From Anarhynchus alexandrinus (taxonomy: Eukaryota > Chordata > Aves > Charadriiformes > Charadriidae): DNA of 64,000 nucleotides. Of this stretch, positions 1 to 64,000 are shown in pieces (the first letter of the stretch is position 1; each line of letters begins with the position of its first letter). The stretch covers positions 259,894 to 323,893 of the forward strand of contig VUYV01000226.1 of the NCBI GenBank assembly GCA_008711295.1. Direction: 5' to 3'. The translations under genes were made by a program, and so were the position numbers. The notes beneath the pieces are model-generated. The model was not told where the DNA came from. It saw nothing but the letters and a program-made list of their open reading frames with translations, and searched no databases.

Positions 1-3000
1 GTTTAGGGTAGGGAGAGTGAAATTCTAGAGTTTTACTAGTGTGCCTCTCAGTCACGGACAGTCCAAACCCCAAAACACAGCAAGGCTTCCACAGGGGGCC
101 ACTGGAAGCTGAAACCCATTTTGAAACGTGTATCTGAGTGGATATGCGGGCTCCGGCTGATGCCCAGTAATTTCCCTTTCCTCTCAATACATAATTTTAA
201 GGATACTTTAAAGTGTGCCTCTTTGGTGGTAATTTCAAATTAGGCTACTTTACTTTGTACTTTAATGGTGTAGGAGCTTTGCAGAGTTCAGCTGAGGGTG
301 AATGAATCTGGTTAATTCCTGAAGCTGTCTGCAAACCTGTGTTTGAAGATGGCCTAGGTCTGCACCTTCCCAGATGCAAAGAAAACTACTCACCATGCTT
401 CCAACCTATATTTTAGCCTGAATCAATGTAAAAACTAAAAAAAAAATCCCCAAATTGAGGTAGTTTTAGACTTAAGAAATCCAAGGCCAGAACGGATTAG
501 CTAATATAATTGCTCATATGTTGTTTTATTAAGTAGTCTTTGTTTGTAACCAAAGCAACTGGTATTTGCTGCTGGAAAGACATTCTGTCTCACTTGACCT
601 GATGACATTAAGAGAAAGGAAATTCACGGCTTCTTCCAGTGTCTAATTTCAATCTTTTCCTCCTAATTTCAAACAGCTTGGACCCACTATCTAGCTCTCG
701 GCATTTAAGGCTCTAATTTATTGCATTAAAAGACTTTTTGAACCCATGACTTCCTCATCTGGTAAGTGAGCAATATAACATATGTATATTATAACATATG
801 CAGTATAACTAATCAAATCACCCTCAGTCATATTCTTAACTAAATTAAGCTTCACATCTCTTGCTGTAAGGTGTATGTTCATATTTGAATGTTTTCTGTA
901 CCAGCTTTGTGTTTTGTTTTGTTGGGGTTTTTTTAACCTTCTTAAAATGCAGTGTAATGAGTTGCACTTGCTGAAAACAATAATGAAGTGCTAATGTTGT
1001 ACAGGGAGCTAAAAATGTGTTACAGACAGGTATGAACTGTCTGCGTAGCTGAAATTTCCCTCATGATGTCTGTGTGCATCCCCTAATCCTGCTGGCGGAG
1101 GGCTGGGCTAAGTTTTTATTCTTCTGTTTTATTTTTCAATTGGAATAGAGACTGAAGCATGCATTTATTTGGAGAGGACAACTCTGTAGAGAGCTACGTG
1201 ATACTTGCTAGTGGGAGACAAAGGAAGATGTAAGTTGATTTGGACAATCTGAAAGCTCGATCTTGCCTCCTGGCCAGAGGGCTCTGACAAAAGACCTGGT
1301 ACTGTTGCCAAGAGGTTAGGAGAGGGTTTGAACCATGAGTCCTCTCAGCCGACCTGGTCGAACAAGGAGCAGTTTCCCCCTGCGACAGGTGTGAGTGACT
1401 GACATGCAAAGAGAGGGGAAAATGAACCCTTCTTTCTATTATTCTTCAACTGCATATCAAACGCGAGTCCCCCTGTTACTGTGCTGCTCCTCTCTCCTCT
1501 TACAGGGCGGCGCGCTGTCAGATCAGATAGACTGTTTGTATTACTTTGGAATGGAAGAGAATAAAGGCAGTTTCTATAAAGAAGGACTTGAAAAGGCTTC
1601 ACTGGTTTTTCATCAGAGCTGCTGGAAACCTTCCTTTCCCCCCACTGCCCTTTCCCCAGTCCCACCCCCGAAACCCTCACCTCTTCCTGCCTTTGTCAGG
1701 CAAGTGTCAGATTTGACACCTTTGCAGTAAGGTACAGAAATGCAAATGGAGAAATCTAGCAACACCTAATCAGAGGATGTAAACTTTCTGTGAACCTAAT
1801 TTGTGGATTTAGAGGAGGGGAGGGAAAGGCAAAAAAGCCATATTGCTAACACATTTCTAAAATGCTGTTGATGCTTTTTTAAAAAAACTCCCAATAGCGC
1901 TGCTTTGACCTGGCTTTTGCTTTTCAGTTAATGTAGGACTGAGAAATACACAGGGGAAAGACCTGTTATCCCTCTGCTGTGGCTCTCCACCAGCCTGCTG
2001 TGTGGGCCCACCAGCTAGTGAGGGTCACCCCAGGTGTGGGAACAGCAACAGCGTGAGCAGCAACATACACAGGAATGGGAAGGGGAACAGGTAAATGGGG
2101 AAGGTCAGCTCCAGCTCCGATTCTCTGGGGCCAGTACAGGAAAAGCTAAGCAATGTCAGCAATGTCTGCAATGCTGCTTAGCAGAGATGACTTTGCTGCT
2201 AGATCCGCCCTCCCATCCACTGCTGAACCAAAGCTGGCACTTTTATGTTGACTCTTGGCTGTGTTTCTGTCACCGAAGTGTCAGGATTTGCACTTGCTTT
2301 CACAGGAGCATTACAGAAGAGCCCTAACCTGGGGGTCTTTCATCTCATGGAAACGAAGCCAAGCCAAGCAGCCTCTGGTGTTCCTGCAGCAGCAAAGGGG
2401 ACGGAGTGGCTGTGACAGCCCCGGGTCAGCCCTGGATGTCACACCTGAGGACAGCCAGCTCAGGCAAGTGTCTGCAGCCTAACACTGCTGTGCGTGCGTG
2501 CTGTTGGGAGCCCCAGGCTGGGCTGGGGCTGCTGCTGCTGGGTTAAGGAAACAGGCTGTGGCTTTACCTCCCTCTTGAGAGTGCCTTACAGAAAGGGGGG
2601 TTTTCTAGATGTGAAAAGGGAGGGGCTCTGGCTTAGCATAGCAGGGTAACATACTTGGATGTGTAATGCATGAACTGCCCTTGGTGACTGTGGCCAGGTA
2701 TTGTTCTCTGGGCTAATTAAGCAGACTTGGAGACTGAAGTACCAAACACTATGTGATACCCAGGGGAAGCAGTTTCATAAAAACAAACTTGGCCTTGCGC
2801 TGGGGCTAGAGAGGTGCAGGCTCAGTTGGAGAGGTCATCTTGTGTGTAGGGTGTTACTTTTAGTGCAAGTGGCCCAGGCTCCTCCTTCATTTACACTTCA
2901 AAATGCTAACCTCCCTCCCTAAAGCAGAAAGGTCACTGCAGAAGCTCTCACCTCCCTCTGCTGAGCTGGTTCTTGCCCTTTTTCCCCTAGTTCAAAGGGA

Positions 3001-3929
3001 ATTTAGCACAAAAAGGGATGAGAAAAAACAAACAAATCTGATGGCCATCTTTGAATATGAACACCCACCTCAGGTAACTTAAAGAAAATTACAAAGGAGA
3101 GGTCTTACCAGTATCTCAGTTTCCATTTTTATTATTCCATAGGGTTGTTAACAAAAGAAAGTTACATGTCTAGTCCCTTGGTAGTTAGGTTGCTTCCTTT
3201 CTTGCTTGTTCTATGTTTAGGAACTTCCATGTATTAAGCAACTTTACAATCCTTTTTTGTCTTTCTCTTTACAATGACAGCTCTCTGAAAGCTGTTATCA
3301 CAGCATAAGTAACCTGGCATCTCCCAGAACTAGGAACAGGGGAGGTGTCAAACCTCATGCACAAGAAAGCTGAGGGTGTCCCCTCAGACCCCTAGAAACA
3401 CTCCTAATTTTGAAGAATACTTTCCAAATCCATTGCACGCTCTATTCAACTTTGCATTCAAGAACAAAAAACAACCCCACCAGAACTCCAAACCACCGAA
3501 ACAAACAAACAAAAAAAAAAACCCCAAACCACTGTGAAGTCATGCCCCAGGACAGGATTTACCCAGCACTTCTGAAGGTAGGGCTGTAGATGTATAAGCA
3601 ACACCCTCAGATGGCAGATCAAGTAGAGTAGGTTTGAGACTGGCATCCAGATGATAAACTAGCCCAGAAATCTGTGGCCTAAGATCAACCCTACACCAGT
3701 ATGACCTTGCTCACTGCAGTAACTTAAGTATCTTCTAGTACTAAACAAAAGAAACATTTGAATTCCAATACTTGAGCTAACAATGCTTAGTACAAGAATT
3801 AAGTGCTTAATTACTGGCATTGTTTCCATGCTATCTACATTCTTTTGTTAATAGTTAACAATAGGGAACTGTATTTTTAATTTTTTAAACTGGTTAGAAG
3901 TGCATCACACTCCACACTCCATGCAATCA
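1..3929. other. Non-coding DNA downstream of HES6
   Basis: No exon, RNA gene or full repeat could be recognised in this stretch. It is moderately AT-rich with scattered poly-A and poly-T tracts, for example the A-run near 3510. One perfect POU octamer, ATGCAAAT, lies at 1740-1747, but about two such 8-mers are expected by chance in 64 kb on both strands. Open frames here are short (up to 111 codons) and overlap on opposite strands, as random frames do. It lies 3' of HES6 and could hold regulatory DNA; nothing in the sequence proves this. Confidence 0.6.
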
Positions 3930-4672
3930 GTTGTGAATTCAGCATTTTTTTATTAAAGATTAAAAATAAAAAAAAAAACATTTGACACCCTAATATACAT
4001 AAAGTCACAATAAACTCAAATGTGCTAAAAGCAAAATGTGCATAAAGACACTCATTTCTAAAAGGCACCCTGCCACCAATATCTCTTTAAATGTTTGTCT
4101 AATTCCACCAGGTTTCTAGTTTTCTCGTCCTTCACTGAAGGGGAGACTCTAGACTGCTACCCCGTACAGATGCTAGCCACACCAACCCCTTTCAGGGATC
4201 TTCGCTATCACTAGAACACTTAAAACCGTGCATGCAGACTTGACTCGAGCTTCTCATGGAGTTAACCACCACGACTTAAAATGCACAAGGGCTTTTTCTT
4301 AGAAGAAAAAGGTAGTGATATTTGGGCCACTTATAAGGGCCAAGAGAAAGAGACAGGGTTATAAAATAACTGCTGTGTATCCACCGAAGAGCTTTGCTAC
4401 TAAAAACCACCTCCCTCCTCCCCCCCCCCCCCCCCCCCCCNNNNNNNNNNNNNNNNNNNNNNNCACACACAGGGATGAAATGTTAACGCGTTTTAGCTAT
4501 TAGCCTGTCAGGGCCTGACAGCGTAAGAGTGCCATGGATGCAGTCCCCGCAGGCAGCGCTGCCAGCCGCAGGCACGCAGGCTGGCGCTGCCCCGCGCCGC
4601 CGGGAGGGGAGCGTGGGGCCCGGCTGCTCTCCCCGCTAGGTAGGTCTGCGTCGACTCCGGAGCGCTCCTCCG
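3930..4672 (-). other. HES6: HES6 3' untranslated region with AATAAA signal
   Basis: The region runs from the HES6 stop codon to a probable cleavage site just beyond an AATAAA on the minus strand (3949-3954 on the plus strand), giving a 3'UTR of about 740 bases. It contains a long C-run on the plus strand (4420-4440; a G-run in the mRNA) that meets a 23-base N gap (4441-4463) and then a short CA repeat. One ATTTA pentamer is present in the mRNA sense near 4086-4090. The end point is inferred from the poly(A) signal only. The next AATAAA, at about 3128-3133, is a possible alternative. Confidence 0.55.
4441..4463. other. Assembly gap (23 N) next to poly-C
   Basis: There are 23 unknown bases directly after a run of about 20 C and before a CACACA stretch. 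Homopolymer C next to a short dinucleotide repeat commonly breaks sequencing, so the gap probably hides more of the same low-complexity sequence. It lies inside the HES6 3'UTR, so UTR length is uncertain. Confidence 0.95.
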
Positions 4673-5614
4673 TTACCAAGGTCTCCACATGGATTTGGGT
4701 AAGCTAGGCGAAGGCAGGCCGCGCGTCCGGGAAGCGTCCAGTCCGTCGGTGGAGGTCTGGCTCGGCTCGGCCTCCGCCTCATCCGAGTCGGAGCAGGTCT
4801 CTTCGCTGGGGGAGGGCGAAGGTGCCGAGGCGGGGACGGCCAGGCCCAGGGCGGCCTCGGCCACCGGGGCCAGCGCCTCGCTGCCGGGCCAGGGGCCGGC
4901 ATCTGCCAAAACGTCCGCCATCAAGTCCGGGAAGCCGCCCTCGTCGAGGGGCATGGACTCCAGCAGGTGGTTGAGCAGCTCGGCGGCCGTGGTGGCGTCG
5001 ATGCCGGGGCAGCTGGAGACGAAGGTGTGCACCTCGTGCATGCACTGGATGTAGCCGGCGGCGAAGCGCTCGCTGGCCTCCCGCTGCAGCCGCCCGCCCT
5101 CTGCGCCGCCGGAGACAGAGAGGGCAGCGGGGTGAGGGCCGGGCCCGTCCCCGTCCGTCCCCCGTTCCTCCCCGCCCCCCCGCCGCCCCGCCGGCACTCA
5201 CCGAGGGAGCGGCGCTCCAGCACGGCCTGCACCCGCCGCACCGTCAGCTCCAGCACCTCCGCGTTCTCCAGCTTCGCCTGAAACTGACCCGCGGCGCCGC
5301 CGCCGTCAGCGCGGCCCTCGGGCCCCGCCGCCCGGCCCGGGCCCGGGCCCGGCCCCCGCCCCGCCGCCTCACCTCGCTGTCGGCCAGCAGCAGCCGCAGC
5401 TCCTGCAGGCTCTCGTTGATCCGCGCCCGGCGCTTCTTCTCCACCAGCGGCTTCCTCGTCTGCGGGGACAACAGCGCCGTCAGCCCGCCGCCCGCCCGGC
5501 ACCCACCCCCCCCCTCCGCCTTCCGCCGCTCACCTTCCTGTCGGGCCTGGCCTCCGCGCAGCCCTCGTCCCCCCGCGGCGGGCGGCCCTTGCCGGGCCGG
5601 AAGGAGGGCGCCAT
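4673..5614 (-). CDS. HES6: HES6, bHLH-Orange WRPW transcription cofactor (4 exons)
   Basis: Exons are 5534-5614, 5373-5459, 5202-5283 and 4673-5100, all with GT-AG introns of only 74, 89 and 101 bases. They join to 226 codons including the TAA stop, giving 225 residues. The basic region is KPLVEKKRRARIN (residues 30-42) with the family proline. Helix-loop-helix follows to about residue 78, with a loop shorter than in other HES proteins, the hallmark of HES6. The Orange domain is at about 92-130 (GYIQCMHEVHTF, LLNHLLESMPL). A Ser/Glu/Asp-rich stretch (SPSPSEETCSDSDEAEAE) and a C-terminal WRPW Groucho/TLE-binding motif follow. In known family members HES6 acts in the nucleus, opposes HES1 and HES5, and promotes neuronal and muscle differentiation. 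Its start ATG has a good context (GCCATGG on the minus strand: gcgccATGGCG) and lies about 80 bases below the TATA box. Identification rests on the short loop and overall match; confidence is high. Confidence 0.95.
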
Positions 5615-5687
5615 GGCGGGGCCGCGCTCCGCTCCCCTCCGCTCGGGCGGCTCTGCCGGGCTCCGTTCCCCGCCCCGCGCCGCCCTA

Positions 5688-5771
5688 CTTATACCCTCTG
5701 ATTTGCATGTCAATGAGCCCATTGGCCGCGTCGCGCGGGCAGCCGCCGGAGCGTTGGCCGAACGGGCCAAT
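5688..5771 (-). promoter_or_regulatory. HES6: HES6 core promoter: TATA box, octamer/SOX composite, CCAAT boxes
   Basis: Reading on the minus strand, TATAAG lies at 5693-5688, about 80 bases above the ATG. Seven bases further up is a perfect octamer ATGCAAAT (5708-5701) fused to an upstream CATTG-type half-site. Together the 15-mer at 5715-5701 reads CATTGACATGCAAAT. The known SOX2-POU composite consensus is C[AT]TTGT[TC]ATGC[AT]AAT, so 13 of 15 positions agree; one mismatch falls in the SOX half and one in the spacing. A CCAAT box is at 5725-5721 and another, on the plus strand, at 5767-5771. Transcription would start near 5660. Factor binding is inference. Confidence 0.75.
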
Positions 5772-7311
5772 AGGAGGCGGGCGCTTTGTCTGCGCCGGGG
5801 CGGGGCCGGCGGGGGGGGGGCGAGGCTGTGGTTGCCGTCGGCCGCCGGCATTGTTGGGCCGGTGCGGTCCGGTGCGGGAAGCGATCCGCTGCCGGGGCCG
5901 TCCCCGTCGCTCCCCGGGGCTTGTCGCGGCCCGGGCGGCAGCGCGGAGGCTTGGCGGGGTGCTGGGGAGGGTACGTGCCCGCTGCCTGCAGCGCGGCAGC
6001 TCCTGCTGCGGCCTCGACGCGGTGGGGCATGTCAGCCACTTTCGGTAACCCCCCCGTAGAAACCCCAACCCGCCGCCATTTTACGGGGTTAAAGCCCTGG
6101 AGAACGCGTGGGGGGGTGTTGAGCGTGTCCCCGTTCGTCGGGCGCGGCCGTCGGTGCCAGTATCTGCCGTGACATGTATGGGTGTGCGGCCGATCCGAGG
6201 CCTGAGTGGGAAACAAGAGGGGGCTGGTGATGGCCCCGCTCTGGCTGCCCCGTCCCCATCCAAATGGGGATACTCCCAAAATGGATGGGGAGGCTTTTCG
6301 CCTTGGGCCCTCTCGCGTCCAGGGGGGCTCTGCCCCGGGGTGACACGCTGGTGTGGGGCCACATCACGGCACCACGTCGTGCGCTGCGGCCGCTCTGCGG
6401 CGAGAGGAGGCCGTGCAGCCCTTCCCCAGCCCGGCCGGTGGCCGTGGGGCACTGGGCCCCGTGGGTGGCTCGGTGCGGGCCCCGGGCACGTCGCAGCCCT
6501 GCGCCTGCCCTGGCTGAAGGAGCCGTGCGGGTCGGCCGGCTTTGTGCGGGTAACTTGATGCTGATGGCAGTTGGCAGCTGCAGTTCCCCCAGCAGGCCGA
6601 GGCAAATAAAAGCATTAGGGCTCGTCCCCGAGGGGAGCGACAGGTGTTCGCTCCCGCTCCTTTGTTTCCCTCCTTTTATTCTCCTCGCTAATGCATGTCA
6701 TATTTTTACCGCCCCAGGAAACGGGAGACGCGTCCACCGCTTGAATCGGCGTCGCCGGCACAGAGCTGCACGCTTGCCTCCCTCTACGTGTCCGGCATCG
6801 CTCCCCTCCCGCTCCGGCATACCCCTGGTTCATTTCACCACTCAACGTTTGCCCAGGGAAAACCCTCGGGTTTTGGGGGTGCTGGGGTTTTCCTTGCTGA
6901 GCGGTCCAGCGTGAGCTGGAGTGCACACAGCCGCACAGAGAGCCCCAGGACCCCCGGCTCTGTTAATTTTTATTGATCTGTGTTTGCAGGTCGGTGTATG
7001 ACTTGTCCCGCGTGGTCCAGCAGGTAATGGCACGTGCCCTGAGAAAGGTCGTGGCAGCTCTTACTTGGTACCGCTATCGCTTCATGCCACTTTTCATCTT
7101 GAAAGTGGCGTATAAACATACGTGCCTGCAATATGCTGATCCACGTCCGGTCAAAGAGCACACCGGGATAGAGATGTTCAGCACTGTCTTCTCACGGCCG
7201 TTGCAGAGGAGCACATCAGAGATAAAGCGAACACATGGGACACCTTGGCTGGAGACCTATGCTCAGAGCACTCTGCTTTTTGTATTGCAATGGACAGGAG
7301 ATTTTATTTTT

Positions 7312-7581
7312 GGAAAGGTGCTTCTGATACATTTCTTTTATTTTAAAGCAACGACGCTTGGATTTTGGCAAAGAGTTTGCTCTGTAGGTGACACGTTTCC
7401 TTGCACCAGGCAGGAGCGGAGTGGGATGTACCTGGGGTGGATGNCGGAAAGGTGCTTCTGTTATGTTTCTTCCTTTTATTTTAGAGCAACGATGCTTGGA
7501 TTTTGGCAAAGAGTTTGCTCTGTAGGTGACACGTTTCCTTGCACCAGGCAGGAGCGGAGTGGGATGTACCTGGGGTGGATG
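7312..7581. repeat. Tandem duplication of about 132 bp flanking a single N
   Basis: Copy 1 is 7312-7443 and copy 2 is 7446-7581, separated by one N (7444) and one base. They share an identical long 3' part (the segment ending ctggggtggatg). The 5' parts differ by several substitutions and a small insertion, for example around 7327-7347 versus 7461-7485. A single N between two nearly identical copies is typical of two haplotype contigs joined without being merged, so this is probably a false duplication rather than genomic structure. Confidence 0.8.
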
Positions 7582-10500
7582 ACTAAATCTGTCCTTCCAC
7601 ATCTGAGGCACCCAACACCCCGTGTAACGCAATGTGGAAACTGGTACCATTAATGCACACTAAGCAGAAATGCTCTTTAGGCCAGGCCAGGTCTTCAAGC
7701 ATGTAGAGACACCCGTGACTGCATTTTGTGTATAGTTTATTCACAGTTAGCCTAAATGGGAGGGGGGGGGAAAGGGTGCAAACTACAGTGAAGTAACGGG
7801 TGGCACGATTTTAAAGGAGCCATCTTAGTTCCAAACCAAAGCTGGGCACATAAGGTCAGCAGACACATAAAACCACGCGATTACATAGACAAGGTTATAA
7901 AATGTGCTGTAGAATGTATGTAATCACATGGCACAAGATGAACCCCCAAAGTTTGTGAGCTTGTTTTCTCTTCAGAGAAAGCTTAGCTTTTCCTAGCATG
8001 CATAATCAGAGATGCTCAAACAGCGGCCTTTACACTGGTGTAAATTCTGCTGATTTTCACAAGAAACATTGCACCGCTGTGGCTGCAGACGCAGTCCCCA
8101 AATCTGACAGGCCTCTTTGCTGCAGTTGTTTGTATCGGTTGTGTTTCAGAGCTGGCTTAGGTTAGAGGTGCTGCAGTGTTAATCTAGGAAAACGTCAAAG
8201 GAAGGAGCTCCCGAATTCACCGTGGTCGTAGTTCAGATGTGTCAGGACTTGGGTGATGAAATGCTGGTGGCTGCTGAACAGCAGTGATTTCTCACAAGTC
8301 TCAGATCTGCATGTTTTTTCGCAGTGAGGAGCCACAGGCACAGGGTGAGGACTTCTGGATGCGCGAGAAGAGGAGGCTCCAGCAGTGGGCTAGCAAATCT
8401 TGACCAAGAATGACCAGAGGGAGTTGGCTATGGCTGTAACATCCTATATCTGTCCTGACTTGGTGGGTGCTGATGGCAAGGTATTTTATACATTGCTCGC
8501 TCTTGCTCTGCAGCATGTCTTTTTGTATTTTCTTTGAAAAGCTGCAGGTCAAGTGAGTTGACAAATGCTGGAACCGATTGTGCTGGGCATTAAAAATGTA
8601 TGTGCCATAAATATCAGGGCATTACTAGAGCTGCCATTCTGGAGGAGGAAGGCACTGCAGGCTATCTGCTCTAGCCTACAGGGATAATGTGACATTTTTG
8701 TGCCACTTTAAACAAGTTCCGTCACATCAGGTGAAGCGATTCATGATAACCTCATGCATTTTAATGGAAATGTCAACTGCAATCTAGTAAAAGAAAATGT
8801 TCCTTAGATGCCCTGTCTCATACCTCAGTGCTTGCCCACGCGCGGTGGTTCCTGAAGGAGATTTTGGCAAACCCATCGACTTACCTGTATCATTCTTTCC
8901 AGGTTATACCCATCCCACTGTTTGCTGATGGGGAGGTGTGCGGGCACTGCTTTCTCCTCAACGGAGGGTGGGAGTTTAGCCTGTGCTCTAGCAGGGGGCT
9001 CTGTCCTGCCACTGGCTGGTGCTCCCATGCATGATATAAATGACAGTTTAGCTGAGGAGCAGCATAGTTTTAGCAGAGATAACAGGACCAGTGCCTTGCT
9101 GCTTGTGTTTTCCTGCAAGTCCATGCGTAGAGCAGTATAATGCAGCATATGACAGGTTTTAATTCTTCGTGGATCATGTACGATCGCTAATGCAGCTGTG
9201 GTGACAGTGGCAAAGGCAACTGTGGGAGACAATCCCGCAGCCTCAGCTGCTTGCCATGTGTTCTGGAGGCCCCAGTAAGTGGCAAATCCTCATGAGATGG
9301 GGGAGTCTGCCACATGATGCCTCCCACGCTTCTGTTTGAGCTATCAAGTGCATTTGAAAGGTCTCTGGCTCCCAGAAGAAGCTCTGCAGAGACATAATGC
9401 AACTCTGAAAAGTTTTAAGGACTCTACAGGCAAGTATGCTGCCGTCCACGTTCTTAGGCTTGAGTCAGTAGGTCACCCAGGCTCTCCGTGGATAATATAA
9501 TCAGGGCACGGAATAAAGACATGATGAGCATGGACAAGGTCCATTGGAAATGCTTGAGTAGTTTCTTTCATAAATGGTGTAACATCTGTTGTCGTCGGAG
9601 GCACAAGTTCCTGTCAAAGAGACACGTCATCCTTATAAATATTAATGGTGCATATAAATGGTGGTGGGTGTGAACTGTGGCGGGTGTTAGGTTAATGGGT
9701 GACTTGCTCCTTAGGCATCAGTTTGCTGTCATCGTACTTATTTCTACACTAACACATACAAACTGTTTAGGTGGCAGAGCAAGCGAGGAGCCATCTTTCC
9801 CCTCCTCCTCTCCCCGGGGTCCCTTCACAAATGAAATGTGTACTGTAATTAGTCTCTTGCCTTGTCTCTGATGAAAATTAGTCCCGCTCGCAGAACCGAG
9901 GTGGAGGGGAGCGTGCCTGGAGCTGGGAGAGCTGAGGGCAGCAGGTGATAAATGAAGCGAACGAGGAAGGCTGTTTGGAGAAGTTTGCAGCATTCCCCAT
10001 CAGCTTGATCCTAGTTGCCGTTAGTGCTATCGATTTCTCTGCTGTTGAAAGCAGATGTTTAAGAGGAAAATCGGGTTGAATATCACAACTGAGCTGCTCT
10101 TGGACTTGGGTCTGTTTGTTACTGCAAATTGTGTCTGCTGCCTCGAGCGCTGAGTTTCTGTTGCCCCTTTCAAAAACCATAAGGCTTTGCCTATCCTTTT
10201 TTATTTATCAGCAGACTTGGCAGCCGTGCTCGTGTTCATCAGCTGGGGCACAGAAGAACAGCTCGTGCCAGCCACAGCGCTAATGAGTAGCATTCAAAAG
10301 GGTCTTATGTCCGTTCACAGAAGAGCCCCAAGACTGCGTTTGCCGCCTGTGAAGGCTCAGGTTCCCCTTTGGCTGAGAGCATGGGCCCGGCTTTCTGCCA
10401 TTTCAAAGGTGCTTGTGGAGGTATTCAAATGCAACGTATGGTGGGGCTGTGCTGGGAAGTAGTGAGGACAGCAGAGCCTCTCCCCGTGGGTGCGTGATGG

Positions 10501-13500
10501 GTGGGTGTTGTGCACAACCCTGTGTGCCACTTCTGTTACCTTCTCGTTCTTTCCCCTCACCCTGTTGGGCTCCAGTAGAGCTATGTCTGAACTATACATC
10601 ATTTCAAACTGCCTCAACTCGTACCGTGTAGCCCACGGCCCGTTGTGGGTGACTGTGGCGGGGTCCCGTGTCTTGCGAGGTTAGAGAGACCATCGCTTGG
10701 TCACGCTGTGTTTGGGGAGGTTATTTCAGGGTGAGAGTAACTATCTGAAGCAAGTACAGAGTTTTTTTCAGGTGGATTAAAAACCCAATAATCTGCCTGT
10801 GGTGCTTCAGGGAGCAGTTTTGTGGTGTTTCCAGGGAAGCCTCTTCTATTTGATTTCTCTAATATTTTGGGGGTTTGAAAGTTTGAAAGAATTATGGGGG
10901 TGACTTCATCATAGGCTTTATCCTGTCTTTGTAACAGTGGTGGGCATATCACTGGTCCTCCTCCTCTGCAAGATATTTTCGTTAGTTCTTAAAAGAGTTA
11001 CAGGCATCCTCATTAAAGTACATTTGCTTCAGAGAAGGTGCTGAATCCCTTAGGCACAATCTCGACGAAGGCTGAAAGCTTTTCTAAGAGTGTGCCCTTC
11101 AGAGCACGTTTCTCCTGACGTGCAGCACGTGGCCAGGGTAACTCCCAGTCCGTACCTCTGGCAGTGACGCTCCAAGTTTGTTGACAGGACACAGGTTTTA
11201 TTTTTATCAGATTAACATGTACATAATCGGGCTCTGAACTTTGCTCCCGTGTGTTCTGTGAAATGCTCTAGAAAATGCCCGCTTTCACAGTCTCTCACGG
11301 GTTTGCGTTCACATTTCGAATGACGTATCTGGAGGTGAGGGAAAAAGCCCTGTGCTCTCAGGGGGATGTTTGCGAGATGCCTTTTAGCAATGACAGAATA
11401 TATTCTGTGGTCAGTTTTGGCAAACGGTGGTCTTTCCTAAATCAAAAAGAGAAATATTTTACAGGCAGAGACCAGTCCCCTTTACGCAAGAATCCAGAGA
11501 CCCATTTTTGGTGTTTAGTATAAATACTGGGTGGGACCCTATTGCAAGAGATACCTCAGATTGCACAGATGCATTTCCTGGAGGTATCCATGGGCAACCC
11601 AGGACATGACCACAGTAACAGATAGTTGTGGATCTTGTCTTAAGCGTGCCCTGCTCCCACTCTGGGCTGGTTGTTTCCCCAAGGAGGTGACACTTTATAG
11701 CCCAGACTTAATGGTACAGAAAAGGACCCTTCTGAGGACCTGGTCTATTGTGTACTGTGGAAAAGGATGTCTTTTAACGACTCTGAGTTTAGAGTGGATT
11801 TTAGCCTTGCTGTCCTGCACAGCTCATTTACTTGGCATACTGCTCAGCTGGTTTGTGTTGGTGGTTGAGTCCCTTAATCCGCTGCAGAAGCTTCTTGCAT
11901 CCGTTTTGGTGAGGAGCCATCATTTAGAGTGATGCTGGAAGGCATCAATAGGAGGTTGCGTGAAGGAAGCTTCGCGAGCGGATTTGAAAGCGGTGATGAG
12001 TGCTGTCATTCCTTCCTCTCCATATGTGTTTGCCCTTCTTTCTGGAGAAGGTTAGCACGGTTTAAGAGGAGCATAATGTTTTTGGCTACTTGAACTGAGA
12101 AATAGCTCTGGAACTTCAGCACAGAGAACCATAACCTCTACAAGGTGCTTTCTGATACAGGCAATGCACAGCTGAATCCAGTCAGCTACTGGGCAAGGCG
12201 CTGCTGCTGGCTGGAAACCCACTGCCTCCAGTTCAGCTGGGAGACCAATGTGGAGCTGGCAAGTTGGTCCCAGTAAATGTCATTTGGGTGTTAGAAATGG
12301 GGTGGCAACAAAAGCGTTCAAAGGCTTTGCAGACTATGGGTAGATAGATTCTCTCTGGATGGGGCCAGTGAGCATTACCCGCCTGGCTTTCCCATTCCCA
12401 AAGGCTTGCTGGGTTCCCACGGCTCATGAATGTGATGCAGGATTACAGCTTTCAGAGGAGGACATAATTCCTCTGCTTAGATAGTCATTTTTCTTCATGT
12501 CTTTTTCTAGTGGAACATAGGTGCTTGCAGGAAAAACGTCTTCCTGCTGTCCTCTGTGCACTGCCTTTTGATCATGTGCGGCTGCTCAGTACTTCCACTC
12601 ACCTCTCGGCAGTCATGGGGAGGTGAGGGAAGGCACCTTTGGAGGGCTGAAGTGAAGGTGCTGTGCCTCCAAAATCTGTAAGAAACGATTGCTGTTCCCG
12701 TGATTATGGCTGTGTCAATAGGCACAGAGCGTTGTAGCCAGCTCACGTGACCAGACACAAATCACAGAAGCAAAAGAGCTCAGGAAAGAACAATGGAATC
12801 ACGGGAAGTCAGGAACATCATGCGGGCTCTTATTTGTGCTATGCAAGGTCACTTAAAAGAGAAAAAAATGCTAGTTCGTATAAAACAATGTTATTTTTTC
12901 TAGGGAATTAAAAATGCTTTATTCTATTTTGGGGGTTCGTTTCTTTTTTTAAGCTCTGGAGACAGGGCAGCACTATCCTCTGCAGCATGCCTTGTTTTAT
13001 GGAGCACGTTAGGAAGGGGATCATTTACTTGATGAGTTCAGGATCCAGTTTAACTGGACTCTGAAATGTTGATTTGGGGGGGGAGGGGGAAGCCATTTTA
13101 TTGGTTTCTGGGGATTACCTGATGTTCTCTAAACTCCAGTAAAAATTTCTTAGCACAGCCACAGTTTCTCTGTCCTTGCAATTAATAGACAAAGTTTGCA
13201 CAAACAGGGACTTCTGAGCAAAGTGGTAGGACTAGATCCACTAGAGGCTAGTGCGTGTTGCTGTGTCAAATAAAAATCCCAATGATATACAGCCTAAAAC
13301 TGTAATTAGAGGGCAGCTCTGAAAAACAACATACAAGCTGAAAATGCAGGCAACTTTGGTACACTGAGTTCTCGGTTTCCTTCCCTCCAACCCCTTTCAG
13401 AGGTGTGGTGTGTGGGCTGCCAGGGCTGCATGAGAGCAGGGGTGGCTTGTCGCCAGAGCTGCTGAGCTGTCTGGATCCCAGCAAGCTCATTTGACAACTG

Positions 13501-13925
13501 GACCACCTAAAATGTCTACGGATAAAAGTAGGGCAATGAAAGGTAGGAGAGCAGGCATTTGGAAGAGCTGCTTGTCCCTGATTAAGCGTCTGGTGAGTAA
13601 CAAGGAATTCAAAGAGCAAGATGTTGGGGAGCAAGAGCCCTGGGGTTGTGGCTGGTGACTTCCTAAGCGCATTTGTGTCACAAGAGGCAAGTGCTGGAGA
13701 AGGTGCAGAAGGTGGCCCTTGCTCCAGGTGGTCTATAAAATGCCCCTGACTTATAGGGGTAAATGGCACAAACTTTGTTAGGGATGTGGTTTCAGGCCAT
13801 AGGAGGGAAATCACTAAAGCTTGACTTTAGAGACACCTCCAGCTCCTGCTCTGCTGGCCATCTACTCTGATGCCTCCCTTAACTTTGCTTTTGAAGGCTT
13901 TCTGGCACAGCTTTGCTAGACTTCA

Positions 13926-13979
13926 GGATCTGAGAAGAAATCAACTTGTCAGGGATCTGAGAAGAAATCAACTTGTCAG
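13926..13979. repeat. Exact 27-bp direct tandem duplication
   Basis: Two identical 27-base units lie back to back, 13926-13952 and 13953-13979, each starting ggatctgagaag and ending acttgtcag. No third copy is present. Perfect identity points to a recent slippage or duplication event. The units encode nothing recognisable. Confidence 0.95.
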
Positions 13980-16439
13980 TCCCACGCCTCCGTGCTGTGT
14001 GCCTGGGATCAAGCCATTCACCTGCAAGATGCAGCTCAAGCAGTTGGCCAACACCAAACCCACAGTTGCCTGGTCTTGAGCAGAGCCCACTTCCTCTCTC
14101 TAACACCCGTAATTAGAGACAAGCCCAGAAGGAGAAACAAGACTGATTCCTTGAAGAGCTCATCTGGAGGATCAGGAAGGACAGAGCGGATGGCTTCGGT
14201 GCAAGCTCTGAGGTAGGCTTAAGCTGGGTGGAGTCAACCCTCAGGCTTGACCCTAGATGTCAATGTAAACAGATCCTCTGGGGACTTTCATTATGGAAAG
14301 CATGGGCAAAACTGCAAGTCCCTGCCTGTCAGTGCTTGAAATTCAAACAGCGCAGGTAGGGCTGAGCTCCCTCCTGCAGCTGCCTGGGAAGAGCCTTGGC
14401 CTCACCTCAACAAGAATGGAGAGCTCGCTCAGCCCTGGGCACGGCAGGGACCTGCGGCATGGTGGTTGGGGTGCGAGACTACTGCAGAGCAAGGGCACCA
14501 GCGACCGTGGGTGACAGACCGGCAAGGCTGGACCAAGGCAGTGCAGGATTGAATGTGCCTCCACTGGGCAGAGGATCAACAGGTCTCAGCATCCTCTGGG
14601 AGACAGTCCTCAGAGGCACTGATGCTCTTCCTTATGGATCGAGAAGGCAGGCCCTTTGGACCTGGCACCAGACTCCACGAGATGAGGGCCCTTCTGTTTG
14701 AGCAGGATGTATGCTTGCCCGGCTGCCTGCCAGCTCTTCCTTATTGTGAAGAGCAATAAGCCCAGGAGGGCAGGGGGTGACACGTGGTAGTGGTAGATGA
14801 CTATTGAGCATGTTTCTGCCTGGTGCTGTGATAACAGCCTCTGTTCTGGGCACGTCACATGTTGTGGCATGCTGAACTCCTTCAGTTTCTCACCATTTTC
14901 CCTCGCATCTCTCCTGGACAGCTTTGTACCTTGTGGAGCTGGGTCAGGTGGATGTATGCAGGTTCTAGTCATACTCTTCTGCTGCTTTTCCAAATCAGCT
15001 GATATGTATTTCTTAGTAGTCTCTATACTGCCAAAAACATGTGGTGTTTTTTGGGGAAACTCTTCTGGTGATAAATGTAATCCAAAGGGCAGCCAGAAGA
15101 AGCTGTCACAAATTCCTGTTGGCTGTCATGTGGGTTGTGTTTAGCAGGTACTGCGAGTGCCAGAGCGTGTGGTTTCCTTCAGTGTCTCCCCGCAGCTCTG
15201 CTGACACAGTCATCTCTCCAAAAACCCTTCCTGTTTTTTAGGATTTTCTCTTCTAGGAAAAGTTCCTTTATTATGATGACTATTTTGGTTTTACGTATTC
15301 ATTTATTTTGTATGGTGTTATACAGAAGATAAGAGTTGCAAAGAGAAGAGTTGAGCTCCAAGAAGGAACTTGAACATCTACCATCTAAACATAGTGTCTG
15401 AGAGTTAAGTCTCTTGAAAGGGAGGTCTAACAATCCATGTGCTTAGCAAGAAGCTGTCTGGAAGTTATCAGTAGGAGGCATTGTATGGGTGTATCTGAAA
15501 CCGTCCTGACCCCTGGAGAGCTTCAGACAGGCACTCATCCATTCTGGCTCTAGTCCCATCTCATAAGGGTGAGCACACACAGTGCTCATGAGGAGCACTT
15601 CTTCCATCAGGATAGGTACTGCCTTTGCCGTCGTAGTCTCTTGGCGAGCCCAGTCCTGCATCAAGTTGGAGACTTGCTTTGAATTTTTCGTTTCAGGCCA
15701 AGCAAACCCACCTCTCGGGATTGTGAAAGCAAGGAGGGGAGGGGAACGTGGGCTGTGGGCGATGGGTTAAGAGAGGGCAACTGTGGTTTCGGGTCCTGAC
15801 TCTAAGGCCTGCTTTTATTCTTTTTGTGTCATATTGCCCAGGAAAAGGCTTTATGATGTTTGTGTTCAGGCCCATGTGGGGAGGACAATTGACTGATTGA
15901 CTCTAGTGCCGTCTCTCTCTTTGTTGTATCAGTAAAGTTATTTCCATAGAATTCATCTGATGGAGGAAGTGATCTTGAAAGCCTCTAGTCTAAATCTGAT
16001 CTTCCTACTTCTTTTCCAAACTGAGCCACTACCTGAGGCTCCCCAAGGCTACAGGGGCCCCATCATGGTGTGTGGTAAGTCCCTGGAGAGGGCAGGAGAA
16101 ACATCAGTCGGTGCTCGTAGCAGATTGCCGTGGTGGTGCGGCAGCGTGAGCAGGGCTGACATTCTGGACCCACACAGGTGTTTTGCGTTTGAGCATCTCA
16201 TCACTAGATGATGGAGCAATGCTCAGTGATCGTATTGCTCTTTATTACAAATTATTAAACATTCTCTTTTCACCCTAGACTTCCCAGTATTTCACTGCAA
16301 CGCCTCTTCTGTGGTCCTGCTGGATAGAAATTGCCTGTATAAGACTACCCAGCATCAGGCTTCTTCTGAGCTCCAGAAATGCTGAGTGCCGGACTGTGGG
16401 CAGGACTCCAGATTTGTGCCAACGGCAAGTGCAGTAATG

Positions 16440-16895
16440 TCCAATTCTGGGACTCCAGGGCCACAAGGGTTGTGAGAACATGGAGGGGGTCTGGTAGGGA
16501 ACTACCAACATGGTCAGGACCTGGTGGAGGTGGGCTTGTTTAGTCTGGTCAAGAGGATGCTGAGGAGAATCTAGCAACATCCCACAACTACTGGCAGAGC
16601 AGTTATAGAGTGATAGAGTCAGGCTTTTCTCATTTGTGGCAGATGATAAACCAAGGGGCAGTGGCCACACAATGCAGCTTGCAAGGTTCAGATCAGATTC
16701 TGGGAAACCCTCTCTTCCACGGCGGTGGTGCAGGACAGGGACAGATTGCCCAGAGAGGTCAGGAAATCTCCCTCCTGGGTGGCTTCTGTGACTTAGTTAG
16801 ACAAAGCTACAGTCAACCTGCTCTACTGCTGGCAATGGCTGCACTTCAAGGAGGTTTGGACTAGAGACCTCCACAGGTCCCCTCCAACAAGCATT
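16440..16895 (+). mobile_element. Degraded CR1 LINE 3' fragment
   Basis: Several segments resemble the CR1 3' region in order: a stretch like the conserved glutamine/arginine-rich tail near 16520-16560, a decayed 'gacagattgcccagagaggt' piece near 16740, and 'ggtttggactagagacctccacaggtcccctccaac' type sequence near 16853-16890. The last matches the well-known CR1 3'UTR phrase with several substitutions. The frame is full of stops. The element is old and its ends are approximate. Confidence 0.6.
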
Positions 16896-17751
16896 TTGGT
16901 TGCTCTGTTTGTTCTGGTAAGACTGCCAGCATGCTGTCAGAGGTTTCAAGGAGGATTTCTGGACCTAAATATCTAGCAGTTGTTGTTTGACACAGAAACC
17001 CAGATCTAGATGGAAGCTGTCTGCTCTGCCTTACTAGGGTAGTATGATCTCCCTATGAAGAATATTGGTTTGGGAAGTGGGGTAGATGTGGAAAGGAGTC
17101 ACTTTTGCCCCCTGGCCAGGAGATGTGTGCAAGGGGAGGGAGCTGTTCTAGCAGCCCGAGGTGGCTGAAATTTCGTTTGAATCCATTCCGTATTTTGGAA
17201 TAGAAGGAAGGCAAAGTTTGCTGTGGCAGCAGAAGGCCTCTTGTGTGTGTGCAGCACTGTATGCAGGTGACCCTGCAGCAGTAACAGGCTGCCTCTGTTA
17301 TGGTTTCAGCTCTTTAGCACTTGGGCAATACAAGTAGCCAGTGAAAGAGCTCCATGTCATCCCTCCTCTATCTTTAATATCTTTTGTGATGTACTGTAAG
17401 CCTCCAGGAGAAAGTCTGCTTCCACACGTGCCATCTAGCAAGCTTTTCTGGGAGTGATGAAGCTTGATTCCCCCTGGCTTTGTGTTGTCTGCTTGGACCC
17501 TCTCTCCTTCGTGTCTGTACTTTGTTCCTCTGCATCCCAGCAAAAGGTGAACTCCTGATGCAGGACCTCTCACATTGCCCCAGGTGCCCACCTTCACAGA
17601 ATTTACAGGAACTTCATTTCCTAATAGTTTTTTTTCTTCCTTGGTCCTTTGTTAAATTTAGCTAGAGAAGCCGAATGTTACTGCGGGAGGACTGATGGGC
17701 TGAGGAAGAGGCTGAGGCTTGCAGTGGGATCGTTTCCTTGGGGGAGAAGAT

Positions 17752-17805
17752 AGGGAGAGGAGAGGAGAGGAGAGGAGAGGAGAGGAGAGGAGAGGAGAGG
17801 AGAGA
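17752..17805. repeat. (AGAGG)n microsatellite
   Basis: This is an uninterrupted pentanucleotide array of about ten AGAGG units on the plus strand. It forms a pure polypurine tract, which can adopt triplex (H-DNA) structure. The array translates as repeated ERRGE but is not a gene. Confidence 0.95.
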
Positions 17806-18597
17806 ACAATCCAGGGAACCCAGCAGTTTACCCATGTCCTCTTATCTGCTGATCTTGAACTTAATCATCACAAATATGTCATCATTGCTGAAGTCATAAT
17901 TAAGTTCAGCATTTTACTGTCAGCATAATTGCATGAAGCATCTTCCTTTCTTGCTATGTCTTGAAATACAGTCTGTTTTATAGACTCTCTGCCAAGTTAT
18001 TCAATTTTAATGCAGTTGGAATCAGGTTTTTAAAATGCACCTCAGACGCAGTAAATAGCCTGAGTTCCCAGGGCCCGCCGTGTTTTTGTATATGAATGAG
18101 ATCAACTGAACAAGCCAAGCGTGAAGATGTCGTGCGGTTGAGCCCTACTGAGCAGCTGTGTACTCGGTGGCACTGAGCCGTCTCGGTGTCCCCCGGCTGT
18201 GCTGCGAACGGCTGGTGACATTCCAACTTTTCCAGGAGGACCTGTAAAATGTTCATGTTTCTTTCTTAAAAGCCAGGTTGCCAGAAGAGGCTTCTCCTCT
18301 AATTAATTGCATTCCTTCAGCCGAAATATGTTTTTACAGCATAGCCGCGTCTTCGGGCGGTGGGTAAAAACAAAGGGCACCCGGCCCTGCATGGTGCCAC
18401 GGAGGGTGTCCCGGGGGGGTGGCGAGGGGCACCCCCCGGAGAGCCCTCTTGCCCCTCGACTGCTCGTGAGCTGTTCGGGGATGTGATTCGTCTGGACAGA
18501 CAGACAACTCTCTCTGCCAGGGCAAGCTGTAGCTCAGCAGGGGGCTTTTCTGGCAAATGCTGTACAGCTCTAATTAGCCTTTGGCTGGCCTCCAGCG

Positions 18598-18617
18598 TTT
18601 GTTTGTTTGTTTGTTTT
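18598..18617. repeat. (TTTG)n microsatellite
   Basis: About five GTTT units lie in tandem, a short simple repeat without coding content. Confidence 0.85.
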
Positions 18618-19689
18618 TCTTGCGCTGAATCATCTCACTGGTAAGATACGAGCAACATGCCCAGCCAACGTCCTGAGCTGCCTGTTTCAGACGTTGCCCG
18701 TGTTGTTGCTGATATAACCATCCCGTAAGGAAAAGCGGGATAATTCTCATCTTCCCCATTAATGCCTGTCCCCTTTTGAAATCCTTAAGGAAGCTGGGTT
18801 TGTAATACGGCTCCCTCTGCTCCCCCCTTTATTTCGGACAGCCACGTTGGTGTATGAAACACACGGAGGAGCTGAGGCGCAGAGAGAAAAATCACTTGGT
18901 CTGTATTCCCTCCCTGCGTGCTGGTGTTGTGAAGAGGAGGGACGTGCTGCTGGACCTCGCACACCTGAGGAACGACGGTGGCCAGAGAGCGGAGGGAAGT
19001 GAGGATGTCTGGAAGGGAGTTGTGCACACCGCCGGGTCCATGGCGTGAGGGTGAGAGTGATCTCTTCCAGGTTACATCCTCTGGAGACTCGGGGGCTACC
19101 ATGCATGCTGTTTCCAGAAGGACCGATAGTCGCAGCCTGTGCGTGCTGCAGCGTGCAGGGAGGTGAGGCTCCGAGGAGCATGCAGCGCTGGCCTGCTGCT
19201 GGCTGGCCTTGGCTGCTCTAGTTGGTCCTCCTGGTGCACTTTGTGTGACGCAGGACCAGGAGGAGTTGCGTTGTCTGCCCACAAGCTCTCAAAAGTTGCA
19301 TCTGTTCTTGCAAGAGATGACAAGAGGAAAAGCAAAGCGGAGGTAACCTGCCCCTTCCAGAGATACACAGCGCATCATAAGATCAGACTACATCCCCAGG
19401 TCGTGGTCCACTCCTGAGCCACATGTTTCTATCAGCCACATCCTGCATCTTATGGGAACTCTCTGGAGATCACACCTAGTAGGTGAACTTTAGAAGTGTG
19501 ATGTGAATTCATCGCTATCCTTATGATCTGATTGAGTGACCCTTTGCTTGCAAGCGTACCAATGACGCTCGTGAAACCGTATCCTCTATCAGGGCTTCCA
19601 AACTGCTGGATTGTTTTGTTAGAGCACTAAAATTGGATGTCTCGTCTTCTGTCTCGAGGCAGCCGTCTCTTTTGTTGGATGATTTGTCA

Positions 19690-20160
19690 GCTGCTGTCTG
19701 ACGTCCATCCTGCCATTCCTTCCCCTCTTCCGAGAGAGCCATTGCATTACAGCGGCAGTCACACCTCTGTGTATACGATGCCATTGATAAATTCCAGTCT
19801 GGCTCAAGCAGGAGGCATGGTCCCGAGACAGCCCTTTTGAAGGTCTGCCGTGATCTCTCCCTGCCGGCTGGCTCGGGGCTATGTTCTGTATTAACGTTCC
19901 TTGATCTTTCTGCTGGTTTTGACACCGTCGACCAGGATGTCCTTGTGGAATGCTCTGAGCAGATGGTGCATCTGGCTGGGGCTGCTTCAGGTTGATTCAG
20001 ATTGTATCTTGGGGAGAGCTGCTCGTTTGCACATTCCATTCCTTCCAGAGGGTTTCTGTCTGCTGCGTGGCTCTCTGAGGGGACCCTCCCATTTTAGTGC
20101 CTATTGATCTATTTTGGCTAAGCTGATGAAGCATATGTTCACTTCTGGTGGCCTTCAGGC
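19690..20160 (+). mobile_element. Relic of a LINE reverse transcriptase
   Basis: One plus-strand frame at about 19,897-19,950 reads FLDLSAGFDTVDQDVLV. This matches the conserved LINE reverse-transcriptase block usually written LDLSAAFDTVDH, which contains a catalytic Asp of the palm. Stops and frameshifts interrupt the frame on both sides. A weak continuation about 120-180 bases downstream (GSLRGPSHFSAY, followed after a stop by further residues) could correspond to the next RT motif, where PQGS-LGPLLFNIY is usual. The wording differs from avian CR1, which normally has an AFDTVSH-like block, so this may be an older L2/L3-like element. The extent is approximate; the motif itself is clear. Confidence 0.6.
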
Positions 20161-23100
20161 ACTCCTCACACCCCCTGCTCTTTTCCCCAGCCTGTCACTC
20201 CAGCAACGCAGGGGCACGTCTGCAGCTTTTTTGAGGGTATGTCAGTGCAAGTAGTGTTGGTCTTGGTGGAGCGGTGGCCCAAGAGATCCAAGCAACGCCC
20301 AGCCTGTCTTAGCAAGGGAAGGGTCTGAGTGTCTTCCCTGTGTACATTGCTCCAGATGTGCACACCTGGCTACTAGTATCTCTGCTACTATCTCCGCCAC
20401 GGTGCCAAATCTGAGTGGTGCTGCCAGCTGGTGAGTGATTTGTTGTGCCAGGCCCTGCCTCTGCTGCTGAAAATCCTCAAGGGCTGTCAGTCCCTAGGGT
20501 CTCTGCCTGGTAGAGACGTGCCAGCAATCCCAAATACGCCGGCTGTACGGTTGCTCACTTATCACCTGCTTGTTGGTATAGCGTGGGGGAATTTTTGGCT
20601 CTCCATAGTATTTGGATTCTGTTCTCTGCTTCGCTGTGCGCTTTAGTGGTGTAACATTACAAGGACTGACAGACCAGTATACACCTTTGGGCTTTAGACG
20701 TGTGTAAGAGCTGTGGCCAAAGAAAACAGCCCCTTTCTGAATACAGCAAAGAGAAGTTACTTGGGCTTGAGCAGGCCTATTTTATATATAGGATTTTTGT
20801 TCTTTAGTTTGCAAATACTGTCATCTAAATACTTCCATAGACTGGAAAAGTGAGGTGGAGAAATGACATGACTTCCCCCAAAGTCACACAGTAGACAGCT
20901 GGCAGACGGAGTAATGACCCAGCCCTTCCCACTGGAGTGCATTGCCGCTGTACTGTTCCTTCTTGAGACATGGCCCATGAGATTCACATATGTATATCAC
21001 CTTCCCTCATTCTTTCTTCCATCCAGCCTGTGGGGTGAGGTGGAGGGGGGATGGATTTGGGAAGGCTGGGTTGCTGAGCTCCAACTGGAAGACAAAGCTC
21101 CACAACTCACCCTACTTGCAACCAACACCCCGCTCAAGGATTCCAGCAGACGAGCCAGCCGTTGACAGGAGTAAACTTGATTGGTATATTCTTACCATCT
21201 CCAGTACAAGGCTAAAAAATTTGCCTTCTCCCCAAAGGTGACAAACGCTGCCAGTCGTCACACCTTGCGTCCACACTACTGAAACCCTCGTGTCTCAGAG
21301 CAGCGATTTCAGGATGAAACTACGGAGGTTTCTTCTTTATGGGCTACACGTTGCACCTGAACTTTATCATAAGCGAGGCGGTCCTAGCCCGTCTGTCGTT
21401 ACGTTCCCCACCTGGAATTCACCGCACCAGCAATAGCGGCGTAATAAAAGCCAACAGACTTTGAAGTGGGAGCGTTTGGCGCTTTGCCCTGCTCCTGCCG
21501 GGGCTCCGCTGCGTGTCTGCCTGGGCTGTGGGGTGAGCAGGTGGGTTTGGGTGCTGCCCGGCCCCTGCTCCTCAGGGCTGGAGTAGTAGGCGGCCGGCTG
21601 GAAATAAAGAGACCCTGTTTGTGTCCCCCTTGCAGGACACGCTACGGTGGGAGCTCAGGCCCTCTCAGCCAGAGGGGAACCCTGCACCCTCGTGGTGCTG
21701 GTCCATGGATGCTTGGTGGTTTCACCCTCCATGGAACCACTTCGTTGAGGTTTGTTTTTTCTTTCAGTTCATCCCATTTTTTTCTTGGTGAAACCTGTCT
21801 CCTGAAACCACGGTAACAGTGCACTCTGGAATCAGCGGATCCTCTTGAAATCTTCACGCATCAGCTCTGGCTTTAAAGTAGCTGTCATGCCATGGAAATC
21901 TGGGCAGTGTCTGTCACGCCTCCCAGGGGATGTATTTTGGCAGCTTTACTTGTGAATCTTCTTTTACCTCGTGTTTCACTGAGCCTAGCTGCACTAAATT
22001 TAGCAGGACTTTGTGTGGACTAAGTGCTCTGCGCTGTGATTTGGCAGAATCCAGCCTGCCCAGAGCAAACCTGCACCGTTTCTCTCTGTTGCTCTTCATT
22101 TGCTTAAGGTACAACTGACCTGCATAAAAGCCAGTCCCATGATGGGGGCAGGGTCTGGAGCTGGGCACGACTGCCTGTCACACTTGATGCAGAGTGCAAA
22201 GGAGGATGAGGGAGAAACCGATCCTTCAAACAGCAGTTAAAAATACCTGGGGGAAAGTTTGTGAGCTTTTGTTTGGGGTTATGTGAGATAACCTCTCGCT
22301 TGTACGTTCAAGGAGAACGGGGCAAAGTACTGCCTGCCTCGCGCTCGCCGGCACAGGACCAGGGACGAGGGGCAGTGCCAGCCCGGCGGGGTGGGAAAAG
22401 GGCTGCAAATGCAGGAGATGAGCAACGGGAAAAGGAGTTACTCCAGCAGCATCACAGAAGAAACCGGCAGCAGAGCTGAGGGCAGTGCCCAGCTGTCCTG
22501 CGTGGCGGTGCGGGACTGCGCGTTCTCCCTCAGGACACCGAAGGGTTGCTCTGCTCTTGAATGACTGTGTTTTTCCTTTCTCCAGATCATGAACCAGAAT
22601 GGCATCCGCAGGCAATCCCTCCACCCAGCCCACAGCCGCCAGCTCCTGCTCTGGCCAGAGATACCAGCCAGGGCCGTGTATGCCCGCAGTGCCTCGCAGC
22701 AGCTCACCTGGGCTGAAATTTGGCTTTGCTCAGCTTTTAGAGGCATCGGTTGCTCTTGCAGTTGGCGCTTGCAGCCAGGCTGTCAGCTGGAGGTTTGTTT
22801 CCTAGAGCTTGTTCAAGTGTGATTCCAGGGTTTCACCAGGCTTTTGCAAATAACACACTGACTTGAAGGGAAGAAGGAGGAGATGCAGCTTTCGGAGAAG
22901 AAAATAACTGTGGGGATCAATTTTTCAGTATCTGCCTCCCAGAGAACCTGGTCTACACTGGTAAAAATCCTTCTTCCTTGTCAGAGCCCAGCAATAGCAT
23001 CGAGTGTTTGCCCTAGCTGGCAGGCAATTTTGGGTTCTGCTATACTCGGTATATTTACCTTCAGAGCGGTCTGGGATGCAGGGGGCACGCAGCAGCTGTT

Positions 23101-26100
23101 GTACTGTGGTGTTGTACAAACACAAGGCAGGTGTTAGCCGGTATCCCGTCTCTCGTATGTCGAGTGCAATTGCAGGAGCTGCCACATTTCCGCCAGCTGG
23201 GCGAGTCCCCGGTGTATTTTTGTGGATATTGTATTCCCGTAAATATAGATTGTCATACCGCACCGAAACTCTCTCCACCAGGACGTTCCCCACCGGTTCT
23301 GGCTGTGGATGAGCCCCTCACTGCACTCTGGTTTCGGGTACCAACAGTGAGGTGTTGCAAACCCTGCCCACGCCAAGGCTTTCCAGCGGGCCGTCCGTGC
23401 GGGCACAGGGGACTGGACTGTAGGGCTTTGCAGACTAGTTGACCCCTCCGATCCCAGTTTGGAAAGGGTGGCCCGTGGTCAGTACCTCAGCAGGCTCTAG
23501 CTGCATCTGAGATTTCGGACTCTTGTGCTCTGGGGTTGGGATGTGGGGTTGCTCAGAGCAGGTTGTTCCTAAGTGGAGCACAACCCGTATGGGGAAGTCT
23601 TCATCGATGGCAGTCATCCCCATCCTTGTTTTTCTCAGAGGTGTGATGTACATGTATTATTTTTGGCCTCCCAAAGCAGGTTCGGTGGTCAGCCATGCCA
23701 AAATTACACGTGAAAGGAGGTCTTTCAAAGAGGCCAGCGTGGAATTTCTCCTCCTCTGGCCTGCCCGTACTGCATCTCCTCCAGAAGACACTTCGCCTCC
23801 GTTTTTTGCAAATCTGTGTTCCTGTGACACAAACGAAGAAGCCACCTGGAAAGCAAGTAAGGGCTCCCCATGGGCTGAGTTGTTGTAGGCAGCTGGGGAA
23901 TCATGGATCTGGTAAAGGGGTTTGTTGTGCAGACTTTGGACCAGATCAGAATCCCAAATTCTCCTGGACTGGGCAAGGCATGGGGTGCCAAAACTCAACT
24001 CGGAAAATGGCTTTTCCCCCTATGAATAGCCACCGCAGATGTGAGCTGAGAAGAGCTTGCAGTCCCCGGGCAGAGGAGATGAGAGACGCTCCTGTCTGGG
24101 GGCAGATCTGTGAAGGAGGATAACATGGTGGGAGCACAAGGTGTGGTGAAATTGCTGGAGAAAATGATCGCTGGGAGACAAAATGGGGAGTTCCTGCGTG
24201 CTGCAGGCATCAAAGCAGCCCCCGAGTGCAGGTGGGAGCCTGAGCCAGCCCCCGCGCCGCAGCCAGACTCCACATGCCTCTGGTTTTCTTACTCATGCCT
24301 TAATCTTTTTATTCCCTTGGGGAAACTCATAAAAGTAATTGTAAAAGCTTTGGCAATGTGACAGGAGAAGAGGGGAAGCACGGGGGACCTCTCTGCCCCG
24401 GCTGCTCTGTCGATGCTGCGGCTGCCCCAGGCAGAGCTCCCCCCTTCCCAGGGGCATCTGTGCAGGGACCTCGTGTCTGTACTCACCCATCTCCTCCCTC
24501 TTAGCTGTGTTGGCTGGTCAGGAAACCTCCCCTGAAGAGAGCGGAGACCGTGGAAACAAAATACAGGCCCTCACCACATCAGGTGTCCTCACTGATGGGC
24601 TGCTGGAGGTGGAGGGATGCCCTTGGAGAAAAGCTGCTGCAGAGACCGGTGCCATGGCTGCGTCACCCTGAGGTGGCCATGCACCCCAGGGGCAGGCTCT
24701 TCTGGAGAACCTCTCCTTCACTTTGAGGCTGCACCATCACTTGGAAAATTAGATCAGGGCAAATACTTTTTTTTATATCCCTCAGAGGAGAGCACTGAGC
24801 CGCTGGGTATTTGATACGTCGGAGTGATTGGTCCCGCAGGTCTCTGCCCGCCGCGGCAATGGGCAGCTAAGCCAGGGCGCTTAGCATCAGGAAATGCCTC
24901 ATGGCACAGCAGTCTTTGAAGGCAAATGTGACCCTTTGATTGGCAGCCCTAAATCTGACTGGACTTAAAATAGGAACCTCTGCATTAGCTCTCTGAAATT
25001 CAAGTCCCCATAATCTTAACTCTTTTGGCCCTGTTTAATTCTGATTTCAATATACAGGGATTATAAATTAGGCAATCTGCAAATGGAAACCATTTAAAAA
25101 AAAGAAAAAGAAAAAGTAAGGGGGTGGTGGTGTGCTGTGGAGTAACAGCTCTGTGCTCTCCCCATATCCCCTTCCCCCGGGCCGTCGGAGGCGGGATGCA
25201 GTGTTGGGGGGCTCCTGCTCTCATCTAAAGCGATTCTTACGCTCTTGTGTCATAACAGGTATTTTAAGCAATGGTGCAAACAGGGGAAATTCCTGTCTCT
25301 AACCTGGCCGTTAGACACCAAACACCCCTGCATGCGTACATCCTGCAACTCGGGGGGCCTCCAGGCCAGACGCCAAATACATCAGTCCCAGAGTCATGGT
25401 GGGAAAAGCCTTGTGCTAAGAGGTCTCCTCTGCTTCTCCGTCTTCATCCATTTCCAGCTTCCTACAGTATTTTTGATCGCTTGCCTCAGCCAAAGCACCT
25501 TCTGCATCTGTATTTCACCGCAGAGATGGGAGTTTTTCACTGGCCGTTGAAATAGTCCTTCATACCTGCTTTGCGGAGGACCTTTGGAACCAACAGCCTC
25601 ACACTGTCAAGTCTGGTCAGTGCAGGACGCTGGTGGCAAAGGCTTGTTTGTTTGTTTGATTTTAATTGCGCTGCCTCACTGCAAAATCCCTACCAGTTAC
25701 ACCAGCATAAAAGCGCTGGCTAAACAAAGCTGATTTTGCTTGTCTGATGTGTTGATTCCCCTGGTGGATTTTGCTGTGGTGGGGAGTTTTGCCAGTGTAG
25801 CTGCACCAGCAGGACTGGTTAAGTGCAGGTGAGAGGAGCTGGATGCATATCAATTGATTGGCAGCCAATACACCGCATCTCCCCACTCAGTTGCTGCTGG
25901 CTCTGTGATGCGAAGAGCTTCCCTAAGCCAGTGTTCAACGCGTTGTGGGTAAGGCATGGCCAACCCCTGCTCGTATCTGGAAGCAGGAATGCGTGGTGGG
26001 CTTCCTGTCATTGGGAATAGAGTATTTTGTCAGGGAACTCCCTGTATGCACGTGTGTAGACCCATGCTCACGTGCCCATACCCCATTGTACCTTGAGGTT

Positions 26101-29100
26101 GAGGGTTTCTCTTGAGAGTGCCCCATAGCCAGATATTTCAGCACACAAAGCCTGAGCTGAGCTCTCTGTAAAACCCAGGTCCTCGAGCATGCGGGGAGCC
26201 CTCCGACAGTGTTGTGCCGTGGCCTCTCGCCATGTCCCGGAGATCTGCGCAGGCTGGCTGCGGGCAAGCCTTTTGGCTGATCGTTTTTGCCACCTTGACT
26301 TGCATTTAAGCGCTTTGAGAGTCGTCTGCTGGGGAGCCGCCAGTCGCATGCTGCTTCTGTTTGGGTCTGGGTCGTGCACAGGCACGCAGGGGAAAGCATT
26401 CCTCCCCTCCGCCTCCTTATCTCCCCTGGGGGAATGCGGCGTCTCCTTCATTTAACATGTACACACCGCGCTCCGTCACTAGGAATGGCCAGGGCAAAGC
26501 AACCTTTTGAAATTACTTTTTTTGGAGTTGGGGTGATGCTAAAGAGCTGATGGTTATGAGGGTGCTGGATAAGGAGGGGAACATGGAAATAATTAGCATT
26601 TTCATCCTTCCTTTTCCGGAAAATGGTGGTCCTCCTGCTCTCATACCAGTGAAGTGTTCCTTCAAAAAAGGCAAGGCCCCTTCTCCACAGCAAACAAGCT
26701 ACATAATGTCATAGCCGTTTCATCCTGCCTGTGAGCACAGTAAATCTTTGGAAGTCCAAAATGAGATCTGCCGTGCCTTCCCACCCGTGTCAGGGTGGCG
26801 CTCTCTGTGCTGGGTGTGAGGGGCACACCAGGATCTGATCTCTGTCTCCTTCACAATACCTGGGAAGCCAGGACACACCAAAAAATGCCACGGTAGGACA
26901 TGGCAGCGTGTACAGGGCGATTTGGTGTTCGCCTTATGCTCCATTTATTTCTCTGTCTGTGGTTGTTTCTGCTCTACTGCCACGGGTTTCACCGCTGCTT
27001 TGGGCTGGTTCTTCTGCCCTTGGTCTTGTTGACTTTATTGTGGAAAGAGTCTTAGAGGAGCAATTATTTTGTGGAGTGGCTTTAGTCTCCACATGTCTTG
27101 CTGCCTCCTGATCTTTCTGTTTCCCAAGTTGTCTGACAGATGTTTCTTTATATGTGTGTATATAGGTATGTACAAACATGCAGGTACATACACCTACATA
27201 CACGCAGAGAGACGCACACATATGTATAGATATGGTGGGCCAAAGAAACTGTGTTAGTTGTTGAGTTACTGTAATGTCCTTGAAAATGGGCATGTATTGC
27301 CTTCACGTATTTATTGAGAGGTGCTTTTCACATCTATTTGAAGGAATTTTAATAGGTGGCAGCAACGTACCAGCGGTGAGCGCAGAGCCCTGGCGTGGCT
27401 TACCACCACCAGGTCAGCCCTGCACCACGTGGAGGTGCAGACCCCCGGGGACTCAATTTGGCCACAGATGTTTTGTGGCTCTGAGGCAGCCAGAATCTGC
27501 TCCTCCTCAGCCCTTTGCCTCTCTGTGAAGAGGCGACGAGGCTGAAAAGAGTATTGTCAAAGCTATGAAAGCATGGCTGGGACAAGGACATCTTGCCTTT
27601 GAGGAGGCAGATATTGTCCATCTTGCTGTGGTTCACACGCCAGCTGTGGAAGGACTTGGGACCTCTGGCTGGGGCTGGCAGAGACATGTGGGCACTGGAG
27701 TGAGCCTGCTCTTGTTCTAAAGCGTACAGCTGGTGTACCTGCTCTCCTGGTTGTTCATTTATCTCTCTGCATTTCCTCTTTGACTGATGAAAGCCACTAA
27801 AAATGGCATTTCCCATTTCAGGCAGAATCCTATGAAAATGGAGAATTCTGTTCTCTCAAGCTGGCAGCAGTTGGTCCGTCCGAGGGGGACCTTGTAGCCC
27901 ACGTTTGCGCCTCTGCCATGGGCTCTTTCCTGACACCTACCTCAAGTTCCCTGTCCTCTCTCAGGATCCACCCTGACCACATGAGTGGCTGCGGAGGTAC
28001 GTGGTGTGGAGCAGGAACCCCTGCTCGCGATGGGAGCCCATCTGGCTGAGGACAGGTAGGTGCTACCCAAAAGCATCTTGAGACTGTTGGCCCAGTGGCC
28101 CTTCGGGTAGAGGGGTGTGCCCTTGGCAGGCATATCCCTTCCCGCTCAGACTTGCTTCCCGGTGCCCAGGAGTGCTGCGGGCTGGCTTTCTACACGCAGC
28201 TGGAGCAGCGCCTGCCCCGCGTTTAGGGAAGGAGAGCTGTCTGCACGCTGGGAGGGGCCTCTCTGATCTGCGTGCCAGGAGCTGGATATAGACACAGACA
28301 GCTGGATGAAAGGTGAAAGGTGTGTAAAATCCCCCCCGAGGGACTAGGATTAAAGCTGTGAAACCAAACGTTTATGGAAACACTTTAGGCTCCATCTGGG
28401 GTAGCCATATTTCCCTCCAAAACCAGTGGGAGTTGAAAGATAATAGGCTCCAACTCTACTGGTGTTTCATTTTGGAGCAGTTGTGTGGTTTTGAAGCAAA
28501 TTTCATAATTGTCCTCACTCTCTGTGCACTGTATCAGTTGGCGGTGCAGTTTTTGTGCGCACAAACTGAGTTTTTTTTGGTGGAAACTAGATCAGAAGTT
28601 CTGCTCTGAGCTTGCACCAGATGTTCTCCAACTGTGGAGGAGGATGTGGTGGTCGGAAGCAGCAGCTGGTCCTCTGGGCAGCTGTGAACCTTGTGCATGT
28701 CCAGGGGTTTGGTCCAGGTGACTAAGTCTAGCTGGAAGTATCATCCTGGAGCAGCATACATGATAGATGTAGGAGCCTCAAAACCAACTGCTTCAGCCCA
28801 CTCATCTCCTCTATCACACATGATTATTTGCTGATGTAGACACTGCCCTTCAGCTTATGTGACCCTGAGCCCTTGGTGAGTAGCGGCCTCAAGAGGGTGT
28901 TGAAGTTTAGCTCTCCAGGGACTGTAGGTCATCACACTTGTGTCCCCCACCTACAACTGCAGCATGGCCTGCGCTGAAGTTTTGCCCTGCCGCGGCAAGG
29001 GCTAAGTATTCCCCCTTTGCAGCAGGGTCAGCGTGGCCCATCAGGAAGAACATAGGCTGCTGTTTTATACCTTAAATGTTTCAGGGAATGGCCAAAATTG

Positions 29101-29883
29101 TTTTCTTCCTCCACCTCTGTCTGCTGAGACCTCCATCAGGACAGATGCTGGGGTTTCCCTGGGTTTGCTGTGGTCTGGAAAGTAATTATAGCCATCTGGG
29201 GATCCCTCAGGAAGGCCCTGCCACTCTCTCCTGTTGTAAAAGCACCTCCGCTGGAGAAGATCCGGGTGTGGGAGGCGATGGGCTTGTTTGTTGGAAGTGT
29301 TTTGTTGGGAGGGGAGGTGTGCCAGCCTGCCTCACTGCCGGCAGCACCGCTGGCTGGTGTGCTCGGCTGCCAGGCACTGTGTTGTGGCTGCGCCAAAGCC
29401 AGGCTGGGCAACCTGACCAGGAGCTGCACTGTGCTGAGGAATACCCCCGGCAGCATCTCCAAGTTCACCGCCTTTGGGCTCTGTCCTTCAGCTACCACTG
29501 ACCTGGGTATGGCAATGTAACCGGCTGACGCAGTGCTCAGAGCAGTGCCAGTTTCCCTGCAGCTGCCAGAGGAACAGCTGGAACAGACAATGGCTCTTTT
29601 CAGGCGTGATACCCAGGCTTCCTTGCTCCTTCTTGCCCGTCTGCAGGTATCACCTCAACTCACACGCTTCCCGAATGAATCACTAGTGCCTGGAGTGACC
29701 AGGGACCACCTCCAGCAGCAAGGGGCAGAGATGCTGAGCAGAGCCCGCTACTCTGATATGGATATCTCCTCCCAGCCGGTTGATAAGGAGCCAGGGCTGG
29801 AAAAAATTCCTCATGAAAGAAGCAAAGGGTCACTCTGCAAAAACAAGGCATCTTCCTGCCACGAGTTAATCTTCCCAAGCCAG

Positions 29884-30775
29884 TAAGTTTGCAGACGACA
29901 CTAAGTTGGGTGGGAGTGTTGATCTGCTTGAGGGTAGGAAGGCTCTACAGAGAGATCTGGACAGGCTGGATCGATGGGCCAAGGCCAGTGGTGTGAGGCT
30001 CAACAAGGCCAAGTGCCGGGTCCTGCACTTGGGTCACAACAACCCCATGAACGCTACAGGCTTGGGGAAGAGTGGCTGGAAAGCTGCCCGGCCAGGAAGG
30101 ACCTGGGGGTGTTGGTTGACAGCTGGCTGAATATGAGCCAGCAGTGTGCCCAGGTGGCCAAGAAGGCCAATGGCATCCTGGCCTGTATCAGGAATAGTGT
30201 GGTGAGCAGGACTAGGGAGGTGATTGTCCCCCTGTACCCGGCACTGGTGAGGCCCCACCTCAAGTGCTGTGTTCAGTTTTGGGCCCCTCACTACAAGAAC
30301 AACATTGAGGTGATGGAGTGTGTCCAGAGAAGGGCAACGAAGCTGGTGAGGGGTCTGGAAAACAAGTCTTTTGAGGAGCGGCTGAGCGAGCTGGGGTTGT
30401 TTAGCCTGAAGATAAGGAGGCTGAGGGGAGACCTTATCGCTCTCTACAGCTCCCTGAAAGGAGATTGTAGAGAGGTGGGGGTTGACCTCTTCTCACTAGT
30501 AACAAGCATTAGGACAAGAGGAAATGGCCTCAAGTTATGCCAGGGGAGGTTTAGATTGGATATTAGGAAAAAGTTCTTCACAGAAAGGGTTGTTAAGGAT
30601 TGGAATGGGCTGCCCAGGGAAGTGGTGGATTCGCCATCCATGGAGGTATTTAAAAGACGGGTAGACGTGGTGCTGAGGGACATGGTTTAGTGGTCATTTT
30701 GGCAGTGTTAGGTTGATGGTTGGACTTGATGATCTTAAAGGTCCCTTCCAACCTAGACAATTCTATGATTCTATG
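29884..30775 (+). mobile_element. 5'-truncated CR1 LINE with reverse transcriptase C-terminus
   Basis: The element spans about 890 bases in plus orientation. It starts within the reverse transcriptase region (FADDTKLGG at about 29,889, the catalytic ADD block) and runs through the long C-terminal tail ([49 protein letters not shown]). The frame stops at 30,690. The non-coding tail follows and ends in ATTCTATG repeats at about 30,762-30,775, the CR1 3' hallmark. The only coding break seen is a one-base deletion near 30,052, after which the frame shifts; the rest of the tail (29,974-30,690 frame) has no stop. This suggests a fairly young insertion. CR1 copies are usually 5' truncated, as here. 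Confidence 0.93.
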
Positions 30776-33700
30776 ATTCATGCTTTCTTGTTGCCTTTAT
30801 GTCAGCTGCAGGAGGACAAACATGGCCTGATCTGGCGGCAGACATGCACTTCAGCTGGCAGGCTGACTTCAGACAGAGCTGATGCTCTGCATGATGTGAG
30901 CTGGGCAGTTTTGATCAGGTAGTGAGACCTGGGTTGACTGTACCATTGCCAAGACAAGGGCAGAACGGTAGGAGGGCAGTTAGGTGATGCAAGTCTGGTG
31001 GGGAGTGTGGATCAAACAAGGCTGAGAGCAGCGGGAAGGCTGGGCCAGACACTGCCCGTGCTGTGGGGAAGGCTCCAGTGGGTATGTGTGTACAGAGGGA
31101 CTTTGAAGAGGCGAGTGCTGGAACTGGGAAGACAGTGGAGAAGTGATTCATATGACAGTTGGTTGGAGAGGTGCTTTTCAAGTCCTGCCTCATCTCTTTA
31201 ATCTGTGCAATCCCTGGCATCTTGCTAGTGCTTTTCATCTAGAGATCTCCGAGATGAATACAATCATCACCCCCAGGTAGGAGACTGGAAATATTCAGGT
31301 GCGGAGCAAGTGGAGGTGAGAGTTGGGTTTTGAACAAGCCATGGGTGAGGTAAGCTGTACTGGTAGGCTCAGGGCCTTCCTCTAGTGTCTTGGGTCTGTG
31401 TTGGACAGCCCTCTCTCCTTATGGTTTCTTATGGACGAGGGCGGACAAAGCCTTGGACAGTGGCAGAGGTCTTCTAATAGGTGTGTGCTCATATGTGCAG
31501 TGTCAAACTATGGGAAACACCAGGAGGCATTGGTCTCCTTTTCCCCAGAGGATTTTGACAGCAACATGTCTGGTTTGGAGAACCTGTCTGTCCGGGTATT
31601 GCTTTTGTTGTGTTCAATGGTCTGGACGGTTTTTCCATCACACCTATCAAAATAATATCTCAGCACTTTTCAGGGGTGCATGAGGTGATGCGATTGCTAT
31701 CCCATGTGGATTGCTTGTTCTCACAGCCTCTCCAGTGGGAAGAGTGCATATCTTAAAGTGCTTGGCTTTGTACTTTATTACTCGTGTAGGCTAGCGAGGG
31801 TAGGGCAGGGGAAGGGCAGGGGACAGAGAGGTTTGAAGTTTCGTGGTTGCTCCTGAGTGGTTCTTCCCACAGCCGCAGTGGGACCCAGGAAATTCTCATG
31901 GGGATGCTCTGTCCTTGCTGTGGGAGCTCCTCTGTCCTGAGGAGCTGAGCCATGGCTCTCCTGCCTCACTTCACCATCCTGCTTAACATCTCTTCGGAAC
32001 TGTGTGGAAATGCTTATTTCTCCCTTTCTGCCTTCTCAGTCAACAGCTTGAGCAGTGGGAGATACTGTGACCATGTGGAGAGGTTGCTGGGGGAAAGCTA
32101 AGCTGTTTGCTGAGCGCAGTTGTGCTTGTGGGTTGTGCTGCAGAAGGTTACCTGCTCCCTGGTATGATCCATACTCCATCCACTGGCTGTCTGGGACAAA
32201 AAGGAGTGGCTTCCAGAGCCACTCTGAGGTATTTCTCGCCTTGTAGTTTTGTGATTGTGTAGGGCTTTACAGTTTTTCAACGAAAAACATTTTTACTGTA
32301 GCAGCCTGGAGTGAAGGGTGAGGGCTGTACGGGGGCAGGAAGGTGATTCCAGCAAGGTTTGCTCCATTCCTGTTGGCAGCCACCAAAAATAGTGCTCATG
32401 GCCCAGAACAGTATGAACTCCACCTCCCTATGGGAGTGCATCTCCTGGTGAGCTCTGGGACTTCAGAAAACACCAACATCTCAGCTAAAGGTGGGGGAGC
32501 TGCCGTGTGCTGTGTCAGGGGTCGGCGGTGCCGGGGCTGTGACAGATGGCTCCTCAGGGGCTGGCCAGGTCCCCGGATAATCCCATTAGGGTGCTATGCA
32601 AAGCCCAGATGCTGGTGGCCGGGCTGTGACAGCGAGCGGGGTCCCGATGGAGCCTGTGCAGGAGGTCGAAGCGGACACCACGCCAGGACTGTGGAAATGC
32701 CTGCGTGGCTTATGTAAAGCCCTATTTCATACAGCTGACTAAGTCCTGTGCTTTTAAGTACACATGGTGTGCCAGGAGCCTGCGAGAGCTGCCCTAAATG
32801 GCCGTACCAATAGAGGATAAAAGTGAAGAGGCGAGCGCTTCATTAGATGGCTATGAAAGGTGGTAAACCAGCTCCTTGCAGCACAGGACAGCATTTCTGA
32901 CGGGGCAGCAAGACCAGCCACTGGGTTTCTCCTCTCTGCAAATGAATTTCCAGCTGAACTATCTAGGCCTGTTAAGCAGAGAAAGTTTCAGGGTTGTGGA
33001 CTGTGTGTTTAAAGCAAGGTTGTGTCGTTATGCCAATTTGAGCGAGAAGTCATTCTACAGGAGACTTCTGCTGCGTGGGTATGCTCAAGGACAAGGGGTG
33101 CTGGGCAGGGGCAGATGGAGAGAGGAGAGGACTTTAGGAAGCTCCTAGTGAAGGAAGGGATAGCTCGGCAGTGGTTTCTTCATCCTTCCTCTTACCCCAG
33201 CGAAGCCGTTCCCTGCTGAGCGGCTTTCCCACAGCCACGAAGATTCTGCCCTGCCATTTGCCCTGGCCTCCTTGGGAAGGGGACCCTGGAGAGGAGGCAT
33301 TGTTCCCAGGTCACCTCGAGAGCATTTGGTGTTTTGCAGGGCAGAAGGAACAGTCCTCCAGCCCCAAAGAAGAGCCCCTTCGAGCTCTTATTAGAGGACC
33401 AGATCTCTCTGTGGCAGCAGATGTGGGATTGATTGCAGAAGTCCATTTTCTTGGGCGGTGTTGGCCATAGAAAACTTGATGAAAATGCTTTTTAACTGCA
33501 AATGTGCGGTAGGATTTGTGACACCTAATGCAGGGACCATAGGAGAGTCTCAGAAGCAGAGCGAGTTCCCAGGCTCTGGCAGGTCTGCAGCGATGCCTCG
33601 GGCAGCAAGCCACGTTCTCACCAGGGCTGCGATTTATAAATGAAACATCTCGGCAGTGCAGATCAGATCCAGGACTGGCTTCAGCTTCTGCTGCGTTATT

Positions 33701-36700
33701 CATGAGTGTGTGAAAGCTCTGAAAAATGTGGCAGACTTTGGGTTAGGTTCTCAACGCAAAATTACTTCTCATGAGATGAAATATGAGCACGTCCTTGTTA
33801 AGACAGGAATGTATACACTGGAAGTTGTGGGATAACGGCGTATATAAAGGGAAAGTGAAATCTTTGGTGTTCTGCTGTCGGTGGGTTTGTTTTTACTTCC
33901 CTCCCAAAAGGAGCACTTCACTAGTGAGCTACAAGCACTCGCAGCCACGGCAGTGTGGTTCGAATCAGTTTGAATCAGTTTTGCCCCAGAATTGCTTCTG
34001 CATAGGGTTTTGCAAGGTGGCTTGCTTGTGAATGTGGAGGATTAGGACCCCCACCACAGCTCCTGGAGAGGTCACGCCGGCAGCCCGGGGTCTCCTCTTT
34101 GCCAAAGTGAGCTCTCAGTGAAAAGGGTCAGCTGGAAATTTGGCTCGTGTTCTCTTTTTAAGCAGCATGCTCAGCCCTCTTGTGTAACAATCTGCAAGGG
34201 CTCAGCACTGCTCCTAAATCCCTAAAGCGTTTTGGCCTGGTTGCTGTGGGTGACTGGGACTGTGTGGGTCAGAAAGAGGGTGCTCTGGTGCCCTCGGGGT
34301 GGGAAGAGGAGTAAGGGAAAAGGCAGGGATGCTCAGAGGCCCCGAGGGTTGTGTGTGTCTGGGAGAAGACAGCATGGCAGGGCCGTAAGTTCTCTTACAT
34401 GCTCATGAGCCTCTGTACTTTCCTAATGGGAAAGGATTTGATCCTGTTTTCTGAGAAATAAGTGGCAGTTCTGTTGGTTTCCATGAGAGCTGCTCTGGGA
34501 GTGCAGTTTATGTAAAGGGAGCTGCAATGCATGTGGGTATTTTGTCCACCTGGGCTCATGTTATTATATAAATCTACAATTGCTTTCTGTTAAAGGCAAG
34601 TGGGGGTCCTGCGCCTCGGGTCCAGCCTTCCCCACGTCCCCGTGTACATAGCAACCAGCCTCTGCTTTTTAATGCTCCATTCACAGCTCCATGTCTGGAA
34701 CAGGACTTTGGCAAGGGACAAAGCCCAGATCTGCACCAGGCTGGCCCAGCCCTGCGTGTGCTGGGTGAGACGTGATGCGTCTTGTGACCGCTTCTAGCAA
34801 ACAGGTCTGTCTGGCCATGCCCATGCCGAGGAATCTGGTCTGGGTGCTTGTCTTGGCCCTTTCCAGTCTGCATATCAGGTGAGGACCTGGGTGTGCAGCA
34901 TCCCCGCCGTCTGCGCCTCCGAACCCCCGGTGCCTTGGGCATGCAGCCCCAGGTCGGAACGGTGGTGCGGTCTTGAAGGTATCTCATCTAGGTGATGGGT
35001 GGCTGAGTCCTGGGCTGCGCTGTGGGACCCCCGGCAGCTAAGAGACACAGCTGCTGGCACCTGCTGCAGATGTGAAAACAGCATCTGTACAGGTGCTGCT
35101 GCTGTGTCCAGAGCGTGTGTGATGGTGCAGCTTCAAACACTGATTTACGAGGACAGTGTTATCTACTCGGCGTTAGCCAGCTGGCTGGGGGAGCCTCTCT
35201 ATGCCTCCTTTTCCCTGGGGAGATGATAGCAGTAGCTGGCAATGCATTTTTCGGTTGTCAGGGGAGAGGTGCCTACACTGAATAACAAAGTATTATTGCT
35301 CTTGTACAGTCCTGGTTGTGGTGAAACCAGATGGGTTTGAAATAAATATGGAGTTCCTTTGTCAAACACAAGTAATAGCTGCAATTCATGTATATGAAGC
35401 GCTGTGAGTAATCTCCTGCCTTTCTGAAGAAATGTTTTATTTACTGAAAACTGGTGACTCGCAACAGATTCCTGCAGAGTTAGTTGGATACGTGACAGGG
35501 ACATCATATAAAAGGTCACCATCAGTTTGAAATGAAGGCAATGAAAAATGAGTGTCTTGTACTAAAACTGTTCCTGGAGGTTGTTGGCCAAGTATTGCAG
35601 TCTCACTTTTCTATTTTTAAAACTCTCTCACCAGCTGCGATGTGACCCTTCCCTCCACACCCACAACAGAAAAAAAAGCCTTACTGATCAGAAACAGGAA
35701 ATAATGAAACTCACTGACCACAAAGTATTCTCAAACGCACAAAATAAACAAGCAGAGATGGTGAGAAATACATATTTCCCACTGATCTCTTTTCAGCGCG
35801 GTAACCATAGCCGATAATTATAGTCGCTGGGGATTTACAGCTTTTAGAGGGAAAGTATGTTTTTAAGTTGATGCTGTCAAACCATAGCGAAATATTTTCA
35901 TCACGGCCTCTCCCAGCGTAACAATAATGTGGCCAGAAGTGCCATGAGATGCATTACTGACACCATCTAGAAGTAAATGAAAACTTCAGGCTCCATCTGC
36001 TCCTCTTGCCTGCCCCACCAGTGTGCAGACCCCAGCGCTGGGCAATGGAGGTTCCTCTGGTGGGTGCAGCCATGCGGGCTTATGTGGGGTGGGGACTTTA
36101 TCTAAACTCACCGATAAACTGGGAAGGTCTTTAATGTCCAGGATCTTGTGGTTTGCTTTGCCTGAATGTTTTCCCTGCCGGTGAGTATTCTGTGCGCTTT
36201 GCAGTGGCTGCGTGCTCAGGCTGGCCCCAGCTCCCACCCTCCCCTGGATATTTGTGGTGGGATGATTTGAATGTATCTTCTGTATTGGTGGTCACTCCAG
36301 AGGTTCCCGTCAGTAAAGGAGGAAGTCCTAATTTTCAGGCAGAGGGTGGAAACGGAGGTTGAGGTACAACGGAGGTTGAGCTGTACAATTCTGTGTCTTT
36401 ACCTGCCTTCTGACCCCGTGGTTGGAGAAACCTCCATGCAGCTATGTGTAGGCCAGTTGTTTCTCCTACCACCCTTATGCCACCGCTCCTAATGGCTTTT
36501 CAAGAGGGCTGGATAAAAGGGAGAGCTTCACAGAAAAAGATGCTAAACCCAGAGGTGATGGTTTTCACTCCTTCGGCACATCATCAAATAGATCTCGCTG
36601 CATAATGAGCCCCTCTGAACTGCCGGTCCATTAATTAGTATGGGCAGTGTTTGTTTAAGGGCTCCTTGCTCTTTTATTTTAGCTGTGAAGAACTTTTAAC

Positions 36701-37089
36701 TGCCTTTGAGATGAAAAACTGGGACCAAATGTCGCCAACAAGCCGAGCAGATTTGCCCCAGTCTCCCTGGTCCAATTTGCAGGGAATTTTACCTTCTGCC
36801 CTTTAGATTGTCACTGTGATTCCCTTATAAGTGAAAGCTAAAGCATCGATCCAGGCTGATAAACCCAACTCGTGATTTCTTTCAAAACTTTTTAAGTGTT
36901 GCTGTGATCCAGGTGATCCTGTCTGTGTATGTGTGTGTGTGTGTGGTGCATGCTGCTTTGTCTGCAAAGCATCAGGGGCAAAACCCAAACCACCTCTTTA
37001 GGAAAAACAGTTTGTGAAAGAAGAAAACACAAGCAGATCCGCAGGTACTGTTTATTCAGAGCAGACAGGACAAGGCAGGGAGAAATATC
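30776..37089. other. Non-coding DNA downstream of the second HES gene
   Basis: No exon was recognised in this stretch. A (TG)n repeat lies at 36,922-36,945. The 36,540-36,790 segment is AT-rich with homeodomain-like (TTAATTAG near 36,632) and FOX-like (TGTTTGTTTAA near 36,649) words and could be a regulatory element just 3' of the gene. The remaining open frames are short and random. Confidence 0.5.
36922..36945. repeat. (TG)n microsatellite
   Basis: This is a slightly interrupted TG dinucleotide repeat (gtctgtgtatgtgtgtgtgt and onward) on the plus strand. It has no coding value. Confidence 0.9.
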
Positions 37090-37811
37090 AGTCATTATCT
37101 TCAAAAAGTTTATTTAGAACTTTTAGTTACGAAAACACCAAAATAATCCCTAAATATAACTATTTGTAACATATATATACACAAGTAGCTCTCTAATTTA
37201 ACAGTAATGTCAGGACGTGCAGGTGGCCGGGAACAGCACAGCCAGAGTGAGCAATCCAGAGAGCATTTCTAAACAGTCTAAAAACTCCAAACCAAGTCTC
37301 TCCCTTTCTCTCTTTTTTTCTAATCACTGCAGCATTTTTACAGGAATCAGAACTGGAACCTCCTGCAGCTGCACGGGGATAATAATAAAAAGAAAAAGCA
37401 GAAGAGATCGTCCGTTTACCTCTTTACCCGACAAAGTGATCTCAGTGGCTTACGTGAGATCTGAGAGGTAAGCTTGATGCCAGAGAGGCTTGCTTGTTGC
37501 TCGTTGTCTTGTATTTTTATTAATAGGAAGTTAATTATTTTAAGAATGTGAGACAAGAAAGCTATATAATTAATATACACTAAAGAGCAGGAGAGGATTC
37601 TATACAATAATTTAGATGTATTAAATAAATAAAAAATAATAGCAGCCTTCTACAATGCAGGCTACACGTAGGTTTACTTCGGCTTGAAGTACCCTGGTCT
37701 TTAGTACACCTACAGGAACAGACTTGCTCCACAAGTGTTTTAAAGAAACATATCTATAAGATACATACGTAAGAGTGTCTAAGGTTAGGATAATCATTTT
37801 AAAAACACACT
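37090..37811 (-). other. 3' untranslated region of the second HES gene
   Basis: AT-rich sequence runs from the TAA at 37,812-37,814 to just past an AATAAA on the minus strand (37,109-37,114 on the plus strand). In mRNA sense it contains overlapping AUUUA pentamers (AUUUAUUUA, near 37,620-37,634), the core of an AU-rich decay element. It also has one perfect Pumilio-type UGUAUAUA at 37,174-37,181. Both suit the short-lived mRNAs typical of HES genes. The end point is inferred from the poly(A) signal; other AATAAA copies lie within, for example near 37,516, and could give shorter forms. Confidence 0.6.
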
Positions 37812-39720
37812 TTACCACGGTCTCCACATATCTAATGACCCCATTCTAGGGTTGTTATGGGAAAAATTTGGCTGCAGGACCTGTCTGGGAGGTGCAGCAT
37901 CGACCTGGCTGAAAACCGACAGCGACGGCAGCTGGAAGGAATTTTTCGAAGCCTGCTTGTTCTCCGTGGGGTAGAAGCGCTCCTGTGATGGGTTTGTGCC
38001 CCGAGTGCTCCCCTTCGGGCTCAGGGCGCTTTTTGGTGTCAAGAGAGGCTGCTGAGATGGGCTTGAAGACCTCAATGCTGCTTTGCAGGTGTCTTCACCG
38101 GACCTGGGTAGGGATTTCAGCAGGTGGTTTAACAGGCGCGCCCCGAGGGTCTTGTCCATCCACTCGCAGGTGAGGAGGAGGTTGTGCACCTCGTGCATGC
38201 ACTGAATGTACCCAGTGCTGTACCTCTGCTGGGCTTCCAGACCCACTTTGGTGTCAGCTGCATTGGAGAGGAGACAAGGGGAGTTGGTGAGCGGGTAAAA
38301 GCTGCCCAGCACGTTTCTGCTGAAGAGCATTCACCAGGTTCCCCTCTGCCAGGGCTCCCGGGGGGCTCGTTGGCTGTGCTGGCTGTGGGCTGAGTGAGCT
38401 CTACTGTAAGGTGAATCCAACCAGGGAAGTGGTGGAATCACCATCCCTGGAGGTATTTAAAGGACGGGTAGACGTGGTGCTTAGGGACATGGTTTAGTGG
38501 TGTTTTGGGCAGTGTTAGGTTAGTGGCTGGACTCAATGATCTTAAAGGTCCCTTCCAACCTAGAGGATTCTATGGATCGCCTGCAGGGCGCAGGGAGAAG
38601 GTGATGCAGGGCATGAGGCGTCCAGGCAGGCAGCTCTCGTGTCCTGCTGCCCACCACCAAGGACAAAACTAGACCAAAACGCAGAAAGCGACTCTGGAAG
38701 GAAAAATCCTTCCGTGGGTTAAGCAGTGCCCGGCTCCATCTCCCCATCTAGTGGAGAAAGCCAAACTCAAGCGGCAGCCAGGGGCCTCAACAGGTTTGAA
38801 AGATGCTTTCGCCAAACTGCCAGCGGGTTAAACCTGCTGGCACCCCCCTGCCCCGGCGCTGCCCGCGCTCGCAGGGTGGGGGGACAGGGCACTCACCCAT
38901 CAGCTTGCTGCTCTGGATGTTCTGGAGGTGCTTCACCGTCATTTCGAGGATGTCTGCTTTTTCCAGTTTAGACTGCTGATGAGGAAAGAGCGCGGCAGTT
39001 AGAGGCAATGAAGGATTTGTACCATGCCCAGTTTCTCAAAAGAGTGAGACACTCCAACAACAAAACAATCCCCCACCAGCAAAAGGACAAAAAGCAGCAT
39101 AAAACCCAGCACTTACATCCAGATGAAATGCACCCACAACAGTCTCCTTCAGCTGGTCCAAGCAGTTATTAATCCTTTCCCTTCGCTTCCGCTCAATGAG
39201 GGGTTTCCTTAACTGGCAGGGAAAAGAAAAGGAGAAGGAAAAATTGCAGTTGGTATTTTTTCTTCCTCTCCCTGCTGCCGTTCAGTGAGGGGTGAGGGCC
39301 CCATCCCCGGCACAGGGTGACGCGGTCCTTGGTGGGAACAAGATATGGATGTAGAGTGCGCCCTCTCCAGCTCTGATCATGGCCTGACCCTTAGATGGTA
39401 TGAGCTCTCAATTCTCTCACTTCCAGTCATTTTAAGCAGAGTTTACCCAAATGAAACAGAGAAGCACCTTTCTAAGGCGGAGAAAGAAAGCAGGAGAAGC
39501 ACCCACATGGCTTAAATTCAGAGAAAGCATCTTTATAATAAGAGCAAAAAAAATTATCCCCTTTCTCTTTCCTAGAAGCAGTGCCCGTAGCCCCAGTACC
39601 CATCTTTCATGTGCCACACGTGGGGCTGCCGCTGGCACGCGTGGGAGCAGCAGCGCAGAGGGGACCTACCTTCCTCTCCTCCTTGGTGCTGGTGAGCTTG
39701 TGGGTGGCTGCAGCGGTCAT
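37812..39720 (-). CDS. HES family bHLH-Orange WRPW repressor, hes8/her8-like (4 exons)
   Basis: Exons are 39,670-39,720, 39,117-39,212, 38,897-38,975 and 37,812-38,257. All introns are GT-AG (457, 141 and 639 bases) and the join gives 223 residues plus TAA. The basic region is KPLIERKRRERIN (residues 20-32) with the family proline. Helix-loop-helix extends to about residue 70 (CLDQLKETVVGAF, SKLEKADILEMTVKHLQNI). The Orange domain is at about 86-125 (YSTGYIQCMHEVHNLLL, LLNHLLKSLP). A Ser/Pro-rich linker leads to the C-terminal WRPW at 220-223, the Groucho/TLE recruiter. Intron positions and phases (0, 0, 1) equal those of HES6 in this window. The loop is two residues longer than in HES6 and shorter than in HES1 or HES5. 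By recall it best fits her8/hes8 of fish and frog, or the gene called HES6-2 in chick. The expected role is a nuclear, Groucho-dependent repressor in neural progenitors. The exon 3 acceptor is a CAGCAG tandem site, so one Gln is optional. The gene name is uncertain; the gene itself is not. Confidence 0.92.
38417..38577 (+). mobile_element. CR1 LINE 3' fragment in intron 3 of the second HES gene
   Basis: About 160 bases match the same 3' segment as the larger CR1 at 29.9-30.8 kb (gaagtggtggaatcaccatc, then gatcttaaaggtcccttcc, then attctatgg). It lies in plus orientation, antisense to the host gene, wholly inside the 639-base intron 3 (38,258-38,896). It is a severely 5'-truncated insertion with no coding capacity. 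Confidence 0.92.
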
Positions 39721-39839
39721 TGTAATCCAGCCTGCCCGCACCGGTGGGATGGGACGGGATGGGATGGGCTGGAGGTACTCGGGCGGTGGGTCGCTCCCGT
39801 TCCCCACGGGCTCTTTGCTGCTCCGCTGCTCCTCCGCTG

Positions 39840-39942
39840 TATTTATAACCCAGAATTAGCATGTGAAAGGGGACTTGCCTTGGCGGGACTTCTTTTCCCA
39901 CACGAGGGGTCGAGCCCGGAGGTTTGTGGCCATCAATCAAAG
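39840..39942 (-). promoter_or_regulatory. Core promoter of second HES gene: TATA box, octamer/SOX composite, RBPJ-like and TCF-like sites
   Basis: Reading on the minus strand, TATAAATA lies at 39,847-39,840, about 127 bases above the ATG. Seven bases further up is an octamer variant, ATGCTAAT (39,862-39,855). With its upstream half-site the 15-mer at 39,869-39,855 reads CTTTCACATGCTAAT, agreeing with the SOX2-POU composite consensus at 13 of 15 positions. TGTGGGAA (39,902-39,895) is a perfect match to the RBPJ/CSL site of Notch-responsive genes. CTTTGAT (39,942-39,936) is a TCF/LEF-type core. The TATA box and octamer are unambiguous strings; use of the other sites is inference. Confidence 0.7.
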
Positions 39943-42900
39943 CTGACAGGTCACTGCTTCTTTTCAATGACCACGCCGGCCCCCCCAAACGGCGACAGAT
40001 GTCCAGCCTCCGACGCCGGGCTGTGGAGGGCTCTTTTGTTAGGGAAGAAGGGAAGGAAAATGGGCGCGCTCTGAGCAGCTTGCACGGCTCCTCGCTCAAT
40101 TTGCACAGATTCCCAGGGAGGAAAACAATAGCCGGGAAGCGGTTGAGTTACACCTGGGAAAATGCCTTCTACCCATCTTTTTTCCCTTCCATCTCCTCGA
40201 AGCAGTGCCTCTTTTTACCTGCTAACCCAAGCCCCAGCCGTTTTACATCTTTGAAGCAGCCTCTTAATTTAATAATAGTGTACTTGAGCTAGGAGTTCCT
40301 GCTCCCAGGAATTATTATTACGAGGTAATGATGATCGATTAAAAACTGTTGACAGCAGACGCCCGTAGGAACATTGTTTCCATCACAGAAATCCTCTAGG
40401 GAAAACACGAGAACTTTATTTACCTCTCGGGAATCCGAATTCTCTGTTGCACACGGATGGATGTAGGAAATAGGCGACTCTTCTAGTTTTTGGAATGTGT
40501 AGAATTTAATGTTAAACTTACAGGCCGTTGCAGATGCAAACGAACCAAGAGGTGGGTTAGTTCTGTGGGATTTTTACTTCTTTGATTATTCCCCCCCTCC
40601 GTGCTGCAAGGAGGCGAGGGTGGCTTTGGGGGGAAGGGTGTTTTTGTGTTTGCTCCTCTGAAATGCTAGTGCAGAAGCAGACGGGCCTTTGGAGGAGACT
40701 TGGCACAGGATGAGAATGCACTTTTATGCTTCCTCACTTCTGCCTGGTCCGGGGTGGGGGGAGTACGAAGGTGTTTTTCATGACTGTGCTTTTGCTTTCT
40801 GACAGTTGCTTTGCTAATGAGCAGGATTTGGCAGCGTCCTGTTGAGTCCCACAGGTGAAGCCCTTTGGGTTGGTGTCGAATGTGTCACCTTATTGAAATG
40901 GAAAAGAAGCGGCCGCAGCGGTTCAGAAGCACCGCGAGCCGCCCCGATCTGCCGGTGGGATTTCCCAGCACCGCATAGCGCGGCGGTGGCCGTGGAGCCC
41001 TCTCTCCCCCTCCTCCAGCCGTGGGTGGGGATGTACCCCGGAGATAAAAGCGAGGACATTGCGTCCCTTGCTTAAACGCCATGTGGGTGGGTGTTTGCCC
41101 GTGTGTAAATGCAAACATACTTGCAGCGTGTCTGTGCGCCCTGCCGCCTGGGCTCACCGTGAAATCCTGTCCCCAGCCGTGCTCTCTTGCAGGCAGAGGT
41201 GGTTTGTCAGTCCAGTGCAGAGCTGGGCAGCAGTTGCCCGCTTTTATAAGCGCCCCACTTGGCAAGGGCCCTGGAAGGGCTGGCGTGGTTGTTGCGCTGG
41301 AAGAGGATGGTTTGGGAGGGGAAGGTTAATAACTTGTCCTTTGTGCCAGGTAAAGGGAGCGGGGATGGGCTCCTCATCTCAGGTGCGTCCCCAGCATGGA
41401 CAGCGAAAGGATGTCCAACCGCTCTGCTCTGCGTGGGCACCCCTCGCCTCAGCCAGCCCCGGCTGCGCACAAGTGAAGACTCCGTTGGTTTTTCAAGCTT
41501 TTTCCAGCCCGCTCGGGGAAGTGGAGCATTGCTGGTATTTATAAATGGCATAGCTGAGGTGTCCATACCGGCACATGGCTCCAGCAGCCCAGCGCGGAAG
41601 GGGCGGCGGGCGGGCTGGGGTAGGGCTCTGCCCTGTGCATGGGTAGGGGGGCATGGGGCGGGCGCACCCCTGGCTCTGGGCGGTTTGCTAGCGTGCTCCA
41701 GGCTGGAAGAACCTGCCCATCACCTGGGCACACAGCTTCCAGCCAGGTTTGGCTTGGACGGTGGAGGGGGAAGAGGAGAAGTCCCCCGTCTCCCCGCCAG
41801 ACACTGATCCACCAGCCCCTTGTGCAGGAAGAGGCACCTTCCCAAGGCAGTCAGGGCAGCAGGGGGAAGCCTGAGACCACCTTGGCTCCTGGCCCAGCCG
41901 AGCATGGCAGAGGTGTCAGAGAATGCAGAATTGCCTAAAAGCTCTGAAAAACATGTCCTGTGCCCATTGGCATCCCTCCCTGGCCAGGCACGGCTGCAGG
42001 GTGCTGTGTGTGCCCCCCCATCTTAGGTGGCCCAGGGGCTGGCCAGCCCCAGCGCCACCAGGAAAGGTCTCTCTGGTCTCTGTGGTGGTGGCACCTCCTC
42101 CCTCGCCCTCCCTTTCCTCCTTGGCCTGGACTTGCTGCTTCTGCCTTATTGTCCCTCCTGCTTTCCTCACTCTTCAAGGTGCCAAGCTGCCGGGCGAGGG
42201 GGATGCTCTGCAAGACGGTGGCACGCCGGCTTCCCCGGCAAAGCTACTTCCATCATGAAGCAAAGGAGGCGGTGGGTGCCAGGGACAGCCGGGTGTGATG
42301 GGGGGGCCAAGGACTGCCCGGTGGCCCCCGGTTCCCAGCCAGGGTCCGTGCCCAGCAGGGCAGCTGAGCCCCCCGCCTCGGGGGGTGAGACCCTTGGCTC
42401 GCCCGCTGGCGTCTGCTCTGGGTGAGCTCATTTCAAGGTTCATTTGTAAGACAGCACCACAGTGAAAAAGAAGAGCAGCTTTTGCTGTAAACAGTTATTT
42501 TACACCTCTCAGTCGGGGCAAAGGCCTTTATTTTGGAGGCGGGGGGGTGTGGGCGGGAGAGCTGCCCTGGCTTTGGGGGAAGGCTGACATCTGTGCTGGG
42601 GATTGTAGGGACCCAACGGGCCAATGCAAATGAGCATTAAAGGGAGCTTTCTGCAAATTCCCGCTTTCCTTTTGCATTGCCCACTGCCAGGTTTCACTGA
42701 AAAGGGGATTCTCCTTCATAAACAAAGCCTCCCTTTTTTCCTGGGCTTTCCAAAAAAAAAAAAAAAACAGAAAGAGAAAGGGTTCAGCGCTGCTTGGAGT
42801 TTTCTTTTTTGCTATTTGTCTACATTTCACACCCCGGAGAAAGAAAACAACTTTTAACATCTGTTCCTGCACTTTTTAAGAAGGAAAGAAAGGCTCTTGA

Positions 42901-45900
42901 AAAGCAGGAAAGTGTGGCAGATGTTGGCAGGTTCCCTCCGACGCAGATGTCTTGCTCCGAAGAAAACTTTCTTTGGGGATTGGCGGCCGGGGCTCCTCTT
43001 TGACTCAGGACACGCGACTGCCTAGCGAAGGAAGGGACGTGGGAAAGCGCCAGCGAACAAAAGAGCTTATTCAAACAAACCTGAGAGCCGTGAACAATCT
43101 AATAACCAGCAGAGAAATGGTCAGCGGCCCCCGGCCCTGCTGGGGAGGGGTTCGGGGCAGCCGCAGGCCACGGGACGAGGGAATTTTGCCGCGTCCCCGG
43201 GGTTGCGAGCAGGGGTGTCCCCTCCTCGCCCCCCGCCTGCTCCCTCTGGGGCATCCAACGCGGGGCTTTGGCCAAGGGCTGTCCTTCTGGAGGTGCTAAA
43301 TGGTCTCAGCTGGTCGGCTGGTCCTGCTGCGCGGGAGCTGGCTGCCCCATGGCGGCAGCAGAGGAGATGGAGGGCAGGTACCTGCAGGGTGGCTGTCCCG
43401 GGCTGTCCCACACCCACCGGCCAAGGCAGTGGGAGAGGAGCAACTACAGGAAAGCCAGGATGTCTTTAGTTAAGCTTTTAAACAAAAGGTTCTGCCAAGA
43501 TAACGATTAAAAAAAACCCAAACCCAACCCTATTGACTAGGACCAGTTGGAAGATCCTTGTGAAACTGATTTTGAGGAAAGGAGATTTTTTTTAATGGAA
43601 AGCAAAAATATTGAGAGAAAAAAGTATTTTCTGTGAACCTTTCGTTCACCCTCTCCCCTTCTCTCTGACTGGTAAAATAAAATGATTTTAAAATAAGTTT
43701 TTGCCATGAAAGCTGGTAATATTTCTGTTTAGGCACTTCATAGGAAAAAAGTGAGAAGCCTGGAGAAAAGGGAGCATAGCCAAGAAAATTCCCATAAGAG
43801 AGTAACTAATTCTGGTTTGCCGTTAAAGCTGAGGAGCTCTGTGATTATTCCTCTAATTCCTCCAAGTTTTGTTCTGCCTCATCTCTGTCCCAGTCCATTT
43901 TCTCTGGGCTCTGGGCAGGGCAGAGCCACTCCTGCCGGCTGGGCTGCCTTATGCTGGGGCAGCTCTGCCTCTTCCCTGCTTGGAGCTGGAGGGGAAAGCC
44001 TGGTCAGATGGAGCTGCTTTGCCTCTTTGGAGGTCAAGCACTGGGGCGAGCTGCCCAAACGCTTGCTGTGGGTGTCCCCTGTGTTTCTTCTGTCAGCAGA
44101 GACCACCCTGCACAGTGACTGGGAAGCAGGAGCCATCCCGGCTGTGCTGAGGAGCCCCATGCTGCAGGAAGGATGCTGTGTGTCACCAGAGATCTGTGTG
44201 CCCACCCAGGCCGGTCCTTCCTGTGACTTGGGGTGATGCTGTGGACACCAGCTCCCAACCCAGAAGGGAGTCACCAGAAGGGCTGTACAGTGCTGGAGTG
44301 GCCCCTGAGTCCAACCCAGGCACCTAGCTGGTTAACAAAATGGCCTTGTTAACCCGCTGAGCCTTTTGCAGGGATGGATATGCTGTGGGAGAGTGGGGGA
44401 GAGATGAGCAGGTGCTCCTGAGAGCTGCCCACTCTGCTGCACATGTGGTTTGCAGCAGGACCAGTCCATCCCTTTTCCTTTCCAGGCTGGGGATGCATCT
44501 GGACTGGAATCGTCCCCAGTTAAGAGACTGCTTGCCCCTCTTCTGAGGCATCTCTGCTGGCTGCGTGTGGGACCATGGGTCCCTGGCTGCAGGAGGTGGC
44601 AGTGGGCAGAGGTGCTCGAGGTGTCCTGCCCCATCCAGCACTCCCAGCCGCGTGTGGGTTTGCGGGGTCTGCTTTTATTACAGCAGCTTTGCTTTCGGCA
44701 CACGCAGTAACGCGGGGTTTGTGTAGCCAGGAGCCAAGTGTGGGCTGGGGAGCCGCGGGAGCGGGCAGGGTAAGGTGGGGGCATCGGCACGGGGAGTGGG
44801 TCGGCCCTGATGTGCAACCTCCCCGCACCCTCTGCACCCACGCTCTGCTCCCTCCCTCGGGGACGGGCTCCAGACCCGCCTTGCCATAAGCAAACACTCA
44901 CCCAGGAGAGGCTGTTTTTACAGGGGCTTTAGTCATTACGAATAAAGAGGTGTTTGTCTGGGTTTTTCAGAAGGTCAGTTCTGGTACAAGTTTGAGGTTT
45001 AAAAATGAGGGGTAAAGCTCTCCTTTACAAGGTTTAAATCTGGAGGTTTCTTGACAGCTGTAAATCCCAAGCAGCCCGTCCCGAAGCCCTGTGTCGCCCA
45101 GGGGTGGTTTGCTCCCAAAATGTTACAGCAGGAAAGGAATGCGAGGAGCAGCAGGACATGCCAGCACGGTGACTGGCCGTGCCGGGTCCGGAGGGCGCAG
45201 GCGGTGCCTGGGCAGGCAGGCTGGCTGCCGGCACGGCACGCAGGCAGGTAAACCGCAGCCTCTCCGAGATTACTCACTGTTGGATTGCCCCGGGGGGACC
45301 GGGGCTACGTCTCCAGACTGGCCTCGGTTCAGGATGCTGTACCCGCCATGTCCCATCTCAGGCTGGTGCAGTAGGGAGCGCAGCGGGACTGTGTGTCCTG
45401 CAGCCCGGCCAGGGCGGGAGAGCACTGGAGATAAGCTGGGGCAGAAAAGCAAAAGGTGATTTATCTGCACTTGGGGCATGGAGAAGAGCATTTGCAGTCA
45501 TTTGCTATTATAAGGAGAATCGGCTGAGAGCGCAGCCCTGATGCAGCAGGCGCCATCCATGATGGGACAGGGGTTGAAGGCACCATCAGAGCTTGCAGTG
45601 AGGGGAGCTGCGGCTGCGCTGGGGAAGGCTGCTCCAGACACCCTTTGCGTTGGAAGACTGTATCAGTTAAATCCTTGGGGCCAGGGTGACACTGTCTGTA
45701 GCAGGAAAGCGTTTTTGGCAGAGGGCTGGGAGGAGATGGGGTTTGTGGCTGGGCGAGAGTTGTGTGGCAAGCGGGGAAGAGGCAGAAGGGATCTGGGAGA
45801 TGAGTCTTGATGTCTATGGACAAGTGGTGGCCTCTCAAGACAACGTCCTATGCAATTCACCATGGCGCAGACAGGGGTAGGAGCACAGGTGGAGGTTCAC

Positions 45901-46737
45901 CTGCTCCAAGTACATTTACAGGTGGAGAGAGAGAGGACATGTATGGCATTGGACAGTGCTACATGCAGTATTTTCGTCATAGGGGAAGTCCAGCTCCAGA
46001 AGTAGAATTGGACATCTTCTGGAAATTCTGTCGACATGTCTCAATCCATCTCCTTCACTGAGCACACCAAACCTCACCAGCCCCAGCTCAGCTTCCTCAG
46101 TACCAGCTGGCTCTACCGTCTTCGGGAGTGGACTCCTGGGACAGGAAATAATTACAAGCCTGGTACAAGCTGAGTAATTCTCAGCTTTTATTTCACACAC
46201 CCCCATCCAGCCTTCGTGTTAAGGATCAGCTGATGCTCCTGTCATTGCTCAAGACTTCTCCTGTCTGGTGGGTTAGCAGCTCCCGGCCCCGGAGGAAGTC
46301 TTATCTGCTGCTTCGCAGCCAGAAAGCTGCTGCTTGCAACACAGCTCCTAGGCCAAGAGCGCCTTATAGGAAGAAGAAAATCTGATAAGCCGTGTGGGTG
46401 GTGACAGGCTGATAAAGGTTAGCCCCTTGCCTGTGCTGAAGCGGTGGTACGAGGGGGTGGAGAGGTCCAAGCTTGGTGGAGAGGGTGTAGGGGGCTCTGA
46501 GGGAGCGTTCAAGGGAGTTCTTGAACTTTCCTCATGGGGCATCCCAGGAGCTGTTTCCCTCAGGAGGGCAGCTCTGGGCTTTCTCACACTCTGTGTGTGT
46601 GTAGTGTTACCAGATGTTCCCTGATAACGAGCCTCATTTATAATGCAGCAAGTGCTTGGCTTATTCAGTAAGCTTTACTTTCACAGCAGCACGAGTGCCT
46701 GGCTCCCCAAAAGCCAGAACCCAGGGCTCAGCACCCC

Positions 46738-46853
46738 TATCCCAGCCCCTGCCCATCCTGTATCCCAGCCCCTGCACATCCCATATACCCATCCCCTGCC
46801 CATCCCGTATCCCAGCCCCTGCACATCCCATATCCCAGCCCCTGCTCATCCCA
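46738..46853. repeat. Minisatellite, five units of 23-24 bp
   Basis: Five tandem units of the form tatcccagcccctgcNcatccca lie here. Unit 3 is 24 bases (tatacccatcccctg...) and the others are 23. Units differ at one to three positions, mainly the base after cctgc and the last two. It is C-rich on the plus strand. The array has no coding role. Confidence 0.92.
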
Positions 46854-47683
46854 CACAGCCTGTTTCTTCTTAGCTTCTCAGTTCCCAAGGCCACAGAGAG
46901 ATCTGGGTTAAGTTTCACCTTTGTGAGACAAATATCTCTTCTGTGACTGTGAGTAAATGTGGCTTTCGTCACGGCTTGGCCACGTGCCAGTAGCAGATTT
47001 CTTTTTATAGCGCGCGTGTATACGTGTACTGACACCACATCCTGACCCCCTGACACAAAATACCTCGTCAGCGCGAACGAGGCCGGTCACCGTTAATGCT
47101 CCTCAGGGAGAGTGACTTGCAGCCCTCCTGCTGGCACGTTGTCCTGCGCTGTGGGCACATTGGCCATTGCTGCGGGGGACAGCAGGATGGCCGGGAGGGC
47201 ACTGGGCTTATCAGCAGCGTTTCCTATGTGCCGCTGGTTTCGGGTGCTGCAGGGCTGGGATTGCAGCACCCGAGGAAGTGGGGAAACGCTCGCTTGGGGT
47301 TTTTTTTGCACTTGGTGGTTCAGCCTCGGTGTAGCCCGGCTGCTGCTGGGACAGCAGAAAACACACGGGTTTAGGATGGGAGGGTGCGAGCCGCAGCGGC
47401 TCTGGTCTTTGTGAGCCATATCGTGGGCCTGGATTGTACATAAAAATCACATCCTGATCTCTAAGCTATTTTTTTTTGTATCCGTATTGCTATATCTAAA
47501 TTCTTTAACAATTAAAGCAAAAAGTTTTATACTGCTTTTTGTTTTACAAATACTCTCTGGTTTTAACCATATCTCTCTCCACTTTAGTTTATTCATGTTT
47601 TTTTTCTTTCCAAATATATCTAGGAGACTCTCCTTTTTATAGGGATGAGGATTTCTTATTCCTTTGGAGGAACCAAAGGGTGT

Positions 47684-48350
47684 AGGAAGTCTTGCTATTT
47701 CTTGGGTCACGGTGGCTCGGTGGAAGGATGCCCCAGAGCCGCTGCAGGGTGAGGAGCAGCGAGGAGCCGCGAGAAGGTGGGTGATGCTCCACAAGACTGT
47801 CTGGGAAGGGGAAAAGCAGAGCTTGCACTTCTTTCAGCTTCTCCATAATGAGGCATTTAAAAATAATAACAGACCCGTGCTGTCACAACCCTCTTTTTCT
47901 TTCTTGTCTATTTTTAATGTTAGGAGTTGTGCCCTGGGCTTGCTCATTTTAAAAGCAAAAGAGGCCACGACACACATGCACTCCCCAAGGAGTTTTCCAG
48001 AAGAATGCCTGGGATCAGCTGGGTGTTTTGTTGTGTTTTAAAGCTGATGTTTCCTCCCTTTTCCTGTTCCTGGTGCGTATGTATACACACGTGCAGACAG
48101 CGACTCACTTGTACACCTGCANAGGAAGTCTTGCTATTTCTTGGGTCACGGTGGCTCGGTGGAAGGATGCCCCAGAGCCGCTGCAGGGTGAGGAGCAGCT
48201 AGGAGCCGCGAGAAGGTGGGTGATGCTCCACAAGACTGTCTGGGAAGGGGAAAAGCAGAGCTTGCACTTCTTTCAGCTTCTCCATAATGAGGCATTTAAT
48301 GGTGCGTATGTATACACACGTGCAGACAGCGACTCACTTGTACACCTGCA
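47684..48350. repeat. Duplicated block around a single N, with a 210-bp presence/absence segment
   Basis: Block A (47,684-47,860, 177 bases) recurs as A' (48,123-48,299) with one clear substitution (47,761 g versus 48,200 t). Block B (48,071-48,121, 51 bases) recurs exactly as B' (48,300-48,350). The order is A, 210 unique bases (47,861-48,070), B, one N (48,122), A', B'. So the second copy is the same locus without the 210-base segment. The single N at the joint suggests that two haplotypes differing by a 210-bp indel were laid end to end by the assembler. Confidence 0.88.
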
Positions 48351-51235
48351 CGCATCAGATTTTCAGGAGATAGAAACTGCGCCATAGAACTGAGTAGGTG
48401 ACCTCTCTTTTGAAGGTGCCCAGGTGGATCCCGCTGAGCTGGGGGAAAGGGGCTCAACCCTTCCCCAAACCAGCGCCTGACTTTGAAGGTGGGGACAGGC
48501 AAAGGTCTGGAGTGCCCTCCTCCTCGGGGAAAACCTTTGGAGAGTCTCGGGGAAGGTATCTGCTGGAGTCGCTCAACATAGATTTAAGTGCCAAGTGATA
48601 TTGTGATGGCTCCGGTGTTAACTCAGCCCTGCAGCAGTTGAGGCTGAGTCCAGCTGAACGGCGGCACTCAGCCCAGGACATTCACTGCAGCACTTTTCTG
48701 CTGTAAGAGCTAATGGTTTGGCGGCTGCAAAATCCTTTGAAGGGGTACAGCGCTAAGTAAGTGCATAGCAGCGTTGTCCAGAGGGTGTGGGCTTCAAAGC
48801 TTAACGGGCAGGACTTAAAAATGAACTGAGTTAGAAAACTTGGTTCATATTTTCTTTAAAACATACAAAAGCAGGGAAAGCATCTGAAAAAAACCCACTC
48901 CACCAGTCATTTTGGTAATTCTGAGCCTGAGGAAGAGTCACTGAAAGAAGGCAGCTCCCCGGAGGATGAGCAGTTGGCTTCCAGTTCCCCTTCCCTGGCT
49001 TTCAACCTTAACCTACCAGCATGACCAGGAAACGCCTTTCTCCTTCAATAATTTTCTATTTTAGAATCGATTCGGTAAAAGCCAGAGAATAAAAGTGCTG
49101 AAAAATAATAGAAGGAAAGGAGTCCTTCTGGAAAGATGGGTGTGTAAATGCAGGCCAGCAGAGAAAGCTCCTGCGGTACCTCTGTGGTAGCTCAGCGTCT
49201 CTTCTCCCAAAGCCTTGGGAAATCTTCACGTGGCAGCTAGTCCTTGCATGGCCACGTGGAGCCAGGCTGGCTAGTGGGGGTGACGGCCATTTGGATGAGC
49301 TGGGTGACCAAGAGCAGCAAACCGTTGCCCACCGAGAGGACATGTGGGGGCTGCCTGCCCGCCTGGAGGGACACACATGGGTTCCTGGACCTCGGCTGTC
49401 TTCTGCCATTGCTTACAGAACATGCGTTAAAAGGATGAAAACTAAAGGCTCCTGCCAATAACTGGAAGATCCTTTTTAATCCTTTCACCAGTGTTCACAG
49501 CCTCGTGTCTTTCCTGCATGATCTGGGATTCATGCGTGTGTTTGCTGCCATTTTTATTGAATTAATGGATGTATTTAACTGGTTCTTTGCTTTTTTTTTA
49601 ACTCAGGAAATACATTGTTTTACAGCACTGTTTTTCAGGGTGACCTGTTATTTCCTTTGATGTTTACCATGCTGATGGAAATTTAGTTTTGGCTTTAGTA
49701 GTAGATTCTGGCTGGAATGGATGCTGCGCTTTATAGATAACTTTCAATTGTTCCACAGTAATGAAAAGTTTATTAAAAGGACGTGGTTCTGCAGAATGAC
49801 ACACTGCTCTTCTTGCTGTCCAGCAAAAGAGTTTGCAATAGATTTTTTTCCTACGATTCTTCTAGCAATTGTTTTTCTTTTCTGACAATCTTTACATGCT
49901 ACCCTTAGTTCTTGTGACTTGCAATAGTATGTTTTTAAATGTGTTTTAGTTCTGAAATGGCACCTTGAATTGAGGATAAATCATAGCATCCTTGTGAGAA
50001 AAAAGACCCAAACAAACCCAAACTGATATGGATGACAATTGCATTTACTTGTGCTTTCTACTGTAAATAGGATTTGGGGTGGGGTGGGGGCGGGGGCGTG
50101 AGTCTGATCATTACGTATTAACTGTATGAACTGAAAGATTAACAGAATGCTCAGGAAGAGATGTTTCTCTGAGGAAAGCTTCCAGAGCCTGCAGTGCGCA
50201 TCCCCAGCCAGTGACGGGTGAAATGCAGCTTCAGGAGCGGTCACAGGCACTTGTGAAACCCGGGTGACTAAAGTCGGCCACTTCAGTTTGGTCCAAAGTC
50301 CACGGAGAGACTCAGGATTCTTGTTCTTCCAAACTTTAAGCGGAAGATATTCAGCATAACTTAGTAGTTACTAGTCCTAATATTTCCTCCCCAAAGCTTT
50401 TTCCCCGAAACCCTTTGTCTGGGACCAGGGACCGGGGCTCCGGGCTCTGAATCACACCAACGCACGCCCATGCCCAATTTAAACAGAAGTGGAATGTTGG
50501 CTATGTTCTTTCCTCTTTGCATATTTGTAAAGGCAGCTGACGAGAAGACCCAGATTATTTTTTTCAGGTGGTCTGTGCCATGCTTATTGAGCTGGCCATG
50601 CAGTTGGCAGGAACACCTCCATCCCATGGCGTGGCCAGGTGGTGACATGCCCAAGATCTGGGCAGGTATTTCTGCCTCTGTGCTCCCTGCCCCACTGTCC
50701 TACGATGGGTTGGGCTCTTTGCGTTGCAGCCCTGGAAAAGAGCAAAGACAAACCTGGTGATGAGTTACCCCCCCCCCGCACAAAGTACTGAGGAAGAGGA
50801 GGGTGCAGCAGAGGGATTAAGAAATAAGCCTGGATCCCTGGGGACGAGGTGGGACAGAGACCCCCAGGGTTGCTGGGGACCTACTTTAAAATCGTATTTG
50901 AGAGACAGTGGTATCACTGATCTCTGAAGGAAACCGGCCCGGTGTGAAGGACATCCTGCAGGCGTGATGCTGTTGCAGGGACGTATTGGCCCAGGCTGGT
51001 TTTTGGCTGAACCGCAGGAGCCTGCGGTGCTCTCGGCAGCCTCCATTGGCTCTTGGCCTCAAGGAGAGCCACGGGAGGCTGGTCTGGGAGAGCCAGCTGC
51101 TGCCCCGCAGGAGCCGGCATCCCATGCGGGGCACAGCGGCTCTGCGTGAGGTACAGTCAAAGGAAGAAAAGGGGTGAGCAAAACAGAGCTGCTTGAAGGA
51201 GGATTAATTTCACAGGCTGGCATATTACTTTCCCA

Positions 51236-51320
51236 CACCACTTGTCGGTGTAGGATGGAACTCAATGATCTTCAAGGTCCTTTCCAACCTAAACCATTCT
51301 ATGATTCTATGATTCTATGA
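51236..51320 (+). mobile_element. CR1 LINE terminal fragment
   Basis: About 80 bases match only the extreme CR1 3' end: a decayed tail phrase (actcaatgatcttcaaggtc, then cctttccaacct) followed by three ATTCTATG-type repeats. It is plus orientation and so severely truncated that no coding part remains. Confidence 0.9.
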
Positions 51321-51502
51321 ACCCGAGTTGCAGAGCTCACCGGGACCTCAAACCAGCAGCAAAAAGCCCTGGGATCCCATGCAGCTGTCTGTCCCTCCTG
51401 AGCAAACCACCCGGGGACTTGCCTTTCTAACCACCTTTTTTTTTTTTTTCAGTGAGGTAACTCGGATTTTTTAATCATGTTTATTCACTTCCTAATTTGC
51501 AA

Positions 51503-51556
51503 GAATTAATTAATTCACAATGGATGTCTCAGTCGTGGCTGTGAATTAATGAATTG
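51503..51556. repeat. AT-rich inverted repeat (16-base arms, 22-base loop)
   Basis: The left arm at 51,503-51,518 (gaattaattaattcac) and right arm at 51,541-51,556 (gtgaattaatgaattg) pair at 14 of 16 positions around a 22-base loop. The arms contain TAATTA homeodomain cores. It could be a cruciform or paired homeodomain sites; chance is not excluded in AT-rich DNA. Confidence 0.7.
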
Positions 51557-52079
51557 CTCGTGTACTAAGAGCTCTCTCACATGTTGAATTTAATTCCTGC
51601 TTCTAAGAGCTTAGAAAAATCATGTTCTCTCTGCTCAGGGATTTCCCTGCAGTACACCACACAGGGATGTTAATTGCACCAAACTTGCCTGATCTTTTTT
51701 CCAATGGTCATTCGCGAAGCAGTAGTGTCTGTTTTCCAGGACCTGGTGTTGAATCCCTGTACCAGCACTTGCCTTTAATTCTTTCTTCTCTCTAGTCAGT
51801 ACCCTGAACATTATCTGTTTAAACTTGAATGTTTTTAGCGTAATTACAGGTGAACAATTTGAACTCAGCCATACACACCCTTTCCACGTTGGCTGTGGAA
51901 ACAATTATTCCCAGCTGACAAGCGGGATATACGAACTGCTGACATTTCGCTGACCGCACGCCGTGGGCCCGGGCAAACTTGGCAAACCATTCCCCTGTGT
52001 CACCTTGCGCGGACGGCGTGTCCCCCTGCCTGCTCTGGGTCCAGATCTGCTTCATCTCCTATATCTTGATGTAAGAGCA

Positions 52080-52210
52080 AGTATATATTCAGGGAATATA
52101 AGCAAGGATATATAAATATATATTATATATATAACTTTCCCTTATATCTATGCTCTCTATATATAAAGATATGAGAGGAAGAGTGGATATATATATATTT
52201 TTTTTAATAT
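52080..52210. repeat. TA-rich low-complexity tract
   Basis: Imperfect TATA-type repeats (tatatattatatatataac and similar) with short interruptions end in a T-run at about 52,198-52,205. It is simple sequence with no gene. Confidence 0.85.
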
Positions 52211-54092
52211 ACATGCTCATACCCACCATGTCCTGTCTGGCAAGGTGCTGAGCGCAGCAGGGCTGGCTGGGGTAGCCCCCAGTGGCACCAGCACGCTGCC
52301 AGGCTGGACGCAGAGCCTGCGGTGCCAGTCCAGGGAAGCATCCCCACCGAACCAGCGCTGCTGCAGCTGCCCAGCCACACCGCCCCGTGCAAATTCCTCT
52401 GTGCTTCCATGCTGTCCTTCACAGGGATGGTCGCAAGTGGGGTCAGAAACATTTTTCTGCATCCGAGATGTAACGCACAGCTGACTAAGCAGTCTCATTC
52501 GAGAAGACCTGCTGGCCAAGCGTTTCACATGTTCTATGAGACCTTTCCACATTGGAGATGGCACCGGGAGTCTCTTCTCTTCTGCTGGTAGGAGTTGTTT
52601 CCCTCAGGACGTCGCAGTCAAGCCCAGGGAGCTCCCAGGGTGGAAACTGGAGGAGGACAAGGGGAGTTTGCACAGGGAAGCCAATGGGATGTTGCAGGCG
52701 GTGATGTGCAAAGGGTCCAGGAATGAAAATGCTTCTCATGGGAGTGAGAAGATGGACTGTGAAATACTGGAGGTTGCTGTCAGGCTGCTAAAAGACACAG
52801 TTAGTGTGGAGTACGCGGGATATACATCCAAAAATGCGATGCGTGGGGCAGCGCAATGGCCCAGCACGCTGCTTGGGCACGCCAGCCGAGCGCTTCTGGA
52901 CCGCTGTGTTTTCTGGGTCAGCTGGGGATGGTATCTGTTGTCTGTGTATGAGACTATTTTTGCTTATGTTTGAGTTGGGTTTTTTGCCTTTTTTTTTTTT
53001 ATTAGATTTGGTAAACTTCCAGCTCAGGGAAGGGAACGCCTGCCAGGCGTGGGGGAAGAGGGGAGACCCTGCAGTCCCCAGGGCAGCGTGTAGGTCCAGC
53101 ACATTGCACCAGCTCAGGTGTGGCTCCAGAAACCGCTTTTGCTTTTCATTCCCCCAGTGACCTCACGGTGGCTGGAGTAAATTCTCTGTATCGTAGCAGC
53201 CCACGTAGGTGTGAGTACAGCCAAGGAGGTGTGAGGAGCTCCAGCCCATCCATGCCCAGGCCCCCAGGCCACCCAGCAAGAGCTGCCGTCTCCAGCGCAG
53301 CGTCGCAGCGGGAGGCAGCTCTGCCCGCCGGACGCCGCTCGCTTGCTGTAGGGCTGACCAGGCAACCGCGACACGTGAGGTCCGGAGCAGCTCCATGCTG
53401 CTGCAGGAAAACATGACGGCGTCGAGAAGCCTGACCCAAACCCTCCCCAGTAATGTGGCAGGGAAGCGCAGGAAAGGGATGGGGAGACGGGTCATTAAGG
53501 AGCTGAAGACAGGAGCTGTCAGCTGGAGCTGTACAGTGCAGCAGAGCGTGAGGAGCTTAAGGACATTTCAGGAAACCAGGCCAGCAGGTCCCATGCTGCT
53601 GCACGGCAGTAGTGCCTCAGACCCACGGGGGCAAGGTTTCGCCCCACGGCTTGTAGGAAACTTACGGCTTGTTACATAAAAATGTATTTTCTCTACTTTA
53701 AAATCATACTGTGTGTTATACTGCACTAATGGACAATATCAGGTTGATCTGTGCTGGGACAGATGCGGGGTTTTTGCGATTCAGGCTAATCCGCATTTGT
53801 TGTGGCGAGAATAATCTATGAACATTACCTGCCAGGGACAGAGAAACAGCCCGGAGCCCTTCCACGCCGCGGTGGGAACTAGCACAAAGCCTTTGGACTG
53901 TAATTCACCAGCAACCCGAGGCGCGTGGGGCCGGCTGAAGTCCAAGTCCAAGGCAGGACTCTGGGTCACAACCCCACAGCTGAGCCCTCAGGTTCGCCAC
54001 TGGGGAAAAGGGTGTTTTGTTTTGTTTTTTTTGTTCTGGCAGTGCAGAGGGTGCAAAGGGTCTGCAGGAGGTCAGGGCAAAGGGGGGAAAGG

Positions 54093-54093
<1 letters not shown>

Positions 54094-54141
<48 letters not shown>

Positions 54142-54295
54142 AAAAATATAAATTATAAAAGAATAAATACAAATAATGAATAATAAAAGTTGAATAATAA
54201 ATAAAATTGAATATTAATAGAAAGAATAAAATAATAATAACGAACAAAAAGAGTAATAAATACTAAAAATGATAATAAAAGGAATAATAATGAGT
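54094..54295. repeat. (AAT)n microsatellite and AAT-rich tract
   Basis: A pure AAT array occupies about 54,094-54,138. It continues as an imperfect A/T-only-like tract (ataaaattgaatattaatag and similar) to about 54,295, where composition switches abruptly to the CpG island. Asparagine runs in the translation are an artefact of this repeat. Confidence 0.93.
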
Positions 54296-55445
54296 GTTTA
54301 GTGTTAATCAGGCGGACAGCCCCGCCCGGGGGGCGGTGGCGGAGGCTGTCCCCGGCTGTCCCCCTCTCCCCCACCCGCGGGGGGCGGCCACGGTCCCCGA
54401 GGGGCTGCGCTCCCCCCGGGGCTCCGCTCCCCCCGCCCGGTCGCGGCGCGGCTCCCGCGTGGGCGNNNNNNNNNNNNNNNNNNNNNNNNNNNNNNNNNNN
54501 NNNNNNNNNNNNNNNNNNNNNNNNNNNNNNNNNNNNNNNNNNNNNNNNNNNNNNNNNNNNNNNNNNNNNNNNNNNNNNNNNNNNNNNNNNNNNNNNNNNN
54601 NNNNNNNNNNNNNNNNNNNNNNNNNNNNNNNNNNNNNNNNNNNNNNNNNNNNNNNNNNNNNNNNNNNNNNNNNNNNNNNNNNNNNNNNNNNNNNNNNNNN
54701 NNNNNNNNNNNNNNNNNNNNNNNNNNNNNNNNNNNNNNNNNNNNNNNNNNNNNNNNNNNNNNNNNNNNNNNNNNNNNNNNNNNNNNNNNNNNNNNNNNNN
54801 NNNNNNNNNNNNNNNNNNNNNNNNNNNNNNNNNNNNNNNNNNNNNNNNNNNNNNNNNNNNNTGCCCGCCGCGTTCCGGCCCCTTCTCCCCGCTCGGCGGC
54901 GGCCGGCGCTGGGAGGGCCCGGGCAGATCGGCCTCGGGGGCGGCGCTGCCTCCCCGGGGCTCGCTGGCGGCCTGGGGCGGGGGGCAGCTCGCGGTCGGTA
55001 CCGGCTTCACCGGGGGTCTGCGCCGGTGGGGCTGGGGGTGTGTGTTGAAGGCGGAGGCAGGCGGACGGGGAAGGGCGCAGACCGGTGCCGGTGCTTCGCT
55101 GTTGCGGCAGCGCCTTTTGTGCCGAAGTTCCTCCGGTGCCGTACCCCGGTAACGAACCAGCCCGCAAAACCGCGCGGGGTTTACCTCAGCCCGACGGAGC
55201 GGAGCCGCGGCGGGGGCCGGGGGCGGCCGCTCTGCACGGTGTCCCCCCCCCCCTCCCCTCCCCGGGACGGGCGGCGGAGGGGAACGGCGCGGTGCCGGGG
55301 GAAGGGGCGGTGGGCAGCCCTCGCCTCCTGCTCCGGGGAACACCCCCTCGAAATCGCTTCTTTGTTACGGCCTCGGTGACACGGAGCGGTTGGAGGCGCG
55401 GGGCAGGCGCTGGCTCAGGCGGCCGCTCAATGTCCAGGTCTAAGG
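54296..55445. promoter_or_regulatory. CpG island with assembly gap, probable promoter of an unidentified gene
   Basis: This is very G+C- and CpG-rich DNA on both sides of a 396-base N run. It switches sharply to AT-rich DNA at both edges. CpG islands of this kind nearly always mark a promoter or first exon. Frames of up to 396 codons cross the gap only because N cannot encode a stop, so they are not evidence for protein. The gene served could lie to the right (55.5-64 kb looks like intron 1) or to the left. Mammalian HES6 neighbours such as PER2 and TRAF3IP1 have CpG promoters and are candidates by synteny only. Confidence 0.65.
54466..54861. other. Assembly gap (396 N)
   Basis: There are 396 unknown bases inside the CpG island. 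Extreme GC content is the likely cause. A first exon could be hidden here. Confidence 0.98.
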
Positions 55446-57385
55446 CCTCTTCCTACAATTGTTATTATTCGCGTTCGTAGTCCTGATAGGCCTCTGTGCA
55501 GAAATAGCTGCATGCGAGGGCTCTTCACATCCTAATTTGTATCTTTTTGTTTTGCGAACTGCCCCTCAGAAAGCTAACGCAGCTCTGTGTTCCGTAAAAG
55601 AAAAAAAGTTTTTTCATTGCTTTTTCCTACAGTTCTGTGAAATACTACTGGTATCGAAACTGGCACATATCCGGTATTTTGGTGGGGTGTGTTTTTTTTT
55701 TTTTTTAAGAAAACTTATTATTTGGTAGGTGATCACGTAGGTGCATGGGATTTATTTAAGACCTGTATGCTCTCTTATGAGAATGGTGTGATTTAATTTG
55801 CATGGTGAGTCAAAGATTAAATTACATGACCTAGGTTCTTTAGTTTCAGGGAGGGAAGTAACAATGCTTGGAAGAACAGTTTGAAAGTAGATCAGAAATG
55901 AAATTTGATGAGCATCAAAATATTGTAAAGTTCTGTGTGTGTGTGTGTGTGATTTTTCAATCAATGCTGTTAGAAACTAATTCAAGGCCCTATGTTTTCT
56001 TTAAGCGGTGTAGTTCATCAGGAAATGTGTCTTCCTTTTTAATGCAAAGAGCTCATGAACTCATACACACTCAGAGGAAATTTAACATTCTGAGCTTGTG
56101 CCTTGGCCATCTAAGCTATTAAATAATAGATTTTTACTATTTAAAACACCATGTACCTTTAGTTAATACCTGTTAGCTAATATCTGTTGATGTGGCACAT
56201 GCCTTTAACTGCAGAGGAAAAAAGGCCAAGAAATATTCTGTGGATTAGAATAAGCATGGTACCTGTTTCAGGGTCAGAAATAACTTGATTTTTTTTTTTT
56301 TTTTCAGTTGTCCTGTATGTGTTGGCAGCTTACCTGATCTGTAAGAGTGGCATAATGCCCCATGGCACTGTGTCTTGGTAGGATTTTGTCTGTCGTTGAC
56401 TAGCTGTTGTAAGAATAATGTATTTTACAATTAGCTTCATGGTTGTCTCGTGACGTGAGAAACTATTGAGTCAGCCAGCTAGTATACGCTTGGCTTACTT
56501 GTATTTAAACTGCAGCCTCGATGGTAGTGTGATATACGTGTTGTTGGGGGCTTCCCTCGGTCAGACAGAAAAAGTACCTTAGTACAGGAGGAGATTGTGT
56601 CTGGTGGTGTTGGGAGCCGGCAGAATAAAGGTCCTGTAATGTGAGTTTGTGTGTATGGACTAACGTGCTGCTGAATATTTCTAAATGCTGATAGTGTTGA
56701 TTTTTTTCAAGTTAATTGCATTCTCTTACTTATGTTGACGTGGAGTTCTGAAACTTCGATGCGTTCTGTAGGCATTTAGTGCATGATTGTAGATGGAGCA
56801 TTATAAAACAGAATTAATATTTTTTAAGATATATGTACTCATACAAATAAAGGAGACTAAATAAAAGTGCCAGTTAAGTAATACTTTGTGACAATATGTC
56901 TTTGAGAGATAATTGTGCTCTTTGGGTATTATCAAGTGCAGACAAATGTGTATTCCCAGTGGGGTGTGATAATATTAAGAAAACTCCACCTCTTGGAATT
57001 CCTTGATTGCTTTTATGAAACATTTATTCAGGAGGGAACGGTATCTCTTTTGCATGCTATCCTGGAAGCTAATGTGTTAGTCTCTTATTAATTAATGGAT
57101 GGGAGTCGAATGAGACCTTACTGTTGCACTGTACATGCTGCACCTTCTAGGTTTTTATGGCATTTTTATGAATGCTAGAAGTGCTGACCAGTGTCCTCAC
57201 TTCTGAATCAATTCTCTATGGAGTTTTTACAGATTTTTTTTTTTATGAGATGTTTGCGGCCTTAATTTTTGTGTAAATTCTTTCTGAAAGCTTTGATAAT
57301 CTCTGTAATGTGCTTAGAGGCTTTAGAGTCTTGCTAAAATGATGTCTTTTTTTTGTACTGCATGTAGAGTTTTGGAATGGCGCAC

Positions 57386-57482
57386 TAATAGTCGGAGCTG
57401 GTTTGAAGCAGGGGGGAGGAAGAAGCCTAGATGACCTTTTGAATTCCCTTCTGGCCCTGCTTTCCTGTACTTCTGACACTTT
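57386..57482 (+). mobile_element. Possible old CR1 3' tail
   Basis: The words 'agcctagatgacctttt', 'tcccttctggccctg' and 'ttctgacac' follow in the order of the CR1 3'UTR (agatgacct, ggtcccttccaac, attctatga) with many substitutions. The match is weak but collinear. Confidence 0.4.
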
Positions 57483-58719
57483 ATAATATGCTTTAATTAT
57501 AAGAGCAGCTATTAAAGTATGATTACCTTTGTCTAATTGGAGGCATCTTGCAGCTTCCTATCAAAAATAAGATTTGACTCATCTGCTCCTTCAAAATTAC
57601 TAGTGCCACAACAGCCTGCAGCTATTTTATGTGAATGATGTGCAAAGCAAAAATATGAGTTGAATTTAGAATACTGTGTTTTCTACGCTGTACAGTTGAA
57701 ATCTTGTAAATGTAGCAATTTCTGGTAAGGAAATAGAGGGCTATGTGCACTTCTACCACTTCTTCTTAGCTGCAAGTTGAAGCCAGATATTAATCACATC
57801 GGACAAAAAACTTTGTCGTTGTTCAGTGATCCCAGGTCATAGTGTTCACTGTAACTGTGTATTTTTGTAGCTGTAGATAAAACTCAAGCAAGATGAAGAA
57901 TTCTTTTTGCTATTAGTGCTCAGGCTGCGCTGTTATACTAGGAGGAGAACTTTTAAAATGTTACTTCCCCAGTTGTCTAATGTAAAGTGTTTATTAGTCT
58001 GAATTGTTTGGCAGTTCAGCTCTCGTTCCCTTCTCTCTGGGCTCTCTCTTTCCCCATGTTTTCTCTCAATACTGCGCTGCTTGCACTGCAAGATGTAGAG
58101 GTGTGAGCCAGAAGGAAATGGAATGTCTTCAGTTAGAAGGTGAACTTTATGCTGAGATCTGTCCCCACCCCCGCCAAGTGCAAACACAAAGGTTAAATTA
58201 GAAGATGATGCTGTCTTGAATTATTTTAACGGACTTGAGCTAGGCTTTTAAATGCATGCTTCAGGAGTACCTAAGGCTTAAACTGGTGTCATGTGAGTTT
58301 GGTCTTTCTTTAGCCTGAGCAGATTTATACGCTTTTGTTATTCCACCTTATGATAAAATGACATGTTCATTTGTGCCTATTTAAGTACTTTATAAAAAGG
58401 ATTGAATTCAGGATTGATCCAAACCGGAAGCAGCCAAAATACTCTGTATTTACAGGAATAACTCTGGTCACTCCTCAGCAGCCTTCATGGCTTGATTTTT
58501 TTTTTTTTTTGAGAATATTAATTTAGAAAGTATATTGCTTAGGTTTAAATAAACAACTGCAATTTGCTTTCTAACTCCCTTGTTTTGAGTATTCTAGCTA
58601 ATGCTTCAGATAGTCAAAAGACAGTATAAAAAGTTCCTGACTGTGGACTTCAAATATGCTAAAAGGAAGCAGATTTTAAGCCTATCCATAAGGGCATAAA
58701 ATTGTGGGGGAAATAGCTA

Positions 58720-58955
58720 ATCATAGAATCCTAGAATGGTTGACATTGGAAGGGACCTTAAAGATCATTAGTTGCAACCCCCTTGCCATGGGCAGGGACA
58801 CCTCCCACTAGACCAGGTTGCTCAAAGCCCCATCAAAGCCTTGAACGCTTCCAGGGATGGGACATCCACAGCTTCCCTGGGCAACCTGTTCCAGTATCTC
58901 ACCACACTTTCTGTTTATTGGAATTCTTCTGCTTCTAATAAAATACCTAGCTCCT
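58720..58955 (-). mobile_element. CR1 LINE 3' fragment, minus orientation
   Basis: It begins with the reverse complement of the CR1 end (atcatagaatcctagaatgg) and continues through gaagggaccttaaagatcat, ccatgggcagggacacctcc and cagcttccctgggcaacctg. Sequence to about 58,912 is clear; the next 40 bases are a weaker match. It is a truncated insertion whose subfamily differs from the 29.9 kb copy, as the internal text is not the same. Confidence 0.9.
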
Positions 58956-61900
58956 TTCTAAAGATCCGTTCGCTCTGTAATTCTTCCCTTTCCTTCAAAC
59001 ACTCAGATAATTCATAGCTAAAAAGTTAAATATAGCAAGACAGCTCAAAAATTGAGACATTATAATTACTACAGAACTGTAGTATTAGTGTAACATGTTT
59101 TTCTAAGTTCAGAAACACCTTTGGATGAGGTTATTTAGGAGTTACTACTTGGAGTTACTTTAAAATGTTCAGGTATACTGTTAAGTGTTTCACAGTGAAA
59201 TGGCTGCATCAGTGAAAAATTGCTCTGTGCTGCTTTTGATACTTACCCTGTTGTGTATTTTTTTTAAATCTATTTGTATTTCAAATTTGATTTGAATTTT
59301 TCAAATTCAAAAAAACAAATTTGTTTTTCTTACTAAAAGAATGTAACTAAAAGTTTAACTGGAAACCCTGCAGGGTTTGAAATGTGACACTTAAAAATAG
59401 CTAAGATAGAACTTGGCTATAAATTAAATTGAATTAATATGTCAGCTTTTCAGGGAGTTGAATATGCATGATTGCAAGAGAAGTACTTATGTTCAGTCAT
59501 TCGTGTGTGTGAAATGCCTGGTTTCCTTTGAAGTTATCTGTGCTAAAACGTATAATGAAGAAATTGAGAAGCATTCCCATAACCGTGGAACACGTAATCT
59601 TTTTCTGGCTGCCAGAGGTGCCCAGGCAGACAGCTGACATCTGAAGAAATACCCTTCTGAAAAGTTTTTGTTGTTTTATTTACTGACATTTAAGTAAAAC
59701 ATGCTAGTGCATAGAAATACAAAGGAAGCCTTTTGAAGAGGCAGTTGTGGAAGGCCCCTCGGTCTCGCCAGCCAGCTCTCACGTCTGGTGCGACTTTGGG
59801 TTTTGCCAGGCAGAAGCCGACTGTCCGGCTTTCGCTGTTGCTTTTCTCTTTGCTCCCGTGGCCAAGAGCTCACCTGGGAAGCTTACCATGGATGCATACC
59901 CTTTTTTCAAGTATTCATTCAGAGCCATGCCAGCTCATCTGCTGAGGAAGTTGCTTTAAAAAAATCCGTAGACATTGAATTATCAGTAACATCTTGTATG
60001 GTGTGGTAGATGTGTGTGCTGATAGTACACATTCAGAGCATCCTGCTGCAATGGAGGCTCTGATCTCTTCCTCTGGGTAAGCAGTTTCAAGAGTTTTTGC
60101 TACAGTTGTAGAAATGAGGTGAAAGTTACTTGTGTCATTATATTTTACTTTGACTATTACGTGTAAAGTATGCACTTTACTGCTTGGGCGGATCATACTC
60201 CTTTTATTGTATGTCAGAAGATATTTTTGCCTGATGTATTGTAACGGTTTATAAAATTAGCCAACATATAACGTTTTAACTTTATTGAACATTGTGCCTG
60301 GACAAAGAAAAAGCAAAATAAAACTTTGTTCACGGAGAAGCAAGATTTTAGAAAAGAAAATGTAGGGCATTTTATTTTACCTGAATGAGACCTCAGTGAT
60401 ACAGACATGTAACACAGGTGAGCACTGAGAAGTCTCTCCCACACAGTTTATGAAGGCATCATTCTTCTAACCTGTAACACCTGCTATTCAAGTCCTAAGT
60501 TTCTTCTGACTGGAGATTGGTAGTGATGGAGAAACTTTGCGTGGAAATTTAAAGAGATACCCTGTAGCGGAAAGAGTTGAGGTACCATTCTTGATAAAGG
60601 CTTTGTATATGCTCAGTATTAGGAAAATGTCAAGAAAGTGACGTTAGTCTCTCAAAAGTTAGCAAATATTCAGAACCTCGCTTTGCTTATACCGATTTTG
60701 TATGAAAAGTTTGATTACGTGATTGTTCTCGTTTTCTTTCAGCAGGACCTTTTGTTCAGTCAGTGCACAGGAGAACACTCAGTGATGGGCATCCTTTGCA
60801 TGTACTTGTTTAGTCGCAGTGTAGCATTTGGTCTTTTGCTTTTGTCTGTTTCACAGTGTTCTTCAGCAGCATGGTGATTCTCCCCCTTTTTTCAGGTAAT
60901 GGTGCTCAAGCACAGAGAAATCTCTCCTGTGTTTGAGTGTGTGATGTTGTGTGTGTTGTCTGGTGGAGCGCTTGAGAGCTTAGACTTGCAAAGCTTTTTT
61001 TGCGGTGGCATCCATTCATGATGTGAGATTGAGTTGCCTAAACATAAGTATCTAGTATTAATTTTAGATGCTTCAGGGCATCTGCCCAAGACAGATAGGA
61101 GGTTTGTGATTTTCTGAAGGGACAGTTGGAGACCAGCTGTGCTGTTCTAGTGCATTTGCAGTGGCCCTTGTCATTTAGTCACCTGAATTACTGCCATGGT
61201 ATCAGTTGTTAGTCTCAGAATCTCCTTTTGGGCTCCCAGAACAGAAAAGATACTTAAATAGTGACCACTTGTTATGCATTTGGGTTATGTGTTGCCTAAT
61301 GAGAAAGGGAGATTCAGGGTGGAAATCTGCTGTCCAGGGCAGTACTTGAGAGTCTTGAGTGAGGGACCTGGTTTTGCATCCTCTGCCTTGTTGCATGCTT
61401 TCCAACTTCAAAATCAAATTAGGAGAAGATTCTGTGGAAAATTCATATTTTTCATAGCCCGGTATAGTTTGTCAGTGGAATGAATGAAGGCTTCTCTTGA
61501 AAAAAGTACAATTGAGAAGAACTAAAATAGTCAAGATAATTAGAAAACTGTAAATTAGAAAACCGAGAAGTGTTGGGTGTTGGACTTGAGGGCCTTGCTA
61601 CTTGAATACGAGAAATTCAGCTTGTCTTAAAATAGGGTCTGAAAGCAAATGCAAGCTCAAGTGACCAGGTGAAATAGTCTTTTTCCGCGGATTTCACAGA
61701 TAATGAACAACAATGAAGGAAGCTTCTTGAAAATATTCTAAGTGCTGTTCTGGATGTGATTATTTAGATTTTTAATCTCTAAGAAAAGCAGTATATTGAC
61801 TCATCAGTCTTGACTAACATAGTTCCGTTTTACATCTATAATTGACATTGAGCAATATTTAAACTCTGTAATAGGGTGGAGCTGGAGTAAACAGTTTTTC

Positions 61901-64000
61901 TGTTAGGAACTGCATCCATTCACAGAGAATTTGGGCAGTCCTGGCATAGCTGTGCAGTCTGACTGGTGTCACTCTTAACTCGTGTGTTGTGATGAGGGGA
62001 TCAACATCCTTAGATCCAAAACAGTCTCTTTATTTCAGGGTTACAGGATATTTTCCAAAAAAGTCACAAAAACTTCAGGGTGTTTGTGCATGATAACAAA
62101 CTGAGGAATGTATTGAAGTTTTAAATACTGTGGAAGAATTGCGTATCAGTTTTCTTCCTTTTTTAACTTGGAAGAAACAAATAGCCACCGACACCCCAGC
62201 TTTTGAACTGGTGATTGTAGTTATTCCTTCCTACCAGTATATATACATGTTTGTCTTAAAGAGAAATTAATTCTGTTTAGTGAGTTTTCATTCTTGTTTG
62301 GGAAGTTATATGGGTGTGTACAGATGTATAAATAAAAAATGTTAACAGCCATATAAGCGTGGATTTATAGCGTACATCCAGCAGAAGATGGATTGCGTTT
62401 TTTTCCTTTGAGACTGACCGTGCAAGGCTTTTTGCTTCCCTTAGGAATTGCACTGAATAAGGTCTCAGCATTGCTGCAGTCGAGGTGTTGGAGTGGATTC
62501 TGAAGAGTAGTTCTGCTCTCCCTCTGGCATTGGCAGTTGCCCTCATGTGTTTACGCAGGTTAAGGACTTAATAGTATCAAATCTAGGAAGAAATGTCAAA
62601 TCTGTGTTTCAGAATTAGCTGTTCTTGCGCTCTTTAGCGAACAAGGAGAAGGGCCAGAAATACAGAATCTTTCTGCTCTAAATGGGTTATTTTTAACTTT
62701 CAGAATTACTTACAAGCATTGAAAAGTCTTAGTAAGTACAGCAGAAGTTTCTACACCTCGTCACTTCTATTTATTATGGTACTCTAACTTTCAGTCTTGT
62801 GGATTCATGCTTCCGAGATTTGTACCGAAACTGAGAAAATCTGCACGCATTTTATTTTTGTTACTTTCAGAAATTTTAAAGATACCGTTACAGATTATCT
62901 TATAGAATTTATAACCAATAGTACATTTTGACTGCAGTCAAACCTTAGGTTGTAGTTTTAAACCAGTCTTGAAAGCATAACCTTACCCACTCCTTCTTAA
63001 ATTTAGCATTTTTCTAATATGTTAATTACTTTGGTTGTTGAAAATGGAACTACAGTATAGAAAATGTTTTTGAGAATTATGATTTTTTTTTTTTTGGCTT
63101 GCCTTCGTAATCAGAACAAGTCTTTTAGCATAGAAGAGATTTTCTTTTGAAACAGTTAAAGCTTTGAATAACTTCAGAGTTTACCAAGGTGGTGAATTTT
63201 GGTAGTTGCAAATTTTTATTTCTGGAGTATTTGATTGTTTGACTTAAGGGCTGCTGTTTGATTGAAACCTCTTGGTGATGTAGAAAGCAATGACATTATT
63301 CTGTTGTAAACTCCTATCAAAGTAATTTTTATAATCCCATATTTAAGTAAAATTAGGGTTAAGCTGGTGCACCAATAACAATTTTAAAGGTTGGGTTTGG
63401 TGTTTTTTTTCCACAGTCCTAAGGAAGTGAAGGGGTTGTCAGGATATTGATGTAACCGAAATAATAAATAATACACAGTGTAGGAGTATAAGTATCAGCT
63501 AAAAATGCAAGCTTAGCTTGAAGTGCACCTTAGCTTGGTGTCAGCCTTTTGGAAAATCTGCTGTCCTTCAAAATGATTTTTATTCCGTAGTTACAGAGAC
63601 CATGTGTGAGCGTTCCTTGGGTAAACTTGTAGCGGTGGTAACCTCTCGGTAGTGTTACACAGTAATTGCATTAGAGGAAAGAAAGTTTGGAGCTCTTACT
63701 TTAGTATTGTGAAACAATTTGACAGTTCCTTTTTCCAGTCCAACTCTTCTTAGCAGATCAGATAAGGGAACTTTGTCCCTCAGAGATGCTGCAGTTTTTC
63801 CACTGTGTTAGTTGGCCTAATATTAGTCACTTCTTGTTACAAGCCTCACTTTTTACTCGCTGGCTCTAGGCTGGTAGCTCTGAAACATTTTTGGTTTGTG
63901 GACCGCTAGATGTGTTGCAGGAGAGATGCTGACTCCTTTATAGATAATATCAACTGTGCTGGTTTTACTTACGTGTTATGACCCCTCTGGACTGTTCTGC

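What the first reader, a model, noticed from the sequence alone, without database searches (positions are those of the whole stretch)
5688..39869. Identical SOX-POU composite element plus TATA architecture in both HES promoters
In HES6 (15-mer at 5701-5715) and the second HES gene (15-mer at 39,855-39,869) an octamer lies exactly 7 bases above the TATA box. In each case it is joined to a SOX-like half-site (minus strand: CATTGACATGCAAAT and CTTTCACATGCTAAT). Each agrees with the SOX2-POU composite consensus at 13 of 15 positions, and the two differ from each other at only three positions. Identical spacing in two genes 34 kb apart points to a shared ancestral core promoter or strong selection. 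It would give both genes a common SoxB1/POU neural-progenitor input.
Basis: partly seen in the sequence, partly recalled or inferred. Interest (0 to 1): 0.75.

Follow-up and report, generated by a model that had tools for sequence, protein, structure and literature searches.

The report
Shared octamer-TATA promoter of HES6 pair
Two neighbouring bird genes for nerve-cell formation, ancient duplicates of each other, carry the same short POU-factor site at the same distance from the TATA box, probably an inherited core promoter; whether a SOX factor also binds there is uncertain.

Summary
On the minus strand HES6 (HES6-1) and the second gene (HES6-2/her8) each have an octamer ATGCWAAT exactly 7 nt above TATA; the 15-mers agree at 12 of 15 positions. 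In the 1.19-Gb genome ACATGCWAAT-N{0,30}-TATAARTA has 39 places; the only two with gap 7 are these two promoters. With a loose SOX half 8 places remain; the other six are CpG-poor. Three HES5 paralogues have TATA without an octamer.

HES6-1/HES6-2 are a published ancient linked pair. Zebrafish her8a (HES6-2) has a predicted SOX/OCT module near -128 to -104 and depends on SoxB factors; the bird element is at -149 to -135. [quoted passage not shown]

I favour an inherited POU-octamer/TATA core promoter, with a SOX partner plausible at HES6-2 and doubtful at HES6-1. No second vertebrate sequence could be read.

The parts
4673..5614 (-). HES6 (HES6-1) coding region, read as four exons, ATG at 5614, C-terminal WRPW
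   Evidence: Pfam HLH and Hairy_orange on the protein without exon 1; Period_C exons about 19 kb away
5688..5693 (-). HES6 TATA box TATAAG (TATAAGTA runs 5686-5693), begins at -79 from the ATG
5701..5708 (-). HES6 octamer ATGCAAAT, -94 to -87, 7 nt above the TATA box
5709..5715 (-). HES6 SOX-like half CATTGAC directly 5' of the octamer (fits CWTTGW, lacks TTGT)
5721..5725 (-). HES6 CCAAT box above the element; a reverse CCAAT (ATTGG) lies at 5767-5771
37812..39720 (-). HES8 = HES6-2 (her8) coding region, read as four exons, ATG at 39720, C-terminal WRPW
   Evidence: Pfam HLH and Hairy_orange
39842..39847 (-). HES6-2 TATA box TATAAA (TATAAATA runs 39840-39847), begins at -127 from the ATG
39855..39862 (-). 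HES6-2 octamer ATGCTAAT, -142 to -135, 7 nt above the TATA box
39863..39869 (-). HES6-2 SOX-like half CTTTCAC (two mismatches to CWTTGT)
39895..39901 (-). RBPJ/Su(H)-type GTGGGAA, -181 to -175; zebrafish her8a has GTGGGAA at -203 to -197
   Evidence: PMC3082574 passage

Best explanation
A retained ancestral core promoter of the Hes6 tandem duplicates. A POU factor binds the octamer on the coding strand, 7 nt above TATA and next to the TFIID site, and helps drive both genes. Candidates are POU3F class in neural tissue, POU5F3 in the early embryo, or ubiquitous POU2F1. At HES6-2 a SOXB protein probably co-binds the degenerate half-site, beside a separate RBPJ site. At HES6-1 the SOX half is doubtful; timing probably comes from proneural factors acting elsewhere and from NF-Y at the CCAAT boxes. 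Shown: sites, spacing, rarity, gene identity, linkage. Inferred: binding, cooperation, ancestry of the element, choice of factor.
For: Same octamer-7 nt-TATA register. The only two gap-7 cores among 39 places in 1.19 Gb (reversed control 6 places). Of 8 places with a loose SOX half plus TATA (reversed control 2), the 6 outside HES have GC 0.31-0.44 and CpG o/e 0.00-0.30, and gaps other than 7; HES6 and HES8 have GC 0.78 and 0.61, CpG o/e 0.96 and 0.64. Locked similarity beyond nulls (41 of 50,000; 0 of 360). The 7 bp beside the octamer agree at 5 of 7 (P 0.013 for equal base frequencies). Three HES5 paralogues lack an octamer in the stretches read. Identity: 17 residues from RIN to KLE in HES6, 19 in HES8 (exon frames), KLEN versus KLEK, Period_C exons about 19 kb away, matching the published HES6-1/HES6-2 criteria. 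Zebrafish her8a: SORY_OCT1 module at 873-897 of the scanned promoter; combined knockdown of five SoxB genes reduces her8a in 100% of n = 18.
Against: No second vertebrate promoter could be read, so conservation is untested. The her8a module's letters are not in the text I read, so it may not be the same octamer; the conversion to -128 to -104 is mine; single SoxB knockdowns had no effect. The local alignment of the two promoters picks a GC-rich repeat, not the octamer (score 26; reached by 30, 45 and 137 of 2,000 shuffles for 150, 250 and 500 bp; the 150-bp window cut 2 bases off the HES8 15-mer). Octamer-TATA neighbours in general are common. In a pou5f3 target study the names her8a, hes6 and her13 do not occur in the main text. 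No E-box CANNTG lies in the 400 bp above the HES6 ATG, so the proneural input must act elsewhere. HES1- and HES4-like promoters are N runs.
Confidence: 0.6

Rival explanations
1. True SOXB1-POU composite elements in both promoters, giving both genes a common progenitor input. It overlaps with the best explanation on ancestry and differs on the SOX step.
For: Right order and abutting halves; 15 and 14 of 15 to CWTTGWNATGCWAAT, best two of 127,972 window positions. SoxB dependence of zebrafish her8a. SOX-POU elements of zebrafish her3 bound by B1 SOX in vivo (PMC2865518 passages).
Against: Neither half has TTGT; HES8 fits the strict consensus at 11 of 15, reached by 35 window positions. Chick Hes6-1 is post-mitotic and downstream of NEUROG2. 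On the zebrafish her3 reporter Pou5f3 weakened Sox3 activation, about 8-fold to 4-fold (PMC12199784 passages), so joint sites need not mean synergy.
Confidence: 0.25
2. POU-only or POU-dimer (PORE-like) element: the bases beside the octamer contact a second POU subunit or nothing. It overlaps with the best explanation and differs in denying any SOX step.
For: Both genes have A, as in PORE, where SOX sites have T (position 6); HES6 12 and HES8 11 of 15 to the recalled PORE consensus. The octamer is intact in both, the half-site is not.
Against: Fit to PORE is poorer than to loose SOX-POU: 6 and 42 window positions reach those scores. SoxB dependence of her8a.
Confidence: 0.25
3. Coincidence or independent gain in two promoters.
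For: Two sequences only; no convincing alignment elsewhere in the promoters; loose octamer-TATA pairs are common in the genome.
Against: Both gap-7 cores of the genome fall in sister genes; nulls.
Confidence: 0.08

Closest known systems
Zebrafish her8a promoter SOX/OCT module (Webb et al. 2011, PMC3125270; abstract, sections 6 and 11 and passages read)
   Same: HES6-2 subfamily gene; predicted SOX-OCT module roughly 100-130 bp above the ATG; reduced expression on SoxB knockdown; a Su(H) site further up (PMC3082574)
   Different: Predicted by a motif program, not mutated in the text read; no TATA spacing given there; not extended to hes6.1
SOX-POU composite elements (Fgf4, nestin, zebrafish her3 and hesx1)
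   Same: SOX-type half near or abutting an octamer
   Different: Here the TTGT core is lacking and the element sits in the core promoter, 7 nt from TATA
Octamer-TATA promoters of histone H2B and immunoglobulin V genes (recalled, not tested)
   Same: POU octamer a short way above a TATA box
   Different: As recalled, orientation or distance to TATA differs
HES5 cluster promoters of the same genome (L046, L047, L050)
   Same: TATA promoters of tandem Hes paralogues; two of three pairs share a TATA-locked 15-mer (13/15 and 12/15; the third pair 6/15)
   Different: No octamer in the stretches read

Membership tests
SOX-POU composite element | Octamer ATGCWAAT as the POU half | tested here: met
   Exact in both genes
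SOX-POU composite element | SOX half with TTGT core | tested here: not met
   TTGA in HES6, TTCA in HES8; HES6 fits only the looser CWTTGW. The core rule is recalled
SOX-POU composite element | SOX half abutting the octamer in one orientation | tested here: met
   Same layout in both 15-mers
SOX-POU composite element | Joint SOX and POU occupancy and cooperation | not testable with these tools
   Needs ChIP, gel shift or reporter; nearest evidence is SoxB knockdown for zebrafish her8a
HES6-1 (gene at 4673-5614) | Shortened bHLH loop, Asn in place of the conserved Lys, WRPW, near Period2 | tested here: met
   17 residues RIN to KLE and KLEN, WRPW, Period_C exons about 19 kb away (the family model does not tell PER2 from other PER genes). 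The HES1 loop length is partly recalled; the serine-175 feature was not tested
HES6-2 / her8 (gene at 37812-39720) | Loop intermediate between HES6-1 and HES1, Lys kept, linked to HES6-1 | tested here: met
   19 residues RIN to KLE and KLEK from exon frames (my joined translation slipped one base), about 34 kb from HES6
Ancestral core promoter of the Hes6 pair | Same element and register in other vertebrates | not testable with these tools
   No relative found in genome contigs or viral contigs; 26 viral hits of the DNA pattern showed no HES-like coding by a motif screen

The most novel reading that the evidence does not exclude
A POU-octamer/TATA core promoter with an adjoining SOX-type half has been held at one fixed register in both hes6.1 and hes6.2 since their duplication, before teleosts and tetrapods parted. 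It would be a stereospecific POU-TFIID core-promoter module whose partner drifted from SOXB (hes6.2, earlier) to POU alone (hes6.1, later), helping to stage the two genes in sequence during neurogenesis.
Probability: 0.3. Interest if true: 0.6.

Novelty: new member of a known kind. Interest (0 to 1): 0.4.

Why it matters
Hes6 genes differ from most Hes genes in that they favour neuronal differentiation, and what drives them is only partly known. A short, testable element shared by both sister genes would give a common handle on their regulation, tie the zebrafish SoxB result for her8a to a specific site, and offer a rare case of a TATA-anchored POU site kept by two diverged duplicates. If it is not conserved in other species, it is a local curiosity.

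Tried and rejected
A general HES promoter feature: rejected, since the three HES5 paralogues have TATA but no octamer in the stretches read; HES1- and HES4-like promoters are N runs and could not be checked. A general octamer-TATA spacing rule: the loose pattern is too common to be informative (4,574 places, of which only the first 100 or so were listed) and gap 7 is not enriched among 39 strict places. Plain recent duplication of the promoter: local alignment shows only a GC-rich repeat. Cross-species check: genome contigs, viral contigs and the DNA pattern gave no vertebrate relative. Print check: 'HES6, promoter, octamer, TATA box' held 0 papers; 'HES6 promoter' 2 papers, listing only; 'hes6, octamer, sox' 12 papers, listing only; 'ATGCAAAT, Hes6' 2 papers, listing only; 'Hes6, promoter, Sox2, Brn2' 18 papers, listing only. 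Within those searches I saw no report of an octamer in the HES6 promoter. Onichtchouk et al. 2010 was not held. The HES5a promoter (L046) has a partial ATGCA near TATA, at a different spacing; left as chance.

Full report
What is there. The window lies in a 1.19-Gb genome held as G000; I take it to be a bird from the size and the gene pair, not from a label. Two Hairy/E(spl) genes lie on the minus strand. HES6 has its ATG at 5614 and HES8 at 39720. Their exons read MAPSFRPGK...RKPLVEKKRRARINESL...WRPW and MTAAATHKL...RKPLIERKRRERINNCL...WRPW, with HLH and Hairy_orange domains. From RIN to KLE there are 17 residues in HES6 and 19 in HES8 (exon frames). HES6 has KLEN and HES8 KLEK. Period_C exons lie about 19 kb to the left of HES6. 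These are the published marks of HES6-1 and HES6-2, which are linked near Period2 in chick (PMC2996300, abstract, section 5 and passages). According to PMC3125270 the pair is ancestral and HES6-2 was lost in marsupials and placental mammals.

The element. HES6 has CATTGACATGCAAAT, 7 nt, TATAAG; HES8 has CTTTCACATGCTAAT, 7 nt, TATAAA. The 15-mers agree at 12 of 15 and the 7 bases 5' of the octamer at 5 of 7. The window has 6 octamers ATGCWAAT on both strands. Locked at TATA, the best 15-mer match of at least 12/15 appeared in 41 of 50,000 Markov pairs and in 0 of 360 other TATAWR sites against either promoter.

Genome-wide. ACATGCWAAT-N{0,30}-TATAARTA has 39 places (reversed control 6), of which two have gap 7, the HES pair. 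Other gaps have up to 3 places each, so gap 7 is not enriched; what stands out is that both gap-7 places are sister promoters. CWTTSWNATGCWAAT-N{2,30}-TATAARNR has 8 places (reversed control 2). The S was put in to admit HES8. The six others have gaps 3, 5, 5, 6, 13 and 27 and lie in DNA of GC 0.31-0.44 with CpG o/e 0.00-0.30, while HES6 and HES8 have GC 0.78 and 0.61. A looser octamer-TATA pattern has 4,574 places (reversed control 765), and the HES6 15-mer alone has 6 copies, five of them in DNA of GC 0.39-0.43. Rarity thus belongs to the combination.

Is the SOX half real? Recalled consensus scores are 14 and 13, 14 and 11, or 15 and 14 of 15, by version. Both genes lack TTGT. Chance of the half-site fit is 0.008 for HES6 and 0.06 for HES8 against CWTTGT with equal base frequencies. 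Independent support comes from zebrafish: a motif program found a SOX/OCT module at 873-897 in 1000 bp upstream plus 100 bp downstream of the her8a ATG (-128 to -104 by my conversion), and combined knockdown of five SoxB genes reduced her8a in 100% of n = 18, though single knockdowns did not. The bird HES6-2 element is at -149 to -135. A Su(H) site GTGGGAA lies above it in both species: -203 to -197 in zebrafish (PMC3082574 passage) and -181 to -175 in the bird. Distances between the two sites differ. Reports on Notch dependence of her8a differ by stage: not needed in the early neural plate, needed later.

Against a common progenitor input. [quoted passage not shown] chick Hes6-2 comes earlier, at commitment. 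Within 400 bp of its ATG, bird HES6 has no CANNTG E-box, so the proneural input must act elsewhere; HES8 has two, one of which (CACATG, -145) overlaps the element. In zebrafish her3 both SOX and POU sites are used and bound by B1 SOX, yet Pou5f3 weakened Sox3 activation of the her3 reporter.

Mechanism. The simplest reading is a POU factor on the octamer beside TFIID, inherited by both genes, with a SOXB partner likely at HES6-2 and doubtful at HES6-1. Steps shown are the sites, their register, their rarity and the identity of the genes. Binding, cooperation and descent are inferred. PORE-like POU dimers fit less well than loose SOX-POU but share the A at position 6. The local alignment of the two promoters finds only a GC-rich repeat (score 26; 30, 45 and 137 of 2,000 shuffles reach it in 150, 250 and 500 bp; the 150-bp window cut two bases off the HES8 15-mer), so if the element is inherited it is an island in saturated sequence.

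Limits. No other vertebrate genome could be searched; collections at hand gave no relative. HES1- and HES4-like promoters are N runs. The confidences of the first two rivals overlap with the main reading and are not meant to add to one.

Noticed in passing
window 29938-30690 (+): Open frame that looks like the reverse-transcriptase end of a CR1-type LINE (recognised by eye, not searched).
   Followed up: no
window about 7310-7580: A stretch of over 100 bp occurs twice in tandem, nearly identical, with a single N at 7444 between; may be an assembly artefact.
   Followed up: no
L048 (C92) and L049 (C398): The upstream regions of the HES1- and HES4-like genes are runs of N, so their promoters cannot be compared.
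   Followed up: partly
L046, L047, L050 (C655): HES5 trio: two of three promoter pairs share a TATA-locked 15-mer (13/15 and 12/15).
   Followed up: partly
L046 near position 946: HES5 copy with CATTTGTATGCAGCC about 6 nt above TATAAATA, a partial octamer at nearly the same place.
   Followed up: no
window 39895-39901 (-): Single RBPJ-type GTGGGAA above the HES6-2 element, in the same order as in zebrafish her8a.
   Followed up: partly
window 5849-5855; 39963-39969; 39936-39942: Further SOX-type WWCAAWG matches within 250 bp of the HES6 and HES8 ATG; chance expectation not computed.
   Followed up: no
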